From positions 11,164,580 to 11,228,579 of the forward strand of contig NZ_AP025018.1 of the NCBI RefSeq assembly GCF_019977735.1: a DNA stretch of 64,000 bases. The letters run 5' to 3'. This DNA is from Calothrix sp. PCC 7716. Lineage in GTDB: Bacteria; Cyanobacteriota; Cyanobacteriia; Cyanobacteriales; Nostocaceae. The position numbers and the translations under genes were made by a program. Shown piece after piece: positions 1 through 64,000 of this stretch (position 1 is the first letter of the stretch; each line of letters starts with the position of its first letter). The notes below the pieces were generated by a model. The model worked only from the letters and a program-made list of their open reading frames with translations. It did not search any database and was not told the DNA's origin.

Positions 1-552
1 TAATGTTAATTGTGCAGTTCCCTGTTGTAATGCAACTAAAAATCCAAACGCCACTACAGCCATGCCATCATTGAACAGGCTCTCACCTTCCATCAATGTA
101 GTCAAGCGTTGTGGGGCGCCTAATTCTCGAAACAAAGCAGTTACAGAAACAGGGTCAGTAGCAGACAAACTGGCGCCAATTAATAATGCAGTAGTCAAAG
201 ACATTCCTGCAATCTGGTTTAAACCGAGCGCAACACCAGCAATTGTAATTAGTACACCTAAAATGGCATACAAGCAAATTGGTACTAAATCTCGTTTTAA
301 ATTTGACCATTTTAAATTCCAAGCGGCTTCAAATAATAGTGGTGGTAGAAAAATAGTCAAAATTAACTCTGGAGATAGATTGACTAGTCTGACATCTACC
401 AAAGCTAATATTAATCCTACAATCACTAACAATAGTGTGTAAGGAATTTGACGTAACCAACTAAATATTTGCGGTAGCGTTGCAACACTTAAAGAGACAG
501 AGAGTACTAACAGAAACGATTTTAGATTGGCGTGGATAAGTTCTTCTTCCAT
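1..552 (-). CDS. CPA1-type Na+/H+ antiporter, N-terminal part (runs off window)
   Basis: Reading leftward from an ATG at 552, 184 codons stay open to the window edge, so only the N-terminal part is visible. The product starts MEEELIHANLKS and has several hydrophobic segments. It carries the CPA1 exchanger signature SATDPVSVTALFRELGAP followed by EGESLFNDGMAVV, where the FND residues are typical of the ion-binding helix. By family it exchanges Na+ or K+ for protons across the membrane. It starts 18 bp after the dehydrogenase stop and is probably the last visible gene of the sodA operon. A second, more divergent CPA1 antiporter lies at 9387-10997. The family call is firm; the ion is unknown. 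Confidence 0.85.
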   Translation of the reverse strand, partial: MEEELIHANLKSFLLVLSVSLSVATLPQIFSWLRQIPYTLLLVIVGLILALVDVRLVNLSPELILTIFLPPLLFEAAWNLKWSNLKRDLVPICLYAILGVLITIAGVALGLNQIAGMSLTTALLIGASLSATDPVSVTALFRELGAPQRLTTLMEGESLFNDGMAVVAFGFLVALQQGTAQLTL

Positions 553-570
553 TATTAAATTCTACCTTAA

Positions 571-1380
571 CTAAGCAGACCAAGCTTCTCGAAAATCTGC
601 ATATAGCGTCAAGCCACCATCTACAAAAAGTGTTTGCCCTGTAATATATGCAGCTTCATCAGATGCTAAAAAAGCTACAGCAGCAGCCACTTCTTCTGAA
701 GTTCCCGCGCGACTCATCGGAATATGACTTTCGACAACCGCTTTTTTTTCGGGGTCATTAACCCATTCTTCGTTGATGGGTGTTATGGTAGCTCCCGGCG
801 CCACTCCATTAATACGAATACTTTTATTAGCATACTCTAATGCGAGAGTTTTAGTCATGTTTTCCATTCCACCTTTGCTGATGGAATAGCTAAGATAAAA
901 CGGTCTTGGAATAATTTCGTGGACACTGGAAATATTAATAATTACTCCAGAACGGTTTTGTGAAAGCAGGTGTTTGATGGTTTCACGAGCGCACAAGAAA
1001 GAACCCCTTAAATTGACTCCTAACACAGAGTCAAAATCTTCTGTCTTAAGCTCATGGGAAGCACATTCTTTCTGAATTCCAGCATTATTAATTAGTATAT
1101 CTAGACTACCGAACTCTTGAACTACGGTATTGACCATGTTAATAATATCTTCTTCTTTAGAGACATCACCTTTGACTGGTAAAGACTTAACACCGCAATT
1201 GCTAATATCTCCACAAGCTTTCTCCATTGCCATGTCTTCCGTATTTTCCGCATCTTCAATGTTTCTACGGTAATTAATCGCAATATTACAACCTTCTTGA
1301 GCTAGACGAATTGCTATTACCTGCCCAATACCCGAAGTGGCGCCTGTAATTAGTGCATTCTTACCTTTTAATCCTTTCAT
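571..1380 (-). CDS. SDR-family oxidoreductase (glucose 1-dehydrogenase-like)
   Basis: A 269-residue classical short-chain dehydrogenase, a cytoplasmic NAD(P)-dependent enzyme. Visible features are the Rossmann cofactor motif TGATSGIG (12-19), NNAG (about 98-101), the catalytic serine region NISS (149-152), the YSISK active site (Tyr165, Lys169) and the C-terminal ITGQTLFVDGG. These fit the glucose-1-dehydrogenase/YhdF-type subgroup often found among stress genes; the substrate cannot be told. A segment near residues 40-65 is longer than usual for the family. GGAG lies about 8 bp before the ATG. It is the fourth gene of the leftward operon headed by sodA. Confidence 0.88.
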   Translation of the reverse strand: MKGLKGKNALITGATSGIGQVIAIRLAQEGCNIAINYRRNIEDAENTEDMAMEKACGDISNCGVKSLPVKGDVSKEEDIINMVNTVVQEFGSLDILINNAGIQKECASHELKTEDFDSVLGVNLRGSFLCARETIKHLLSQNRSGVIINISSVHEIIPRPFYLSYSISKGGMENMTKTLALEYANKSIRINGVAPGATITPINEEWVNDPEKKAVVESHIPMSRAGTSEEVAAAVAFLASDEAAYITGQTLFVDGGLTLYADFREAWSA

Positions 1381-1412
1381 AGTAATTTCTCCTTCTCGTT
1401 AACTATTCAATC

Positions 1413-1550
1413 TTACTTTGTTTGTTCTGTTAGTGAAGCACCTTGCTGAGGTGGGTTAGGACGGTTTTGTATCCAGGCAAACATGGCGGCGCCACCAACT
1501 AAAACTAAAGTGATGCCTGTAACTAGTTGAAGCATTATACTGTAACGCAT
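1413..1550 (-). CDS. small single-span membrane protein
   Basis: A 45-residue product with one hydrophobic helix (LVTGITLVLVGGAAMFAW) and a short polar tail. Its frame is open upstream to 1613, but that longer form would overlap the end of the reductase gene and would add residues that do not look like a membrane-protein start. I therefore chose the internal ATG at 1550; a start at 1535 is also possible, and neither has a strong ribosome site. It lies between the reductase and the SDR gene in the same operon. I do not recognise a family; it could be a small accessory subunit of the membrane reductase, which is inference from position only. Confidence 0.5.
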   Translation of the reverse strand: MRYSIMLQLVTGITLVLVGGAAMFAWIQNRPNPPQQGASLTEQTK

Positions 1551-1566
1551 GGCGGTATATTGAGTA

Positions 1567-2904
1567 TTAAACAAGATTGAAGTGTTCCATGTGAATATTT
1601 GTAGGTGGAACATCGAGTTGATGCAGTGCTAACTCTACTTGTTCCATCATTTTTGGCGCCGCACAAATAAGATATTGCCTCGTACCGCGCCGCTTCGGAA
1701 TATAACGCTGTAGTAATTCTTTGTCTACATAGCCTGTTTCACCTGACCAGTCTTCTGGTGGTTCTCTTAGAACATGAATGATTTTTAAGTCTAACTTTTG
1801 TTGTAATTCATCCAATTCTTCACGAAAGGTTATATCTTCCCATTTTTTGCTGGCATAGATAAGTAAATAAGGACGCTCGTCTTTACGCTTAGAGGCAGTT
1901 AAAAGTATACTCATCATTGGTGTAATACCTATACCACCTGCGATTAATACAAATCCTGCTGAGTCTTCATAACGTTCTGTTGTAAAAACTCCATATGGGC
2001 CATCTAAAAAAGCTTTAGTTCCTGGTGCTACATCTTTAATAGTATTGGTAAAGTCGCCTAAAGCTTTGATACTAAACTCGATGCGTTCTAAATTATCTCC
2101 ATTGGAAGACATAGAAAATGGATGTTCACGCATCCGAAAAGGGGAAATATCAAGAGTTATCCAGGCAAACTGTCCAGGTTCAAAGCAAAAACCTTTGTGT
2201 CCGATAGGTCTTAGTGCTAGCGTCCATACATTTCCACGTTCTGGACGTACTTCTTCGACTAAGTAAGGTTTTTTCAGCATGAACCAAGGTTTTACTAAAC
2301 GCACGTAGACCAACAACCAAAGTGCAATAAGCGCAATACCTGTCCACAATACACTTTTCCAAAATAATCCTAGATAATTACCCACACCGATAGCATGTCC
2401 TAACCCTAAACCTACTGCTAAGACAGCAAAAATACCGTGGGATGTACGCCAAGGTTCATAAGGTATTTTCAATTGTTGGCGCCAAATAGTTGTGACAACT
2501 AGCGCAATTAATGCTAACGTTGCTAAAACAGCCATTCTTGCTCGCCAAGGTGCTACAGGAAAGTTTAAAAGCTGTAGTGTTTCTGGCTGTGCTACAAACA
2601 ATATCAACGGGTGGATAAGAATTAAGGCAAACGCTATTAAAGAAATATAACGATGAAATTGGAGAATAATATCTACTCCATAGGAAGCTTCGATGCGATT
2701 AATACGCGCAGTTAAAGCAAACTGAAGCGCCATCATTGCCAAACCAATAAAACCGAGGGCAACAGAGAAATCAATCCAAAAGCCTTTATCTTCTGGCGCC
2801 GGATATACTACCAACAGCAGCAAAGGTAAAAGAGCTATTAAAATATAGGCGCCTATCCAACTGGCAGCTACAACAACTGGACTTTTCATTAACAAACTTC
2901 TCAT
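1567..2904 (-). CDS. ferric reductase-like transmembrane flavoprotein (FNR/NOX type)
   Basis: About 445 residues. The N-terminal half has six or so membrane helices of the ferric-reductase/NADPH-oxidase type, with histidines in FHRYISLIAFALILIHP and RTSHGIFAVLAVGLGLGH as probable heme ligands. The C-terminal half is a ferredoxin-reductase module with the FAD motif REHPFSMSS, the nucleotide motif AGGIGITPMMS and a C-terminal YLICAAPKMMEQ. By family it moves electrons from NAD(P)H through FAD and heme across the membrane. The open frame begins at 3003, but ATG 2904 has AAGGGG about 8 bp upstream and removes a 33-residue non-membrane extension overlapping sodA. It lies 38 bp downstream of sodA, so a superoxide/redox role is plausible. 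Confidence 0.82.
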   Translation of the reverse strand: MRSLLMKSPVVVAASWIGAYILIALLPLLLLVVYPAPEDKGFWIDFSVALGFIGLAMMALQFALTARINRIEASYGVDIILQFHRYISLIAFALILIHPLILFVAQPETLQLLNFPVAPWRARMAVLATLALIALVVTTIWRQQLKIPYEPWRTSHGIFAVLAVGLGLGHAIGVGNYLGLFWKSVLWTGIALIALWLLVYVRLVKPWFMLKKPYLVEEVRPERGNVWTLALRPIGHKGFCFEPGQFAWITLDISPFRMREHPFSMSSNGDNLERIEFSIKALGDFTNTIKDVAPGTKAFLDGPYGVFTTERYEDSAGFVLIAGGIGITPMMSILLTASKRKDERPYLLIYASKKWEDITFREELDELQQKLDLKIIHVLREPPEDWSGETGYVDKELLQRYIPKRRGTRQYLICAAPKMMEQVELALHQLDVPPTNIHMEHFNLV

Positions 2905-2942
2905 AATACACCCCTTGTTATATAGTAGAAAGTTACTTTTAT

Positions 2943-3788
2943 TTAAGCTTGACGTGATGCAGTAACACGTCGGTTGACTTCGTTCCAATTCACAACATTC
3001 CACCAGTTATTTAAATAGTCCGCGCGGCGATTTTGATATCGTAGGTAGTAAGCATGTTCCCAGACATCATTACCCATAATTGGATATAAGCCATCCATAA
3101 TTGGGTTATCTTGATTTGCAGTATTGACAATTTGTAATTGACCTTGAGGGTTACGCACTAACCATACCCAACCACTACCAAAACGGTCTCCACCAGCTTC
3201 ATTAAACTGTTTACGGAATTGTTCAAAACTGCCAAAAGTTTGATTTATTTCTTGAGCTATTTCTCCTGTTGGTTGTCCACCACCCGTAGGACTCATTATT
3301 TGCCAAAAAATTGTATGGTTCAAATGTCCGCCACCATTATTACGTACTGTGGTACGAATGCTTTCAGGAACACTATTCAAGTCGCGTAGCATTGCTTCTA
3401 CACTTGACGCGCGCAAATTAGGCTGTTGTTCTAATGCTTTATTCAGGTTATCAACATATGTTTGATGATGTCTGTCATGATGCAGTTGCATAGTTTGAGC
3501 ATCAATAGCTTTCTCTAAAGCATTAGCAGCATAAGGTAGCTGTGGTAACTGTGCTGGGTTGGCGCCTAATTCTCTGTCAGAATAAGCAACGGGTTTATTT
3601 GATGTCACAGGTGTTTGCGTCACTACAGGTGTTGTCGTAGAATTTTCTGTAGGTGGTGATGCAATTTCTTGTGGTTGGCAAGCAACTAATAACCCTGTTG
3701 TGAGTGCAATAATAGCCAAAGCTGGGATAGTTAGTTTTTTGCAAATAGATTTTACTACAAATTTTAAGGAAAACCAAAGCTCAAACAT
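2943..3788 (-). CDS. sodA: exported, membrane-anchored Mn superoxide dismutase
   Basis: A 281-residue Fe/Mn superoxide dismutase with an N-terminal hydrophobic segment ending in a lipobox (LLVAC, Cys37) and a Pro/Thr-rich linker, so it should be anchored outside the cytoplasmic or thylakoid membrane. The expected metal ligands are all present: His103 (QLHHDRHH), His158 (NHTIFW), Asp241 and His245 (DVWEHAYYL). The sequence around [15 protein letters not shown] is closer to the Mn than the Fe type. It converts superoxide to peroxide and oxygen. GGAGAAG precedes the ATG. It is the first gene of the leftward operon and has the TCAC direct repeat 79 bp upstream. Confidence 0.9.
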
Positions 3789-3867
3789 TCGCGATCTTCT
3801 CCAATTGGCAATAGGCGCTGGGTATACCAGCCTAAAATTTATAATTGTATATTTAAGTATCAGAATG

Positions 3868-3886
3868 AAATGTGACTAAAAAGTGA
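3868..3886 (-). promoter_or_regulatory. TCAC 11-bp direct-repeat site upstream of sodA
   Basis: On the minus strand this reads TCACTTTTTAGTCACATTT, two TCAC half-sites exactly 11 bp apart. A -10-like TATACA follows after about 16 bp and the sodA ATG after 79 bp. This is one of 15 such sites in the window, all oriented toward the gene they precede. Confidence 0.7.
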
Positions 3887-4051
3887 CAGCTAATTAGGTA
3901 GTTTCCAAGGTTGAGATTGTAATTATGTATCTCAAGAAGGATACGTTATGCCAGAAAGCTTGCTAATATTTGTGTATAACTACGTTAAAAAGAATAGTTC
4001 AACAAATTGTAAAGCAATATTTAAATAAATTAAGAAGAAAGGAGTCAAATC

Positions 4052-4321
4052 ATGAATATTTTAGCTTGGATTGTTTTGGGTTTAATTGCGGGTGCTATAG
4101 CCAAAATGATTTATCCCGGTTCACAAGGAGGCGGTTTAATAGGCACTCTTCTATTAGGAGTTGTTGGCGCCTTTATTGGAGGTACTTTGTTTACTTTATT
4201 ACAGACGGGTACATTTACGCTAACTGCAACCAGTCTCTCTTTAGGTGGTATAGTTGTTGCAGTTATTGGTGCCTTAATAGCTGTATTCTTGTACAACTTG
4301 CTTACTCGTAGAGCGGCTTAG
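4052..4321 (+). CDS. GlsB/YeaQ/YmgE-family small membrane protein
   Basis: An 89-residue hydrophobic protein with three predicted helices and glycine-rich turns (GLIAGAIAKMIYPGSQGGGLIGTLLLGVVGAFIGG). This matches the GlsB/YeaQ/YmgE family (UPF0410, often called transglycosylase-associated protein). Members are short stress-induced inner-membrane proteins of unknown biochemical role. Ribosome site AAAGGAG lies 9 bp before the ATG. The gene is alone between sodA (divergent) and the P-type ATPase and is followed by a strong terminator hairpin, so it is probably monocistronic. Confidence 0.85.
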   Translation: MNILAWIVLGLIAGAIAKMIYPGSQGGGLIGTLLLGVVGAFIGGTLFTLLQTGTFTLTATSLSLGGIVVAVIGALIAVFLYNLLTRRAA

Positions 4322-4362
4322 TCAGTATTTTTAATTACCTTTCAAACCAAATGCAAAATAAT

Positions 4363-4399
4363 ATATGGAGGTACAATTACTTGTACCTCCATATTTTTT
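4363..4399 (+). terminator. intrinsic terminator after the GlsB-like gene
   Basis: A perfect 14-bp stem (ATATGGAGGTACAA pairing with TTGTACCTCCATAT) with a 4-nt loop, followed by TTTTTTG. It lies 42 bp after the stop codon of the gene ending at 4321. Confidence 0.85.
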
Positions 4400-4441
4400 G
4401 CATAATTATAATTATGTCATCAATAGATAGATTTAAATTTT

Positions 4442-4552
4442 AATCCCCCCTAGCCCCCCTTAATAAGGGGGGGACAAGAAAAGAAACAATAATCTTAGCT
4501 CTCATACGTAAACAAATCTTAGCCCCCCGAATTCACGGGGGGTTGGGGAGAT
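4442..4552. repeat. C-rich/G-rich dispersed inverted repeat, copy 1
   Basis: The element starts AATCCCCCCTAGCCCCCC and ends GGGGGGTTGGGGAGATT, with an internal CCCCCC..GGGGGG pairing. A second copy with the same ends is at 36588-36703. It looks like a non-coding mobile hairpin. Its right end abuts the TCAC site of the ATPase promoter. Confidence 0.7.
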
Positions 4553-4556
4553 TCTA

Positions 4557-4575
4557 TCACATTTCAATCACATTT
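4557..4575 (+). promoter_or_regulatory. TCAC 11-bp direct-repeat site upstream of the P-type ATPase
   Basis: TCACATTTCAATCACATTT: two 8-bp half-sites repeated at 11 bp, the most perfect copy in the window. After a 15-bp gap comes TATAAG (4591-4596), giving a predicted transcript start near 4602. Confidence 0.75.
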
Positions 4576-4651
4576 TTATTCGAGAATATATATAAGCTAA
4601 TTTTTGCAGAGTAACGTGGATGCAGATGTAAACAATTATAAACTAAAGAAT

Positions 4652-7462
4652 ATGAGAGTAGAATCAGAAGAAATAATTCAATCGAGCCAATGGCATCAAC
4701 TATCTACCAATGAAATTACGCGCCACTTAGAAACTAATTTAGAAACAGGTTTAAGCGAGTCAGAAGTTGCCAAAAGACAATCACATTTCGGCGCCAACGA
4801 ACTCAAGGCGAAACCAGGCACTAGTCCTATAGTAAAATTTTTACAGCAATTTAACCAACCACTACTATATATATTACTAATTGCAGGCGCCATCAAGGCA
4901 ATAATTGGACAGTGGGTAAATGCTTGGGTAATTTGGGGTGTAACGTTAATTAATGCCATCATTGGTTTTATTCAAGAATCAAAAGCTGAAAGTGCTATTG
5001 CTGCTTTAGCTTCTTCTGTGCGAACTAATGCCACTATTTTAAGAAATGGTAAAAAAATACAAGTTCCTTCTACTGAGTTAGTACCTGGAGATATAGTATT
5101 ACTTGCTTCGGGTGACAAAGTACCAGCAGATTTACGTCTTGTACAAACGCGGAATTTGCAAATTAATGAATCTGCACTGACAGGTGAATCAATAGCAGTT
5201 GAGAAAAATTATCAACCTGTTAATCCTGATATTCCTCTTGCAGAACGCACTAACATGGCTTACGCAGGCAGCTTTGTTACATTTGGCACTGGTAGTGGTA
5301 TTGTTGTTGCGATTGGAGAAGCTACAGAAACAGGGCGCCTAAGTCAGCTAATTGAACAAGGTACAAGTTTAAAAACTCCATTAACCCGTAAGTTTGATAA
5401 ATTTAGTCGGACTTTACTATATATTATTCTTGGTATTGCAGCGCTAACATTTGCAGTTGGATTAGGATATGGTAATTCTTGGGCAGAAATGTTTGAAGCT
5501 GCTGTTGCTTTTGCAGTCAGCGCTATTCCTGAAGGTTTGCCGGCAGTAGTTACGGTAACTCTAGCAATTGGAGTTTCACGTATGGCACGGCGCCATGCAA
5601 TTGTTCGCAAATTACCCGCAGTAGAAACTCTCGGAGGCGCCACTGTTATCTGTTCTGATAAAACTGGTACTTTGACAGAAAACCAAATGACAGTACAAGG
5701 TATTTATGCAGGAGGTCAATATTATACAGTTACAGGAGTCGGTTATGCACCATCTGGGGAAATCTTATTAAATGAAAAGCAAGTTGACCTTAATACTTCA
5801 CCAGTACTTGTAGAGTGTTTAGTTGCTGGACTTTTATGCAATGACGCACGCTTAGAACAAAAAGATGAACAATGGCAAGTTATTGGCGACCCAACAGAAG
5901 GAGCATTAGTAGCTGCTGCAAATAAAGTTGGATTCAACAAGAGTAGTTTAGAGCGCGAAACCAAGAGACTTGATGTAATTCCCTTCGAGTCTGAGTTTCA
6001 ATACATGGCAACTTTACATCAAGAAAAGAAACTTTCACCTAATACTCAGAACTCAACACTCAGCACTCAGCACTCAGAACTCAGCACTCAGAACTCAGCA
6101 CTCAGCACTCAGCACTCAGAACTCAGCACTATTTACATTAAAGGTTCAGTAGAAGCAATTCTCAAATCTTGTCGGCAGATGTTAGATGCAGAGGGTGAAA
6201 TAGTGCCCATACAAGCTAATACTATACATTCGTCTGTTAATGCAATGGCTCAACAGGGTTTAAGAGTATTAGCTTTTGCTAAAAAAAATGTCCCCACAAC
6301 TAAAAACTCTCTTGACCACGGGGATATTCAAAACGATTTGATTTTTTTAGGGTTGCAAGGAATGATTGACCCACCCCGAAGCGAAGCTATCAAATCAGTA
6401 CAAGCCTGTCAAGAAGCTGGTATTCAAGTAAAAATGATTACAGGCGACCATGCTGTAACTGCACAAGCAATAGCCAAGCGCATGGGATTTAATAAAAATG
6501 GCGAAGTGATGGCTTTTACCGGACAACAACTTGCCCAAATGGATAATCAACAACTTAAAACAGCTGTTGAAGATGGGGTAGTATTTGCTCGTGTGGCGCC
6601 TGAACAGAAACTGCGTATTGTTGAGGCACTACAATCTAAAGGTGAAATAGTTGCCATGACAGGTGATGGTGTTAATGATGCACCTGCACTAAAACAAGCA
6701 GATATTGGCATTGCAATGGGAGGCGCCGGAACTGAGGTAGCAAAAGAAGCTTCGGATATGATATTAACAGATGATAATTTTGCTTCGATACAAGCTGCGG
6801 TTGAAGAAGGGCGAACCGTTTATCGTAATTTGCTCAAAGCTATTGCTTTTATATTACCAGTCAACGGTGGCGAATCGATGACAATTTTAATTAGTGTATT
6901 ATTTGCCAGAGTATTACCTATATTATCTTTACAAGTTCTCTGGTTAAATATGGTTAACTCCATTGCTATGACTGTACCTCTGGCATTTGAGCCTTCTTCA
7001 AAACGAGTCATGCGACAACCACCACGTAATCCTCGCCAACCTTTACTTTCTGGCAGTTTAATTAAGCGCATCGCAGTAATTTCTGTTTTCAACTGGATTT
7101 TAATTTTTGGCATTTTTGAATGGACAAGACAAACAACAGCAAATATTGACTTAGGACGTACTATGGCAATTCAAGCTTTAGTTGCTGGTAGAGTCTTTTA
7201 TCTTTTAAGTATCAGCAAGCTAGGTGTAATAATTATCGATACGATACGTGGAGTTAAGCACAATATTAGCGATGCTTCCGCAATTATTATTGGTATTGTG
7301 GCAACTATAGTCTTACAAATAATTTTTAGTCAATGGAGTTTAATGAACAATTTGTTTTCAACGGCGCCGCTGAATCTAAATCAATGGTTAATTTGTATTG
7401 TTGCGGGTTTACCTATGATTCTAGTAGCTGCATTAGCTAATCGTTTTGACCCTCTTGATTAA
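4652..7462 (+). CDS. P-type cation ATPase, Ca2+ (type IIA/PacL-like), intact
   Basis: About 936 residues, full length for a type II P-ATPase. It has the N-terminal cation-ATPase domain ([13 protein letters not shown]), the actuator motif TGES, the membrane helix-4 motif [10 protein letters not shown], the phosphorylation motif [12 protein letters not shown], the hinge [21 protein letters not shown] and the C-terminal helices. PEGL is typical of Ca2+ pumps. It should export Ca2+ (or a related cation) using ATP. The frame is open from a TTG at 4604, but the predicted transcript starts about there, so I prefer ATG 4652. A heptamer repeat is inserted in the nucleotide-binding domain (6044-6130). 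A decayed paralogue lies at 19105-21930. Confidence 0.9.
6044..6130 (+). repeat. heptanucleotide short tandem repeat inside the P-ATPase gene
   Basis: Twelve 7-nt units of ACTCAGC/ACTCAGA (one ACTCAAC) followed by ACT. Since 21 nt equals seven codons, the array stays in frame and encodes a heptapeptide repeat such as ELSTQHS and ALSTQNS. Such STRR heptamers are common between genes in heterocystous cyanobacteria; inside a catalytic domain it is unusual. Confidence 0.9.
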
Positions 7463-7522
7463 ACTTTGCTATTAGATTTAAATAAGCTTTAGTACTCCAA
7501 CTACTCCTTTTTGAGAGGTAAA

Positions 7523-8056
7523 ATGGTTCCTCCTCAACTTCAACATGCTATTGGTATATTTTCTGCCCGTCAACATGTAGTACAAGCATTTGACGAGCTT
7601 AAAGGTAATGGTTTTCCTATGAATAAGATTTCTGTAATCACTAAAGAAGCTGAAGATGAGCAACTTGACAATACTGACACGAGTCAAAGTAATATTACTC
7701 CATCAGAAGGCGCCGCAATGGGCGCATTAGCAAGTGCTAAAACAGCAGGTTTACTTACCTTGGTTGCGGGTCTAGGTATTTTACTAATTCCTGGCTTTGG
7801 TCCAGCGCTGGCTGTTGAGTCTGTTTTAATGACTCTTTTAGGAAGTGGAGCTAGTGCAACTGCTGGCGGTTTAATTGGCGCACTTAGGGGTTGGTTTCTT
7901 CCTGAAGAAGCAGCTCAACTTTATAACGACCGAGTATTGCAAGGAGAATATTTGGTAACAATAGAAGGAACACAGGACGATATCAGCCGTGCTGAACCAG
8001 TTCTTAAGCGTTGGGGTATTCAGGAGTGGCGTGTTTTTGATATTCCTAAAAGTTAA
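7523..8056 (+). CDS. general stress protein 17M-like protein with glycine-zipper core
   Basis: A 177-residue protein. The N-terminal part (HAIGIFSARQHVVQAFDELKGNGFPMNKISVI) resembles the general stress protein 17M/YflT domain. A hydrophobic Gly/Ala-rich core follows (GLLTLVAGLGILLIPGFGPALA and the next helix), then a soluble tail YLVTIEGTQDDISRAEPVLKRWGI. The same plan recurs at 36881-37573. Its biochemical role is unknown; proteins of this kind are stress-induced. I chose ATG 7523, with GAGAGG just upstream, over a TTG at 7511. The next gene, trkA-like, begins 54 bp later, probably in one operon. Confidence 0.75.
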   Translation: MVPPQLQHAIGIFSARQHVVQAFDELKGNGFPMNKISVITKEAEDEQLDNTDTSQSNITPSEGAAMGALASAKTAGLLTLVAGLGILLIPGFGPALAVESVLMTLLGSGASATAGGLIGALRGWFLPEEAAQLYNDRVLQGEYLVTIEGTQDDISRAEPVLKRWGIQEWRVFDIPKS

Positions 8057-8110
8057 AGCGTTAACTAGATGTATATTGAAGTAGGAAGTCGAAAAGTATC
8101 AGGAGCAGCC

Positions 8111-8788
8111 ATGTATGTACTAATTGGTGGAGCAGGCTTAGTAGGGCTAAGTTTGGCTCAAAAATTGGTAGAATTAGGGCATACTGTTGCTGTTATTGAC
8201 ATTGACCCTAATGCTTGTCACTATGCACGTGAACAAGTAGGAGTAATGGCTTTTGAAGGAAGTGCAGTTAGTACAGAAGTTTTGTTAGAAGCTGGAATTC
8301 GTAAAGCCGATGCCTTAGCAGCTGTTCTCCGTAGTGATGCTTTAAACTTGGCTATGGTAACTCTCGCTAAACACTATGGTGTCACCCATATTATAAGCCG
8401 GATGCTTCATCCCGATTTTGCCGAACCGTTGCGTTTGGTTGGAGCCAATCATATTATTAGTACCGTTGATTTAGCGGTTAATACAATGGTAAATGCCATT
8501 GAGTATCCGCAAGTTGAATCAATGATGCATTTTGAGCAAGGACAGATAGAGGTTTTGAAACTTTCTATCCCAAACAACTGCTATGTTATTGGTCGTAGTG
8601 TTGCCGAAATTGCTCAGGATTCCCGTTTTCCGACTGGTTCTCTAATTATTGGCTATCAATCTCATCCGCACGAAAATTTAACGATTCCTAACGGTAGTAC
8701 GGTACTGGAGCCTAGTTCTACTGTACTAATTGCGACAAAACCCGGCTCATTACATCAAGTTATTGATTTTATAGAAGGTTGTAAATAA
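8111..8788 (+). CDS. TrkA-family K+ channel/transporter regulatory subunit
   Basis: A 225-residue RCK protein. The N-terminal Rossmann domain starts MYVLIGGAGLVGLSLAQKLVELGHTVAVIDID, with the dinucleotide motif GGAGLVG and the acidic ribose-binding Asp. The C-terminal part (about 150-225, VLKLSIPNNCYVIGRSVAEIAQ...) fits RCK_C. By family it binds NAD(H) or nucleotides and gates a partner K+ transporter, but no Trk/Ktr membrane subunit is in the window. The frame is open from 8069; AGGAG six bases before ATG 8111 decides the start. The next gene begins 6 bp after its stop. Confidence 0.85.
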   Translation: MYVLIGGAGLVGLSLAQKLVELGHTVAVIDIDPNACHYAREQVGVMAFEGSAVSTEVLLEAGIRKADALAAVLRSDALNLAMVTLAKHYGVTHIISRMLHPDFAEPLRLVGANHIISTVDLAVNTMVNAIEYPQVESMMHFEQGQIEVLKLSIPNNCYVIGRSVAEIAQDSRFPTGSLIIGYQSHPHENLTIPNGSTVLEPSSTVLIATKPGSLHQVIDFIEGCK

Positions 8789-8794
8789 ACTGAA

Positions 8795-9367
8795 ATGAAG
8801 CTGTACCCACATTTTTCTTTATTTATTGCATTTATTTTTTTTGCCTCTTGCACATCATCAGAGAATCCACTCAAGTCACAATCAAATACTAATCAGATAA
8901 ATCCATCTCAAAAGGTAGTGACTTTAGATAAAAATTTTAAGATAGCAACAGGTCAAACTATTTATGTACCCATCTATTCTTATATTTATCACTCAGATCA
9001 AAAAGAACCTTTAAATTTAGCAGCTACGCTTAGTATTCGTAATACAGATTTGAATCGACCTATGATTATTACTTCTGTGCGTTACTACGATTCATCTGGT
9101 AAATTAGTTAACCAGTATTTGAAGCAAGCTATTCAACTCGAACCGTTAGCTTCTACAGATTTTTTTGTGCAAAGAAGTGATATTAGTGGAGGTTTAGGAG
9201 CAAATTTTATTGTCGAGTGGGTAGCCCAAACTGAAATTTCTGAACCGATAGTGGAGGCAATTATGATTGCTACTGAATTTCAGCAAGGAGTTTCTTTTAT
9301 TAGCCCTGGTAAGGTTATCAAAACTCAAAAAAACAATAATAGTTCACCTCCAAAACCGAGTTCTTAA
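8795..9367 (+). CDS. DUF3124 lipoprotein
   Basis: A 190-residue lipoprotein. The signal segment ends in a lipobox-like FASC (Cys19). The body (GQTIYVPIYSYIYHSD through SGGLGANFIVEWVA) has the look of DUF3124, an uncharacterised family of small exported proteins in cyanobacteria and some proteobacteria. It lies 6 bp after the TrkA-like gene, so it is very likely translated from the same mRNA. It converges with the antiporter at 9387. The function is unknown; the operon hints at ion or osmotic stress. Confidence 0.75.
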   Translation: MKLYPHFSLFIAFIFFASCTSSENPLKSQSNTNQINPSQKVVTLDKNFKIATGQTIYVPIYSYIYHSDQKEPLNLAATLSIRNTDLNRPMIITSVRYYDSSGKLVNQYLKQAIQLEPLASTDFFVQRSDISGGLGANFIVEWVAQTEISEPIVEAIMIATEFQQGVSFISPGKVIKTQKNNNSSPPKPSS

Positions 9368-9386
9368 GTTCTTAAAAAATTATTAA

Positions 9387-10997
9387 TTAATCATCTTCTA
9401 GCTTTAGCAATTGCTCATCAATTTTTTTAAGCCGTCCACGCGCAATTTCTTCTCTTAGAATTCGTTTACGTATTGCCTCGTTTAGTGCAGCCTTCTCCGC
9501 TAGTAACAATCGACGGCGAATCGCATCAAGTTTTTTGTATTCTCCACTTTTGGTATCATATTCATCTGGGCGCCGTCGATTATATAGTTCTCGCAATGCC
9601 TTTTCTGCACTTGCGATTTGCACTTGGTAAGCTGAACGCATTTCCTCATACACAGCTTTCGGTAATACGCCTGTTTTCAATAGCGTATCTAATTCATCTT
9701 GCGCTGCTTTAGCTGTAATTAATTGGGCTTGCAATTGTTCAACCTGCTGCTGTGCTTCTGAAAATTGAGATAAGTTTAAGCGTTTCACTAACCAAGGTAA
9801 GCTTAACCCCTGCCCCACTAATGACAATAGTACACAGCCAAAGACTAAAGCGATTAGACTTTCTCGCCCTGGTAGTGTGGTGGGTAAGCTTAAGGCCAGA
9901 GCCATTGAAAGTGAGCCTTTGATATTACCTAAAAATAGTAAATGCTGCCAGCGCATTGGAATTGGACGGTCAAACCAACGCACCATACCTAGTAGGGGAT
10001 AGACTGTAATAACTCGTCCGACTTGATACGCCAAAACTGCCAGTAGAATAGCAGGTAAAGTTCTCCAAAGTGTTACCAGGTTAATTTCTACACCTATCAG
10101 TAGAAAAATGAAGGTGTTAACAGTAAAACTGGCATATTCCCAGAAACTTAATAAGGTGATACGACTAGAAGCAGAAGTATTGCCAAGCCCTAAATTGCCA
10201 AAAATTAATCCTGCTACAACTACAGCTACAGCACCTGATACACCTATAAATTGCCCAACCTGAAAAGTTCCTAATGCAACTGCAACAGTTAGTAAAAGAC
10301 TGCTAAGGGGATCATCTAAACGGTTAAATATAGGTATACTCAAGTAGCCCAAGACTAACCCAACAAGGCAACCCCCTAAAGAAATAAATAGCAGTTGCTG
10401 GACTCCTTCATTGAACGTAAGTGAACCTGTCGAATATACCTGTAAAATCAGGTTGAACGAAACTAAGGCAGCGGCATCATTAAACAGAGTTTCTCCTTCA
10501 ACAATAGTGGAAAGTCGCGACGGTACTGGTATTTCCTTGAAGACGGCAATCATGGAAACCGTATCAGTGTTTGCTAGAATTACTCCTATAAGTAGAGCGG
10601 GTATCCAAGCTAGTCCTAACAACAATTTCAATAGGACAGCAATAATAGCACTGGAAAAAATAGCCCCTGGTCCAGCTAGAAGGGCAATTGGTTTAAACGT
10701 ATTACGTAGGCGCCGGATATCTGTATTGATACCAGCTTCAAATACGAGAATTGGTAAGAAAAGATTTAAAACAAGGATTGGATCTAAACCAATGCGGCGA
10801 GACAGTAGCTCAGTAATTGGCAAACCTGCTAACACTAAACCTGTAACATAAGGAACACGAAGCCGCCGCGTTATCAAGGCAACGCTAGTAGCTAGAAGCA
10901 GGAGAATAATTGAAACAGTAATTAAGGAAGCAACATCCACTTTTATTTTATAAATATGTTTTGACTTTATCTTACCCAATTTTAATTTAGCTATCAA
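9387..10997 (-). CDS. CPA1-type cation/proton antiporter with long cytosolic tail
   Basis: A 536-residue protein with about 12 membrane helices and CPA1 signatures ILANTDTVSMIAVFKEIPVPSRLSTIVEGETLFNDAAALV and, later, FLGNIKGSLSMALALSLP. The last 140 residues are a charged, coiled-coil-like cytosolic tail (EAQQQVEQLQAQLITAK, then RRRPDEYDTKSGEYKKLDAIRRR), which could be regulatory. By family it exchanges Na+ or K+ for H+. The start is uncertain: the first 20 residues are basic and could be dropped in favour of a GTG before DVASLITVS. It is divergent from the SLH gene and has no TCAC site oriented its way. Confidence 0.85.
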   Translation of the reverse strand: MIAKLKLGKIKSKHIYKIKVDVASLITVSIILLLLATSVALITRRLRVPYVTGLVLAGLPITELLSRRIGLDPILVLNLFLPILVFEAGINTDIRRLRNTFKPIALLAGPGAIFSSAIIAVLLKLLLGLAWIPALLIGVILANTDTVSMIAVFKEIPVPSRLSTIVEGETLFNDAAALVSFNLILQVYSTGSLTFNEGVQQLLFISLGGCLVGLVLGYLSIPIFNRLDDPLSSLLLTVAVALGTFQVGQFIGVSGAVAVVVAGLIFGNLGLGNTSASSRITLLSFWEYASFTVNTFIFLLIGVEINLVTLWRTLPAILLAVLAYQVGRVITVYPLLGMVRWFDRPIPMRWQHLLFLGNIKGSLSMALALSLPTTLPGRESLIALVFGCVLLSLVGQGLSLPWLVKRLNLSQFSEAQQQVEQLQAQLITAKAAQDELDTLLKTGVLPKAVYEEMRSAYQVQIASAEKALRELYNRRRPDEYDTKSGEYKKLDAIRRRLLLAEKAALNEAIRKRILREEIARGRLKKIDEQLLKLEDD

Positions 10998-11009
10998 ATG
11001 TAAGGGTAG

Positions 11010-11028
11010 TCATATTTAAATCACATTT
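11010..11028 (+). promoter_or_regulatory. TCAC 11-bp direct-repeat site upstream of the SLH gene
   Basis: TCATATTTAAATCACATTT: half-sites TCAT and TCAC at an 11-bp period. The downstream AT-rich stretch contains TATATT at 11040. The start codon is 90 bp downstream on the same strand. Confidence 0.65.
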
Positions 11029-11118
11029 TTTTCCAAAAATATATTCAATAGATAGATGCGCTAACTCAATTCTAAATTTAACATCATTGAATAACCTGTA
11101 TTATCATTAGGAGGCATT

Positions 11119-11994
11119 ATGAATAGATTTTTAAGATTTTTATCATTATTTGCTACATTGCCAGCTTTATGCTTTGTAGCTGATGCAATAGTGCCTTCAT
11201 CAACTAACGCTCAAATAGCACAAACGGCGCCACAAACAGCACCACGAACAAGCTTCCCAGATGTTCCATCAAACTACTGGGCAAGACCTTTTATTGAGCG
11301 TTTGGCACAAAGGAATATTTTAGCCGGATATCCAGATGGTACATTTAGACCTGAACAAACAATGCAACGTGATGAATTAGCAGCAGTAATTCGTAGAGCT
11401 TTTAATCAACCACCAGTAAAACAGATAGAAAGCGGTTCGGTATTTAACGATGTTAATCAAGGATATTGGGCAGAACGTCCGATTGAATCAGCATCTGAAC
11501 AAGGTTTTATGTCTGGTGATGGGCAAGGCAACTTTCGACCGAACCAACCTGTCACCAGAGTTCAAGCAATATCAGCTTTGAATAGAGGCTTAAATTTAGC
11601 TTCTGGCACACCAACGGCAACTGCATCAACACAACGAGCAGCAAGAAGAAGACCCGTATTTGTTCCTATTGCAATCACTTCTTTGATGCAGTCTGTAATA
11701 CTTCCTAGGGCAGAAGCGGCGCCAACTCAAGCACCAACAAATCAAGCTACACAACCAAATTCCGCTTCAGAAATTGTTAATAAATATTACACAGATGCGA
11801 ATAAAATTCCCCAAAATGCTGTTAGCGATGTCGCCGCAGCAACACAGCAAAATATAGTGGTGAATTACCCAAATCCAAAAGTTCTTAATCCTAATAAAGC
11901 AGCTACACGCGCCGAAATTGCAGCATTAGTTCATCAAACATTGGTTAATCAAGGACAACTCGAACCAATAGCTAGCCAATATATCGTTAAGTAG
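11119..11994 (+). CDS. secreted S-layer homology (SLH) domain protein
   Basis: A 291-residue exported protein with a signal peptide (hydrophobic stretch, cleavage probably near NAQIAQ). SLH domain 1 (about 50-100) has FPDVPSNYWARPFIERLAQRNIL and GYPDGTFRPEQTMQRDELAA. SLH domain 2 (about 112-160) has FNDVNQGYWAERPIE and GNFRPNQPVTRVQA. A degenerate third copy (about 220-285) has VLNPNKAATRAEIAALV. SLH domains usually bind peptidoglycan-linked polymers. No porin barrel follows, unlike cyanobacterial SLH porins, so it is probably a free wall-bound protein. The ribosome site AGGAGG is strong. It ends in a hairpin shared with the convergent kinase gene. Confidence 0.88.
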   Translation: MNRFLRFLSLFATLPALCFVADAIVPSSTNAQIAQTAPQTAPRTSFPDVPSNYWARPFIERLAQRNILAGYPDGTFRPEQTMQRDELAAVIRRAFNQPPVKQIESGSVFNDVNQGYWAERPIESASEQGFMSGDGQGNFRPNQPVTRVQAISALNRGLNLASGTPTATASTQRAARRRPVFVPIAITSLMQSVILPRAEAAPTQAPTNQATQPNSASEIVNKYYTDANKIPQNAVSDVAAATQQNIVVNYPNPKVLNPNKAATRAEIAALVHQTLVNQGQLEPIASQYIVK

Positions 11995-11998
11995 TTAA

Positions 11999-12034
11999 GT
12001 AGGTTGGGTGGAGCGCAAGCGTAACCCAACCTAC
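11999..12034. terminator. bidirectional terminator-like hairpin (dispersed GTAGGTTGGGT element)
   Basis: A perfect 11-bp stem, GTAGGTTGGGT pairing with ACCCAACCTAC around GCGCAAGC. It begins 5 bp after the SLH stop and contains the stop codon of the kinase gene that converges from the right. A related, shorter hairpin is at 58834-58861. Confidence 0.65.
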
Positions 12035-13299
12035 AATGGTAAAATAATTGTGAAGGTGGAGCCTTTATCAATTACACTTTTGACACGAATGTATCCTCCG
12101 TGTGCAGAAACAATTTGTTGAACAATAGATAACCCTAAACCATATCCACCGGACGAGCGGGCGCGTTTTTTATCAACTCGGTAAAATCGCTCGAAAATAT
12201 GTGGTAAATCAGCTTCTGGAATGCCCATCCCAGTATCTATTATTTCAATAACTGCCCAAGAAGACTGAGCAAATAAATTTAACTGAACTTGACCACCTGC
12301 TTTTGTATATTTACATGCGTTAGTTAATAAGTTAACTACTGCTTGATGCAGTAAATCTGCATCACCCAGTACAGTTAAGCTATTATTTGGTAATTTATAA
12401 GTAAGATTGATATGCTGTGCAATTTCTAGTTTTGTGTATTGGTCAGCTATTTTTAAAAGTTCGCTTTTTAAATCAACTGGTTGCAAAGATTCAGGAGCTA
12501 ATCGACCTGCATGACGTGCTAGAATCAATAAGTTATTTATCAGAGTACTCATTGACTTCGCAACATCAACAATATTTTCAAACCGTTGACGTTGTACAGA
12601 AGGGTTATTAGAAATTAATCCATACTGAGCATTGCTGTTAATTGCTGACAAGGGTGAGCGTAATTCATGAGAAGCATCAGCAGTAAAGCGTTGTAGTTGG
12701 TCATAGCTTTCACGAATTGGTTGCATTGCTAGTCCTCCTAACCACCAACCAGCTAGCCCAATAATGAATAAGGTTGCTGGAACTGTTAAAAGTAAAACTA
12801 AGCGTAAATGAGCCAAATCATTTTGAGTATATGTTAGTGGTGTTGCAACTTGAAGATAACCAATTAATAAATCATCTTGATATATTGGAAGTGTTAACTC
12901 ACGCAACCAAGCATCCCGGAACGTTCCTCTAACTTGATGATACTCAGGTTTTATTGTATGAAATCCGAGAGTGGTTGTTAAACGCTCAGGTGGAGTGGCG
13001 CCGAAAAATTGTACCATCTGCTTTTGAGTATCATACCAACGCGCGTACACAAGCTCACTATCTACTGGTGATACGTTACTACCTAACAGCGGCACATTTT
13101 CCAAATCAAGCTGCTGCTTAAGTGTGTCATACTTTGCATTTACTGCCATTACTCTAGACTTTTTGTCTAGTAGTTGGTCGAGATTCCTTAACGAATCTAA
13201 AACTTCTTGGTAATATAGCACTGAGGCAAAACCTACCAAAATACTTCCCATTGTTAAGGTAAACCATAAAGCTAAATTACTACGGCTACGACTAAACAT
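12031..13299 (-). CDS. sensor histidine kinase (RppB/NrsS-like)
   Basis: A 422-residue membrane kinase with a helix near 10-30, an extracytoplasmic sensor of about 130 residues, a second helix (170-190), the dimerisation/phosphoacceptor helix with [12 protein letters not shown] (His211), the N box [10 protein letters not shown] and the ATP lid motifs [20 protein letters not shown] and [13 protein letters not shown]. The layout and N-terminus resemble cyanobacterial RppB/NrsS kinases that sense metals or redox. Its cognate regulator is probably the OmpR-type gene at 13912-14589, but a lipoprotein gene on the opposite strand lies between them. Its ATG overlaps the ATG of that gene in a shared CATG. 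Confidence 0.85.
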
Positions 13300-13915
13300 G
13301 ACAACTCATATTTTTATTTCAATGTACTGGTTACAAAAATTACATTATTCTCAATTTACACTTTTGTTACTGCCACTGTTTTTAATTAGTTTTGCTTCTT
13401 GTGGTGAATCGTTTACAAACCAGATATTAAGCCGTTCATATAGTACCATAAGTAAGTTACAAGCAGACAAACAAACGGTAAAAGCACAATTTGCAGTCAA
13501 CGTACTAGTTACGGCAGTTGAAGTTGAAAAAAAGCGAGAGTCAACTATAGTTGAATATCAAACAGAAAATTCTGTACTCAAAAGAGTAAGATTTGTTCTA
13601 CCAGTTACAGAAGTAAATACTGCTAAAACCATAATTGCTCAAGAAATGGGACAGACGCAAGCGAAAGATGTTTTGCAAGTTGGTAGAAAAATGCAGGTAC
13701 GGTCTGCATTCAAAGTTTTAGGAATTTTGGCTGAAATTGAAAAAAAGCGAGGAGTTACTTTAGTTACGGTTAATACTGCTAACTCTATACTACAAAACTT
13801 AGAGTTCGAGTATCCAGTTACAGATTTACCCACTATTAAAACTACACTAATTCAACAGCTAGGATTATCTAGAGAAGATATTGCCAGATTTGTAAGTTAT
13901 CGAATCAAAAACTAA
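13298..13915 (+). CDS. lipoprotein with two internal repeats, antisense inside a two-component operon
   Basis: A 205-residue protein with a hydrophobic signal segment and lipobox-like FASC (Cys35). The rest holds two related copies of about 60 residues: [21 protein letters not shown]...[13 protein letters not shown] and [21 protein letters not shown]...[14 protein letters not shown] recognise no family. It lies on the plus strand exactly between the regulator and kinase genes on the minus strand, sharing CATG with the kinase start and overlapping the regulator stop by 4 bp. That position suggests a ligand-binding partner of the kinase, which is inference. A second start at 13322 is possible. 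Confidence 0.7.
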
Positions 13916-14589
13916 TTATCCGGCGCCTTCAAACTATAACCCATACCATAGACCGTTTTTATCCACGAATCGGCGCCAACGAGTTGCAAACGATTTCGTA
14001 ACTTGCGTACTAATACGGTTAGTGCATTGCTTTCTGGCTCAGAACCCCACTCCCACAATGCTTCTTCAATTTGCTCGCGCGTTAAAATTTGATTTTGGTG
14101 ACGCATTAAATACTCTAGTAATTGAGTTTCGCGCGGTGATAACTCAACAGTTTGTTCGTTACGCTCAGTTGTTAATGTATCTAGATGCAATTGCAGGTCA
14201 GCAACACGGAGAGTATTTCCGACCCAAGTAGGGGAACGTCTACCCAAAGCACGCACGCGCGCTAAAAGTTCTACTAGGTCAGCAGGTTTAACAAGATAGT
14301 CATCTGCTCCCGCATCTAAACCCTCTACTTTATCGAGTGTAGTATCCTTCGCAGTAAGCATCAACACAGGCGCCGTTTTGCCAAGAAGTCGATACTGCCG
14401 ACAAAGACTCAAGCCGCTAACAGTGGGTAGCATCCAGTCTAAAATCAGCAAATCATATTCCTTTTTAGACAAAAGCCACTGTGCAGTGTCGCCATCTTCA
14501 ACGCCATCTACAATATATCCAGCTTCAGAGAGTACACCCTGTAATGGCTCTAACTGTTCTGGGTCATCTTCTACAAGTAATATTCGCAT
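13912..14589 (-). CDS. OmpR-family response regulator (RppA-like)
   Basis: A 226-residue regulator. The receiver domain starts MRILLVEDD, with phosphoacceptor Asp51 (LLILDWMLP), the conserved Thr/Ala region (MLTAKDTT) and Lys (YLVKPADL). The C-terminal winged helix runs through VELSPRETQLLEYLMRHQNQILTREQI to TVYGMGYSLK. It should bind direct-repeat DNA as a head-to-tail dimer when phosphorylated. The frame opens 5 codons earlier (14604); MRILL at 14589 is the usual start. It is a candidate for recognising the 11-bp TCAC repeats, but its own upstream region has no such site. Confidence 0.87.
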   Translation of the reverse strand: MRILLVEDDPEQLEPLQGVLSEAGYIVDGVEDGDTAQWLLSKKEYDLLILDWMLPTVSGLSLCRQYRLLGKTAPVLMLTAKDTTLDKVEGLDAGADDYLVKPADLVELLARVRALGRRSPTWVGNTLRVADLQLHLDTLTTERNEQTVELSPRETQLLEYLMRHQNQILTREQIEEALWEWGSEPESNALTVLVRKLRNRLQLVGADSWIKTVYGMGYSLKAPDN

Positions 14590-14745
14590 ATAATAATTTA
14601 ACAACTAATGCACCTAAAATTGCAAGGCTTTATTTTCAAAGTACAAGAGTCAAACTTATTCTATATCTGCCATTAGCAGCATTTTATAAAAGTTTAAAAA
14701 AACTAATTTTCACCTGACGGGGTAAAACTAACATTTTGTTCGAGT

Positions 14746-16041
14746 TTAAATTGGTGTGATTAAAACTTTGTCTACTCGCGTACCGTCCATATCGACTACC
14801 TCAAACCGTAGTCCATCCCATTCAAAACGATCGCCTGCTTTCGGTATATATTTCAAGAAAGTAATTACAAATCCAGCAAGGGTATGGTAATTTCCCGTTT
14901 CTTCTTCAGCTAGTGATTCTTTATCAAGCAAATCTTTGAGTTCATCGGTTGGAAGCAAACCATCTACTAGTAAGGAGCCATCTTCTCGCTTAACCACCAT
15001 TGGTTGCTCTAAATCTTCTCTTGCAGTAATATCGCCAACTATTGCTTCCATTAAATCATTAAGCGTTACCAAGCCTTCAATGTTACCATATTCATCAGTA
15101 ATTAGCGCCATATGTATACCGGTTCGTTTAAATTCCTCCAAAACTTTTAAAGCTGTCATATTTTCGGGAACATGCAGGGGTGGTTGAAGTATTGCCTCAA
15201 GGTTAACTTCTTGTCTGCTTAAACGCGCGGATAGAAAATTTTTACCGCGCAAAATACCCAAGCAGCTGTCCAAATTTTCTCTAGCCACAGGAAATCTGGA
15301 ATGATTACTTTCTCTAACCAAATGTTCAAGTTCTTCTAATGGTGTGTTAATATCGAGCCATGTGATATCAAATTTCGGCGTCATCAAAGTTTTGATACGA
15401 CGGTCACCGAAACGAAATACTCGCTCAAGCATTTCTTGTTCGGATTCCTCGAAAGTCCCCGACTCTGTAGCTTGCTCTATTAGCACTTTAATTTCTTCTT
15501 CAGTCATTGCTTGCTCTTCAGTTGCCCGCACACCCAAAATATTCAGCAATGTATCAGTAGAAAAACTGAGAATACGTACAAATGGAGCTGTAATAAACGA
15601 AAGTGACCGCATCGGTTTAGCCACCGTGCAAGCTATGTTTTCAGGATTACTCAATGCGACTCGTTTAGGTGCCAGTTCCCCAACCACTAAAGATAAATAG
15701 GTAATAATAGTTACTACTATTACAACACTAATACCTTCGCTGTAAGGTCTTAGAAGTGGAATAGTATCTAATGTAGGCTTTATCCGTTGAGCTAAGGTTG
15801 CTCCACCCACGGCGCCGCTCAAAATGCCAATTAATGTAATACCAATCTGGACAGTAGAGAAAAAATCATTGGGAGAGTTTACCAGTCGCAATGCAGCTCT
15901 AGCTTTAGAATTTCCTCGACTTGCCATTTGCTCAAGGCGAACTTTACGAGATGATACAACAGCAATTTCTGAACCTGAAAATATACCGTTAGCAATAATG
16001 AGTACAAAGACAAAGAAAATTTCTGTAGCAATGGCAGACAT
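14746..16041 (-). CDS. CNNM/CorC (hemolysin C)-family membrane protein with CBS pair
   Basis: A 431-residue protein. The N-terminal CNNM (DUF21) membrane domain starts MSAIATEIFFVFVLIIANGIFSGSEIAVVSSRKVRLEQ. Two CBS domains follow (about 200-330, RIKTLMTPKFDITWLDI and LITDEYGNIEGLVTLNDLMEAIVGDI), then a C-terminal CorC/HlyC domain (FEWDGLRFEVVDMDGTRVDKVLI). Family members move or regulate Mg2+/Co2+ (some Na+) and bind nucleotides at the CBS pair. The hemolysin label is historical. A paralogue with the same start and order is at 62648-63970. It has a TCAC repeat 168 bp upstream. Confidence 0.88.
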   Translation of the reverse strand: MSAIATEIFFVFVLIIANGIFSGSEIAVVSSRKVRLEQMASRGNSKARAALRLVNSPNDFFSTVQIGITLIGILSGAVGGATLAQRIKPTLDTIPLLRPYSEGISVVIVVTIITYLSLVVGELAPKRVALSNPENIACTVAKPMRSLSFITAPFVRILSFSTDTLLNILGVRATEEQAMTEEEIKVLIEQATESGTFEESEQEMLERVFRFGDRRIKTLMTPKFDITWLDINTPLEELEHLVRESNHSRFPVARENLDSCLGILRGKNFLSARLSRQEVNLEAILQPPLHVPENMTALKVLEEFKRTGIHMALITDEYGNIEGLVTLNDLMEAIVGDITAREDLEQPMVVKREDGSLLVDGLLPTDELKDLLDKESLAEEETGNYHTLAGFVITFLKYIPKAGDRFEWDGLRFEVVDMDGTRVDKVLITPI

Positions 16042-16209
16042 TTATGATACCTAGATAGATGTGACTGTATACTGATATTCTATATCATTAGTTTTGATTG
16101 CAAAAATTAGGCATTCGGGAGAACATAGTAAAAGGGTTTCAAAATGGCGCCAAATCAGGAAAATTAATGAAAATTAGTATTATTTTATACAAGAATTAGT
16201 GTAAAACAT

Positions 16210-16228
16210 AAATGTGATTAAAAAGTGA
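16210..16228 (-). promoter_or_regulatory. TCAC 11-bp direct-repeat site upstream of the CNNM gene at 14746
   Basis: The minus strand reads TCACTTTTTAATCACATTT, with an extra TCAC just upstream (rc of GTGA at 16231). A TATAAA -10-like box follows about 20 bp downstream. Confidence 0.7.
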
Positions 16229-16245
16229 CAGTGAAATTTATATTC

Positions 16246-17619
16246 TTATAATATTTCTTTATTTTGCGGAATAGTAACAGTAAAAGTCGTGCCAACCCCC
16301 TCTTTACTTTCTACATCAATTTGTCCTTGATGTAGTTCTATACATTTTTTTACAACTGCTAATCCCAATCCTGTACCAAGAATACCCAAGGCATTTTCAC
16401 CTCGTCGAAAAGGTTCGTACATCTCTTGTTGAGTTGTTTCAGAGATGCCAATTCCTTGGTCTTTGACCTGAAATATTACAGCTTGATTTTGGCATTTTAA
16501 TTTAAAATAAACATTTGGACTCTGAGGTGAATATTTAATAGCGTTGTAAAGTAAATTACTTAAAATAGAATATAATAATTTTTCATCTACCCATGCGTTA
16601 CTTGCACTACCTTCCATCTCAAATTGAATTGCATGGCTAGATTCGCTTAAAGTTTGCATATCTTCAACTAAATTGAGGCAAAAACTCTGCATTTCTAATA
16701 GTTGAGGTTTATACTCTAATTTTCCGGCTTCTGCTCTTGCTAATGTCAAAATATCTGAGAGTAATTGAGTCATTAATCGAGCATTAGTTTGGATGCGGTA
16801 AAGATTTTTTAGCCTCTTTTTTTCGACAAGAGGTTGAAGACTTTCTTCTAAAAGCTGAGACGACCCCAAAATGATACTTAAGGGTGTACGAAACTCATGA
16901 GAAGCCATTGAGAAAAATTGCAATTTGAGTTCACCTAATTCTTTTTCTTTTGTAAGTTGGAGTTGTTTCGCTTCTGCTTGTTGACGTTTTACTAATTGTC
17001 GATAAAGTTGAGCATAAACACCAAAAAGCAAAGTAAATGTTAACAAAGTGCCAAAAATTTCAATTAGCATTCTTGACTGAATGTTAGATTGAGATTGTTT
17101 TACCCATACATCTAATGCTTGTTCTTCTTGACTTTGCATTTGTTCAATAAGTTGCTGAATTTCATTGCGGTTACTATTATTACCTGCCACTAACTGAGCT
17201 TGTTTTGTTTGTAAAGAGGGATTTTTTCTATATAATTGAATAGTTTGATTAGATATCACGAGTCTTTGAGCCAGTAAAGATTCTAGTGCGATTAATCTTT
17301 GCTTTTGATTGGAATCATCTGCAAATAGCTTTTCTAATATTTTGATTCTTGGCTTGATTTTTTGCATAGCTTGATTGTAACGCTGTAATTCTAAGTCATC
17401 TCCCAAAAGTATATAACCGCTTCGCCCCGATTCAGCTTCGTTTAAATGAGCAACGACACCAACTAAAGTCTCAATAACTTCATGAGTCTCTTTTACTTTT
17501 ACAATCGTTTCTGCTAATCTGGTAGCATTTTGGTAAGAAATAAAACTAATATACCCAGTAACCGTCATCGCCATCGCGAAACCGCTTGCAATCCATTTTC
17601 CCTCTACAGACCATTTCAT
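16246..17619 (-). CDS. CHASE3-domain sensor histidine kinase
   Basis: A 457-residue kinase with membrane helices at about 10-28 and 187-205. The extracytoplasmic CHASE3-type sensor between them is recognisable from LNEAESGRSGYILLGDDLELQRYNQA. A short coiled coil leads to MASHEFRTPLSIILGSSQLLEE (His241), then the N box NLLYNAIKYSP, DQGIGI and GTGLGLAVVKKCIELHQGQI. It is divergent from the OmpR-type regulator at 17678, 58 bp away, and the two are probably partners. The sensed signal is unknown. Confidence 0.87.
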   Translation of the reverse strand: MKWSVEGKWIASGFAMAMTVTGYISFISYQNATRLAETIVKVKETHEVIETLVGVVAHLNEAESGRSGYILLGDDLELQRYNQAMQKIKPRIKILEKLFADDSNQKQRLIALESLLAQRLVISNQTIQLYRKNPSLQTKQAQLVAGNNSNRNEIQQLIEQMQSQEEQALDVWVKQSQSNIQSRMLIEIFGTLLTFTLLFGVYAQLYRQLVKRQQAEAKQLQLTKEKELGELKLQFFSMASHEFRTPLSIILGSSQLLEESLQPLVEKKRLKNLYRIQTNARLMTQLLSDILTLARAEAGKLEYKPQLLEMQSFCLNLVEDMQTLSESSHAIQFEMEGSASNAWVDEKLLYSILSNLLYNAIKYSPQSPNVYFKLKCQNQAVIFQVKDQGIGISETTQQEMYEPFRRGENALGILGTGLGLAVVKKCIELHQGQIDVESKEGVGTTFTVTIPQNKEIL

Positions 17620-17677
17620 ATTGTTTTTATGCTAGTAATCTATAAATACAAATTCACATTTAACATATTGGGTTAAG

Positions 17678-18352
17678 ATGCGTATTTTAGTTGTTGAAGA
17701 TGATGTACAAATAGCGGATATGCTAGCGGAAGCGTTGACAAATCGTCAATACACGGTAGATGTTGTGCAAGATGGTGAAGCCGCATTAAATTACGTGGAG
17801 ACATTTGATTATAACTTAATTGTGCTAGATATTACGTTGCCTAAGCTAGATGGTATTAAGTTTTGTCAAAAACTGCGCTCACGTAATTTGCCTGTTCCCA
17901 TTTTAATGCTTACTGCTCGCGATACTATCGCCGATAAAATTATTGGACTTGATGCAGGCGCCGATGACTATATGGTCAAACCGTTTGACTTAGGAGAATT
18001 GATGGCACGTATCAGGGCACTTTCACGTCGCGGTAACTCTCGACCAGGAATAAATTTATCCTGGGGAAACTTATGTATCAATCAAAGTACCTATGAAGTT
18101 TTCTATGAAGAGCAACTGTTAAACCTGACACCAAAGGAATACGCAATTTTAGAGTTACTCGTTTCTAGTGGTCGTCGTGTTTTGAGCAGACCGGGTATTA
18201 TCCAGCAAGTTTGGTCTATAGAAGACTCTCCTACCGAAGACACCGTTAAGTCCCACATCAAAAGTTTACGCCAAAAACTCAGAGAAGTGGGGGCGCCTGA
18301 CGAGTTTATCGAAACAGTTCATGGACTGGGTTATCGTCTAAAGCAACTTTAA
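17678..18352 (+). CDS. OmpR-family response regulator next to the small-RNA array
   Basis: A 224-residue regulator. The receiver starts MRILVVEDD, with Asp51 (LIVLDITLPKLDG), the switch MLTARDT and Lys in YMVKPFDL. The winged helix runs LNLTPKEYAILELLVSSGRRVLSRPGI to TVHGLGYRLKQL. The divergent CHASE3 kinase is the likely partner. One TCACATTT half-site (17654-17661) is in the divergent promoter. Immediately downstream are four promoters carrying 11-bp TACCCGATT direct repeats, the spacing expected for an OmpR-family dimer chain, so these are its most natural targets. That link is inference. Confidence 0.87.
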   Translation: MRILVVEDDVQIADMLAEALTNRQYTVDVVQDGEAALNYVETFDYNLIVLDITLPKLDGIKFCQKLRSRNLPVPILMLTARDTIADKIIGLDAGADDYMVKPFDLGELMARIRALSRRGNSRPGINLSWGNLCINQSTYEVFYEEQLLNLTPKEYAILELLVSSGRRVLSRPGIIQQVWSIEDSPTEDTVKSHIKSLRQKLREVGAPDEFIETVHGLGYRLKQL

Positions 18353-18363
18353 CTGTAAAATTC

Positions 18364-18396
18364 TACTCAATTTCTGCCCGTTTTTTTCCTATAATC
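18364..18396 (+). promoter_or_regulatory. array unit A: three 11-bp direct repeats
   Basis: Three contiguous 11-mers: TACTCAATTTC, TGCCCGTTTTT and TTCCTATAATC. A weak -10-like TAACCT starts 15 bp after the last one. This is the most degenerate of the four promoter regions. Confidence 0.5.
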
Positions 18397-18423
18397 TCAA
18401 CTTTTCAAGAATAACCTGTAAAT

Positions 18424-18496
18424 AACAGGTTAGATTGAACTTCGACAACATACACATCCCACTTTGGTTCTTGCCTCTAAGCAAGAACCAATTTTT
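18424..18496 (+). ncRNA. predicted small RNA, array unit A
   Basis: A predicted transcript of about 75 nt from the -10-like box at 18412 to a perfect terminator. The stem is TTGGTTCTTGC (18464-18474) with GCAAGAACCAA (18481-18491), a 6-nt loop, then TTTTTG. No coding frame of note. The start is inferred from promoter geometry shared with units B-D. An inverted repeat TAACCTG..CAGGTTA (18412-18432) overlaps the promoter. Confidence 0.5.
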
Positions 18497-18522
18497 GTAA
18501 TTTCAGTCTCATTAATTCAATT

Positions 18523-18566
18523 TACCCGATTTCTACACAATTCCTACCCTATCTTTAGACTTATTT
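18523..18566 (+). promoter_or_regulatory. array unit B: four 11-bp direct repeats
   Basis: Contiguous 11-mers TACCCGATTTC, TACACAATTCC, TACCCTATCTT and a weaker TAGACTTATTT. The -10-like TTAAACT (18571-18577) lies 15 bp after the third repeat. Confidence 0.6.
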
Positions 18567-18583
18567 ACAGTTAAACTAAAGTT

Positions 18584-18660
18584 ATAAGTGATTTAGTTAC
18601 ATTAAGGGAACACACGTTTTTGGTTCTTGCCTACAAGCAAGAATCTATTTTTATTTTTTT
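18584..18660 (+). ncRNA. predicted small RNA, array unit B
   Basis: A transcript of about 75 nt ending in stem GGTTCTTGC (18622-18630) with GCAAGAATC (18637-18645, one G-U pair), then a long T-rich tail. The stem matches that of unit A almost base for base, so the units arose by tandem duplication. Confidence 0.55.
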
Positions 18661-18698
18661 GTAAATTTTTACACTTTATTATGTACTTAATTATAATC

Positions 18699-18742
18699 TA
18701 CTCAAATTCTACCCGATTCATTCCTATTTTTTTCACAATTTA
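18699..18742 (+). promoter_or_regulatory. array unit C: four 11-bp direct repeats
   Basis: Contiguous 11-mers TACTCAAATTC, TACCCGATTCA, TTCCTATTTTT and TTCACAATTTA. A good -10, TATATTAT (18758-18765), begins 15 bp after the last repeat. Confidence 0.6.
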
Positions 18743-18771
18743 TAAATAAATTGTAAGTATATTATTTGTGT

Positions 18772-18849
18772 GTCTTGATAACTCCGATTTCACATTTAAT
18801 CGATTCTTGTAAAAAAAATAAAACAAGAATCGATTTTTTATTTTTTATC
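18772..18849 (+). ncRNA. predicted small RNA, array unit C
   Basis: A predicted transcript of about 75 nt with a 13-bp perfect stem, AATCGATTCTTGT (18798-18810) with ACAAGAATCGATT (18823-18835), an A-rich 12-nt loop and a long T-run. The distal stem half CAAGAATC is shared with units A, B and D. Confidence 0.55.
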
Positions 18850-18889
18850 TTTACTAGTATTAATTTTGCTTTTGTAAATAAATAATTAC

Positions 18890-18922
18890 TACCCGATTCC
18901 TACCCGATTTTTACCAAATTTA
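18890..18922 (+). promoter_or_regulatory. array unit D: three 11-bp direct repeats
   Basis: TACCCGATTCC, TACCCGATTTT and TACCAAATTTA, contiguous with an exact 11-bp period; this is the clearest copy. TAATAT/TATAAC -10-like boxes lie at 18938-18948. Confidence 0.65.
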
Positions 18923-18950
18923 TTTACTTGGCGGCATTAATATATAACTG

Positions 18951-19021
18951 ATAAAACTATGGTTCATAACTCTTTTAACACCAAGAATCGATTCTTGGCT
19001 TGAGTCAGGAATCGATTTTTC
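18951..19021 (+). ncRNA. predicted small RNA or leader, array unit D
   Basis: A predicted transcript with an 18-bp perfect palindrome CCAAGAATCGATTCTTGG (18981-18998). Its right half can instead pair with CAGGAATCGATT (19006-19017) to form a terminator stem followed by TTTC. The two pairings exclude each other, so this copy could act as an attenuating leader for the ATPase-like gene that starts about 85 bp later. Confidence 0.5.
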
Positions 19022-19104
19022 ATATTTCTTTGGGAACTATAGGTCTATAGCTTACCTGAATTTGAAGTATGTATATTGTTAATTCTATTATCTATAAGAG
19101 TAAC

Positions 19105-21930
19105 ATGGCAACAATCAATATAGAGAAGTCTGTAACTGGTATGCATCCACTTACTGATACTCAATGGCATCACATTGAACTGGAAGAAATTGCATCTTTA
19201 TTGCAAACAAATTTACAAAAAGGATTAAAATCTACAGAAATTAGCTCCAGACAGGCATTGTATGGAATTAATAAATTAACCGTAAAGCCTCCTACAAGCC
19301 CTTGGCTATGGTTAATTATACAATCTAAGCAACCGTTTCTATATATATTATTAATTGCAGTATTTATTAATATTGTACTAGGTTATTGGACAAATGCGGC
19401 GGTTATTTTGGGTGTAATAGTTATTAACGTAATTGTTAGTTACGTTAGAGAATTCAAAGCAGAAAAAACAATATCTATTTTAGATCAAGGTTTAACTACA
19501 AAAGCAGTAGTGGTACGTGACGGTAAAAAGTATTGCATTCCAGCTAAGGAATTAACACCAGGAGACTTGGTATTATTGGCATCTGGTAATAAAGTTCCAG
19601 CTGATTTACGGTTAATAAGTGCAAATAACTTACAAGTTGACCAATTTGCTTTGACTAGAGAATCTTTACCAGTTAGTAAAAATGTCAAATTATTAGATGT
19701 AAACGAAAATACTTCTCTGTTACAGCGAACTAATATAGTTTACGCTGGAAGCTTTGTCACATTTGGGGAAGGTAGCGGTATTGTTATAGATATTGGTAAT
19801 AATACTCAGCTAGGGCTAATTTCTAAACCAATTCGTGCGCGTCCTAGTTTGGACACACCTTTAACTCGTAAGTTAAACAAATTTAGTCAGATTTTAACTT
19901 ATATTATTTTATCATTAGCTAGTTTTACATTTATATTTGGAATTGGATTAGGAAGACCTTGGGGTGAAATGTTTAATGCGGCGGTCGCGGCTTCTGTGAG
20001 TGCTATTCCTTATAGTTTACCTGTGGTTATCACTATTATTTTCGCAATTGGAATAGAACGAATGGCACGGCGCCATATAATTATTCGTAAACTGCCAGCA
20101 ATAGATTCACTCATAAACGCCACAGTCATATGTTCTGATAAAACAGGCATATTAACAGAAAATCAAATGACTGTAAAGTATATTTATGCTGGTGAACAGC
20201 AGTATACCGTTGGTGGAATTGGTTATAATCTCAAAGGAACAATTTGGCAGTCAGGTAACTTGCAGCCAGTACATTTAGGTGGGCGTTTTCTAGATAATAA
20301 TACAGATTTACGCACAACAATTTTTGATTCTAATGGCAATTCAGATGTAACAACTAACAGCAGTGATAACAAATATGAGTCACACATTGCTTTGAGAGAA
20401 TGCCTAGTTTCAGGTTTATTATGTAATGACTCTCATCTAGAACCTAAAGGAAATCAATGGGTTGTAATGGGAGACTCAACAGAAGGTGCTTTGGTGGTTT
20501 CTGCCCGTAAGGCTGGGTTAAGTCAGTCAAAGCAAAGAGAAGCAATGCCTAGACTAAACATCATTCCTTTTGAAGCAAAGTATCAATACATGGCAACTTT
20601 GCATGGAATGAGCAACGTACAAAGTAATCATAACAAAATTAATAAGACAATTTATATTAAAGGCTCAGTCGAGGCAATTCTGAGTCGTAGCAAGCAAACG
20701 TTGGATAAAAATGGAAATCTTGTTCCCCTAAACAGTACATTTATTGAAAAAGAAGCAGAAATGATGGCAAAGCAGGGATTAAGAGTGCTTGCTTTTGCGA
20801 AAAAAGTTGTAGAAAGTGACTGTAATTTTATAACTCATGATAGTATCACTTCTGGTTTAATTTTTCTGGGATTACAAGGAATAATTGATGCACCTAAACA
20901 AGAAGTATTCGCTGCAATTAAATTTTGTCATTCTGCGGGAATAAAAGTCCAGATGATTACCGGAGAGGATATTATTACAGCAGTTGCAGTTGGCTATAAA
21001 TTAGGGTTAGGTAAAAATGGTGAAATAACTGCATTCAAGGGGCAAGAACTTGCAGTTATGAATGATGTAAAATTAGAAGCAGCAGCAGAAACTGGCGTAG
21101 TGTTTGCTAGAGTTGAACCTGAGCAGAAATTACATCTTGTTAAGGCATTACAAGCTAAAGGTGAAATTGTAGCTGTAACTGGAAATTCGGTGAATGATGC
21201 TCTGGTATTAAAACTGGCAGATATTGCTATTGTAATGGGGAAGGCAGGGACAGACGTTGCTAAAGAAGCTGCTGATATATTGTTAATGGATGATAACTTT
21301 GCTTCGATTACAACTGCTGTTGAAGAAGGACAAAGCATTTATCAGAACTTGCACAAAGCTATAGCCTTTATATTACCTGTTTGTAGTAGCGAGTCAATGA
21401 CAGTTTTTATTGCTGTACTAGTGAGTTTGCAATTGCCTATCTTACCGATACAAATTCTCTGGTTAAGCATAGTTAACGTTATTATGACAGTTTCATTAGC
21501 ATTTGAACCAAAATCTAACGATTTAATGAAACAGCCTCTACGCAATTGGAGCGAAGCTTTGCTGTCAAAAAAATTACTATGGCGCCTTTTGCTAGTCTCT
21601 GTATTTAACTGGATTGTGGTTTTTGGGATGTTTGAATGGGCATATCGTACATTTTTAGATGTAGCTGTTGCTCGAACAATGGCTATTCAAGCTTTAATTC
21701 TCGTGAGAATAGTTTATCTGTTAACTATCAGCCAGTGGGGAAGCTCTTTCTTTGCACTGGGGTTTTTTGCCTCAATTATCTTGCAAATAGTCTTTAGCCA
21801 GTGGGATGTTATGAATACCTTGTTTGCAACTGCTCCTTTAAATTTAATTCAGTTGCTTATCTGTTTTATTCCGGTTTTGCTGATGATTCCGGTAGCTATT
21901 TTAGCTAATCGTCTAAATCCTACCGACTAG
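19105..21930 (+). CDS. P-type ATPase paralogue with degenerate catalytic motifs (probable pseudoenzyme)
   Basis: About 941 residues, collinear with the intact pump at 4652-7462 and with no stop or frameshift. The phosphorylated Asp remains (SDKTG) but key motifs differ from the paralogue. The actuator TGES is TRES, DKTGT is DKTGI, PEGLP in helix 4 is PYSLP (the Ca-binding Glu is lost), MITGD is MITGE, and TGDGVNDAP is TGNSVNDAL. Such a protein should not complete the pump cycle. It also has only two GGCGCC sites, against about eight in the paralogue. The frame opens at 19069; I prefer ATG 19105, preceded by AAGAG. It may be an inactive regulatory subunit or an early pseudogene. Confidence 0.8.
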   Translation: MATINIEKSVTGMHPLTDTQWHHIELEEIASLLQTNLQKGLKSTEISSRQALYGINKLTVKPPTSPWLWLIIQSKQPFLYILLIAVFINIVLGYWTNAAVILGVIVINVIVSYVREFKAEKTISILDQGLTTKAVVVRDGKKYCIPAKELTPGDLVLLASGNKVPADLRLISANNLQVDQFALTRESLPVSKNVKLLDVNENTSLLQRTNIVYAGSFVTFGEGSGIVIDIGNNTQLGLISKPIRARPSLDTPLTRKLNKFSQILTYIILSLASFTFIFGIGLGRPWGEMFNAAVAASVSAIPYSLPVVITIIFAIGIERMARRHIIIRKLPAIDSLINATVICSDKTGILTENQMTVKYIYAGEQQYTVGGIGYNLKGTIWQSGNLQPVHLGGRFLDNNTDLRTTIFDSNGNSDVTTNSSDNKYESHIALRECLVSGLLCNDSHLEPKGNQWVVMGDSTEGALVVSARKAGLSQSKQREAMPRLNIIPFEAKYQYMATLHGMSNVQSNHNKINKTIYIKGSVEAILSRSKQTLDKNGNLVPLNSTFIEKEAEMMAKQGLRVLAFAKKVVESDCNFITHDSITSGLIFLGLQGIIDAPKQEVFAAIKFCHSAGIKVQMITGEDIITAVAVGYKLGLGKNGEITAFKGQELAVMNDVKLEAAAETGVVFARVEPEQKLHLVKALQAKGEIVAVTGNSVNDALVLKLADIAIVMGKAGTDVAKEAADILLMDDNFASITTAVEEGQSIYQNLHKAIAFILPVCSSESMTVFIAVLVSLQLPILPIQILWLSIVNVIMTVSLAFEPKSNDLMKQPLRNWSEALLSKKLLWRLLLVSVFNWIVVFGMFEWAYRTFLDVAVARTMAIQALILVRIVYLLTISQWGSSFFALGFFASIILQIVFSQWDVMNTLFATAPLNLIQLLICFIPVLLMIPVAILANRLNPTD

Positions 21931-22016
21931 TATTAACATGTAAAGTTCATCTACCTAAAGAAAGATTTTTTAAGAAAAGTTAATTTAATATAAGAATAAT
22001 TGAAGTTTTGTTAACA

Positions 22017-22114
22017 GGACTTACGCATGAAAACCTAGAAACCTGGTTTCTTCATTGATAGCATGTAAAAAAAATGACGATTTTGTGTAGAAACCAGGTT
22101 TCTTTGCGTAAGTC
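22017..22114. repeat. dispersed inverted repeat GACTTACGCA...TGCGTAAGTC, copy 1
   Basis: The termini are GACTTACGCA and TGCGTAAGTC. Inside are the near-palindromes AGAAACCTGGTTTCTT and GAAACCAGGTTTCTTT, separated by about 45 nt. A second copy with the same ends is at 41266-41360. It looks like a MITE-type mobile hairpin without coding capacity. Confidence 0.8.
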
Positions 22115-22185
22115 GTAGTTAAATATGATTATAAATACAATATGATGTACAATAAATTTTACAAGTTTTTTGTGAAAAAATCACT

Positions 22186-25100
22186 GTGGGCCAGCGCATT
22201 CTAAAAATATTTCTATATATCCTTGGCTTTGTGCTACTTTTGGAATTGACTTCTCGCCTAGTAGCAGAAATACTTTGGTTTCAAGAAATCGGTTATCTAT
22301 CAGTATTTTGGCTTAGATTGATAACTCAGGCACTTTTGTGGGTAGTGGTGTCTGGCATTAGTGTATGGTATTTGCTAAAAAATCTGTCTATTGCTCAGAA
22401 ACAAAAACACCCTTCACCAATATTAGATAATGCACATACGAAAAATTATCAAAATCCTAAGTACTATAATACAACAGTCAATAATAACTACTCGGTAGTG
22501 ACATCAACTCTATCAAATGATACAAAAAAAGGTGAATATCCTCTAAAATTTAGGTGGCTACTACCTATAGTTATTGGACTCAGTTTATTACTAGCTATAT
22601 TATTATTTTTTTATGGGCAAATAACTATATCACAACAATTTAATATAGATTTTAAACGTGTATTGATTACCCCGACAATTCCAACCAGCTTTAGATTTGA
22701 AGAAATATTGCAAATAGGAAAATTAATAGCTGCTCAAATTTGGTCTATTGTTATAATTGTAGCAAGTGCAGTTGCATTTTTAGTTTATCCTCGTTTTTTA
22801 CTGAATGCGTTTGCAATTTTATTAAGCATTGTGCTGGGAATGATATTTAGCTCTAATTGGGGAAAAGTACTGCAATATTTTAATAGCACTTCATTTAACA
22901 GTACAGAGCCTTTATTTAATAAAGATATCAGCTTTTACATATTTAATATTCCTATTTGGGAAATGTTGGGACTGTGGATAATTGGATTATTCACATATAA
23001 CTTCATTGCAGTCGCTTTAACTTATCTATTATCAGGAAATAGCGTTAGCCAGGGATTTTTTCCTGGCTTTTCGTCAAAGCAACGACGCCATATATGTATT
23101 AATGGTGCCTTTGTAATGTTGGTAGTCGCCTTTGCCTACTGGTTAAGTCGCTACGAACTAGTATATTCTCCTCGTGGGGTAACTTACGGCGCCAGTTACA
23201 CAGATGTGACGGTGCAATTACCAGCCTACAATGTTTTGAGTATCTTCGCATTAATAATTGCAGTGTATTTAATACTGCGGTCTATTTTCTGGCGCCATAA
23301 ATCATTTTTTAGTAGATTACTGTTTCACGGGTTAGGAATTTTTGCGGTGCTGGCTATTGGTGGTATTGTCGTACCAAGTATAGTGCAGTATTTGATTGTT
23401 CAACCAAACGAATTAGCAAGGGAGCAACCTTACATTCAGCGTACTATAGCTTTGACTAGACAAGCATTCAATTTAGATACAATTAATGCAACAACTTTTA
23501 ACCCACAAGGACAATTAACAGAAGCTGATATTGCCGCCAATGATTTAACTATTCGTAATATTCGTTTGTGGGACGAGCGGCCACTATTACAAACCAACCG
23601 CGAATTACAACAAATTCGACCTTACTATCAATTTCCCGATGCTGATATCGACCGCTACACTTTGCAAACAGACGTAACGACTCGTAGACCTGCTGCTCCA
23701 CAAAAACCCCCAGCAGATGAATTAAACACTAACGAGACAACAGAACGGCGCCAGGTATTAATTGCAGCACGGGAATTAAATTACAGTGGCGTACCTCAAG
23801 AAGCTCAAACCTGGATTAACCGTCATTTAATTTATACTCATGGTTATGGATTTACATTGAGTCCAGTAAATGTAGTAGGTGCAGGTGGACTTCCAGAGTA
23901 TTTTATCAAAGATATTGGTGGTGAAGGTAATGCGCTTTCCACTTCCAGTGAGTCAATTCGCGCTAGTATCCCAATTGGGCAACCCCGTATATATTTCGGT
24001 GAAATAACTAACACTTATGTAATGACTGGAACGCGCGTAAAAGAATTTGATTATCCAAGTGGTAGCGAAAACGTGTACAACGTTTACAGCGGAAAAGGTG
24101 GAATCAATATTAATTCACCCTGGAAAAAATTACTATTTGCAATTTATTTTAAAGATTGGCGAATACTACTAACACGAGAATTTTTACCCCAAACAGAAGT
24201 TTTATTTCGCCGTAATATAAATGAACGAATTCGAGCGATTGCTCCCTTTTTACGATACGACAGTGACCCATATTTAGTAACGGCTGATACTGTTCCTGAT
24301 AATCAGCAAGGATTTAGTTCTGAGCAAAATTATCTTTACTGGGTTGTTGATGCTTACACCACTAGCGAACACTATCCTTATTCTGATACCAGTGTAGATG
24401 ATATAAACTACATTCGCAACTCGGTTAAAGTTGTTATTGATGCTTATAATGGCTCAGTAAACTTTTATGTTGCCGATACTAGTGACCCAATAATTGCATC
24501 GTGGCAGAAAATATTTGGAGGTATGTTTAAACCGCTTAGTCAAATGCCAACAAATCTTCGTAGGCATATTCGCTACCCTGTAGATTATTTTAAAATTCAA
24601 TCTGAGCGGTTAATGACTTATCACATGACAGACACCCAAGTATTTTATAACCGGGAAGACCAATGGCAAATTCCCAACGAAATTTATGGTAATGAACCTC
24701 GTCAAGTTGAACCTTACTTTTTAATTACTAGTTTACCTGCTGTACCGTTTGAAGAATTTATATTACTCATACCTTATAATCCTCGCGGAAGAACTAATTT
24801 AATTGCTTGGTTAGCTGCACGGGCAGATGGAGAAAACTATGGTAAGTTACTTTTATATGAATTTCCGAAAGAGCGCTTAGTTTATGGAACGGAACAAATT
24901 GAAGCTCGTATTAATCAAGACCCAATAATTTCTCAGCAAATTTCTTTATGGAATCGTCAAGGTTCAAGAGCAATTCAAGGTAATTTGTTAATAGTTCCCA
25001 TTGAGCAGTCTTTGCTTTATGTCGAGCCAATTTATTTAGAAGCAACTCAAAATAGTTTACCTACTTTAGTTAGAGTTGTTGTTGCTTATGAAAATAGAAT

Positions 25101-25212
25101 AGTTATGGCTCAAACTTTACAACAAGCGTTACAGGCTATTTTCCAACCACAAGCAACGCCTGCTCCTGCTATTATCCGTCCATTGGAAGAGTCGGCGCCA
25201 CCTGAACAATAG
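22186..25212 (+). CDS. UPF0182 family large membrane protein
   Basis: A 1008-residue protein of the UPF0182 (COG1615) family. It has about seven membrane helices in the first 400 residues, including [21 protein letters not shown] near the start and YVVYSPRG-like [18 protein letters not shown] large extracytoplasmic domain of about 550 residues follows, with family motifs [26 protein letters not shown] and [24 protein letters not shown]. The function is unknown. Start is GTG at 22186 without a clear ribosome site. A variable Asn/Tyr-rich insert lies near residues 70-105. No TCAC site precedes it. Confidence 0.88.
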
Positions 25213-25231
25213 TCATATTGTATTCACATTT
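25213..25231 (+). promoter_or_regulatory. TCAC 11-bp direct-repeat site upstream of the gene at 25319
   Basis: TCATATTGTATTCACATTT: TCAT and TCAC half-sites 11 bp apart, directly after the UPF0182 stop. GATAAC (25244) is a possible -10. The start codon is 87 bp downstream. Confidence 0.65.
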
Positions 25232-25318
25232 ATTTGTAATCATGATAACACGATTGAATTAGTAGCTGCCAAGAGGCGCCTGCTAATCTAATACTTATAA
25301 ACTTTATGGTAATGAGTT

Positions 25319-25759
25319 ATGAATATTGAATTTTTAAATCGATTTTCTTGGTCATCTTTATTGTTAATGTGTCTAGGTTACACTCTTGTAGGATGGTATT
25401 TATCTGCTCATCACATTGTTTGGCTGGTAGGAATTTTTATAGCATTAGTAGTTTTATATATAGCAAGTAAAACTAATCCTATACTCGAAAGTTTAATAAC
25501 TTTTTCTTCTCAAGGTTGGCTAGCTGTTTTATTTATCAGTTTTATTGCGAGTATATCAATTGCCTTGGCAGTAATTTGGTCGATGTTGTGGACTCTTATA
25601 TTTATTCCACTTTCGACTACACTTTTAGCAGAATTAGAAATGCGTTTAGGAGGCTTTGATAAAACTGATACGTTTTGGATTTTAACATTTTTTGCTGCAT
25701 TTGGTTTGATTACGGGTGAAATTACTGATTTAGTATTTTTACCAAGTATTAGATACTAA
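25319..25759 (+). CDS. small multi-span membrane protein, unknown
   Basis: A 146-residue hydrophobic protein with four predicted helices, a short N-terminal stretch MNIEFLNRFSWSS and the loop LEMRLGGFDKTDTF. I do not recognise a family. It has its own TCAC-type promoter, so it belongs to the putative regulon. A fragment matching its first 16 codons is found at 48394-48441, which suggests it was once duplicated. It contains no GGCGCC site. Confidence 0.65.
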   Translation: MNIEFLNRFSWSSLLLMCLGYTLVGWYLSAHHIVWLVGIFIALVVLYIASKTNPILESLITFSSQGWLAVLFISFIASISIALAVIWSMLWTLIFIPLSTTLLAELEMRLGGFDKTDTFWILTFFAAFGLITGEITDLVFLPSIRY

Positions 25760-25840
25760 TAAGTACATTAATATTATCTAAATGAATAAATTTTGGCGCC
25801 GACTGCCTCGTATCGCAAGTATACTGCAAACGGGTTGAAA

Positions 25841-25912
25841 CTGTCATTCTGAGCGAAGCGAAGAATCTCCGAGATGCTTCACTGCGTTTCGCTCCGTTCA
25901 GCATGACAAAAG
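25841..25912. repeat. dispersed imperfect inverted repeat (TGTCATTCTGAGCGAAGCGAA type)
   Basis: The left arm starts TGTCATTCTGAGCGAAGCG and the right arm ends CGCTCCGTTCAGCATGACA, which is its imperfect complement. This widespread bacterial hairpin repeat has no coding capacity. Only one copy was seen here. Confidence 0.65.
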
Positions 25913-25970
25913 TTCAATTTCTACCCGTGGAAAGTATAAACATGTAGAATAATTAATTAGATTAATATCT

Positions 25971-26060
25971 GGGCAATGGAGCTTGCCATTAACCGCCATT
26001 AAATATAATAAAAGGCTGATAGCTCCTACTTTCCTCTACTTGTAGCAGGATAGTAGGGCT
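25971..26060 (+). ncRNA. structured leader RNA, candidate Na+-I (DUF1646-type) riboswitch
   Basis: Stem GGAGCT (25978-25983) pairs with AGCTCC (26021-26026), enclosing conserved-looking AACCGCCATTAAA and GGCTGAT. It is followed by a nested stem CCTACT / TCCT / CTAC with GTAG / AGGA / AGTAGG (26025-26056). This lies in the leader of a cation/proton antiporter gene. From memory the GGAGC...ACCGC...GGCTGAT.GCTCC pattern resembles the Na+-I riboswitch core, but I cannot align it here. The structure is well supported; the family name is tentative. Confidence 0.45.
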
Positions 26061-26076
26061 ATGTGTAAACATTACC

Positions 26077-26124
26077 TGACTCTCTTGTTAACAAGTTTCT
26101 CAACAACCATTATTTTGAGAGTCA
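26077..26124 (+). promoter_or_regulatory. inverted repeat just before the antiporter start codon
   Basis: TGACTCTC (26077-26084) pairs with GAGAGTCA (26117-26124), ending 4 bp before the ATG at 26129. Formation would bury the ribosome-binding region. Together with the structured leader it could be the expression platform. Confidence 0.45.
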
Positions 26125-26128
26125 CGTC

Positions 26129-27757
26129 ATGTTACTAAGTGTAGTTTTTATTTTATTAGCGGGTTTTTTTGTCGGTCAGATAGCGCGACGGTTTAGCGCT
26201 CCTGGGCTGATTGGTATGATTTTAGCTGGTATAATGCTTGGTCCTCAAGTCGCTAATATCATCCATCCAGATATTCTCGCAACTGCCTCGAACTTGCGAA
26301 CAGTTGCTGTAATGATTATTTTGATGAAAGCGGGACTGGGTTTAGACAGAGAAAAGCTCAAACAACAGGGTACAGTTGCACTCAGGTTAGGATTTTTGCC
26401 AGCAACAACTGAAGCAATTGCAATTGCACTCATCGCAATACCGCTATTTCACTTTGATTTTCTCACAGGTTTACTGCTTGGTTGTATTATTGGGGCAGAA
26501 TCTCCAGCAGTGATTGTCCCAGCAATGCTAAAACTCAAAAGTTTGGGGTGGGGAGTTACTAAAGGTATTCCCGATGCAATTTTAACTGGAAGCGCTCTTT
26601 CTGATGTACTACTGCTTTTAGTATTTGGCTTGTTGGTAGATTTTTTAGCACAAGGCAATGCTCAAAATATTACCCTTCTAGGGGGATTGACGTTAACAGC
26701 GTGGCAGTTTATGCCTATTCAAGTTTTACGAGAGATTGTTTTAGGTCTTTTAATTGGCTACCTTGTAGCTCGTTTGCTTGTGTGGTTTTTAGTACAAAAG
26801 TGGACACAAAATGCTGTACAAGATACTTTAATTGCTGCTTGCACAGCTTTATTTTTAGTTATTTTACCTCAATATTGGGCTTATTATTCTGGATATTTAG
26901 CCGTCATGGCAATGGGGTTTTTCCTGATTGAATTTGATGCACCGTTGGCGCGAAGGTTACGATTGGGATTTGATAATTTATGGATTGTTGCTGAAATATT
27001 TTTGTTTGTATTACTGGGCGCCAGTATTGAGCTAAAGGTATTAGGTAATATTTTATTACCTGGACTTTTCATTCTGGCTGTTGGTACATTAATCGGTCGA
27101 ATGTTAGGCTGGTATTTGTCAACCTTGGGGAGTAATTGGAATTGGCGAGAACGGCTATTCCTCTTACCAGGAAATTCAGCGAAAGCCACAGTACAAGCGG
27201 CAATTGGCGCCATTCCTTTAGCTCGTGGAATTGAGGGAGGAGATACAATTTTGGCAGTTGCAGCACTTTCGATTTTAGTCACTGCACCGCTCGGAGCTTG
27301 GGCAATACCGACTTTTGCTCCCAAGTTATTACAACGTGGCGAAGTTGACCCAACAAAAGTAACAGTTTCTACGCGCGTAATATTGTTAGCTGCAGTTGAT
27401 ACTTCTTCTACATCTACCCAAGTGTTAACAAAAACTGCTGCCTTAGCTCGTCGTAGCGATGCAGAAGTAATTGTCTTGCATATTATTAATGTTGCACAAG
27501 CCGAATCTGTTGAAAAATTGCGCTTATCAACTGAGCAACTACTTTCAGATATTCGGTATAAATTTGTAACGTTAACCGGGTCTGTGCCAGAACAAATAGT
27601 ACAAGCAGCAATTGATTATCAAGCATCAGAAATTGTGATGGGGAAACGAGGACATCAAGCTTGGGAGCAGGTACTTATTGGTTCAGTTTCGCAAGCTGTG
27701 ATTGAATCTAGCAGTGTTCCAGTTATTGTCGTTGAAGATTCTCTAGCGTCTAAATAA
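26129..27757 (+). CDS. CPA2-type cation/H+ antiporter fused to a universal stress protein domain
   Basis: A 542-residue protein. Residues 1-400 form a KefB/CPA2-like exchanger with about 12 helices (MLLSVVFILLAGFFVGQIARRFSAPGLIGMILAGIMLGPQV; AESPAVIVPAMLKL). Residues 415-540 form a Usp domain (VILLAAVDTSSTSTQVL; ASEIVMGKRGHQAWEQVLIGSVSQAVIESSSVPVIVVE) with the nucleotide-binding-type GxxGxxxxxxGS pattern. It probably exchanges K+ or Na+ for protons, with the Usp domain as sensor. Expression is probably controlled by the structured 5' leader rather than by a TCAC site. Confidence 0.88.
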   Translation: MLLSVVFILLAGFFVGQIARRFSAPGLIGMILAGIMLGPQVANIIHPDILATASNLRTVAVMIILMKAGLGLDREKLKQQGTVALRLGFLPATTEAIAIALIAIPLFHFDFLTGLLLGCIIGAESPAVIVPAMLKLKSLGWGVTKGIPDAILTGSALSDVLLLLVFGLLVDFLAQGNAQNITLLGGLTLTAWQFMPIQVLREIVLGLLIGYLVARLLVWFLVQKWTQNAVQDTLIAACTALFLVILPQYWAYYSGYLAVMAMGFFLIEFDAPLARRLRLGFDNLWIVAEIFLFVLLGASIELKVLGNILLPGLFILAVGTLIGRMLGWYLSTLGSNWNWRERLFLLPGNSAKATVQAAIGAIPLARGIEGGDTILAVAALSILVTAPLGAWAIPTFAPKLLQRGEVDPTKVTVSTRVILLAAVDTSSTSTQVLTKTAALARRSDAEVIVLHIINVAQAESVEKLRLSTEQLLSDIRYKFVTLTGSVPEQIVQAAIDYQASEIVMGKRGHQAWEQVLIGSVSQAVIESSSVPVIVVEDSLASK

Positions 27758-27773
27758 ATACACGTATTTGTAA

Positions 27774-27790
27774 GGTGGGCACTGCCCACC
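27774..27790. repeat. short palindromic repeat GGTGGGC-ACT-GCCCACC, copy 1
   Basis: A 7-bp perfect stem with a 3-nt loop, 16 bp after the antiporter stop. The same 17 bp occur at 60351-60367. It may terminate transcription, but there is no T-run. Confidence 0.6.
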
Positions 27791-27845
27791 CTACCTAACT
27801 ACCTAACAAAAGTAATGCCCACCGTCGTATTGAGTACGATAACCT

Positions 27846-29171
27846 ATGAAAAACATCAAGTTAAGTAAACTCTGGGACACGCTTCATTCAAGCTACTGGT
27901 TTGTGCCCACGCTTATGGCAATTGTATCTGTTGGTCTAGCAGTGATGATGTTAAGAATAGACCGTGCTGGTAATTATGGGGTAATAAAGGAGTGGGGCTG
28001 GATTTATTCTGGTGGCCCGGATGGAGCTAGAGCCTTACTTTCAACCGTTGCTGGTTCCATAATGACTGTTACTGGTACAGCCTTTTCAATTACAATTGTT
28101 GCTCTCCAACTTGCCGCTTCTAATTTTGGTCCGCGACTGCTGCGTAATTTTATGCAGGATACAGGTAATCAAGTAGTGTTAGGCACGTTTATTTCTACCT
28201 TTGTTTACTGTTTACTTGTACTGCGAACTATCCGCGCAGAGGGCTACGATATTTTTGTGCCGCCACTTTCGGTAACAGTTGGCATGGTGCTAGCTTTTAT
28301 ATGTATTGGCGTACTGATTTACTTTATAGATCACGCATCAACTATTATTCAGGCATCACACGTTATCAAAAGTGCTAGTGATGAATTACACCGTGCAATT
28401 GAGCGATTGTTTCCCCAAAGAATTGGACATAGTATAAACGATAATCAATATATTACAGAAATACCAGCAAACTTTGAAGAAGAAGCTTATCCAATCAAAG
28501 CTACTAGAAATGGTTATGTGCAAGGAATTGATGACGAAGAATTAATACAGATTGCTTGTCAGTATAATATAATTGTAAAAATTTTAACTCGACCGGGAAA
28601 GTTTGTTGTTGAAGGCGCCAGTTTGGTTAAAATTTTTCCTGGGGAACGTGTAAATCATAAATTAACAGAAAAAATTAACGATACGTTTCTTTTTGGTAAA
28701 GAACGTACCGAACAGCAAGATGTAGAATTTCCTATTAATCAGTTAGTTGAAATTGCGCTTCGTGCTATTTCTCCTGGTATAAACGACCCATTTACTGCAA
28801 TTCGCTGTATCGACAGACTCAGTGCTGGACTTTCTAATTTTGCTCAAAGAGATATTCCTTCTTCTTACCGCTACGATAAAAACAACAATTTGCGCGTAAT
28901 TGCTGAACCAGTAACATTTGCAAAGTTAACAGATGCAGCTTTCAATCAAATTCGCCAATATAGTACTTCAGATGTGGCAGTAACGATTCGCTTGTTAGAA
29001 GCTATAGCTTGTATCGCCAATTTTACCCATCACCCCGAACAAAAAGAAGCACTACGGCGCCATGCTGATATGATTTTACAAGGTAGCAATGAAGCAGTTT
29101 CTTGCAAGGAGGACTGTAAAGATATAGAACATCAGTACAACATAGCAGTACAAATGTTAATGCAAAACTAA
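27846..29171 (+). CDS. DUF2254 membrane protein
   Basis: A 441-residue protein matching the DUF2254 pattern. Four membrane helices lie in the first 165 residues. A conserved segment GGPDGARALLSTVAGSIMTVTGTAFSITIVALQLAASNFGPRLLRNFM sits between helices 1 and 3. A soluble C-terminal half carries EIALRAISPGINDPFTAIRCIDRL. The function is unknown. It follows the antiporter by 88 bp. Downstream is an inverted repeat shared with the convergent PRC gene. Confidence 0.85.
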   Translation: MKNIKLSKLWDTLHSSYWFVPTLMAIVSVGLAVMMLRIDRAGNYGVIKEWGWIYSGGPDGARALLSTVAGSIMTVTGTAFSITIVALQLAASNFGPRLLRNFMQDTGNQVVLGTFISTFVYCLLVLRTIRAEGYDIFVPPLSVTVGMVLAFICIGVLIYFIDHASTIIQASHVIKSASDELHRAIERLFPQRIGHSINDNQYITEIPANFEEEAYPIKATRNGYVQGIDDEELIQIACQYNIIVKILTRPGKFVVEGASLVKIFPGERVNHKLTEKINDTFLFGKERTEQQDVEFPINQLVEIALRAISPGINDPFTAIRCIDRLSAGLSNFAQRDIPSSYRYDKNNNLRVIAEPVTFAKLTDAAFNQIRQYSTSDVAVTIRLLEAIACIANFTHHPEQKEALRRHADMILQGSNEAVSCKEDCKDIEHQYNIAVQMLMQN

Positions 29172-29208
29172 TATTTTTTAAGCTAGCTATTCAATTATTA
29201 AACAAATT

Positions 29209-29284
29209 GGCAACGGATACAACGGATGTAACGGATGAGTTATTAAAAATTACCATCCATTACATCCGTTCATCATCCGTTGCC
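29209..29284. terminator. inverted repeat between convergent genes (ACGGAT units)
   Basis: GGCAACGGATACAACGGATG faces CATCATCCGTTGCC, both built of repeated AACGGAT units. It sits between the DUF2254 stop and the PRC/DUF2382 stop and could form a large bidirectional terminator stem. Confidence 0.55.
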
Positions 29285-30261
29285 TATATTTTGTCATTAA
29301 GAGTGTTAATATCTAACTCTTCTCGACGAACTTGTTCAGTAGCTTGAACTGTGTCTTGCTCTACAACCTTTTTAACTCTGACTTCTTCTTTAACTACAGC
29401 TTGTTTTTGAATTTCAGGAGTTTCTTCGTAGATATCCATGCGTACAACTTCTTTATTCTTGAAAGCTGTTTCATTGGTAGAAGCGACTCTGGCAGTATCT
29501 ATGGGTGTAATGCGCTCAACGATGACTCGCTCTTTCTCAACTGGTACTGTAACGTTTACAGTTTCAGTTTCAACGTGTTTTCCAAGCGTTACCTCTCCTG
29601 TTTTTACACGTTGCTTATTGGCAATTAACCGCTCTTCGTATAATCTGAGCGTATTATGCTCGTGTTCATTCATTTCATACAAATCTGGCTCTTGCTGATA
29701 AACGTAAGTTTCGCGGTTGTTTACAGGTTGCGGCGCCACTGGTTGTGGAATTGGTTGTAATGGTTCTGCAAAAGCTGGTATTTCTTTATGGATGGTGCGT
29801 TCTTGTTGCTGATTATTGATAAAATCAGAGTCTAAAGCTACTGGTGCTTCTAAAGGTATCTCTGTCTCTAATGGTGTCATCGTTTCTAAAGGCGCCTGTA
29901 CATAGATATTGCGGTACACCTTACGCACTTTTTCTTCATAATCATAATTTACCTGCTCCAACTCATCATACTCAGGTAAATACTGAACTTGCTCTCTTGT
30001 TAATCCTTTGGCGTAAACGCGACGATTCGTATCATCTACACGACAGCGCCCAATTGGCAGTAATACATGCTTACCTTGTACCCAAAAGGCTGTATCTATA
30101 ACTAAATAACGTAGACTACCTGCCTCATCGACTAAAACGTCTTTAATACTGCCGACTTTATCATCTCTAATGTCTGAGTAAACATCATAGTTGTTGATGT
30201 TATGTTCACCAACATTTTTATGAAAAGTTGCGTCAAAGTCGTGCAATCTGAAAAGCACCAT
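29284..30261 (-). CDS. PRC-barrel / DUF2382 stress protein, copy 1
   Basis: A 325-residue protein. The N-terminal PRC-barrel (about 20-90) carries NNYDVYSDIRDDKVGSIKDVLVDEAGSLRYLVIDTAFW. A Gln/Pro-rich linker (about 120-190) follows, then DUF2382 (about 200-315): LRLYEERLIANKQRVKTGEVTLGKHVETETVNVTVPVEKERVIVER. DUF2382 proteins are strongly induced by desiccation or salt in cyanobacteria and related bacteria; their biochemical role is unknown. A close paralogue with a shorter linker is at 56697-57533. Unlike that copy, no TCAC repeat is visible upstream. Confidence 0.85.
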   Translation of the reverse strand: MVLFRLHDFDATFHKNVGEHNINNYDVYSDIRDDKVGSIKDVLVDEAGSLRYLVIDTAFWVQGKHVLLPIGRCRVDDTNRRVYAKGLTREQVQYLPEYDELEQVNYDYEEKVRKVYRNIYVQAPLETMTPLETEIPLEAPVALDSDFINNQQQERTIHKEIPAFAEPLQPIPQPVAPQPVNNRETYVYQQEPDLYEMNEHEHNTLRLYEERLIANKQRVKTGEVTLGKHVETETVNVTVPVEKERVIVERITPIDTARVASTNETAFKNKEVVRMDIYEETPEIQKQAVVKEEVRVKKVVEQDTVQATEQVRREELDINTLNDKI

Positions 30262-30381
30262 AATAATATTCCTTTGCTATTGAATTACTTTATATTACAA
30301 ATCTGATTCTAGTTACTTTCATCTTCCTATTGAAGTAAGTCTGTTAGATTTAATTGGTAAACAATATTTTTCTTAAAGAAA

Positions 30382-31767
30382 CTACATACTACAACCAGGA
30401 CTTATAGCAATCTCGTCAAAACTAATTAACTTTAAGTTGTGAGAATTATCTATAAATTCTTTTGCAGCTAATAAACCTGCTATTGTCCAGGTTTGAAAAG
30501 TTCTAGATTCTTTTCCTATCAAGCGACCATTTCTACCGTCGTAATATTCAGGAAATTTATCGATTATTAAACGATTTTCAGCAATTTTTATTGCTCGTTC
30601 AGCTAAGTCTACTCGACCTGTTTTTTGTGCTGCTGCAACAAAAAGCCAAAGTAAAACTGGCCAGTTACCTCCATTATGGTAAGACCAAGGAGTATTTTTA
30701 GGGTCACATCCTGTAACGATTCGCCACTCTAAACCTTCTAAAGCAGGAAAGCAAATTTTTACAGGCATAAAACCAATTAAATTATGCCAGCGTTGCTCAA
30801 ATAGATTCATAATACTATTAGCTTCTTCTTTGCTAGCTAAAGAAGTCAAGATAGCCATTAAATTACCCAAAGCGAAAAAGCGAAAATCCATTAATCCGGG
30901 CCCAAGATTACCTGCTAAGTATCCTCCATTTTCTGGCAACCACTCAGTTAACCAATCGGGAATAGATTCTGCGTAAATATTAAATTTATTTGCAACTTCT
31001 TTACCAAACTCTTCACTTTCATAGCGGTAAATTTCATTTAAACGTTGTAAATCTATCCAGTAATACTCACGGACGTGGTAACTTAGTGTACTTAATCGCT
31101 GTTCAATACGGTGATAATGTTTGTCTTCATTCTGTAAAATTAACTCACGCGCTGCACGTAAAGCCGTATAAAATAATACTTGAATTTCTAAGGGATGTCC
31201 CGATACTCCCATCCGACGGTCAATCATAAAGGCGCCATCAGGAACTAATAGCGTAGGATACATTGCAAACCGATGTGCCAAGCATAAATCGAGAATTAGC
31301 TTTATTCCTTCTTGATATTTTGGTTGATGGGCAAAGCTCAAATCACCTGTTGCTCTACAATATGCTCTTAATATAAGAATCCACCATAAGCAAGAATCAA
31401 CAGGAGGGACACGACCAATCGCGTGTTCTCCAAAATCAGCGCTTAAAAATTCTTCTCCATTAAATACTACCTTAAAACTGGCAGGCATTAAACCGGGTCC
31501 AGGTTGAAAGCAATCCATTTCTTTTTCATGACTTTGTAACTTTAAGGTAATATCCAAAAAGTTACGCACAATATCTGTTTTACCATGCATCAAAAATAAT
31601 AATGCTGACGGCACAAAATCACGAATAAAGCACTGGTCATAGTTGAGTGCTTTTAGAGTTGGGTCTTGAGCAGCTTTGTTACCTACAGGTTTTTCCTGGT
31701 AATAAATGATGGATTTATCAAGAAGATTCCAGCATTCTTCTATCCAATTTTGATGATTAATAAACAT
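30382..31767 (-). CDS. GH100 alkaline/neutral invertase
   Basis: A 461-residue cytoplasmic glycoside hydrolase of family GH100, which splits sucrose into glucose and fructose. Family sequences include [22 protein letters not shown], with the catalytic acid region in IRDF, then [42 protein letters not shown] and [12 protein letters not shown]. The length is normal for bacterial InvA/InvB. Sucrose is a compatible solute in cyanobacteria, so this enzyme would clear it after salt or drying stress. A TCAC repeat lies 63 bp upstream. Confidence 0.92.
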
Positions 31768-31830
31768 TTTTTACAAATAGTCCTAAAACTGTAGAAACAA
31801 TCGTTATTTTATCTGCTTAGTATAAAAATT

Positions 31831-31849
31831 AAATGTGATTTAAAAGTGA
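31831..31849 (-). promoter_or_regulatory. TCAC 11-bp direct-repeat site upstream of the invertase
   Basis: The minus strand reads TCACTTTTAAATCACATTT. A GATAAA -10-like box follows after about 17 bp, and the start codon is 63 bp downstream. Confidence 0.72.
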
Positions 31850-31890
31850 CTGCTACGTTGCTGTCGCCCATATAGCAGTCACTATATAGG

Positions 31891-32577
31891 TTAGAAGTTA
31901 TAGCCAACACCCAATAGTAAGCCAACATTGGTGTCATCTAAAAAGCTCACATTTAAAGCCGCATTGGCTGTTAATTGTTCTGCAACTGGTACATCTAAAC
32001 CACCAGAAATCAGAAAACCAACGTTGCTATCATCCGCCGTTGATACCGACACTCCGGCGCCTACATAAGGAGAAGCGCTGATTTGGGTTTGTCCAGTGTT
32101 TGTTATTGTTTCAATTGGAAAGTCTAGAGTTATGGGAACAAGAAAAGTCGCATTGTCGCCAATTAAAGCAGCAGGACGCACTGACAAACTATTGGTCAAT
32201 CCAATTTTACTGATAACAGCGAAAGACCCTTCGCTCAATGTTGTTTCACCTGCAATACCGAGATTACCACCAACTCCTATGTAACTAGAGCCTCCGCGAG
32301 TCGCTCTTCCGGGAGAAACAAATGGAGCTTGAGTTGGAGTTTGCTGCTGAATTTCGGTTGGAGTTTGAGTTGGTGTTTGATAAGGAGTTTGTTGCTGAGT
32401 AGGAGTTGGAGCTTGAGGATAGGTTGTCTGAACGAGTAAATCAGCGGCTTTTGTGCTTGGGTTTGCATTACTTACTTTTTGAATTTCTTGAGCATTTGCT
32501 TGTAACATGCTGGAAGCAACAATAGCAGAGGTAATGCCAAGTACAGACAAGGTTTGTGTGAGAAGACGATTAATCAT
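31891..32577 (-). CDS. secreted outer-membrane beta-barrel-like protein
   Basis: A 228-residue protein with a signal peptide (residues 1-29, cleavage after LQANA) and a low-complexity Pro/Thr/Gln linker (about 55-90). A domain of about 130 residues follows, rich in alternating hydrophobic strands (ISASPYVGAGVSVSTADDSNVGFLISGG) and ending VGYNF. A terminal Phe after a beta-strand is typical of outer-membrane barrels. At this size it would form a small 8-strand barrel. I recognise no specific family. A TCAC-type site lies 148 bp upstream. Confidence 0.65.
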   Translation of the reverse strand: MINRLLTQTLSVLGITSAIVASSMLQANAQEIQKVSNANPSTKAADLLVQTTYPQAPTPTQQQTPYQTPTQTPTEIQQQTPTQAPFVSPGRATRGGSSYIGVGGNLGIAGETTLSEGSFAVISKIGLTNSLSVRPAALIGDNATFLVPITLDFPIETITNTGQTQISASPYVGAGVSVSTADDSNVGFLISGGLDVPVAEQLTANAALNVSFLDDTNVGLLLGVGYNF

Positions 32578-32725
32578 AACAGATCCTGATTCGTTAGTTA
32601 GATGAGTGAAGCGTACATTTTTAAAAATTTTTAGGAAATGTAGTCTATCAATAACTCGTATTTGATAAACTACAACTTTAAGTGAGGGATGTTAAATGAA
32701 AACGCTTATTCTTAGTATTGAAGAT

Positions 32726-32744
32726 AAATATGAGTAAAAAGTGA
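32726..32744 (-). promoter_or_regulatory. TCAC-type 11-bp direct-repeat site upstream of the beta-barrel gene
   Basis: The minus strand reads TCACTTTTTACTCATATTT; the second half-site is TCAT. AATAAG lies 15 bp downstream. The rest of the 363-bp gap (32578-32940) shows nothing else I can name, though it must hold the promoter of the rightward gene at 32941. Confidence 0.6.
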
Positions 32745-32940
32745 CAATATAGTTATTTACTAAAAAATTATTGATTATTGAAAAATAGCACAAAAGCAAT
32801 ACATTCAAATATATACTTGGGTAGATGTCAAATAGTTTTGTATTGTTAGGATGTTAGTTATTGAAAAAATATTACTAAGTTCAATTCTGTTTTCTCAAAA
32901 ATCTGATTTATCTTTCTAACACTGCAAACTATTTGTTATT

Positions 32941-35900
32941 ATGACCGAAGCAGAGTTCAACCGATTTTGGGAACTATTAGGAGCAGTCCTTGCCCTCAAC
33001 AAGAGCGCTTTTGAGCAAATTTATGCTCAAAGGGTTGATGCAACTATTGCGTTAATAATAGTTTTAGCGGCAGGTTTATCTCAAGAAGTCGCACAAAGTA
33101 TTGTTCTGTTTGTGAACCGCGTCAAGCCCCTACGGTTTATTCTTTGCTTAATTGTTGGTGCTGTTTTATTTGCGATGGGTTACTTTTTTCTCGTTTGCAG
33201 CACTAGTATCATTAGTTTTAGCCCATTTATTAACCATGCTTCGTTTAGAACCATTGCTAAGATTTTAGGGTTTAGCTATGCACCATTAATATTTAGCTTT
33301 TTAGGTGCAATACCTTATTTTGGAGTGCCGATTTTAACACTACTCTCTTTGTGGAGTTTACTTGCAATGGTGGTTGGTTTGTCTGTTGTACTTGACACTA
33401 GTACATGGCAGGCATTTGCAGCAGTTGGATTTGGGTGGTTTACTTTACAGATATTACAAAATACTATTGGACAACCATTAGCAGAGTGTGGAAATTGGTT
33501 AGTAGATCAAGTCGCTGGAGTTCAACTTGTCAGGCGCCCTCAAGCTGTGTTTGCAATGATGCAACAAAGATTACTCTCTTGGGGTAATTCTGCTTCGAGT
33601 CCATCTAGACAAAAACAAGTAAAATCTTCTCGGTCACGACACCAACAGCAAATAATTGGTCTTTTCACGCTAGGTTGTATTACATTTGTGGTAATGCTGA
33701 TTTTGTCTCCCGTGCAAAATTGGTGGTTTGGTTGGTCTGCTGATTTGGCTAGTATACCAAAGTTAGTATTTGATTTATTTTGGATTGGCTTTATAGGTCT
33801 TATAGTTGCTGCACTACTGGCGCCGTTAGAAGCTTTGGGGTGGTGGGCTGGTTGGTACTCTGATGAAATTGATGATAGCAAAGAGAATTGGAAGTCAGAT
33901 GTAAAAGTTACTCCTACTCCTCAAAAAATTTCCAGATATATTGTTTATCTTGATGGCGTTGGTCAGTCAACCTTTGAGTATTTGCCAGATATTCAAGAGT
34001 TTCTTGAGAAGTTAGCACTTGCACTACCACAAGATGTTTTGCTAATTGACGGTATAATGCCTTACTCAGTTCGCAATAAACCGTTGACTGGCAATCGTCC
34101 TCTAGCTATTTTCTGGCGTTGGGCGAATCGGTTGCAAGTAAAAAATCCTGCTAGTGTATTAGGTTTTTTTGTTAATCTTCGCAATGTATTAGTTGTCGCG
34201 GTTTCTGCCGACCAGCGTTATGGACAAATTTATAATTTCGGCATTGCCAAAGTAATTTATAAAAGTTTGCTGGAGAAAGGTTATCAACCTGATAGCGGTG
34301 TTCCTATTACATTAATTGGTTTTAGCGGTGGTGGACAAATGGGAGCAGGAGCAGCTCCATTTCTCAGGCAAGCTCTTAATGCACCAATCGAACTTATATC
34401 TTTAGCGGGAGTTATGAGCGCCAATGTTAATGTTAAGCGTCTTACTCATTTGTATCATTTAGTAGGAGACAAAGACACTGTTGAGCGTATAGGTTCATCT
34501 ATGTTTCCAGGGCGATGGCCAATATTCTTTTTATCTTACTGGAATCGTGCCAAGCGTAAAGGTAAAATTAGTTTTATATCACTTGGTGCGGTAGGTCATC
34601 AGTTGCCTGGTGGATTAATGGATCCAAATGAGTTTTTACCCGATGGTCGGAGCTTTTTGCAGCAAACAATTGACTGGGTAATAAAAATTATCAGTGGTAC
34701 ATTACCTATGAAACTAACTCAAAAACAAAAAATTAGTGATTACGAACGTTATCAGCAAGCAGAATTTAACCAACCAAGTTATTATCCCATCAATCAAGTC
34801 GTTTCGTCTGAATTATATCGACCAATTGCAACCTGGATGGGGCGATTAATTTTACCGTCATCTGAAGAACGTTCTAATGTTCAAGGTGCATTATTTGAAG
34901 TTTACCACGCTGATTCTGAGTATCGGCGCCTCGTTGGACAGATTGTAAACTTAAAGTGGAGCAATGACTCAGATGTTCAAGCTTATATTCGTGCAATTAG
35001 TAAAGATGTTCATTTTAATGCTGATGCAGAATACAGTAGCAAACAAGGACGAGTACATCCAGAGCGAATAAATCATTGGCGCTCCTTAAATCCCTTAGAA
35101 TCATTAGCAGGTGCAAGACCGAATGATGATGTAATTGTCATGTTACCTGAACCTGTGGTAGTTGAAGAAAGAGATAGTCAAAATGAATACCGTACAAATC
35201 TGTATATTTCCCAAGAACCTACTCAAATTACTGGACGGTTTTATGGTTTAGTTAAATTTTTGCAACCCTTAGATACTCATAACAATCCACCAGAAGAATT
35301 TCGGGTAGTTCATTTTAATCGCGCTTCATGTCAGTTTGATGGTGTCTCAGAAACAATAAAACTACCTCATGTAATTGCAAATCAGCAAGGTATTCATTCT
35401 TCTACCACCAATTGCCTTGAAAAGTCTCCTCTTAATGAAACAGGTTGGTATATCTATGGCGCCAATGATATTAATGGGATATTTATAGTACAAGCAATCG
35501 CTCCGCGCGCTTTACTACGTGTTGAACCAAATCAAGTAATTCACGGGGAAAAACCTGCACTCCACTATTTAAAACACCAATCTTGGGCAGATATAAAAAC
35601 TCAAAAGGGACACATATCATCTACTTTACTGGCGCCTCAACAACAAAATCAACCCGTTGAAGCTTGGCGCAATGACGATTATGCTTTGGTGATTCATGTT
35701 TACGGTGGTATTGGTGGCAAAAAGCAAGAAAAAGCCACCAAAGGTCCCCTTTATTTTGGACATTTTGCCTATGGCATTGCTCAAGTTGTGTGGGAACCAC
35801 TTTGCGATGAGTTAAGGTTTGATATCAAGTATTATCAGGTATACACTCACAATCATGAAGGTATTATTTCTGGAGCTATTCACTGGTCACGTTTTATGGG

Positions 35901-36531
35901 CGACCGTCAATTTGGGTGGTTAGGCACTCGCCCTGTAGTAGATTTATTGATAAAACTTGATGCTTTCACACAAGAATATGAAGTCAGTGAGGGTCAGCGC
36001 TCAGTTTTAATAAATTTGATGCGACATCTAGAAGCTATGAGCGCGCGTTATCGCATTGGTAATGGAACGGGTGGTACTTACGTTACGCCTGCAAATAACT
36101 GTGTTCAGGATGCTAACCAAGCACTTTATGGGAGTGTTCAGCAGTTGGAAACAAATATCAAATCTAATCCTGCCACTTTGCAAAACTGGTTAAGAAATTT
36201 CCCTGAACAAACTGAACGACTCGAGCAATTAGTTCAGCTTAATTATCGCCTCAAACGTAAACTACTTCCATTTAATAATCTTCGCCCCGATTGGGAAAAT
36301 CATGAATACACATTTGGAGTGAGTTTAGAAGAGCGTCCTCTCAAACATATACTTCGAGCAATTGGAAGCTTTAGGACTATATTACCTCGTCTTACTAGCG
36401 ATACTGTTGCCACAATTTTTATTGAGCAAGGAGCAATGGTATGGGTGCTGCGAACGAATCAAGTTGGTGGTTGTGATTATGATATTGAACCTGTGGCGCC
36501 TACTAATTTACAATTTAGAGGAAGTACGTGA
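32941..36531 (+). CDS. very large membrane protein with embedded alpha/beta-hydrolase-like domain
   Basis: A 1196-residue protein. Residues 1-200 have about five helices resembling a Yip1-type membrane domain, with two more helices at about 240-300. Residues 330-585 resemble an alpha/beta hydrolase, with YIVYLDGVGQSTFEYLPD and a nucleophile elbow GFSGGGQMG (Ser near 463). The last 560 residues are soluble and unassigned, with motifs YALVIHVYGGIGG, HFAYGIAQVVWEPL and GNGTGGTYVTPANNCVQDANQALYG. I have an unverified memory of such C-termini being labelled CAAX/Abi-type proteases in cyanobacteria, but see no protease motif. Lipid or polymer hydrolysis is possible. Confidence 0.7.
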   Translation: MTEAEFNRFWELLGAVLALNKSAFEQIYAQRVDATIALIIVLAAGLSQEVAQSIVLFVNRVKPLRFILCLIVGAVLFAMGYFFLVCSTSIISFSPFINHASFRTIAKILGFSYAPLIFSFLGAIPYFGVPILTLLSLWSLLAMVVGLSVVLDTSTWQAFAAVGFGWFTLQILQNTIGQPLAECGNWLVDQVAGVQLVRRPQAVFAMMQQRLLSWGNSASSPSRQKQVKSSRSRHQQQIIGLFTLGCITFVVMLILSPVQNWWFGWSADLASIPKLVFDLFWIGFIGLIVAALLAPLEALGWWAGWYSDEIDDSKENWKSDVKVTPTPQKISRYIVYLDGVGQSTFEYLPDIQEFLEKLALALPQDVLLIDGIMPYSVRNKPLTGNRPLAIFWRWANRLQVKNPASVLGFFVNLRNVLVVAVSADQRYGQIYNFGIAKVIYKSLLEKGYQPDSGVPITLIGFSGGGQMGAGAAPFLRQALNAPIELISLAGVMSANVNVKRLTHLYHLVGDKDTVERIGSSMFPGRWPIFFLSYWNRAKRKGKISFISLGAVGHQLPGGLMDPNEFLPDGRSFLQQTIDWVIKIISGTLPMKLTQKQKISDYERYQQAEFNQPSYYPINQVVSSELYRPIATWMGRLILPSSEERSNVQGALFEVYHADSEYRRLVGQIVNLKWSNDSDVQAYIRAISKDVHFNADAEYSSKQGRVHPERINHWRSLNPLESLAGARPNDDVIVMLPEPVVVEERDSQNEYRTNLYISQEPTQITGRFYGLVKFLQPLDTHNNPPEEFRVVHFNRASCQFDGVSETIKLPHVIANQQGIHSSTTNCLEKSPLNETGWYIYGANDINGIFIVQAIAPRALLRVEPNQVIHGEKPALHYLKHQSWADIKTQKGHISSTLLAPQQQNQPVEAWRNDDYALVIHVYGGIGGKKQEKATKGPLYFGHFAYGIAQVVWEPLCDELRFDIKYYQVYTHNHEGIISGAIHWSRFMGDRQFGWLGTRPVVDLLIKLDAFTQEYEVSEGQRSVLINLMRHLEAMSARYRIGNGTGGTYVTPANNCVQDANQALYGSVQQLETNIKSNPATLQNWLRNFPEQTERLEQLVQLNYRLKRKLLPFNNLRPDWENHEYTFGVSLEERPLKHILRAIGSFRTILPRLTSDTVATIFIEQGAMVWVLRTNQVGGCDYDIEPVAPTNLQFRGST

Positions 36532-36587
36532 TTAGTGTTATATCATTACAAAAGCATGTATCGCTAGATATAAATAAAAGAATTTTT

Positions 36588-36703
36588 AATCCCCCCAACC
36601 CCCCTTATTAAGGGGGGCTAATAAGGAGATTTAATTCCTCCCAACAACGCTTCCAGAGGCTTCTTGTTCCCCCTTATTAAGGGGGGCTAGGGGGGATTTA
36701 TTT
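36588..36703. repeat. C-rich/G-rich dispersed inverted repeat, copy 2
   Basis: It begins AATCCCCCCAACCCCCC and ends GGGGGGCTAGGGGGGATT, with two internal CCCCCTTATTAAGGGGG hairpins. It shares its ends with the element at 4442-4552. In both places the element lies just upstream of a TCAC promoter. Confidence 0.7.
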
Positions 36704-36727
36704 TAGTAGTATTAAAATTAAATTTCC

Positions 36728-36746
36728 TCACATTTTATTCACAAAG
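36728..36746 (+). promoter_or_regulatory. TCAC 11-bp direct-repeat site, distal, upstream of the gene at 36881
   Basis: TCACATTTTATTCACAAAG: exact TCAC repeats at 11 bp. No good -10 at the usual distance, so it may be an auxiliary site. Confidence 0.6.
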
Positions 36747-36810
36747 ATACGATTATGCCAGATGGAACTGTGAGACGGCGATAATTTGTGAACAATTAAG
36801 ATTACATTTG

Positions 36811-36829
36811 TCACTTTCTATTCACTTTA
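36811..36829 (+). promoter_or_regulatory. TCAC 11-bp direct-repeat site, proximal, upstream of the gene at 36881
   Basis: TCACTTTCTATTCACTTTA with GATAGT 15 bp downstream (36845). The start codon is 51 bp away. This is the only promoter here with two TCAC pairs. Confidence 0.68.
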
Positions 36830-36880
36830 ATTATCAAAACTAAAGATAGTCAAGCAGTTCAAATCAACAAAGGGAGAAAT

Positions 36881-37573
36881 ATGGTGATGGAACCAAATTT
36901 TCGAGCAATTGGTACATTCTCAAGCAAACAAGAAGCTGAAAAAGCTCTAAACCAGCTTAGAAATTCTGGTTTTGCGATGGATAGAGTTTCTGTACTAGCA
37001 AAAGATTCTGACCGTAGTGAAAGCATAGGTGGCGCCTCGACAATGACCGACCGTGGCGATAATGAGGCACAAGAAGGTGCTGGTATTGGTGCAGTAACGG
37101 GTACAGTATTAGGCGGTGTCGGTGGTTTACTAGTAGGTTTAGAAGCTTTGATTATTCCTGGTATTGGTCCATTTCTTGCAGCAGGTACGATAGCTACAAC
37201 TCTTGCTGGTGCTGGTATTGGTGCTGCTGGTGGTGCATTAGTTGGTGCGCTTACAGGCGCCGGTATTCCAGAAGAAGATGCTAAACTTTACTCGGAACAA
37301 ATATCTCGTGGTGATTACTTGGTGATGCTTGAAGGTTCTCAAAAGGAAATCGACCGTGCTGGCTCCATTTTACAAACTAGTGGAATTCGCGGCTGGAACG
37401 TATACGATATATCAAATGGGCGCCGTTACGATGCTGGTATAGCTTCAACCAACATGAATCGCAATACGCAAGCATATACACATAAAATTGCTGATAATAG
37501 TGACGTACCAGTGGAAATTATTGACCAACGAGAAAGTAAGGTGAAGCGCGGTTCTAGTAATTATGGCGTGTAA
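36881..37573 (+). CDS. general stress protein 17M-like, glycine-zipper protein, paralogue
   Basis: A 230-residue protein. The N-terminal part (FRAIGTFSSKQEAEKALNQLRNSGFAMDRVSVLAKD) is a GSP17M-like domain. The middle is a long Gly/Ala zipper of two hydrophobic hairpins (GAGIGAVTGTVLGGVGGLLVG; GAGIGAAGGALVGALTGAG). The soluble end carries YLVMLEGSQKEIDRAGSILQTSGIRGWNVYDI. The layout matches the protein at 7523-8056, with about 50 extra residues at the end. Glycine zippers can insert in membranes. Ribosome site AGGGAG. Two TCAC pairs precede it. Confidence 0.75.
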   Translation: MVMEPNFRAIGTFSSKQEAEKALNQLRNSGFAMDRVSVLAKDSDRSESIGGASTMTDRGDNEAQEGAGIGAVTGTVLGGVGGLLVGLEALIIPGIGPFLAAGTIATTLAGAGIGAAGGALVGALTGAGIPEEDAKLYSEQISRGDYLVMLEGSQKEIDRAGSILQTSGIRGWNVYDISNGRRYDAGIASTNMNRNTQAYTHKIADNSDVPVEIIDQRESKVKRGSSNYGV

Positions 37574-37580
37574 CATTATA

Positions 37581-37680
37581 CTTTCCTTAATCTTTTCTCT
37601 GTGAACTCTGCGCCTCTGCGGTAAAAAGATATAATGTTTCTTTTTACCACAGAGACACGGAGTTCGCAGAGAGAGGAAAG
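37581..37680. terminator. long inverted repeat between convergent genes
   Basis: TCTCTGTGAACTCTGCG...GGTAAAAAG faces CTTTTTACCACAGAGAC...CGCAGAGA, extended by CTTTCCT/AGGAAAG outside. It sits between the stress protein stop (37573) and the mgtE stop (37709). It is a common cyanobacterial dispersed hairpin that may end both transcripts. Confidence 0.6.
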
Positions 37681-37708
37681 TTTCAAGCTCTTCTAATTTT
37701 AATATTGA

Positions 37709-39103
37709 TTACAACCTCAAAATCCATCGAGCAACATTTAAATAAATTAATACCCCTAAAACATCAACTGCAGTGGTGATAAATGGAGCAGACATCAATG
37801 CAGGGTCTAAACCTAAAGAACGGAATAAAAATGGTAAAGCAGAACCTGCCAATGAAGCTATTAATGAGATAGCACATAAACTAATACCCACAGCCATTGC
37901 TACAGCAAGATTTCCTTGAATAAAATAAGCCCATATAGTCACTACTAAACCTAGCATAACTCCTAGCATAGCCCCAGCTATTAGCTCGCGTTGCATTATA
38001 TTAAATGCTTTATTTACTTCAACTTCTTTAGTATTCAAACCTCTGATAACTACAGTGGAAGATTGCGCTCCTACATTTCCACCTGTATCAATTAATAAAG
38101 GAATAAAGGCAGTCAAAGCAACTACTTGCTCTAAAACATCTTCTTGGCTACGAATAACTGCACTGGTAGCGGTATTTGTCAATAAAAGTACGAGCAACCA
38201 AACTACTCGCCTACGAGCAACGGTGAATAAATTAGTTTGAAAATAATTATCGTCCCCAGATTCCAAACCACCTAGTGTATAAATGTCCTCAGTGGCTTCT
38301 CGCTCAATAACATCAATCGCATCATCTACGGTAATAATTCCTACTAACCTCTGTTCGGAATCTACTACAGGTAATGCTAGTAAGTCATAGCGTTTAATAG
38401 TATGGGCTACTTCTTCTTGGTCAGTATCAGTATGAACAAACACAAAATCACGGGTCATGATATTGTTGATTGTTTCTTCTAGAGGCGCCAATACTAATTC
38501 TCGTAATGAAAGAACACCCGTTAGGCGCCGAGCATCATCGGTAATATAAAGATAATAAATTGTTTCACTACCACTAGCATTTTTACGAATTCGCTCCAAA
38601 GCTTGGGTTGCCGTAAGGTTTTCTTTAAGCGATACGTACTCTGGGGTCATGATACGTCCTGCGGTATCAGGTTTATAACCCAAAAGCAGGTTTGTTGCAT
38701 CACGTTCTGTAGAACTAAGCTCTCGCAAAAGTCTCCGGACTACCTTGGCTGGTAATTCATCAAACAGTCGCGCGCGGTCATCGGGTGACATGTTTTCAAC
38801 AATTTCCAACACATCTTGCCGATGAAAATCAGCTAGTATTGCTTGTTGAAGGTTAGGAGGAAGATATTCGTAAACTTCAATAGCTTCTTTCTTTGAAAGC
38901 AAGCGAAAAGCAATAGCCTGCATAGCTTCAGGCAAATCTTCAATAGCTTCGGCAATATCTACAGGCTGCACGGGAACTAATAAAGCTTTGGCGCCTTCAT
39001 AATTTTGCCTTCTAAGTAACGTTTCCAGTTGCGCTCGAACTAGCTCCCGTATTTCTTGTCGGGGAGTATTTTGCAAGCGTGAAGCGGAAAAATTTTGAGT
39101 CAC
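37709..39103 (-). CDS. mgtE: magnesium transporter MgtE
   Basis: A 464-residue protein with the full MgtE layout. The cytosolic N domain (about 15-135) carries LVPVQPVDIAEAIEDLPEAMQAIAFRLL. The CBS pair (about 140-265) has DTAGRIMTPEYVSL and LPVVDSEQRLVGIITVDDAIDVIEREATEDI. Five membrane helices follow, including LDPALMSAPFITTAVDVLGVLIYLNVAR with the Mg2+-pathway Asp. It imports Mg2+ and closes when the cytosolic domains bind Mg2+. A TCAC-type site lies 63 bp upstream. With the two CNNM proteins, three Mg-type transport genes share the putative regulon or island. Confidence 0.93.
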   Translation of the reverse strand: MTQNFSASRLQNTPRQEIRELVRAQLETLLRRQNYEGAKALLVPVQPVDIAEAIEDLPEAMQAIAFRLLSKKEAIEVYEYLPPNLQQAILADFHRQDVLEIVENMSPDDRARLFDELPAKVVRRLLRELSSTERDATNLLLGYKPDTAGRIMTPEYVSLKENLTATQALERIRKNASGSETIYYLYITDDARRLTGVLSLRELVLAPLEETINNIMTRDFVFVHTDTDQEEVAHTIKRYDLLALPVVDSEQRLVGIITVDDAIDVIEREATEDIYTLGGLESGDDNYFQTNLFTVARRRVVWLLVLLLTNTATSAVIRSQEDVLEQVVALTAFIPLLIDTGGNVGAQSSTVVIRGLNTKEVEVNKAFNIMQRELIAGAMLGVMLGLVVTIWAYFIQGNLAVAMAVGISLCAISLIASLAGSALPFLFRSLGLDPALMSAPFITTAVDVLGVLIYLNVARWILRL

Positions 39104-39166
39104 GGCAATCTCCCTAAATCCACGCAGATAGTTAATTTAAATATTACACATAGGATAATAAAAGAA

Positions 39167-39185
39167 AAATGTGAATAAAAAATGA
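39167..39185 (-). promoter_or_regulatory. TCAC-type 11-bp direct-repeat site upstream of mgtE
   Basis: The minus strand reads TCATTTTTTATTCACATTT, with TATGTG about 14 bp downstream. The upstream half-site has one mismatch. Confidence 0.62.
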
Positions 39186-39198
39186 CCAAAGGTTTGAA

Positions 39199-39513
39199 TT
39201 AATGTTTTCCTTGCATTTCTTCAATTTCAAATAAACTAATTAACACTCCTGCAATGGGGATAGAAAGAAATACACCTACTAAACCTGCAATTTGGGCGCC
39301 TACTAATAACGCAAAGAACATAAAAACTGGGTTCATGTTAATTGAACCTTGCATAATCCTTGGCATTAGTAAATTTTCTTCTACTTGCTGTAGTAAAACA
39401 CAACCCACTAATACTTGAATAATTGCCCAACCAAGCGCAAAAAGCAGTAGATAACGAATTAGTTTCGTATTATTCAAGTTTTCCCAAAATCTTTTGATAT
39501 TTGGTTCATTCAT
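39199..39513 (-). pseudogene. truncated AI-2E (PerM-like) family transporter, C-terminal remnant
   Basis: A 104-residue frame. Its last 80 residues match the C-terminus of AI-2E/PerM transporters (VEENLLMPRIMQGSINMNPVFMFFALLVGAQIAGLVGVFLSIPIAGVLISLFE). Full-length members have about 350 residues, so roughly the first 270 are missing. The present N-terminus (MNEPNIKRFWENLNNTKLIRYLL) is not the family start. It starts 2 bp after the lipid-kinase stop, so it could still be translated. I judge it a remnant; a small functional membrane protein is less likely. Confidence 0.65.
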
Positions 39514-39515
39514 AT

Positions 39516-40436
39516 CTATTCAAATGTAAAATTGTCTAGCGCTGGTAGTAAAATATTAAGACTATGTGGAATGCAGCTTATTTCAACAGAAGTAGCTTCT
39601 ATAGGGTCGCCGTCTAAGGAAACTTTTTGTAAAGGTTTAGTTTTTACTTTTACGTTCTTTGCTTTTAAATATTGTATATCACCCCGATTAGTTGCATCAT
39701 CTGTAAAGCCAGACCTTAACAGATGATAGGCGCCGAAGAAAGCATTTTTACGGTTACTAGGAGCAAAAATTGTCACATCAAGTAGTCCATCATCGGGAAT
39801 TACATTTGCTGGACCATGTGCAAGTAGAGAAGTAGGCGCCGCAGTATTGGCAATTGTTACAGCGACCGCTTGCAAGTTGATTGTTTCATTTTCTGTTTCA
39901 ACCCAAGTTTCAAAAGTATTGAACTGCCTAAGTTCTTTTATACCCGCTAAAACAAACGATAGCATTCCAAACTGCTTTTTGAGCCTGCGGCTACTGTGTG
40001 CAATAGTTTCTGGTTCTAAACCAATACCTATAAGTACTATCATTGGCTTGCCGTTACAAGTTGCGGTATCCACACGATGGGGTCTTCCTAATAAAATAGC
40101 TTCACAAGCTGCTTTGACATTAGTAGGAATGTTTAAAGCTTTAGCGAATGCGTTGACAGTTCCTCTCGGTATAATACCTATAGGTATGTCTGTGCCAATC
40201 AATGCTTCTACTGCTGATGAAATTGTGCCGTCACCTCCAGCTATTAATATCATCTGGGCGCCCTCTTTAATGGCTTGATGCGTTAATTCAGCCGTACTTA
40301 CTCCTTTATAGCTTGGACGAATATCTAGATTAATCTTTGGCTCTAAAACTTCTCGAATTGTCACTAGGTCTTCAACCGGGCCATTCTGTCCTGCATTTGG
40401 GTTAAAAATTAAAGATGCACTTGTAGTCATAACCAA
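39516..40436 (-). CDS. diacylglycerol kinase-family lipid kinase (YegS/DgkB-like)
   Basis: A 306-residue cytoplasmic lipid kinase. The N-terminal catalytic domain has SLIFNPNAGQNG, the nucleotide loop AGGDGTISSAVEALIG (about 79-94) and IPRGTVNAFAKALNIP. The C-terminal sandwich has IPDDGLLDVTIFAP and VSLDGDPIEATSVEI. It phosphorylates diacylglycerol or a related lipid. The truncated AI-2E gene follows at 2 bp. A perfect 24-bp palindrome lies 33 bp before the start, a possible operator. Confidence 0.88.
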   Translation of the reverse strand: MVMTTSASLIFNPNAGQNGPVEDLVTIREVLEPKINLDIRPSYKGVSTAELTHQAIKEGAQMILIAGGDGTISSAVEALIGTDIPIGIIPRGTVNAFAKALNIPTNVKAACEAILLGRPHRVDTATCNGKPMIVLIGIGLEPETIAHSSRRLKKQFGMLSFVLAGIKELRQFNTFETWVETENETINLQAVAVTIANTAAPTSLLAHGPANVIPDDGLLDVTIFAPSNRKNAFFGAYHLLRSGFTDDATNRGDIQYLKAKNVKVKTKPLQKVSLDGDPIEATSVEISCIPHSLNILLPALDNFTFE

Positions 40437-40469
40437 AAAATTGAATTATCAATACTGTTGTTGTTGGAT

Positions 40470-40493
40470 AAAGACCGAATATATTCGGTCTTT
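40470..40493. promoter_or_regulatory. perfect 24-bp palindrome upstream of the lipid kinase
   Basis: AAAGACCGAATA is followed by its exact complement TATTCGGTCTTT. It is 33 bp upstream of the kinase ATG and 112 bp after the methyltransferase stop. It has no T-run on the minus strand, so it reads as an operator or dispersed hairpin rather than a terminator. Confidence 0.45.
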
Positions 40494-40506
40494 ATACTAT
40501 CTCCTA

Positions 40507-40573
40507 AGAAACCGGGCTTCTTTACGACAAACTAGAGGTACGCGCAAAATCTTTCTCAAGAAGCCCGGTTTCT
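40507..40573. repeat. inverted repeat AGAAACCGGGCTTCTT / AAGAAGCCCGGTTTCT
   Basis: Sixteen-base perfect arms enclose 35 nt. It is similar in style to the AAACCTGG elements at 22017 and 41266 but of a different sequence family. No coding capacity. Confidence 0.7.
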
Positions 40574-40605
40574 CGGACTGGTACAAGATATGAGCTATGT
40601 AGAAA

Positions 40606-41232
40606 TTATTGTCTTAAATTCTGAGGAACGTTTTCTGGAACAACCCATAAATAGATGGTACTTCCATTTACTTGTTGCACTTGTTGCGGTTTCCATTCTC
40701 CCATATCAAAAGCGTGGGATACTATGCGTGTACCTGGTCTAAGTTCTTGTAGTAGCTTTGGTCTGAGTTTTAAATTAACATCTGGGAGCAAATACAGTGT
40801 TACAACTGAAGCATTACTTAAGTCGGTTTGAAATAAGTCTTGTTGACGAAATTCTATGCGGTTCCCTACTCCAGACTTTTGTAGATTGGCATTTGCCTCT
40901 TGGACACGTTCTGGATTTATGTCTATACCAACACCGCGCGCTCCGTATCTTTGTGCTGCGGTAATTGGAATTCTTCCATCACCACTTCCTAAGTCATAAA
41001 TCACATCATTACTGTTCACTTGGGCTAGCTGTAACATTGCATCTACTACTGGTTGTGGGGTAGGTACGTAAGGTACATCAGGTCGGCGTTGGGCTGTAGT
41101 TGTAGGTGATGTGACTGTAGGTGTTTGGGCATCAGCTTCAAAGTCACGTGTATTTGTTGTACAACCACTTATACCAAGGCTTGCAATCGTAATGCTTGTT
41201 CCTAGTAGAAGTAAAATTCTTTGTAATTTCAT
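40606..41232 (-). CDS. exported lipoprotein with a class I methyltransferase fold
   Basis: A 208-residue protein. The signal segment ends in a lipobox ISGC (Cys24), then a Thr/Pro-rich linker. The rest is a Rossmann methyltransferase domain: YDLGSGDGRIPITAAQRYGARGVGIDINPERVQEANANL (motif I and the acidic residue after beta-2), then IEFRQQDLFQTDLSNASVVTLYLLPDVNLKLRPKLLQELRPGTRIVSHAFDMGEW. SAM is not expected outside the cytoplasm, so the topology is odd. It may be periplasmic with another ligand or not processed. The substrate is unknown. Confidence 0.75.
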   Translation of the reverse strand: MKLQRILLLLGTSITIASLGISGCTTNTRDFEADAQTPTVTSPTTTAQRRPDVPYVPTPQPVVDAMLQLAQVNSNDVIYDLGSGDGRIPITAAQRYGARGVGIDINPERVQEANANLQKSGVGNRIEFRQQDLFQTDLSNASVVTLYLLPDVNLKLRPKLLQELRPGTRIVSHAFDMGEWKPQQVQQVNGSTIYLWVVPENVPQNLRQ

Positions 41233-41265
41233 GACTAAATTACCTGCTATTTACTAAGGTGTACA

Positions 41266-41360
41266 TTTACGCAAAAATTCTAGAAACCTGGTTTCTTTGC
41301 CGATAACTTGTAATAAAAACGACGATTCTGCGTAGAAACCAGGTTTCTTTGCGTAAGTCC
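41266..41360. repeat. dispersed inverted repeat TTTACGCA...TGCGTAAGTCC, copy 2
   Basis: Same architecture as 22017-22114: AGAAACCTGGTTTCTTTG, a 45-nt spacer and AGAAACCAGGTTTCTTTGCGTAAGTC. Its right end touches the permease stop codon. Confidence 0.8.
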
Positions 41361-42715
41361 TATATATGACGGTATTGATTCCATAGCAATAATGGAATAC
41401 CTGCTAATACAACCAAAACTCCTGTAATTGCCCCTATTCCCGTATATGCCAAGCTGGAATAAAGCAAATATCCGCAAATGAGGCAAAATAGTAGTGGTAT
41501 CCAAGGATAAAATGGCACTTGGAAAGGTCGAGCTATTTCAGGGTCTTTTCTTCGCAATACAAATAATGAGATGGCGGAGAGTAAGAAAAAGAACCAAAAC
41601 ACAGGCGCCGTATAGTCCACCATTGTTTCAAAACCGTTACGGGTAATAGTGCCTAAAAATACTAGTGCTAAAGAAGCAATACCTTGAATTAATAAAGCTT
41701 GAATGGGAGTTTCCTTTCCTTGTTGCCAATGTCCCATAAAACGAAATAAGGAAAAATCTTGTCCCAAAGCAAAGTTAGAACGGGCGCCTGTTAATATTGT
41801 GGCGTTGATGGCGCCTAAAGTACAAATTGCAACCAAAACACTAAGGAATATTGCTCCCGGTGTACCAGCTACCCTATCCATTAAAGCGGCGCCGACAGCT
41901 TCGGACTTTGCCATTGCCGTTAATCCCAAACCTCGCAAATACGCCAGATTAATTAATACGTAAATACTGGTGATAATGCCAATACTCCACAACAGAGAAC
42001 GCACCATGTTACGTTTTCTATTTTTGATTTCTGCTGAAATGTAAGCAGCTTCATTCCATCCACCGAAGGAAAGTAAGACAAATACCATTGCTAATCCCCA
42101 GTTCGTGGAAGTAGAAGTTGTAGTAGGAGCAGCAGGGGTAGCGTTTGAGAAAATTCCAATTATAACTACTAAGAGTAAACCCAGTACTTTTGCAGCAGTG
42201 AGCCAGTTTTGTGTCCATTTACCTGGACATAAACCAAGAATGTTCAGACCTGTTAGCAGAATGATCACCAAAGCTGCGTATATAGAAGGTGAATAAATGC
42301 CAGCGAGCGGTAATAACCCAGAAAAATAGTCTCCAAAAACAAATGCTAGCAATACAATCGAACCAGTTTGAATCACCGTCATTCTTGCCCAAGCAAATAG
42401 AAAAGCTGTTGGGCGCCCAAACGCGCGTTTCAAATAATAATACGTTCCACCTACATCAGGGTAAGTAGTCGCTAGCTCTGCATAACACAAGGCGCCAACA
42501 AAAGAAACCGCACCACCCAGCAACCATAGCAGCAATACAGCAACATCACTACCTGCATTCGCAGCTACAAATGCCGGAGTTTGAAAAATCCCTGCACCAA
42601 TTACAATGCCAACAATTATTGCCACCGCATCAAAAAGTGCTAATGATGGTCTTTGTTGTACAACTGGCGCTATTACTGCACTTTGTTCTATATAGCTATG
42701 GTTTCGTTTACTCAC
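41360..42715 (-). CDS. APC-family amino acid permease
   Basis: A 451-residue, 12-helix transporter of the amino acid-polyamine-organocation family. The substrate-binding unwound helix 1 motif is VGIVIGAGIFQTPAFVAANAG, and the helix 2-3 region GGAVSFVGALCYAELATTYPDVGGTYYYLKRAFG is typical. The C-terminus ends in short basic residues. It imports or exchanges amino acids by proton or substrate coupling; the substrate cannot be told. It lies 30 bp after the OB-fold gene on the same strand and may share that gene's TCAC-type promoter. Confidence 0.88.
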   Translation of the reverse strand: MSKRNHSYIEQSAVIAPVVQQRPSLALFDAVAIIVGIVIGAGIFQTPAFVAANAGSDVAVLLLWLLGGAVSFVGALCYAELATTYPDVGGTYYYLKRAFGRPTAFLFAWARMTVIQTGSIVLLAFVFGDYFSGLLPLAGIYSPSIYAALVIILLTGLNILGLCPGKWTQNWLTAAKVLGLLLVVIIGIFSNATPAAPTTTSTSTNWGLAMVFVLLSFGGWNEAAYISAEIKNRKRNMVRSLLWSIGIITSIYVLINLAYLRGLGLTAMAKSEAVGAALMDRVAGTPGAIFLSVLVAICTLGAINATILTGARSNFALGQDFSLFRFMGHWQQGKETPIQALLIQGIASLALVFLGTITRNGFETMVDYTAPVFWFFFLLSAISLFVLRRKDPEIARPFQVPFYPWIPLLFCLICGYLLYSSLAYTGIGAITGVLVVLAGIPLLLWNQYRHI

Positions 42716-42744
42716 TGTAACTCCTGTTTTTGTGATTTAAAGCT

Positions 42745-43161
42745 TTACCTCAACGGGTTTGATCTCGCACGGTTAGGACCACCTGCCCAAGGTGGAGGTC
42801 CTTCGGCTGGACGGATATCAATGACAGAACCATCTGCACGAGTTATAGAAAAAGCATCTAATTCACCTTTTTTACCTAACTCCCCTCTGACGGTAACTTG
42901 TTCACCAGGTTGAAGATTTATTTCACGCCACCAACGCGGACCTGCATCTACAATTAATTGCCCAGTTCCATCATCAATAATAAAATCATTACCAACTATG
43001 TTAGTAACTTTACCCGAAACAATTGTACCGTTAGAACGTTGTTGTAAATCACGGATATTAGTTGTATTGTTCGTTTGAGCTTGTGAAGAAGGAGCAACTG
43101 CAATTATAGAACTACAAATTGTTGTAGCTAAAGTTAAGCCTAGTAATATTCGTTTATTCAT
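42745..43161 (-). CDS. secreted OB-fold protein
   Basis: A 138-residue protein with a signal peptide (residues 1-28, ending SSQAQ). A single OB-fold-like domain follows: GTIVSGKVTNIVGNDFIIDDGTGQLIVDAGPRWWREINLQPGEQVTVRGEL. It resembles YgiW/BOF-type or nucleic-acid-binding OB folds exported to the periplasm. The tail is Pro/Gly-rich (AEGPPPWAGGPNR). The function is unknown. A TCAC-type site lies 45 bp upstream. Confidence 0.7.
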   Translation of the reverse strand: MNKRILLGLTLATTICSSIIAVAPSSQAQTNNTTNIRDLQQRSNGTIVSGKVTNIVGNDFIIDDGTGQLIVDAGPRWWREINLQPGEQVTVRGELGKKGELDAFSITRADGSVIDIRPAEGPPPWAGGPNRARSNPLR

Positions 43162-43206
43162 CGGTAATCACCTTTTAACTTTTGCTTATTTCCAATTATT
43201 CATACA

Positions 43207-43225
43207 AAATGTGACGAGAAAATGA
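43207..43225 (-). promoter_or_regulatory. TCAC-type 11-bp direct-repeat site upstream of the OB-fold gene
   Basis: The minus strand reads TCATTTTCTCGTCACATTT with AATAAG about 16 bp downstream. The rest of the gap to 43496 holds only a small CTCT/AGAG hairpin and AT-rich sequence that must include the RND promoter. Confidence 0.62.
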
Positions 43226-43496
43226 CATTCACTAAAAAAATCATTTTATTTGATTCATCAAAAAGTCTTCTCTCTATAGGTAGAGGTTATTGCTGTTATA
43301 CCCAAATAAATCTAACCTGTTATAGACGTTAATTTTGATGATTTTATCTAAAATATGTTCACAGGTCTAATTTTTCTAAAAGTAAATTTTTCAAGTTCTT
43401 TCTTTTTCAAGAATATCAAGATGTAAGCCATCAGAAAAAGAAAAGTACATAATTTTGATTATTGAATGGTTAAACTATCAGGTTTAAGTTTTTATC

Positions 43497-45104
43497 ATGT
43501 CTTCCCATGAATCAAACCATCACATACCAACTTCAATAGATACGAATAGTTACCAAAATAACTTATCTAGTAGAACATCTGTTGTCGTTGAAAATAATTT
43601 AGAAAATCAGAAAATTAGCAACATTCTAGAGGAAGAAACTAAACATCCTTCTAAAAAGCATAATCAACTATCAAGTTTTATCAAAAAATATTGGTGGTTA
43701 CTTCCTGTCATTGGAATAGCGTTGGCAATTGGGTTTGTTACAGTTATCCGCTTGCGGGAAAACTCCACTCAACCAACCACGGCCACAGAAATTGCCCCTT
43801 TATCAGTACGAACAACAGCAGTTCAACAACAACCACTACAAGCTTGGGTTTCAACTCAAGGTGTTGTTCGAGCAGTTAAGTATCAACATCTTTCTTTTCA
43901 AGTTGAGGGAGATATTACTTATCTTGCAAATCGTGGTGGAAGGAGTTTGCGTTCGGGTGATGCAGTTAGTAAAGGAGAATTACTTGCACGAGTTGATGAT
44001 AGAGAGCTACAGGCAGATATTCAACAGGAACAAGCTGCCATTGCAGAGGCACAAAAGCAAAGAGCTGCTGCCGCTTCTCAGGTCGCTACTGCCCAAGCAC
44101 AGGTAACACAAGCTCAGTCTCAAGTGCGGCAAGTACAAGCACAACTAGCCAAAGCAAGGACAAATCGTAATCTTGCTCAAACGCAGTTGCAACGTTACCA
44201 ACAATTATTTAATGAGGGAGCAGTTTCTGCGAGTGAGTTAGATACTCGTAGAAATGCTGTTGAGGATGCTGATGCAAATGTTCAAGCTGTGCAGGCTGAA
44301 GTTGCAGCAGCCGAAGCTCAAGTAGAAGCTGCACGCGCGCAAGTTCGGACTGCCAATCAACAGCTAGCTGCAACTCAATCTGGTGTTATTACTGCCCAAG
44401 CAAGGTTAAGTCAAGCACAGGTAGCTTTGGAAAGAGCTAGTATTTATGCACCCTTTAACGGTATAATTACTAATTTAAATATCCGCCAAGGAGAATATTT
44501 TTCACCCCAATTAGTGACTTCTCAACTAGGGGGTAGTTACCAAGGAATTTTAGAAAGAGTGCCAATGGTAATTATTGACCCTAGCCAGTTTGAAGTCATT
44601 GTTGACGTTGCAGGTTCTAGTGGAGAAGGTGTTCGTCCGGGTCAAACTGCACTCGTTGGCGCCGATAGAAATGTTACTACAGGCGCCGCAAACTCAAATA
44701 ATAACCAAAGCTTGATAACAGGCGCCAGAGCAACAGGTAAAGTTTTTGCCGTCAACCCTGCTATTAGTCCTGGAGGACGAGCTATAGAAGCTAGAGTTCG
44801 TCTAGAGCCAAAAGCTGCTAATAATCTGCGACATGGAGAACGAGTAACCACTTGGATTGCTGTTGCAGAAAAACAAAATGCGGTAGTTGTTCCCTTAAAT
44901 GCCATAGTTCGGCGTGACCAACAACCATATATATTTGTTGTAAATCAGAATAAGGGTATTGTGGAACAACGACAGGTAAAGCTGGGAATTACAGGAATTT
45001 CTGAGCAAGAAATTACAAGTGGTGTTCAACCTGGAGAATTAATTGTTACAGAGGGACAAAATCGACTTGTGAATGGAGCAGCAGTAAGAGTTGTGAGTGA
45101 GTAG
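43497..45104 (+). CDS. RND efflux membrane-fusion (periplasmic adaptor) protein
   Basis: A 535-residue adaptor. A cytosolic N-terminal stretch of about 60 residues precedes one membrane anchor (KKYWWLLPVIGIALAIGFVTVIRL). A lipoyl half follows (VEGDITYLANRGGRSLRSGDAVSKGELLARVDD), then a long Ala/Gln-rich coiled-coil hairpin (about 180-310), the second lipoyl half (ASIYAPFNGIITNLNIRQGEYF) and beta-barrel domains. It couples the inner-membrane pump to an outer-membrane channel, which is not in the window. The permease gene follows immediately, and the two form an operon. Confidence 0.92.
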   Translation: MSSHESNHHIPTSIDTNSYQNNLSSRTSVVVENNLENQKISNILEEETKHPSKKHNQLSSFIKKYWWLLPVIGIALAIGFVTVIRLRENSTQPTTATEIAPLSVRTTAVQQQPLQAWVSTQGVVRAVKYQHLSFQVEGDITYLANRGGRSLRSGDAVSKGELLARVDDRELQADIQQEQAAIAEAQKQRAAAASQVATAQAQVTQAQSQVRQVQAQLAKARTNRNLAQTQLQRYQQLFNEGAVSASELDTRRNAVEDADANVQAVQAEVAAAEAQVEAARAQVRTANQQLAATQSGVITAQARLSQAQVALERASIYAPFNGIITNLNIRQGEYFSPQLVTSQLGGSYQGILERVPMVIIDPSQFEVIVDVAGSSGEGVRPGQTALVGADRNVTTGAANSNNNQSLITGARATGKVFAVNPAISPGGRAIEARVRLEPKAANNLRHGERVTTWIAVAEKQNAVVVPLNAIVRRDQQPYIFVVNQNKGIVEQRQVKLGITGISEQEITSGVQPGELIVTEGQNRLVNGAAVRVVSE

Positions 45105-45111
45105 TAGGAAA

Positions 45112-48100
45112 ATGAAAACAGATGTTAATTTAGAGAATGCAAATCAGCACCCCAAAGCTTCTGAGAGTAAAAAAACTTCGGCAATAGCTAGTTTTCTTTT
45201 TTTAAATCCGATTTTTGGTATTCTTTTAAGCTTACTATTGATTGTTGGTGGTGTGCTAGGTTATTTCTCTTTAGTCAAACAATCAAACCCGGATATTGAT
45301 ATTGCGGTTGCTACTGTCACCACTGTCTGGCCTGGTGCCGACCCTCAAACCATAGAACAGCAAGTTACTGCAAAAATTGAAACAGAAATAAACTCTGTGG
45401 AAAATGTCAGGCAAGTTAGAAGTGCTTCTTACACTGGATTTTCGGTAATTAACGTCGAGTTTGCTTCTGATGCGGATGTGCAAACCTCAATTACAGACTT
45501 ACGTGATGCTGTGTCCCAAGCTCAAGCTGAGTTACCGGCAGATGCTGAACAACCCGTAGTTAGGCAAATATCTGTTGATGATGCTCCAATTCTTACTATC
45601 GCTTTGTTTGGTAATCTTGATTCCACGGTAATTAGTAGTGCAGCGCAAAGAATTCAAGACCGTTTAGAACAAGTAACAGGTGTTAGTGAAGTCACTCTTG
45701 GTGGCGCCAGAGAAGAGGTAATTCAAGTACAAATGAATCCCTTTCGTTTGGCGGAGTTAGGTATTTCACCAGCAACCATTGCCAATCGCATTCGTGCAGC
45801 TAACCAAGATACTCCTTTAGCGGATATAGAAAGTGATACTATTGGCTCTCAAGTGCGCTTTTATGGTAGATTTCGCACTGTGGAAGACTTGCGGGAATTA
45901 CCCATTGCTCGTTTGGAGGGTCGAGTTGTACGTTTAAATGAAGTTGCTACTGTTAACCGGGAATTAGAAAGGGAAGAAACGCGCGCTTTTATCACTACAA
46001 AAGGTAACTCTTATCAACCAGTTGTTAGTGTAAGTATTACCAAAGTGCCAGGGCAAGATTCTATAGCAGTGATTGATAATGTCATCGCAGCAATGGAACA
46101 AATTAAACAAAATCCAGATGACTGGCCTTATGGCATGGAATATCTTGTTACTGCTGATGAATCTGAAGTTATTTGGGAACAGCTTGCTAATGTATTTAAT
46201 AATGTATGGCAAGCAATGCTAGCAGTGTTTGTTGTACTATTTATTGCTTTGTCTTGGCGTGAAGCTTTAATTGCTGGACTTTCAATACCCTTAACTTTCT
46301 TAGGTGCTTTGGCAGTTCTCTGGTTAACAGGTGAAACGCTCAACATCATGGTATTAATTGGTATGGTGTTAGCTTTGGGGATTTTAGTGGATGTATTTAT
46401 TTTAATGATGGAGGGTATGCATGAAGCAATTTTCGTTAAAGGTTTAAGTTTTAACCAAGCTGCTTTACAAACAGTGAAAACTTATGCGTTACCTGCCTTT
46501 TCTGGTCAGTTAACAACTATTTTGGCGCTTGTACCGTTGTTAGCAATTAGCGGTACATTAGGTAAATTTATTCGCTTATTACCATTTACAACTATTATTT
46601 GTTTAGTATTAAGTTTTGGTATAGCTATTTTAATTGATATACCTCTATCTCGCTATTTATTAGCAAATGTTAAAGGAGTAGAGAAAAAATCTTTTGTTGA
46701 CCGACTTACAGAAAAAGCTTCCCATAAGTTTACCAGATGGAGTTTAAATTATACGGTAAGAAACAAAGCTACTGCAATTGCTTGGACAGCAGGAGCTATA
46801 TCATTGTTTGTTTGTGCGATATTTGCTTTAACACAAATTCAAGTTGAATTTTTCCCACAATCTGATGAACGTAATTTCAGCGTTAACGTTGAATTACCAC
46901 CCACTACGACTCTTGATGTATCTCAAACAGTCGCTGATGATTTAGGGGAAATATTACGTAAAAAAGATTATCTAGAAAGTGTTATTAAATACGTTGGTCA
47001 ACGTAGTACTTTAGTTAGTTCTGGAGAATTACAGCCAAATGATGGTAGCTATTTAGTTGGTTTCTCTGGTGTATTTACTCCTGAAGATGAACGCAACCGA
47101 CCTTCTTTTGAGTACCTCAATGATTTACGTAAAGAGTTAGATACAGCGCTTAATAAGTATCCTGGAGCATTGCTAGTAGTAACTGGACAACAATCTGGAG
47201 GCGCCCAAGAACCGATTCAAATAGTTATTTCTGGTACTGAGATTAATCAGTTACGTCAAATTTCTCAAGAGGTACAAACTGTATTACGGCAAATTCCAGG
47301 AACTCTTGATGTTCGTGATAACCTTGGTGCATTAGTACCAGATTTACGATTAATACCTAGAAGAGAAGAGTTAAGCTTTTATGATATTTCTGAAGAAGAA
47401 TTAGCTACACAAGCAAGTTATTATACTAGAGCTATTGATGTTGGAGATTTCCCCATTGGTGGCAATCAAGAAGATATTGAGATTCGTTTAAGTACAGCTT
47501 GGCCTTCTCGTAATGGCGCCGTTGGTGGTCCAACTCGTAGAGATGAGTTATTATCAGTACGATTTTTTACTAATAATCCTGACCAAGAAGTAGTGAGCGC
47601 AGGCGCCGTTATTCAAGCAGTCCAAAGTGAGGCGCCGCTTTCTGTAACTCGTAGAAACGGACAACGTACAGTAACAGTTTTAGCCAAAAACGAAGGTCGT
47701 ACAGTAGGAGAAATTTTGGCTTCTGTACAACCAAAACTAGAAGAACTAAAAAAATTTTGGGGACAAGGTTATGATTATAGCTTCGGTGGTGAAACAGAAG
47801 ACCAAGCAGAAACTTTTGGTTCAGCAACTTCTGCACTTGGCATTGCCGTTTTCTTAGTATTTGCCGTGTTAGTGCTACAACTTGGTTCTTTTCGCCAACC
47901 GTTTATTATCATGCTGGCTATTCCCTTTGCCATGATTGGAACGATGGGTGGATTTTTTCTTGCAGGAATTCGTTTTTCTTTCATAGCTTTTATTGGCATT
48001 ATTGCTCTAGTTGGGATTGTCGTTAATGATGCCATTGTTATGGTTGATACCATGAATAGTTATCAGCAGCAAGGAATCAGCAAGAAACAAGCGGCAGCTA

Positions 48101-48297
48101 GGGGAGTTTCTGATAGACTTCGACCAGTAATAACAACATCTGTAACAACAATTATTGGTTTGATACCTCTTGCTCTGAGTGACCCAACTTGGATGCCTTT
48201 GTGTTATGCAATTATTTTCGGTTTACTTACTGGTACTCTAAGTGCTTTGTTTGTTGTTCCTTGTTTATATATGCTAATCACACCAAAAACTTCATAA
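45112..48297 (+). CDS. RND efflux transporter permease (AcrB/HAE1-like)
   Basis: About 1061 residues, a 12-helix RND pump. The first helix is followed by NPDIDIAVATVTTVWPGADPQTIEQQVTAKIE. Proton-relay acidic residues sit in MVLALGILVDVFILMMEGMHEA. The second-half helices run ALGIAVFLVFAVLVLQLGSFRQPFIIMLAIPFAMIG and GIVVNDAIVMVDTMN. It exports drugs, lipids or metals by proton exchange; substrate unknown. The frame opens at 45097 overlapping the adaptor, but AGGA precedes ATG 45112, which I take as start. Confidence 0.92.
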   Translation: MKTDVNLENANQHPKASESKKTSAIASFLFLNPIFGILLSLLLIVGGVLGYFSLVKQSNPDIDIAVATVTTVWPGADPQTIEQQVTAKIETEINSVENVRQVRSASYTGFSVINVEFASDADVQTSITDLRDAVSQAQAELPADAEQPVVRQISVDDAPILTIALFGNLDSTVISSAAQRIQDRLEQVTGVSEVTLGGAREEVIQVQMNPFRLAELGISPATIANRIRAANQDTPLADIESDTIGSQVRFYGRFRTVEDLRELPIARLEGRVVRLNEVATVNRELEREETRAFITTKGNSYQPVVSVSITKVPGQDSIAVIDNVIAAMEQIKQNPDDWPYGMEYLVTADESEVIWEQLANVFNNVWQAMLAVFVVLFIALSWREALIAGLSIPLTFLGALAVLWLTGETLNIMVLIGMVLALGILVDVFILMMEGMHEAIFVKGLSFNQAALQTVKTYALPAFSGQLTTILALVPLLAISGTLGKFIRLLPFTTIICLVLSFGIAILIDIPLSRYLLANVKGVEKKSFVDRLTEKASHKFTRWSLNYTVRNKATAIAWTAGAISLFVCAIFALTQIQVEFFPQSDERNFSVNVELPPTTTLDVSQTVADDLGEILRKKDYLESVIKYVGQRSTLVSSGELQPNDGSYLVGFSGVFTPEDERNRPSFEYLNDLRKELDTALNKYPGALLVVTGQQSGGAQEPIQIVISGTEINQLRQISQEVQTVLRQIPGTLDVRDNLGALVPDLRLIPRREELSFYDISEEELATQASYYTRAIDVGDFPIGGNQEDIEIRLSTAWPSRNGAVGGPTRRDELLSVRFFTNNPDQEVVSAGAVIQAVQSEAPLSVTRRNGQRTVTVLAKNEGRTVGEILASVQPKLEELKKFWGQGYDYSFGGETEDQAETFGSATSALGIAVFLVFAVLVLQLGSFRQPFIIMLAIPFAMIGTMGGFFLAGIRFSFIAFIGIIALVGIVVNDAIVMVDTMNSYQQQGISKKQAAARGVSDRLRPVITTSVTTIIGLIPLALSDPTWMPLCYAIIFGLLTGTLSALFVVPCLYMLITPKTS

Positions 48298-48393
48298 GAG
48301 TAGGCTAGTCTAGCATAGAGCAAGGCGACTGCTCCCAATTTACAAACGTATTCTTTTCAGTTATTATCAGTCCTTTTAATCAGAAATTTTGCA

Positions 48394-48504
48394 ATGAAGA
48401 TTGTAACTTTAAATCGATTTACTTGGTTATCTTTATTCTTTGAGCGTGAAGGGAGTAGCTTATATATTTGTCAAGAATCTTGCCTTTCTAAGAAAAAAAC
48501 TTAA
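48394..48504 (+). pseudogene. remnant of a gene like the small membrane protein at 25319
   Basis: The 36-codon frame starts MKIVTLNRFTWLSLF, close to MNIEFLNRFSWSSLL of the gene at 25319. The DNA is similar over about 48 bases and then diverges. It overlaps the 3' end of the HlyD-type gene on the other strand. I read it as a fragment of a decayed duplicate; the match is short. Confidence 0.35.
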
Positions 48505-49797
48505 TACTGTTTCTTGTCGGGAAATAATATCTGCTCTAACTTCCATCCCTGATTGAATTAGATACTTTTGATTGTTTCTGCTTAAATACAGTCTTTCTGG
48601 CTCGATTGTAACTTCGTAGTATGGAGCAGTAGTATTAACATTATTACTGCTTTGAGGAATAATTATATCTGGAGTAATAGCTCTAACGGCGCCTTGCAAT
48701 GTACCATAATCTGGGTAAGGATAGGCAGAAATCCGCATTTGAACTCTGCCTTGTTCACAATCTTTTACTTGTCGTTGTTGGCATACACGTACTCTGCTAA
48801 TATCTTGAACTGCTACGCGCGCTTTCACTAATAAATTGGCATTAGCGGGAGCAATTTGAGCAATAGATTCACCAATTCTCACGATTTGATTAGGGTTTCG
48901 CAATGTTAGTTGCAAAACTGTACCAGACTCAGGACTACGAATTACAGCTTTTTCCAAATCTCTCGTAACTAGTTGTATTTCTTTAAGACTTTGGTTAATT
49001 TTATTTCGGATATCAATCTGACGTTGAAGCAAAATTTCTCGTTCTTTATCCAAGGAAGCTATTGCAATTTTTCCCCTTGCTTTGGATTGAGCAATTTCCT
49101 CAGTTGCAATTGCTACAGACCCATTACTAGGGTTAAGAGCAGCTTTTGCTCGTTGGAGTTTAGCATAAGCAGCTTTATATGCTTGTTCTTTCTCTTTGAC
49201 TTGCAAAGTAGCTATCGCACCACTACTAGCAAGCTGTCGATAGCGTTGCATTTCTTCTTGAGTTAGCTCCAAAGTCGCTTTTGCTTCTTGCACTTCTGTT
49301 TGACTAATTACTTGCTGCTGTTGATAGTCCCGTTGATTTAGCTGAAGATTGGCTTGAGAAGAGTTGATAGTATGATTGAACAAACGCTGTTCAAAGTCAC
49401 GCTGACTAGAGACTAAGCTTAATTGTGCATCAATATGAGCTAATTGTTGCTGACTATTCTCCACACTTGCTTGAAGTTGCTTCTTTCTCGTCAAGAATTG
49501 AGAATTATCGATAGTGGCTATTGCTTCTCCTTTTTTAACGAATTGATTTTCTTTAACTAAAATTTCCCTAATTTGCCCTTCCATCGCAGGTTGTACTAAT
49601 CGGATTTCCCCCACTGGACGAACATTCGCAAGTGCTTTAACTGTGACGCTGTATTTAATAGAAGCAGCTAAAGTTAAAGCTCCACCTACTGTTCCCAACA
49701 AAAATATTCCACCCAAGGTTGTCCATAAACTTATAGGGGGGAGAAACTCATCGCTCTTTAACTGGTGGAGAAAAGTTGGTTTTGGCTCGCGCAACAT
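48460..49797 (-). CDS. HlyD-family secretion adaptor of the peptide-export cassette
   Basis: About 445 residues. A cytosolic N-terminus MLREPKPTFLHQLKSDEFLPPISLW is followed by one membrane helix, a lipoyl half (VRPVGEIRLVQPAMEGQIREILVKENQFVKKGEAIATID), a long coiled coil (about 110-330), the second lipoyl half (AVIRSPESGTVLQLTLRNPNQIVRIGESI) and a beta-barrel end. This is a type I secretion/bacteriocin adaptor. It is divergent from the leader-peptide gene and the C39-ABC exporter, with which it should form the export channel. The frame is open to 49896; I prefer ATG 49797 because the upstream residues lack family character. Confidence 0.85.
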   Translation of the reverse strand: MLREPKPTFLHQLKSDEFLPPISLWTTLGGIFLLGTVGGALTLAASIKYSVTVKALANVRPVGEIRLVQPAMEGQIREILVKENQFVKKGEAIATIDNSQFLTRKKQLQASVENSQQQLAHIDAQLSLVSSQRDFEQRLFNHTINSSQANLQLNQRDYQQQQVISQTEVQEAKATLELTQEEMQRYRQLASSGAIATLQVKEKEQAYKAAYAKLQRAKAALNPSNGSVAIATEEIAQSKARGKIAIASLDKEREILLQRQIDIRNKINQSLKEIQLVTRDLEKAVIRSPESGTVLQLTLRNPNQIVRIGESIAQIAPANANLLVKARVAVQDISRVRVCQQRQVKDCEQGRVQMRISAYPYPDYGTLQGAVRAITPDIIIPQSSNNVNTTAPYYEVTIEPERLYLSRNNQKYLIQSGMEVRADIISRQETVLSFFLRKARFLTNI

Positions 49798-50475
49798 ATA
49801 TGATAATTCCAGTTTTTTTTTAAGGCATGTAGAGACCGATAATTTACGGACTCTACACCACGGGGATTTTAAAGATGATGTGTGGACTGCTATCAATCAG
49901 AGATGAAATATAAAAAAAATGTGTCAACATCGATACATTTTTTGTTACACATTTTAGAATTTTATCATTTTGTATAAATGTATATTTCTATCTAATGGCT
50001 GTTGTTTTTTATTTATTGATTTATGTTAGCTATTTTTACTAAAAAATAAAGATTGTTCATGTTAACGGTAGTAATTACTAAAAATTGGATATTGTGTTTT
50101 TTACTTTAAATGCATACGACGTAATTATAAGTATTTCTAATGTTTTAGAAATGCTGGATGATTATTTTAAGATTCAAATAATAAATTTAGAAAGTTAAAT
50201 TTTTATTTTCATAATCTATATATAAATACCTTTACAGGCATCGGACAGAAATCATTAACCTTGGTTATTAAAAAGAAATTAATTTATGTACTAGCTTTAA
50301 ACTGGCTATATATAATAATTAAAATTATTTGACATTAGGTTTCAATGATAAGTTTTTCTAAATATAAGCTCTTGAATTAAACTCTGCTTATAGATAATCT
50401 AAATACAGAAACTGCTTGAGAAATAAAAACTCATTTCAAAATAGTAGTTTTGCTCTAAAATTGGAGAAAAACATC
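49798..50475. other. AT-rich divergent control region of the peptide-export cassette
   Basis: About 680 bp without a convincing gene, between the divergent HlyD and leader-peptide genes. It is unusually AT-rich with long A/T runs. I see no TCAC or TACCCGATT repeats, no strong terminator and no GGCGCC site. It must hold promoters for both directions; TATAAT-like strings are too many to choose one. Confidence 0.5.
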
Positions 50476-50667
50476 ATGACAAGAAATCAATTATTTACAG
50501 AGCTAACTTCTAAACAAGAAGAAATTCTATCAGGTGGCGCCAGCCAGAGCGACAGAGATAGAAGAGACAGAGACAGAGATAGAAGAGAAAGAGATAGAGA
50601 ATACAGAAGAAGCAAAGGAGACGACAGAGAATATTCTTGGGATTTTGACCACCATTATCATCACTAA
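50476..50667 (+). CDS. double-glycine leader peptide with Arg/Asp-repeat, His-ended core
   Basis: A 63-residue precursor. Residues 1-21 form a bacteriocin-type leader MTRNQLFTELTSKQEEILSGG, ending in the double glycine that C39 peptidases cleave after. The 42-residue core is almost wholly charged: about 12 Arg, 10 Asp and 3 Glu in alternating RD/RRD units, then WDFDHHYHH at the end. The DNA of the core is a degenerate AGAGAC/AGAGAT hexamer array (about 50548-50620). I chose ATG 50476, with GGAG about 10 bp upstream; the frame opens at 50416. It lies between the HlyD adaptor and the C39-ABC exporter. I recognise no family for the core. Confidence 0.75.
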   Translation: MTRNQLFTELTSKQEEILSGGASQSDRDRRDRDRDRRERDREYRRSKGDDREYSWDFDHHYHH

Positions 50668-50668
50668 A

Positions 50669-50714
50669 AGAAACTGTATCGCGTTAGTTCGTCGCGTTTG
50701 TAGTTTCTAATTTT
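50669..50714 (+). terminator. hairpin after the leader-peptide gene
   Basis: AGAAACT (50669-50675) pairs with AGTTTCT (50702-50708) around a loop with CGCG repeats, followed by AATTTT. It could be a partial terminator giving more peptide than exporter transcript. Confidence 0.5.
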
Positions 50715-50720
50715 AAAAAA

Positions 50721-50836
50721 GGAACAGGGAATGGGGGATATACAATAGGAACACTCCTATAAATTTAGGGAAAACACACTCAACTATTTGAGCCAAATCC
50801 TTTCCCTATTCCCTATCCTCCATTTCCTATTCCCTC
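50721..50836. repeat. GGGAATGGGGGAT / CCCTATTCCCTATCC dispersed repeat
   Basis: The left part GGAACAGGGAATGGGGGAT is roughly complementary to the right CCCTATTCCCTATCCTCC / TTCCTATTCCCT, with an ACTCAACTATTTGAG hairpin between. It occupies most of the gap between the leader peptide and the exporter gene. Confidence 0.5.
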
Positions 50837-50842
50837 TTAAAA

Positions 50843-52987
50843 ATGAAATATCAAGTCGTTTTACAGCACAGTGAAGAAGATTGTGGTGCTGCCTGTCTTG
50901 CTTCTGTGAGCAAATATTACGGGCGCCACTTTAGCTTGAACCATATTCGTGAAGCAGTTGGTACTGGGCAATTAGGAACAACTTTATTAGGACTAAGAAG
51001 AGGTGCCGAGTCATTAGGTTTTAATGCTCGCTCTGTAAAAGCATCCCCGGAAATTCTGAACAAGATTAATGAAGCTCCTCTACCAGGAATAATTCATTGG
51101 AAAGGTTCACATTGGGTAATTTTGTATGGGCAAAGCGGTAGAAAATATGTAATCGCTGACCCTGCTGCAGGTATTCGTTATCTCTCCCAAAAAGAGTTAA
51201 CGGAGGGTTGGGCAAATTGGGTAATGCTTTTATTGGAACCAAATAAGAATCGCTTTTTCTCCCAACCTGATGATAAAGTTGATGGTTTTGGTCAATGGCT
51301 AACACGACTATGGCATTACCGCGCTATTCTCTTTTTCTCATTCTTGTGTGCTTTTGTAGTTGGTTTGCTTTCTTTAGCTTCTCCTATTTTAATTCAAATT
51401 CTTACTGATGATGTGTTAATTAGAAGTGATACTCAGCTACTAACTGGTGTTGTCATGGCAATAATAACAATGTACTTAGTTAGCACTGGATTATCACTAG
51501 TACAAAACAACCTAATTGCTCATTTTACACAAAGATTAGAGTTAGAATTAATTTTAGAGTTTGGGCAACAAATTCTCCAGCTACCTCTAGGATATTATGA
51601 AGCTCGTCGTAGTGGTGAGATTATTAGTCGGTTACGAGATATTCGCGAAATTAATCAGTTAGTATCACAAGTAGTCGTTAGCTTACCTAGTGAGCTTTGC
51701 GTAGCGTTAGTTTCTTTTACTGTGATGCTATTCTACAGTTGGCAACTTACCTTTGCTGCCATATTAATTGTAATATTAATGACTTTATCTACAGTAATTT
51801 TACTTCCCACATTACAAACAAAAACCCGTAATTTATTGGTTTTAGAAGCAGAAACTCAAGGTGTTTTAGTAGAAACTTTTAAAGGCGCCTTAACGCTAAA
51901 ATCAACTACTGCCGCTCCTCAATTTTGGGAAGAAATTCAAAGCCGATTTGGTCGTTTAGCAAATTTAACATTCCGTACTATTCAAATTAGTATTATTAAC
52001 AGTAAATTTTCTAGCTTAGTTTCTAATATTGGTAGAGTTATATTACTTTGGTATGGAAGCTACTTAGTGATTAATCAAACATTAAGTATTGGTCAGTTAC
52101 TAGCATTTATTTCTTTAAATAGCAATATTGTCATTTTGATGATTTCTCTAATCGATATTGTAGATGAATTTGCACGAGTAAAAACTGCGACCGCAAGAAT
52201 ACAAGAAGTTATTATGGCAACCCCTGAAACTCAAAATAACTTTAAAAAGCCTTGGGCAAAAATTTCAGGTGAGGCTAACATAGTTTGTACAAATCTAAAT
52301 TTTCATTACCCTGGCAGGTTAGAATTAATAGAAAATTTTTCTGTAGAAATACCTGGAGGTAAAGTCATTGCTCTAATTGGTAAATCAGGTTGTGGTAAAA
52401 GTACTTTGGCTAAACTCATTGCAGGGTTATATCCTTTACAATCTGGTAATATTCGCATTGGCATGTATAATCTACAAGATTTAGATTTAGATTGCCTGCG
52501 ACAACAAATTGTATTAGTTCCGCAAGAAGCTCACTTTTGGAGTCGCACGATTGTTGAGAATTTCCGCTTAGGTTCTCCCCAAGTCACATTTGAGCAAATT
52601 GTCAAAGCTTGCCAGATTGCTTCCGCAGATGATTTTATTAACCAACTTCCCGAAAAATATCAAACCGTACTAGGTGAATTTGGAGCAAATATTTCTGGTG
52701 GACAACGACAACGTTTAGCTATTGCTAGAGCAATTGTCAAGGACCCACCAATTTTAATTTTAGATGAGTCAACATCTGGACTAGACCCAGTAAGCGAAGC
52801 ACAAGTGTTAAACCAAATCTTGCTTCATCGCCAGGGAAAAACGACACTTCTCATTAGTCATCGCCCTAAAATTATCAATCGTGCAGATTGGATAGTTTTA
52901 CTTAATCAAGGTAAATTGCAAATTCAAGGCTCTCTTGAAGAATTACGTTTACTCCCTGGCGAACATCTAGAATTTATTGAAAATTAG
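50843..52987 (+). CDS. peptidase C39-containing ABC exporter (PCAT)
   Basis: A 714-residue protein. The C39 peptidase domain (1-130) has catalytic Cys14 (EEDCGAACLA), His90 (GSHWVILYG) and Asp106 (IADPAAG). The six-helix ABC membrane domain spans about 150-440. The ATPase has Walker A GKSGCGKST, signature ISGGQRQRLAIARA, Walker B ILILDES and the switch His in LISHRPKI. It cleaves the leader after Gly-Gly and exports the core peptide. The partner adaptor (48460-49797) and substrate (50476-50667) are adjacent. It has no clear ribosome site. The 3' end overlaps the pstS stop by 4 bp. Confidence 0.93.
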   Translation: MKYQVVLQHSEEDCGAACLASVSKYYGRHFSLNHIREAVGTGQLGTTLLGLRRGAESLGFNARSVKASPEILNKINEAPLPGIIHWKGSHWVILYGQSGRKYVIADPAAGIRYLSQKELTEGWANWVMLLLEPNKNRFFSQPDDKVDGFGQWLTRLWHYRAILFFSFLCAFVVGLLSLASPILIQILTDDVLIRSDTQLLTGVVMAIITMYLVSTGLSLVQNNLIAHFTQRLELELILEFGQQILQLPLGYYEARRSGEIISRLRDIREINQLVSQVVVSLPSELCVALVSFTVMLFYSWQLTFAAILIVILMTLSTVILLPTLQTKTRNLLVLEAETQGVLVETFKGALTLKSTTAAPQFWEEIQSRFGRLANLTFRTIQISIINSKFSSLVSNIGRVILLWYGSYLVINQTLSIGQLLAFISLNSNIVILMISLIDIVDEFARVKTATARIQEVIMATPETQNNFKKPWAKISGEANIVCTNLNFHYPGRLELIENFSVEIPGGKVIALIGKSGCGKSTLAKLIAGLYPLQSGNIRIGMYNLQDLDLDCLRQQIVLVPQEAHFWSRTIVENFRLGSPQVTFEQIVKACQIASADDFINQLPEKYQTVLGEFGANISGGQRQRLAIARAIVKDPPILILDESTSGLDPVSEAQVLNQILLHRQGKTTLLISHRPKIINRADWIVLLNQGKLQIQGSLEELRLLPGEHLEFIEN

Positions 52988-54093
52988 CGTGCTGCAATTT
53001 GCTCATTAATTGTCGTTTGCACTCTTTGAGCTATTTCTTGAGACACAGGTACATATCCAAGCTTGACAGCGTACTGCTCCCCTTCTGTTAATGCCCAGTT
53101 AATGAAATTTTTGATTGCAGTAGCTTTTGCAGGATTGTCATATTGATTATATAGTAGCAGCCAGGTTAGACCTACAATTGGATAAGCTTCCTGTCCAGCG
53201 GGGTCTGGAATTTCTAATGCAAAGTTTTGAGGAATAGTTTGTCCTTCCAATACTCTTGCTGCACTCTCTGGTGATGGCTCTACAAATTGACCGGCTCTAT
53301 TTTGCAAAGCTGCCGTGTTCAAGTTATTTTGTCTGGCATAAACATACTCAACATAGCCAATTGCTCCTTGGGTTTGTTGAACTTGAGCGGTTACACCTTC
53401 GTTACCCTTGGCGCCGATACCAACAGGAAAGCTAATTGATTTTCCAACACCTGCTTTCCAATTTGGACATGCAGCAGCAATATGATTAGTAAAAAGAAAA
53501 GTAGTGCCACTACCATCAGAACGGTGGACAAAAGAGATGGGAGTATTGGGTAAGTTAACGTTAGGATTTTGTTGAGCAATGCGTGGGTCATTCCAGGTTT
53601 TAATATCCCCTTGAACAATACCACAGTAAGCCTCGCGTGAAAGCCTTAAATTGTTAACATTTCCTCCTAAGTTGTAAGCAAAAACAATGGCGCCACCCGC
53701 TAACGGTACTTGGATTGGTTCAGCATTATATTTTGCTCGAAATCTTTGACGTTCTTCATCTGTTAATGGTTCATCGGTTGCTCCAAAGTCTATAGTTCCT
53801 GCAATATACTGATTAACACCAGCACCACTACCTATCGATTGGTAACTAAATTGAACATTTGGATTTTGTTGGTTGTAACTTGTTAACCAAGTTTGATACA
53901 AAGGTGCAGGAAAAGATGCTCCAGCACCGCTAATAAATAATCTTCCTGCTTGGCCTCCCGCTTGACCTCCTGTTTGACCTCCTGCTTGGGGAGCATCATT
54001 TGCAGCTTGCGGTTGGCAAGCTGATAAGCCTGTAGCAAATAGAATTCCCGAAAATGTAGCAATTAATCGAGTGGGCTTACGGTAATTAAGCAT
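52984..54093 (-). CDS. pstS: phosphate ABC transporter substrate-binding lipoprotein PstS
   Basis: A 369-residue lipoprotein with lipobox LSAC (Cys26) and a short GGQ repeat linker (residues 36-50). The PstS core has ISGAGASFPAPLYQTWLTSYNQQNPNVQFSYQSIGSGAGVNQYIAGTIDFGATDEPL and the phosphate-loop VHRSDGSGTTFLFTNHI. It captures phosphate outside the membrane for PstCAB. No pstCAB genes are in the window, so it is an orphan copy. I see no clear cyanobacterial Pho box (CTTAACCT type). The end converges with the exporter gene. Confidence 0.9.
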   Translation of the reverse strand: MLNYRKPTRLIATFSGILFATGLSACQPQAANDAPQAGGQTGGQAGGQAGRLFISGAGASFPAPLYQTWLTSYNQQNPNVQFSYQSIGSGAGVNQYIAGTIDFGATDEPLTDEERQRFRAKYNAEPIQVPLAGGAIVFAYNLGGNVNNLRLSREAYCGIVQGDIKTWNDPRIAQQNPNVNLPNTPISFVHRSDGSGTTFLFTNHIAAACPNWKAGVGKSISFPVGIGAKGNEGVTAQVQQTQGAIGYVEYVYARQNNLNTAALQNRAGQFVEPSPESAARVLEGQTIPQNFALEIPDPAGQEAYPIVGLTWLLLYNQYDNPAKATAIKNFINWALTEGEQYAVKLGYVPVSQEIAQRVQTTINEQIAAR

Positions 54094-54214
54094 AATAATG
54101 TACCAAATGTTTCACTAGGTTTGTTTTTCATCTTTCACTTTTTGCTGCTAAATCGGAAATTTGTTCACTTTTACACTGAAGCGTTATGTAAAAAATAATG
54201 CTTGTATTGAATAT

Positions 54215-55447
54215 TTAACGAGTGATGCGGAGAATTTTATCCCCTCCTTGAGGACAGTTACCACGACCATCACAATTACTTGTCGTCACATATAATTCAC
54301 CATCAGGCGCCATAATTACTTCCCTTAAACGTCCGAAACTATTTGGTGAATTAGGCTGAAAATAAACTTCGTGGGTTTTCACTTGTCTAGGGTTTGCTGA
54401 ATCAAAAACAACTCTTTGCAAATGCCTAGAACCAAGAGTGCCAATAATTAAATTACCTTTCCATTCGGGAATTGCATTGCCTGTATAAATTGCGGCGCCA
54501 CCTGGAGGGACAGCATCTTGCCAAACAATTGATGGAGTCACTAACCCTTGAGGGGTTTGGCAGTTTTGAATATTCGGCCAGCCTAAATTATCACCAGCTT
54601 GTGCCACAGAAACTTTATCTTCGCCAGTTCTGCCTAATTCTCCACTTGGACCGTGGTCAGTAACCAAAAGCGTTGATTGATTTAACCAATCGAATCCTTG
54701 AGTGTTGCGAATCCCAGTAATAAAAGCTGGATTACCTGGGAATGGATTATCTTGCGGTACTTGCCCATCTGGTGTCAGACGTAATATTTTACCAGCTAGA
54801 CTATCTCGATTTTGAGAAGTTTCTGGTTCCCTTGCATCGCCAGTACCAATGTAAAGCATTCCATCGGGACCAAAACTTATGCGACCTCCATTATGGAATA
54901 CAGCTGCTGGAATATCATCGATAATAATTCGGTCTGATGATGCACTTTGCCCGTCAGACGATAGGCGCCAACGTTCTACTCTATTTACTGGCGCCCCATT
55001 TTTAGTAATAGTGTAGTAAAGATAGAAAAACCTATTGTTGCCAAAATCTGGATGTGCTGCAATTCCTTGTAATCCACCTTCACCAGAATCAATTGTTTTC
55101 AAAGTAGCAACTGGCTGAGGTTGTAATTGTCCATTTCGTACCAGTCTTACTCTACCTGGTCGCTCAGTTACCAACATGTCGTTATTTGGTAGAAATGCAA
55201 TACCCCACGGAACATCTAAACCTGTGGCAACTTCTTGTGCTTGTACTTTAACTTGTCCTGGTGAACCAAAGCCACTTTCCACAAAAGTACAAGCTTGTGC
55301 TTGAGATGTTGCTGTTGTTGTGTTAACAGGTATAGCTTCGGGGGTTGCTTGGTTATTATTGGCAGTTGGTGTACCATTACAAGATACAAGTCCAATTAAA
55401 CTTAGACCAAGAGAAATTTTAAATGTATGGAATATTGAGCGTTTCAT
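54215..55447 (-). CDS. PQQ-dependent sugar dehydrogenase-like lipoprotein (sorbosone dehydrogenase/YliI fold)
   Basis: A 410-residue lipoprotein with lipobox LVSC (Cys23). The body is a six-bladed propeller of the glucose/sorbosone dehydrogenase family: GLDVPWGIAFLPNNDMLVTERPGRVRLV, GEGGLQGIAAHPDFGNNRFFYLYYT, HNGGRISFGPDGMLYIGTGD, NTQGFDWLNQSTLLVTDHGPSGELGRTGEDKVSV. Members use PQQ and Ca2+ to oxidise sugar aldehydes or polyols in the periplasm; this organism would need an external PQQ source. The gene starts 34 bp after the HtrA stop and the two are likely cotranscribed. Confidence 0.88.
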   Translation of the reverse strand: MKRSIFHTFKISLGLSLIGLVSCNGTPTANNNQATPEAIPVNTTTATSQAQACTFVESGFGSPGQVKVQAQEVATGLDVPWGIAFLPNNDMLVTERPGRVRLVRNGQLQPQPVATLKTIDSGEGGLQGIAAHPDFGNNRFFYLYYTITKNGAPVNRVERWRLSSDGQSASSDRIIIDDIPAAVFHNGGRISFGPDGMLYIGTGDAREPETSQNRDSLAGKILRLTPDGQVPQDNPFPGNPAFITGIRNTQGFDWLNQSTLLVTDHGPSGELGRTGEDKVSVAQAGDNLGWPNIQNCQTPQGLVTPSIVWQDAVPPGGAAIYTGNAIPEWKGNLIIGTLGSRHLQRVVFDSANPRQVKTHEVYFQPNSPNSFGRLREVIMAPDGELYVTTSNCDGRGNCPQGGDKILRITR

Positions 55448-55481
55448 GTTGAAATATTAATTAATTTATATAAGGAAAGCA

Positions 55482-56636
55482 TTAGCTAGGTTCTCTTTGA
55501 GGTAATGCTTCGGCTCTAACATTAATTGTTTGTCTACTTCCGTTACGTAGAATACTCATTGGTAATGTATTGCCTACGCCCGCATTTTCAACTTGTTGTT
55601 GTATTTGTCTGACATTCTCTACTGCTACATTATTAATGCTTTCTATCACATCACCTGGACGTAAACCAACACGTGCGGCGGGTGAATTACGAGCGACTCC
55701 TAAAATAATTACACCTTTATCTTGATTAATTTGTAAATTAATATCACTTCGATTTATTTTGTCTCGTAGTTCAGGTGTTAGCTCTGCCATTTGCACACCA
55801 ATATAAGGATGCTGTACTCGCCCCTTTGTGATTAGCTGTTCTCCAATTCGTCGAGCAGTATTAATTGGAATAGAAAAGCCTATTCCTTGCGCTCCCTGAA
55901 TAATGGCGGTATTTATACCAACCACCTCACCTTGACTGTTTAGTAATGGACCACCAGAATTACCAGGATTAATAGCTGCATCAGTTTGAATAAACTCTAA
56001 CCTTTCTGTAGGGGCGCCGAACCCAGAAATCGAACGTTCAGTAGCACTAATTATTCCCTGAGTGACGGTGTTATCAAGTCCTAAAGGATTTCCAATTGCA
56101 ATAGCTGGTTCACCTGGTATTAAATTATCTGAGTTAGCGAACCTTACCACTGGTAAGTCAGTTGCGTTAATTTTTACAACAGCTACATCTGTTACGCGGT
56201 CAACACCCAATACTTTGCCTTGTAAACGGCGCCCGTCTGTCAATAAAACCGAAACTTGGTTCGCGTTTGCGACTACATGAGCATTTGTGAATATTTGCCC
56301 ATCAGGACTGATAATAAACCCAGAGCCTACACCTCGTCTTACTCTGCCTTGAGTTGGTACTTCTCCACCAAAATAACGTTCGAGTATCCGTTCTTGAGAA
56401 GGAGATAATTCAACAGTACGAGTAGAATCGATACGCACCACAGCAGGTCCAACCTGTTCTACAACTTGAGCGATGAAATTTAAATTTCTATTATTAGGTG
56501 TTGTTTGAGAAGTAGGAACTTCGATTTGATTTTGGGTTATACCCCGTGTGTTTCTGTTAATAGGTGTGCATCCTAGTGTGCTAGCTATTAGCAATAAAAT
56601 TAAGTAAATTCTAGATGGTTTAAAAATTTTATACAT
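55482..56636 (-). CDS. HtrA/HhoA-type serine protease with PDZ domain
   Basis: A 384-residue periplasmic protease. An N-terminal hydrophobic segment ends near Cys23 (lipobox-like TLGC). The trypsin-like domain has His120 (FTNAHVVA), Asp150 (RVTDVAVVKI) and Ser227 (INPGNSGGPLL). One PDZ domain (about 285-375) carries GVIILGVARNSPAARVGLRPGDVIESINN. It degrades or refolds damaged exported proteins; cyanobacteria have three such proteases (HtrA, HhoA, HhoB) and I cannot tell which this is. It follows the PRC/DUF2382 gene by 60 bp, with a small hairpin between. Confidence 0.9.
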   Translation of the reverse strand: MYKIFKPSRIYLILLLIASTLGCTPINRNTRGITQNQIEVPTSQTTPNNRNLNFIAQVVEQVGPAVVRIDSTRTVELSPSQERILERYFGGEVPTQGRVRRGVGSGFIISPDGQIFTNAHVVANANQVSVLLTDGRRLQGKVLGVDRVTDVAVVKINATDLPVVRFANSDNLIPGEPAIAIGNPLGLDNTVTQGIISATERSISGFGAPTERLEFIQTDAAINPGNSGGPLLNSQGEVVGINTAIIQGAQGIGFSIPINTARRIGEQLITKGRVQHPYIGVQMAELTPELRDKINRSDINLQINQDKGVIILGVARNSPAARVGLRPGDVIESINNVAVENVRQIQQQVENAGVGNTLPMSILRNGSRQTINVRAEALPQREPS

Positions 56637-56655
56637 AATATCATGTTGAAATTTT

Positions 56656-56683
56656 GTAGAGACCGAATTAATTAGGTCTCTAC
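56656..56683. terminator. hairpin between PRC/DUF2382 and HtrA genes
   Basis: GTAGAGACC pairs with GGTCTCTAC around GAATTAATTA. There is no clear T-run, so it may only weaken read-through or protect RNA ends. Confidence 0.45.
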
Positions 56684-56696
56684 GTATATATAGTTT

Positions 56697-57533
56697 TTAC
56701 CTTTCCACAACAGGGCGCCCTTGACTATCGATATCTAATTCTTCACGACGTATTTTTTCTTGAGCTTCGACTGTTTCTGTATCAACAACTTTTTTGACTC
56801 GTACTTCTTCTTTAACGACAGCTTCTTTTTGAATATCTGCCTTTTCTTCGTAAACGTCCATACGAGCAACTTCACCTGAACGAAAGGCATTTGCTGGCGC
56901 CTTCTCTGGTTTTGTACTTGTAGGAGAAGTACGCTCAATAACTACTCTTTCCTTCTCAACGGGAACAGCAACACGAGCAGTTTCAGTTTCAACGTGCTTA
57001 CCGATGGAAACTTCCCCAGCCTTTTGACGTTGTTTATTAGCAATCAATCTTTCTTCATACAACTTCAAACTTTGACCATCAGATTCTGGCATATCGTATA
57101 AAGAAGAGTCTTGCTCATATTCATAAGTACCACGGTCATAACCAGCAGGTTGAGTTAAACCGGAAGAAGCAACAGAACCGCGATAAACACCACGTACTTG
57201 CTCCTCGTAGTCATAATCAATCTCTTCTAATTTATCGTAATTCGGCAACTCTTCCACCTGCTCTTTGGTTAAACCTTTGGCATAAACTATTTTGTCGGTG
57301 TAACGAATATCTGCACGACCAACAGGTAGTAAAACTTTTTTACCAAAAATCCAAAAGCCTGTATCTACAACTATATAACGGAAGCGACCGCTTGTCTGAT
57401 CAACTAGTATGTTGTGTACCGTTCCAACTTTTTCGTGTCTCTCTGTGTACACGTCGAAATTATTGATAACATCAACATCAGAGCGACTGTCAATGGAATC
57501 TGTATAGTAATCTGTAATCTTTACAAGTGCCAT
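56697..57533 (-). CDS. PRC-barrel / DUF2382 stress protein, copy 2
   Basis: A 278-residue protein. The PRC-barrel (about 20-95) has VINNFDVYTERHEKVGTVHNILVDQTSGRFRYIVVDTGFWIFGKKVLLPVGRADIRYTDK. A short linker leads to DUF2382 (about 155-270), LKLYEERLIANKQRQKAGEVSIGKHVETETARVAVPVEKERVVIER. It is strongly similar to copy 1 at 29284-30261 along both domains, with the Gln/Pro linker of copy 1 replaced by a shorter Tyr/Gly stretch. Unlike copy 1, a TCAC repeat lies 43 bp upstream. Confidence 0.87.
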   Translation of the reverse strand: MALVKITDYYTDSIDSRSDVDVINNFDVYTERHEKVGTVHNILVDQTSGRFRYIVVDTGFWIFGKKVLLPVGRADIRYTDKIVYAKGLTKEQVEELPNYDKLEEIDYDYEEQVRGVYRGSVASSGLTQPAGYDRGTYEYEQDSSLYDMPESDGQSLKLYEERLIANKQRQKAGEVSIGKHVETETARVAVPVEKERVVIERTSPTSTKPEKAPANAFRSGEVARMDVYEEKADIQKEAVVKEEVRVKKVVDTETVEAQEKIRREELDIDSQGRPVVER

Positions 57534-57576
57534 TTTCTACTCTCCTACTTAATTCACTACTTTTATTGTTAAAAAT

Positions 57577-57595
57577 GAATGTGAGCAGAAAGTGA
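57577..57595 (-). promoter_or_regulatory. TCAC 11-bp direct-repeat site upstream of PRC/DUF2382 copy 2
   Basis: The minus strand reads TCACTTTCTGCTCACATTC. AT-rich AACAATAAAAG follows as the -10 region. The start codon is 43 bp away. Confidence 0.68.
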
Positions 57596-57650
57596 TAACA
57601 ATTTAAAGTTTTATTAACACACCTCAAATCCACTGTTCAGCAAATATATC

Positions 57651-58004
57651 TTAAGTAAGAGGTGCTATTAATCTAAGGAGGATTGAATTAATAATTGCCA
57701 AACTAATAGAACCCAGTAATGCGCTCCAAAATCCATACCGTAAGCTAAAACCAGGAACTATTACAGCAGCTAACCCAAAAGTGATAGCATTCAAAATAAA
57801 CAAAAATAACCCTAAAGTTAGAATAATAAATGGAAAGGTAAAAAACGTGAGAATTGGTAGTAAGATAGCGTTTAAGATTCCAAAGACTGCTGCTGAAATA
57901 GCAGCCTTACCAAAACCATCAACATCAATTCCTAAGAAAGGCAATCTGGAAATAATTAAAAAACTGACGGCAGTTACTAACCAGGTAATGATGATTCCAA
58001 CCAT
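57651..58004 (-). CDS. YvlD-like (phage holin family 4) small membrane protein
   Basis: A 117-residue protein with four hydrophobic helices. A conserved pattern AAISAAVFGILNAILLPILTFFTFPFIILTLGLFLFILNAITFGLAAVIVPGFSL is typical of the YvlD/PF04020 family. The phage-holin label is formal; bacterial members belong to envelope-stress regulons and are not lytic. A TCAC repeat lies 69 bp upstream, which fits a stress role. Confidence 0.82.
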   Translation of the reverse strand: MVGIIITWLVTAVSFLIISRLPFLGIDVDGFGKAAISAAVFGILNAILLPILTFFTFPFIILTLGLFLFILNAITFGLAAVIVPGFSLRYGFWSALLGSISLAIINSILLRLIAPLT

Positions 58005-58073
58005 AGTAATATCGCTTTAATCTCCGGTTATTGAATAGTAGAAAACTAGTATTTATTTTCTACTATGTAAAAG

Positions 58074-58092
58074 AAATGTGATTCAAAAGTGA
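58074..58092 (-). promoter_or_regulatory. TCAC 11-bp direct-repeat site upstream of the YvlD-like gene
   Basis: The minus strand reads TCACTTTTGAATCACATTT with ATAAAT about 17 bp downstream. Confidence 0.7.
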
Positions 58093-58116
58093 ATGGATTA
58101 TCTCGATTCGTTATAG

Positions 58117-58583
58117 TTATACTCTTGTTGCACCTTCTGTGGAAGCTTCTTGACGCAAAGTCTCAACTTCTTGGGGAACAATGGGTTCATAAAAGGTTGC
58201 CACGTCCCAACCTCTAGTTAACCAAACTCCTACAAAGGGAAGGGCATAGAAAATAATTACTATGTAACCAATGGCAATGACTCGACCCTTTGTTATAAAC
58301 TCCCCAGATTTTTGTGCTAGCCAAACTGGTATTTCGCGGATTTTCCGAATCGGGAATAACAGTATGATGGCATAAATGTCAAAAAACATATGCACTAATG
58401 CGACCATTAACGAAGCGGTTCCTTCTGCATTACCATTACTTGCAAGTGAAAGTGCTGCTAAAAGAGCAGTTGTTGAAGTACCGATATTGGCGCCTAAAAA
58501 ATAAGGTAGTGCTTGTATAGCTGCAACTACACCAAGAGCAATAATCGGTACACTTTAGGTAAGGCATGTATAAAACGGCTCAT
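58117..58583 (-). pseudogene. broken Na+/phosphate cotransporter (NptA-like) fragment
   Basis: From 58554 leftward the frame encodes SVPIIALGVVAAIQALPYFLGANIGTSTTALLAALSL..., containing the family motif GANIGTS, and runs to a stop at 58117. A TAA codon closes this frame directly upstream. The preceding residues (MSRFIHALPK from an ATG at 58583) lie in another frame, so the 5' end is frameshifted or deleted. Full-length members have 400 or more residues; about 145 remain. A 96-residue product from the internal ATG at 58407 is possible but unlikely to transport. Confidence 0.7.
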
Positions 58584-58770
58584 AACCTAAAATCTCAATT
58601 TCAAAACTTGTTACTTTCAAATTACTAAAAAATCTGATATTAAAGGTTAATTTATTATTAAAATTCAATTATAGAAAGCTTGATTTTTGTTTATAAAACT
58701 TGTCGTCTTTAATATTTTATAAATCTACCAAAGGTAATACTTTTCTCAAAAAAAAACAAGATTAAAGCAA

Positions 58771-58789
58771 TCACTTTTTAATCACATTT
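58771..58789 (+). promoter_or_regulatory. TCAC 11-bp direct-repeat site upstream of the lipoprotein at 58925
   Basis: TCACTTTTTAATCACATTT, then a 15-bp gap to TATAAG (58805-58810), the same geometry as at the ATPase promoter. The rest of 58584-58924 holds AT-rich sequence and the small hairpin at 58834. Confidence 0.73.
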
Positions 58790-58833
58790 GTTTATAAAAT
58801 TAAATATAAGTAAGCTTTGCTATAATTATGTAG

Positions 58834-58861
58834 GTTGGGTGGAGGCTTTGCGTAACCCAAC
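58834..58861. repeat. hairpin GTTGGGT...ACCCAAC (relative of the 11999 element)
   Basis: A seven-base stem around a GAGGCTTTGCGTA loop in the leader of the gene at 58925. It shares GGTTGGGTGGAG...GCGTAACCCAAC with the hairpin at 11999-12034. Confidence 0.6.
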
Positions 58862-58924
58862 ATTTAATAAGTTTGGTTCACGCAAAGCCAACCAACAGGT
58901 TAATTTAATAAAACATGGTGATTT

Positions 58925-59386
58925 ATGATGTTTTTCAAACGTTTCAGCAGAAAACTCACTTATTTAAGCTTAACGAAGCTAGCTGCTTTCATTATTGCCT
59001 GTAGCTTATTAACTGCTTGTGCGAACGCTTCTAATACACCTCAAGCTGGAGCGCAACCAGGAATACAAGAGTCTCCTTCATTGGAGCAAGTTAATAATGC
59101 TTCCCAAAATCAAACTAGTGATTTACCAGAAACTGTAAGTAACGCTGTTTTGAAAGATGCTTCTAAACGCGCGGGACAATCTAATGATAAGTTAAAAATT
59201 ATTGCTTCTGAATCGCGCACTTGGAGAGACGGATGTTTGGGTTTAGCTGAACCTGGTAGTATTTGTACTCAAGTTTTAGTTCCTGGATGGGAAGTAAAAG
59301 TTAGCAATGCAGAATCACAAACTTGGGTTTACCGCACTAATAAATCTGGTAATCTTGTTAAGCTTGACCCTGCATCACAATCTTAA
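58925..59386 (+). CDS. lipoprotein with a DGCLGL-type domain
   Basis: A 153-residue lipoprotein with lipobox LTAC (Cys32). The C-terminal 80 residues (LPETVSNAVLKDASKRAGQSNDKLKIIASESRTWRDGCLGLAEPGSICTQVLVPGWEVKV...WVYRTNKSGNLVKL) match a small domain that I know from several cyanobacterial exported proteins. It has a conserved Cys pair (DGCLGL and CTQ), likely a disulfide. The function is unknown. The leader is about 115 nt long and contains a hairpin. It converges on the YihY gene 6 bp away. Confidence 0.7.
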   Translation: MMFFKRFSRKLTYLSLTKLAAFIIACSLLTACANASNTPQAGAQPGIQESPSLEQVNNASQNQTSDLPETVSNAVLKDASKRAGQSNDKLKIIASESRTWRDGCLGLAEPGSICTQVLVPGWEVKVSNAESQTWVYRTNKSGNLVKLDPASQS

Positions 59387-59391
59387 TTTAT

Positions 59392-60333
59392 TTACCTGCG
59401 GTTATTGTGTTTCGATGAACGAGAAGTTCTCCTTTTGCTCTTATTCCGAGGGACTGCATACTCAGATGGAACAATTGGAGAACCACGTCTTTGAGCAAAA
59501 ACTTTAGTAAACACTGCTCCTAGAAGAAGAACTTGAGCAGCATAATAAACCCAGGTAATTAGAATAACAAAAGAACCTGCTACTCCGTAAGCAGAACCAA
59601 AATTGGTTTGCCTAAGAAACAGTCCAAACAAAGATTGACCGATTAAAAATAGAATTGCTGTTATTACTGCTCCCACAACTGTATTTCGCCATGAAATCTC
59701 GGCATCGGGTAAAATAGTGAATATGGCGCCGAATATGAATGTTGTTACTCCAAAAGTTATCAATAAGCTCAAAAGCTGCCACCAGTAACCATAACCAGGA
59801 ACTATAGTATTTAAAACATCGACAAAAGCAGCTAAAATTGTATTGCTAATAAAAGACACTAGTAATAAAAATGCAATTACTAATATCATGGCGAACGATA
59901 ACAAACGTTTACGTAAAAAGTGAAATATTTGTTGTTTAGGGGCTGGTTCGACTTCCCAAATTCTATCCAATGCGTCTTGAATTTGAGCAAAAATACCAGA
60001 GGCGCCAAATAGTAAAAACCCAAGACTGAAAATTAAGCTGAAAGGTCCCCCAGTCGCATCAGCTCTCATATTAGTAATAGCAGTGGCGATTACCTCCGCT
60101 GCTTGTACTCCTACCAATTCTGTCATCCGAGCGACAATTTGCTCTTTTGCAGCTTCTTCTCCAAAAATAGCTCCAACAATCATCATCACGATAATCAGTA
60201 ATGGCGCCAGAGAAAATACTGTATAGTAAGCAAGCGAAGCTGCTAAAAGAGAAACTTCATTGAATTGCCATTCGGAAATAGTATCTCTTAATAATCCCCA
60301 AATATTTCTTAAACGTGCCTTGATATTCCGCAT
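59392..60333 (-). CDS. YihY/virulence factor BrkB family membrane protein
   Basis: A 313-residue protein with six helices and the family pattern NEVSLLAASLAYYTVFSLAPLLIIVMMIVGAIFGEEAAKEQIVARM. Later segments are SLGFLLFGASGIFAQIQDALDRIWEV and YGVAGSFVILITWVYYAAQVLLLGAVFTKVFAQRRG. The C-terminal tail is basic. The function is unsettled; the old ribonuclease BN name was wrong. It follows the cytochrome gene on the same strand by 50 bp, with a GGTGGGC palindrome between. Confidence 0.87.
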   Translation of the reverse strand: MRNIKARLRNIWGLLRDTISEWQFNEVSLLAASLAYYTVFSLAPLLIIVMMIVGAIFGEEAAKEQIVARMTELVGVQAAEVIATAITNMRADATGGPFSLIFSLGFLLFGASGIFAQIQDALDRIWEVEPAPKQQIFHFLRKRLLSFAMILVIAFLLLVSFISNTILAAFVDVLNTIVPGYGYWWQLLSLLITFGVTTFIFGAIFTILPDAEISWRNTVVGAVITAILFLIGQSLFGLFLRQTNFGSAYGVAGSFVILITWVYYAAQVLLLGAVFTKVFAQRRGSPIVPSEYAVPRNKSKRRTSRSSKHNNRR

Positions 60334-60350
60334 ATAATTTATTTACGTAG

Positions 60351-60367
60351 GGTGGGCACTGCCCACC
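60351..60367. repeat. short palindromic repeat GGTGGGC-ACT-GCCCACC, copy 2
   Basis: The same 17 bp as at 27774-27790, here between the cytochrome stop and the YihY start. Confidence 0.6.
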
Positions 60368-60383
60368 GTACAACTTACAACGA

Positions 60384-62408
60384 TTAGAAAGATGCAACTT
60401 GTTGAAGTGATGTCTCTGGTAAAACAACCGGGTTATCATCAATTGACAACAAGAATTGAATTAAATCAGTTTGTTCTTGAGCGCTATAACCAGCTTTTTC
60501 GTCAACCCAGTATTCATGACCACTACCATCCACATTTGAACGTTGTAAGTCAGAATTAGATTGATTAGCAGCAACTGCAACCGCGCGTAAATCTCGGTCA
60601 ACTAATACTCGTAAACTAGCTTCCGCATCAGGTATAATACCACGCATTAAAGTACCAGCCATTCCCAATTCTTCAGGTTTGGCAACTATAAAGCGTCCAT
60701 TTTCATCTGGTTTAATTGACGACTCACTAGCTGCGACACCACCATCATGAAGGTAAGGTGCGCTAAGATACAGCCCGATTAAATTTTGCACCTTGTAACC
60801 ACCATCTGGGTCACTCAGAGCATAAGCAAGCTTAATATCCTCGGATGGTGTGATGTCTGTTGGTACAGATAGTACAGGTGGGTTAGGAGGTAAAGGTACA
60901 GGTGTATTTGGTGGATAAGTATCAGGGGGTGCAAATTCAAGAGCAAATTTTTTGGAGGCAGGCGCCCGTTTCGGTTGAGTCGCAACTTCTTTAACTGGAA
61001 CTATTTTGTGGTTTGTAAAGTAACGTCCACTATGGCATTCAGCACAATTCGCTTTTTGAAAAATAGCTGCACCTCGTCTTAAAGTCTCAATATCAGCAAT
61101 TTGATGACTCGGTGGCGCCAAAGTATTTTGAAAAGCTGACATGCCATTAAGTTGTGCTGCGACAGGTAAACCAGGAGTGTTTGCCATTAACCCGTTTTGC
61201 ATAAACAAGCTACCTTTCGGGTATTCCGGCATTTTAATGACACTATTGATACCAGGGTTTCCTGGCGTGGGGTCTACTTCATCAAAAAATTCTGATGGTT
61301 TGGCGCCGTCTGGAAGTTTAAATTTTTGACTTGATGCATTTTGCAGCATTGTGCCTAAATAAACTTCCTTATCAATTCCTAAAATTTCCTCACTTTCATC
61401 TGCTGTAGTTGTAGGGTCAGCATTTAATCCGAACACAGCATTATTTAATGTAGTTAATCCGTGGAACCAACCAATTGAAGCAACACCGCTCCAAGCATAG
61501 GGAAATGTTTCGTGGGTGTAAGAAGTAGGTATTTGTGCTGAGTTATTTTTCAAGTCACCATTCGATACAAAGTTACCAGGTGGCCATGAAAGAATAGCTG
61601 CATCTACTTCATCTTCCATTGTTTTTGCATCGGGCAGTTTTGCAGTTTCCCCTTTGTTGTTAATAAAAGTATGCTCACCTGGTGGAATTTGGTTTGGGTT
61701 GACATCTGTCTGACGGAAGAGTGCCGCAGAATTACTTGCCATCGCAATTAATGGTCCCAAATTAATATCTGTATTAATGGCGCCTTCAAGAATACGTCCA
61801 GTTTTTTCGCTTACCGTTGCATGACACAAAGCACAAGTAATTCCGGCTTTAATAGTACCTTTGTTAACATGGGTAACTAAGCCCAAGGGAAATAAAGAGC
61901 CTAATGGTACATCTAGACCAGTATTTAATACTGTACCAGCTTTGAAAGTGCGATTTCCTATAGTAATATCCTTGTCTATAGGGACTTGCAAGTTAGTAGT
62001 TCCCTGCCCTTTCAAGCTTAGAACAGCTTTGGCGATACTGCGTAGATTAATAGGACCATCCAGAATTCCTACAACATCTGTAAATAGAATTTCATTACCG
62101 AATGTTTCTTGGTAAAAAGCATCACGCCCTAAATCTATCAATTCTTCCGTAACTTTAACGGCGCCGTTATCAGGGGAAAGCGCTTCCTGTCCTGCTTGGA
62201 TTTGTAATAGTTTGCTAGCTTCTTGTTTAGAGACAGAATACCCTAACACATCATAAGAGCCAACTCCTCGTGGTGGAGATTGTGTAAAAGGTGTGTAAGT
62301 GGTATTAATGTTTGGTGGTCTTCCTGGTAAAGTTATTTCTAGCTGAAAACCTAAAAAGCCAACAAAGACCAGCACAGAGATGAGGATGAGAATCGTGCGA
62401 AATCGCAT
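60384..62408 (-). CDS. two-heme c-type cytochrome, cytochrome c peroxidase-like
   Basis: About 674 residues with an N-terminal membrane or signal helix (MRFRTILILISVLVFVGFLGFQL). Two heme c motifs are visible, CALCH (about 192-196) and CAECH (about 455-459). The second is followed by GRYFTNHK, and YLHDGGVAA lies further on, as in di-heme peroxidases and related oxidases. The spacing of about 260 residues between hemes is larger than in standard CcpA, so it may be a related oxidoreductase. It acts outside the cytoplasm. The frame opens at 62477; GAGGAAA just before ATG 62408 decides the start. A TCAC repeat lies 93 bp upstream. Confidence 0.8.
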   Translation of the reverse strand: MRFRTILILISVLVFVGFLGFQLEITLPGRPPNINTTYTPFTQSPPRGVGSYDVLGYSVSKQEASKLLQIQAGQEALSPDNGAVKVTEELIDLGRDAFYQETFGNEILFTDVVGILDGPINLRSIAKAVLSLKGQGTTNLQVPIDKDITIGNRTFKAGTVLNTGLDVPLGSLFPLGLVTHVNKGTIKAGITCALCHATVSEKTGRILEGAINTDINLGPLIAMASNSAALFRQTDVNPNQIPPGEHTFINNKGETAKLPDAKTMEDEVDAAILSWPPGNFVSNGDLKNNSAQIPTSYTHETFPYAWSGVASIGWFHGLTTLNNAVFGLNADPTTTADESEEILGIDKEVYLGTMLQNASSQKFKLPDGAKPSEFFDEVDPTPGNPGINSVIKMPEYPKGSLFMQNGLMANTPGLPVAAQLNGMSAFQNTLAPPSHQIADIETLRRGAAIFQKANCAECHSGRYFTNHKIVPVKEVATQPKRAPASKKFALEFAPPDTYPPNTPVPLPPNPPVLSVPTDITPSEDIKLAYALSDPDGGYKVQNLIGLYLSAPYLHDGGVAASESSIKPDENGRFIVAKPEELGMAGTLMRGIIPDAEASLRVLVDRDLRAVAVAANQSNSDLQRSNVDGSGHEYWVDEKAGYSAQEQTDLIQFLLSIDDNPVVLPETSLQQVASF

Positions 62409-62501
62409 AGTTTCCTCACTAGTAGTTTTTTCTATTGATTCAAAATTACAAACATTGTTTTTGCAAAAGCAAATCATTTATCGCCAATAACAATATGCCT
62501 T

Positions 62502-62520
62502 AAATGTGAATGAAAAGTGA
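62502..62520 (-). promoter_or_regulatory. TCAC 11-bp direct-repeat site upstream of the cytochrome gene
   Basis: The minus strand reads TCACTTTTCATTCACATTT with GATAAA about 19 bp downstream. Confidence 0.7.
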
Positions 62521-62647
62521 CAATGCACTGGCATCTAGTGAAAAAAAGTGAGTTCTGAAAATAGGTAATAATTTATGAATCGGCGCCACAATGCACGTTG
62601 TTGAGATTATGATTAACAAAAGATTGTACTTCTATCCACATAATCAA

Positions 62648-63970
62648 ATGAATGCTGTTTTATTTGAAGTTTTCATCCTTATTATTCTAATCATGGCAAA
62701 TGGCATCTTTTCAATGTCAGAGATGTCAGTTGTGTCAGCTAGCGAAGCTCGACTACAACAACGAGCCAATGCGGGTGATAGAAAAGCTCGAAGTGCTTTA
62801 AAACTAGCCAATGCACCGGAGCGCTTTGTTACAACAATACAGATTGGGATAACACTGATTGGTATTTTGACAGGAGCATTTGGAGAAGCAACAATTGCAG
62901 AAAAGCTAACAGGAGTTATAAATATGGCACCTGCGATTGAACCTTATAGTGAAACACTCTCACTCATCATTGTCGTTATTTGTATCACGTATGTATCAGT
63001 CGTTATAGGTGAATTAGTTCCTAAACGACTCGCATTAAAGGCGCCTGAACAGATAGCCTCAACGGTTGCAGGTCCAATGCGGCTTCTATCACGTTTTGCT
63101 TCACCTGTTGTAGGCTTACTCAACTTCTCAACAAACTTAGTGCTACGTCTGTTTGGAGTTCGTGACTCTTCCGAATCACCTGCTAGCGAAGAAGAAATTC
63201 AGGTTCTAATTCATCAAAGTACTGAGGCAGGGATGTTAGAAGTAGACGAGGAAAAAATTGTTGAACGAGCTTTTCGGTTAGATGACCAACCAATTAATAC
63301 TCTCATGACTCCTCGTCGAAGAATTCTCTGGCTAGATATAGAGCATCCCCAACAAGAGAATTTAAATCTCATTAACAATAGTTTTTATTCTCGCTTTCCA
63401 GTGTGTCAGGGTGAACTTGATAATGTTGTTGGAATTGTCAAAATCAAAGAATTATTTACTCATTGCGTTACAGATACATCGATAGAGCTAACAGCAGCAC
63501 TGCGCCAACCATTATTTGTTCATGAAAATGTTAAAGCATCTCAGACGTTAGAACTGTTTAAACAATCAAAAATGCATCTTGCTCTTATTGTTGATGAATA
63601 TGGAGTGATTCAAGGTCTCGTCACGCTCAACGATATTTTACAAGCACTCGTTGGCTACATCCCGCCCGATGAGGCATTAATAGAACCACAAGCTGTTCAG
63701 CAGGAAGAAGGGTCTTGGTTGTTAGATGGAATGCTGCCAATTAGTGACTTCAAAGCGTTGTTTGACCTTGAAGAATTACCAGACGAGAAGAGGAACAGCT
63801 ATCATAGTGTGGGTGGTTTTGTAATCGCACAATTGGGAGGGATACCCACTATAACTGATTACTTTGATTGGAATAACTTGCGATTTGAAGTTATAAATAT
63901 GGACAGTAATCGAGTAGACAAAGTTCGCGTTACTCCTATTGATTGTCTGGAAAATAAATCAAGGAACTGA
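62648..63970 (+). CDS. CNNM/CorC (hemolysin C)-family membrane protein, paralogue
   Basis: About 440 residues. The CNNM domain starts MNAVLFEVFILIILIMANGIFSMSEMSVVSASEARLQQ, which aligns position for position with MSAIATEIFF... of the paralogue at 14746-16041. A CBS pair follows (PINTLMTPRRRILWLDI; LIVDEYGVIQGLVTLNDILQALVG), then the CorC domain (FDWNNLRFEVINMDSNRVDKVRVTPI). The alignment makes ATG 62648 the likely start rather than 62591. No TCAC site faces it; the site at 62502 points the other way. The last 30 bp of the window after it hold nothing recognisable. Confidence 0.87.
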   Translation: MNAVLFEVFILIILIMANGIFSMSEMSVVSASEARLQQRANAGDRKARSALKLANAPERFVTTIQIGITLIGILTGAFGEATIAEKLTGVINMAPAIEPYSETLSLIIVVICITYVSVVIGELVPKRLALKAPEQIASTVAGPMRLLSRFASPVVGLLNFSTNLVLRLFGVRDSSESPASEEEIQVLIHQSTEAGMLEVDEEKIVERAFRLDDQPINTLMTPRRRILWLDIEHPQQENLNLINNSFYSRFPVCQGELDNVVGIVKIKELFTHCVTDTSIELTAALRQPLFVHENVKASQTLELFKQSKMHLALIVDEYGVIQGLVTLNDILQALVGYIPPDEALIEPQAVQQEEGSWLLDGMLPISDFKALFDLEELPDEKRNSYHSVGGFVIAQLGGIPTITDYFDWNNLRFEVINMDSNRVDKVRVTPIDCLENKSRN

Positions 63971-64000
63971 AGATTTCTGTTCAATCTGCTCTACTTTGCT

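Follow-up and report, generated by a model that had tools for sequence, protein, structure and literature searches.

Genes of one chromosomal island carry in front of them a repeated element with the consensus yTGTCACTTTynaGTCACATTT, followed at a fixed offset by an ANNNT -10-like element, and judged from its sequence the element is a full promoter. The set of repeats observed in the window (the whole 64-kb stretch of DNA that was analysed) is real. The repeats are predicted to be the binding boxes of one response regulator, RR098, which would be phosphorylated by the membrane kinase HK096 and would bring under joint control no fewer than 14 promoters within the window and, over about 138 kb, 22. 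In and behind these 22 promoters lie genes for ion transporters, MnSOD, an outer-membrane barrel, a mechanosensitive channel, a rhodopsin and stress-type proteins, and the regulon would thus have the character of an envelope, ion and osmotic stress response with a presumed signal of that kind. The whole model, made up of the RR098/HK096 pair, tandem boxes, PhoB-type activation and an envelope/ion/osmotic stress regulon, is given a probability of roughly 0.77; within it we infer binding, phosphorylation, the signal, and activation rather than repression. The sequence-only reading had proposed one regulator for one stress island. This stands in its main part, with strong comparative support, but one of its sites, at 36728, fails. 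Strong support for a single OmpR/PhoB-type regulon restricted to one island comes from the genome-wide confinement of the boxes, their co-occurrence and adjacency with RR098, their fixed geometry and the lack of a match to those described cyanobacterial boxes that could be compared.

All 15 pairs of TCAC or TCAT half-sites that had been claimed are present at their positions, the minus-strand sites starting 18 bp above the number quoted, e.g. 3886 (-). The exact 11-bp period reported for the half-sites is specific: gap 7 yields 12 TCAC pairs in the window (TCACN7TCAC), against 0–3 for each of 24 other gaps (range 0–24), and TCAYN7TCACATT occurs 12 times at gap 7 versus 0–2 times at other gaps. 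Leave-one-out scoring with a 22-column matrix gave 16.0–32.1 for 14 of the 15 sites, which are strong, but 4.0 for the doubtful site at 36728..36746 (+). Here the repeat is present, and because of the low score and the lack of both an A at +26 and a T at +30, the -10 bases at the fixed offset, the site was discounted; it is probably not a true site. The TCAYN7TCAY pairs at 20835, 37325, 54286 and 63608 were left out of the set, all four lying inside ORFs. Rfam at gathering cut-offs returned a fluoride riboswitch and nothing else.

The remaining 14 predicted boxes are all matched by the promoter model. On the minus strand, the box at 3868..3886 (E 8.9e-6) lies before the gene for MnSOD (2943-3788), and that at 16210..16228, the best match of all (E 5.2e-6), before a CNNM/CorC transporter gene (14746-16041) which is followed directly, on the same strand, by a response regulator gene. 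The boxes at 31831..31849 and 32726..32744, also (-), precede an alkaline/neutral invertase (30382-31767) and a predicted outer-membrane beta-barrel (31891-32577), the barrel being assigned from its predicted fold. Further minus-strand boxes are found at 39167..39185 before the Mg transporter MgtE (37709-39103; 4 sources), at 43207..43225 before a BOF-like protein (42745-43161; 3 sources) followed on the same strand by permease, methyltransferase and DAGK genes, at 57577..57595 before a PRC/DUF2382 protein (56697-57533), at 58074..58092 before a YvlD/holin-4_2-like membrane protein (57651-58004; 8 sources), and at 62502..62520 before a 697-aa protein with a weak c-type cytochrome match (60384-62477), behind which is a BrkB-family gene. 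On the plus strand, the box at 4557..4575 precedes a P-type Ca/cation ATPase (4604-7462) with YflT-like, TrkA and DUF3124 genes behind it, and those at 11010..11028, 25213..25231 (E 0.047), 36811..36829 and 58771..58789 precede an SLH-domain protein (11119-11994), a small membrane protein (25319-25759), a YflT-domain protein (36881-37573) and a lipoprotein predicted by eye (58925-59386), respectively. These target families recur in other genomes; the Ca-ATPase gene is the first after a box in 10 sources and the outer-membrane beta-barrel gene in 17, and in two sources the regulator gene itself is directly preceded by a box.

It had been suggested that the -10-like hexamer lies at a variable distance of 12–20 bp, and this does not hold. 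Its offset is instead constant: the element spans bases +25 to +30 counted from the first T, 6 bp after the second half-site. An A at +26 is found in 131 and a T at +30 in 127 of 136 sites (both in 124), and these two bases lie outside the scanning matrix. The -10 shows no conservation of its first T (column 25: A59, C28, G23, T26 of 136), the box promoters have no -35 consensus, and conservation is limited to columns -3 to about +38. Two RR098 protomers would bind head to tail to two TGTCAC half-sites one 11-bp turn apart and would cover about -39 to -19 of each promoter, hence the proposal that RR098 replaces the missing -35 element. It could then recruit the housekeeping polymerase to the ANNNT -10 at a fixed distance by class II activation of the PhoB type. 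The geometry of box and -10 suggests such PhoB-like activation. The Pho box too lies just upstream of the -10 in promoters without a -35, reportedly at 10 bp in E. coli (PMC1906773), and the Calothrix box, counted in the same way, lies at 9 bp. RR098 might also bind the same box and act as a repressor, covering the -35/spacer region and blocking polymerase until the signal removes it. According to a review (PMC13421787), RpaB represses when HLR1 overlaps -38 to +23 and activates when it is upstream, and the box here is predicted at -39 to -19. However, promoters without a -35 consensus and with an unconserved first -10 T have the look of activator-dependent promoters, and PhoB is reported to act from nearly the same distance (PMC1906773); repression by RR098 is thus unlikely.

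RR098 (13912..14604, minus strand) is an OmpR/PhoB-type response regulator with a receiver (PF00072) and a winged-helix Trans_reg_C domain (PF00486). HK096 (12031..13299, minus strand), the proposed sensor kinase, has a periplasmic Cache/PDC-like domain. Between regulator and kinase, on the opposite strand, is g097 (13298..13915, plus strand), by eye a predicted periplasmic lipoprotein, homologues of which adjoin many of the regulator/kinase pairs. The likeliest regulator of the boxes is RR098 with HK096 as its kinase. The full promoter pattern gave 63 matches in 34 of 195 genomes and the reversed pattern none; an RR098 homologue at E<=1e-70 is encoded in 32 of these 34 genomes (Fisher p 3e-15), and in 22 of the 34 a site lies no more than 10 kb from that homologue. 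Counting against this, of the 48 genomes (out of 195) in which the exact core motif occurs, 13 lack an RR098 homologue at the same cut-off, and the exact core is missing from 34 of the 69 genomes that do have a homologue. Around RR098 homologues at 80 named loci, an extended matrix at threshold 14 gave 77 boxes, and none in reversed sequences; at this threshold a box was missing from 6 of the 34 RR098-clade loci, 19 of the 33 sister-clade loci and 8 of the 13 other loci. RR098 homologues carry lineage-specific box variants, and no clear recognition-helix difference between regulator clades was found that would explain them. The recognition helix is nearly invariant in the RR098 clade and barely different in the sister clade, so that a paralogue could bind too.

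A second OmpR-type regulator in the island, RR101 (17678..18352, plus strand), is divergent from a kinase with a CHASE3 domain (16246..17619, minus strand) and could be the main binder or a co-binder. Its homologues, 73–76% identical, are also present on box-bearing contigs of genomes G178, G091, G165 and G043, which counts against RR098. On the other hand, no RR101 homologue at E<=1e-70 is found in G111 and G045 despite 3 and 2 exact core matches, such homologues occur in 153 of 195 genomes and the core motif in far fewer, and boxes lie within 10 kb of RR098 homologues in 22 of the 34 genomes that have the full promoter pattern. RR098 is favoured, and a role for RR101 is quite improbable.

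No named box matching the element was found in the open-licence literature searched. The view that no named cyanobacterial box has this sequence agrees with the comparisons that could be made: the published motifs of SphR, RpaB and RppA differ, and these boxes were ruled out. The Pho box of E. coli PhoB and cyanobacterial SphR, with 8-bp tandem repeats and a 3-bp linker, has an 11-bp period, as here. The SphR box is reported as CTTAACCT in three or more copies, whereas the Calothrix box has TGTCAC in exactly two; RR098 is not a PhoB orthologue (188.4 bits against a curated cut-off of 296.2), and the named targets of the Calothrix box, unlike the Pho regulon, are not phosphate genes. The closest named NCBIfam family of RR098 is RppA of the RppA/RppB (NrsR/NrsS) system of Synechocystis 6803. 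This is a narrow pass (253.1, cut-off 250), while HK096 fails the RppB cut-off (297.5 versus 400), and together these count against the model. The reported RppA motif, AAMAWCTCYYWCCCC, and targets, pigments and nickel efflux (PMC13421787), are unlike the Calothrix box and its targets, the motif being compared by eye with the consensus. RpaB, which acts on HLR1 in cyanobacteria, likewise belongs to the OmpR family and has a direct repeat as its box, but HLR1 is reported as KTTACAWW-N2-KTTACAWW with a 10-bp period, in contrast to 11 bp and TGTCAC here, and RR098 scores 127.1 against the RpaB model (cut-off 330). AvaK is a PRC/DUF2382 protein. The OrrA dehydration regulon of Anabaena/Nostoc has targets overlapping in kind, with dehydration tolerance reported to run through avaKa; OrrA is described as a LuxR-family regulator (PMC13131328), whereas RR098 is OmpR-type. 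The Calothrix system is, as far as sequence comparison goes, a new pairing of regulator and box within a known kind; what is unusual is its packing into one chromosomal island.

The constant distance from the repeat to the -10-like bases would also fit the promoter of an alternative sigma factor in place of a response regulator box. However, ANNNT is a -10 of the housekeeping type, and the lineage variants of the box track a response regulator family. Direct repeats spaced by one helical turn are characteristic of OmpR/PhoB dimers. A sigma factor promoter is very improbable.

In the 12.37-Mb genome, the promoter model, trained on other genomes only, gave 19 matches at E<0.01, all within 94 kb (0.76%). 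The matrix gave 22 strong sites spanning about 138 kb, including sites outside the window. The genome scan with a weight matrix that had been proposed as a check found the sites confined to the island and none of the 22 inside genes; as had been claimed, all overlap no called gene and all face the next gene, against a codirectional expectation of 0.58 for a random intergenic point. With up to two mismatches, 332 matches were obtained versus 394 in the reversed control, which is background, and therefore only zero- and one-mismatch matches were used. The reading of the copies as a dispersed repeat, or as something that AT-rich intergenic DNA produces by chance, has almost no probability, for although the window is 62% A+T and another repeat family (TCATYTTGATTTCATTTT) accounts for the majority of loose-pattern matches beyond the island, conservation stops at the columns given above, shuffled matrices gave 0–2 matches and the reversed matrix 3 versus 53 with the real one, and in PCC 7103 the box core is 0.85–0.95 identical in several promoters (ungapped comparison) despite divergence of one or both flanks. 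Chance was ruled out by the spacing, shuffled-matrix, reversed-pattern and reversed-sequence controls. PCC 7103 was not taken as independent proof of clustering because the island of this congener is collinear (median identity 95%, 73 reciprocal best hits among 93 genes).

Regulators of the kind of RR098 usually act genome-wide. Here about 20 separately promoted units, nearly the entire regulon together with its regulator gene, may form in about 1% of a 12-Mb chromosome a 'regulon island' held together by selection, box and regulator co-evolving through the order; the chances for and against this are about even. Many poorly characterised cyanobacterial genes (YvlD, YflT, DUF2382, small membrane proteins, a rhodopsin and a conserved outer-membrane barrel) thus receive a defined promoter code and a probable pair of sensor and regulator, and they are predicted to answer one signal. 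The island also offers an unusually clear example for asking why certain regulons are grouped together on the chromosome, which is an open question. In Scytonema NIES-4073 all 8 matches lie in 33 kb, and in Fischerella muscicola 11 of 15 on one 54-kb contig, in both around the homologous regulator, and in Nostoc carneum and Nostoc sp. B(2019) the box set is dispersed over several places. Weak matches to the promoter model were also observed in 12 small genomes of one distant family, a point against the proposed RR098 regulon. With the box set forming an island in Calothrix and in Scytonema but dispersed in these two Nostoc genomes, what causes clustering and what it costs can be studied by comparison.

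We file the TCAC-type boxes, two half-sites 11 bp apart upstream of a gene, as a new regulon of the OmpR/PhoB type, in which binding by the regulator is predicted. All 15 repeat sites proposed by the sequence-only reading were found in their places in the window. The exact 11-bp spacing that it had described also stands. Across the 64 kb, a gap of 7 gives 12 copies of TCACN7TCAC and any other gap between 0 and 24 gives 0-3; for TCAYN7TCACATT the counts are 12 at this gap and 0-2 at the others. Leave-one-out scoring with a 22-column matrix gave 16.0-32.1 for 14 sites and 4.0 for the site at 36728, which is without the -10 bases present in the others. Because of these two features the 36728 site is held doubtful; the analysis uses the other 14, which were borne out.

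The promoter anatomy was drawn from 136 non-redundant sites of the host genome and related loci. The consensus is yTGTCACTTTynaGTCACATTTrTtnTy; 131 of the 136 have A at +26 and 127 have T at +30. Both bases stand at the exact offset in 124 sites, the figure for the next commonest offset being 39; since +26 and +30 lie outside the 20-column matrix with which sites were found, they provide independent support. No third half-site and no conservation beyond about -3 to +38 was seen in the 136 sites, which makes the element a box of two half-sites plus a -10 and not a mobile repeat. If the -10 corresponds to columns 25-30, the box would span about -39 to -19. Among the 152 sites before collapsing, nine overlap an ORF of at least 80 codons by at least 10 bp (coding fraction 0.83), and the gene after the site is codirectional in 123, opposite in 22 and absent within the stretch in 7.

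The window is C1:11164580-11228579 of a host genome of 12,367,066 bases in 10 contigs. Among named sequences, Calothrix has the closest regulator and the closest island. TCAYNTTNNNNTCACATTT has 14 exact matches in this genome, every one between 11168447 and 11261794, and its reversed control has one. One mismatch adds 14 matches, six of them in the region of the island, the box-bearing block made up of most of the window and DNA beyond its end; with up to two mismatches the signal was not separable from background over the whole genome. A looser pattern combined with the -10 bases gave 29 matches, 19 in the island (reversed control, 4), and nine of the ten outside it resemble one repeat family. 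This family, TCATYTTGATTTCATTTT, occurs on C1 and C2 (e.g. C1:9304303 and C2:20907) and makes up most of the out-of-island loose-pattern matches.

A sequence-only promoter model was made from 49 sites of other genomes, with none from the host genome (a random 50 of 66 eligible, minus one from the near-copy L105); its training loci were originally found with a window-derived matrix, so the model is not wholly independent of the window. The whole genome was treated alike and 150 of 9715 first-look candidates were fully scored, among which all 19 hits at E<0.01 fall inside 11168431-11262132 (94 kb, 0.76% of the genome) and the best hit outside the island has E 0.042. Over 264 kb that include the window, the matrix finds 22 sites above 18.5, the first at window position 3886 and the last at 142027; the 100 kb preceding the window contain no such site. 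Those at 25213 (E 0.047), 116325 (E 0.15) and 142027 (E 2.2) are weaker by the model. With genes called simply as longest ORFs, none of the 22 overlaps coding sequence by a single base, and the next gene lies on the same strand for all of them, at up to 345 bp for 21 and 995 bp for one. Random intergenic points are codirectional at 0.58. It had been claimed that the sites lie between genes and point toward them, and a whole-genome matrix or motif scan had been proposed for copies inside genes or in random orientation; the sites proved intergenic in 22/22 and codirectional in 22/22. About 90 kb before the window, at 9182, 9554 and 9851 (+) of the fetched stretch L015, there are three near-identical copies of a repeat that starts TTCACA-N5-TTCACTTTTAG, with an A+T-rich tail and a spacing of 0.3-0.4 kb. 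It is related-looking but different from the box.

Clustering in other genomes was counted from model hits at E<=0.05. All 19 hits of Calothrix sp. PCC 7103 fall in 91 kb, all eight of Scytonema sp. NIES-4073 in 33 kb, and a single 54-kb contig carries 11 of the 15 in Fischerella muscicola. In Nostoc sp. B(2019) 11 hits are divided among three contigs, and Nostoc carneum NIES-2107 has four in three places. HT-58-2 has three, two being 3.4 kb apart, and Microcoleus vaginatus HSN003 four, two of which form a divergent pair. All except PCC 7103 supplied model sites, which came from no farther than 10 kb from the regulator; these counts therefore lean somewhat to the regulator neighbourhood. As clustered and spread counts are mixed, box clustering is a feature of several genera, not of all. 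PCC 7103 belongs to the same genus as the host, and its island is collinear and inverted; reciprocal best hits link 73 of 93 genes at a median identity of 95%, so it does not count as an independent case. Fourteen of its 20 matrix sites precede a gene that is boxed in the host too. The box has been gained or lost at some genes between the two, and protein-arginine deiminase and permease are boxed in PCC 7103 and boxless in the host. The deiminase homologue lies at L020 2956-4953 (-) in the host and is boxed also in the genome G086.

The window encodes two OmpR-type regulators, RR098 (13912-14604, -) and RR101 (17678-18352, +). In a survey of 195 genomes of the order, host included, the core pattern gave 109 matches in 48 genomes (reversed control, 15), and the fuller pattern including the -10 gave 63 in 34 (reversed control, 0). 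With a cut-off of E<=1e-70, orthology being defined by score, RR101 homologues occur in 153 genomes and RR098 homologues in at least 69 (best 14 candidates per genome scored). Core motif and RR098 occur together in 35 genomes, motif only in 13, RR098 only in 34 and neither in 113 (odds ratio 8.9, p 1.5e-9). RR098 is present in 21 of 23 genomes with at least two exact core matches and in 32 of 34 full-promoter genomes (p 3e-15), the p-values being optimistic since the genomes are related; in 22 of these 34 a site lies no more than 10 kb from an RR098 homologue.

The loci of 80 named RR098 relatives were scanned for boxes. Above 17.5, 53 boxes were found in 28 loci, as compared to 0-2 with 20 shuffled matrices and 3 with a reversed one; shifting the spacing by one left 1 and 0. 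Box-bearing loci are clustered on the regulator tree (8 changes, shuffled mean 24.1, 0/500 shuffles as low): at the same threshold 27 of 35 rows in the two main box-bearing clades, host RR098 included, have boxes, and 1 of 33 in a sister clade. A 39-column matrix (threshold 14), trained without the sister-clade and other loci, detected 54 boxes in 28/34 RR098-clade loci, 17 in 14/33 sister-clade loci and 6 in 5/13 other loci; reversed sequences gave none at threshold 14 and one at 12. Many sister-clade boxes are lineage variants, with TGACAT or TGTTAC half-sites for example. Of the 23 boxes in sister-clade and other loci, 18 stand no more than 2.5 kb from the regulator gene. Such co-variation of box and regulator lineage is the strongest pointer to the RR098 family as the candidate binder of this box. 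Within the RR098 clade the recognition helix hardly varies, and that of the sister clade is little different, so paralogues may share the box. In two sources a box stands directly upstream of the regulator gene itself. In the host genome the best-scoring box is carried by the promoter of CNNM, a transporter gene (14746-16041, -), with the regulator directly behind, which suggests putative autoregulation of RR098.

A stricter survey of the phylum gave model hits at E<=0.01 in 36 of 292 genomes. Twelve of the 36, all of them small, come from a single distant family outside the order (f47, e.g. G211 and G292) and have weak single hits of 17.5-21.7 bits, which are probably background.

According to the sequence-only reading, no named cyanobacterial box is known with this sequence; the box matches neither SphR boxes nor RpaB HLR1 or the RppA motif (PMC13421787). 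The E. coli Pho boxes (PMC1906773) do not match in motif either, although the architecture of 8-bp repeats with a 3-bp linker is common to both; the distance from repeat to -10 is 9 bp here and 10 in that report. Identity with the Pho, RpaB or RppA regulon was set aside because the motifs do not match. RR098 passes NCBIfam RppA by just 3 bits, and the kinase HK096 (12031-13299, -) is rejected as RppB. No paper on this box was found in the open-licence literature; PMC13131328 treats the OrrA regulator. Genome sampling is that of the search databases used. The assignment of the regulator, the direction of its control and the signal it answers are our inferences.

The sensor part of HK096 is modelled as a Cache/PDC-like fold flanked by two membrane helices (mean pLDDT 74.5; best PDB matches WalK, PctC and CusS, just two at E<=0.001). 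A predicted lipoprotein at 13298-13915 (+), with two similar halves by eye, adjoins the regulator gene on the opposite strand in many loci; it is a possible accessory sensor.

Target genes were named by Pfam, with longest-ORF calls for ORFs outside the Pfam tests. The first codirectional gene lay inside the limits set for 116 of 136 sites, and 20 were dropped. Counted by sources (fetched stretches collapsed at 80% identity, one genome possibly under two names), the first gene after the box is that of the 228-aa protein at 31891-32577 in 17, Ca-ATPase in 10, YvlD and amino-acid permease in 8 each, YflT in 7, MgtE and rhodopsin in 4 each, and BOF-like, AI-2E transporter, ferric reductase and baeRF in 3 each. 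This gene set suggests envelope, ion or osmotic stress as the signal. For the 31891-32577 protein the fold model is a beta-barrel, closest to the eight-stranded outer-membrane barrels Ail, OmpA and OmpX (best target TM-score 0.71, OprF). The model rests on 9 aligned sequences only, with pLDDT mostly 70-93 in the barrel part and 64.9 on average; residues 3-92 are unreliable. In the host a bacteriorhodopsin-like gene (g148, L020 14086-14889, -) and a mechanosensitive channel (g155) are second or later behind a box. Upstream of g148 are a glucose/sorbosone dehydrogenase-like gene and a box, and its homologues come first after the box in four other sources. A 1196-aa protein at 32941-36531 (+) has a homologue in the G086 cluster and no Pfam or NCBIfam match. 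A fluoride riboswitch (RF01734, 25963-26035, +, 46.8 bits) directly precedes the single gene for Na/H exchanger plus Usp at 26129.
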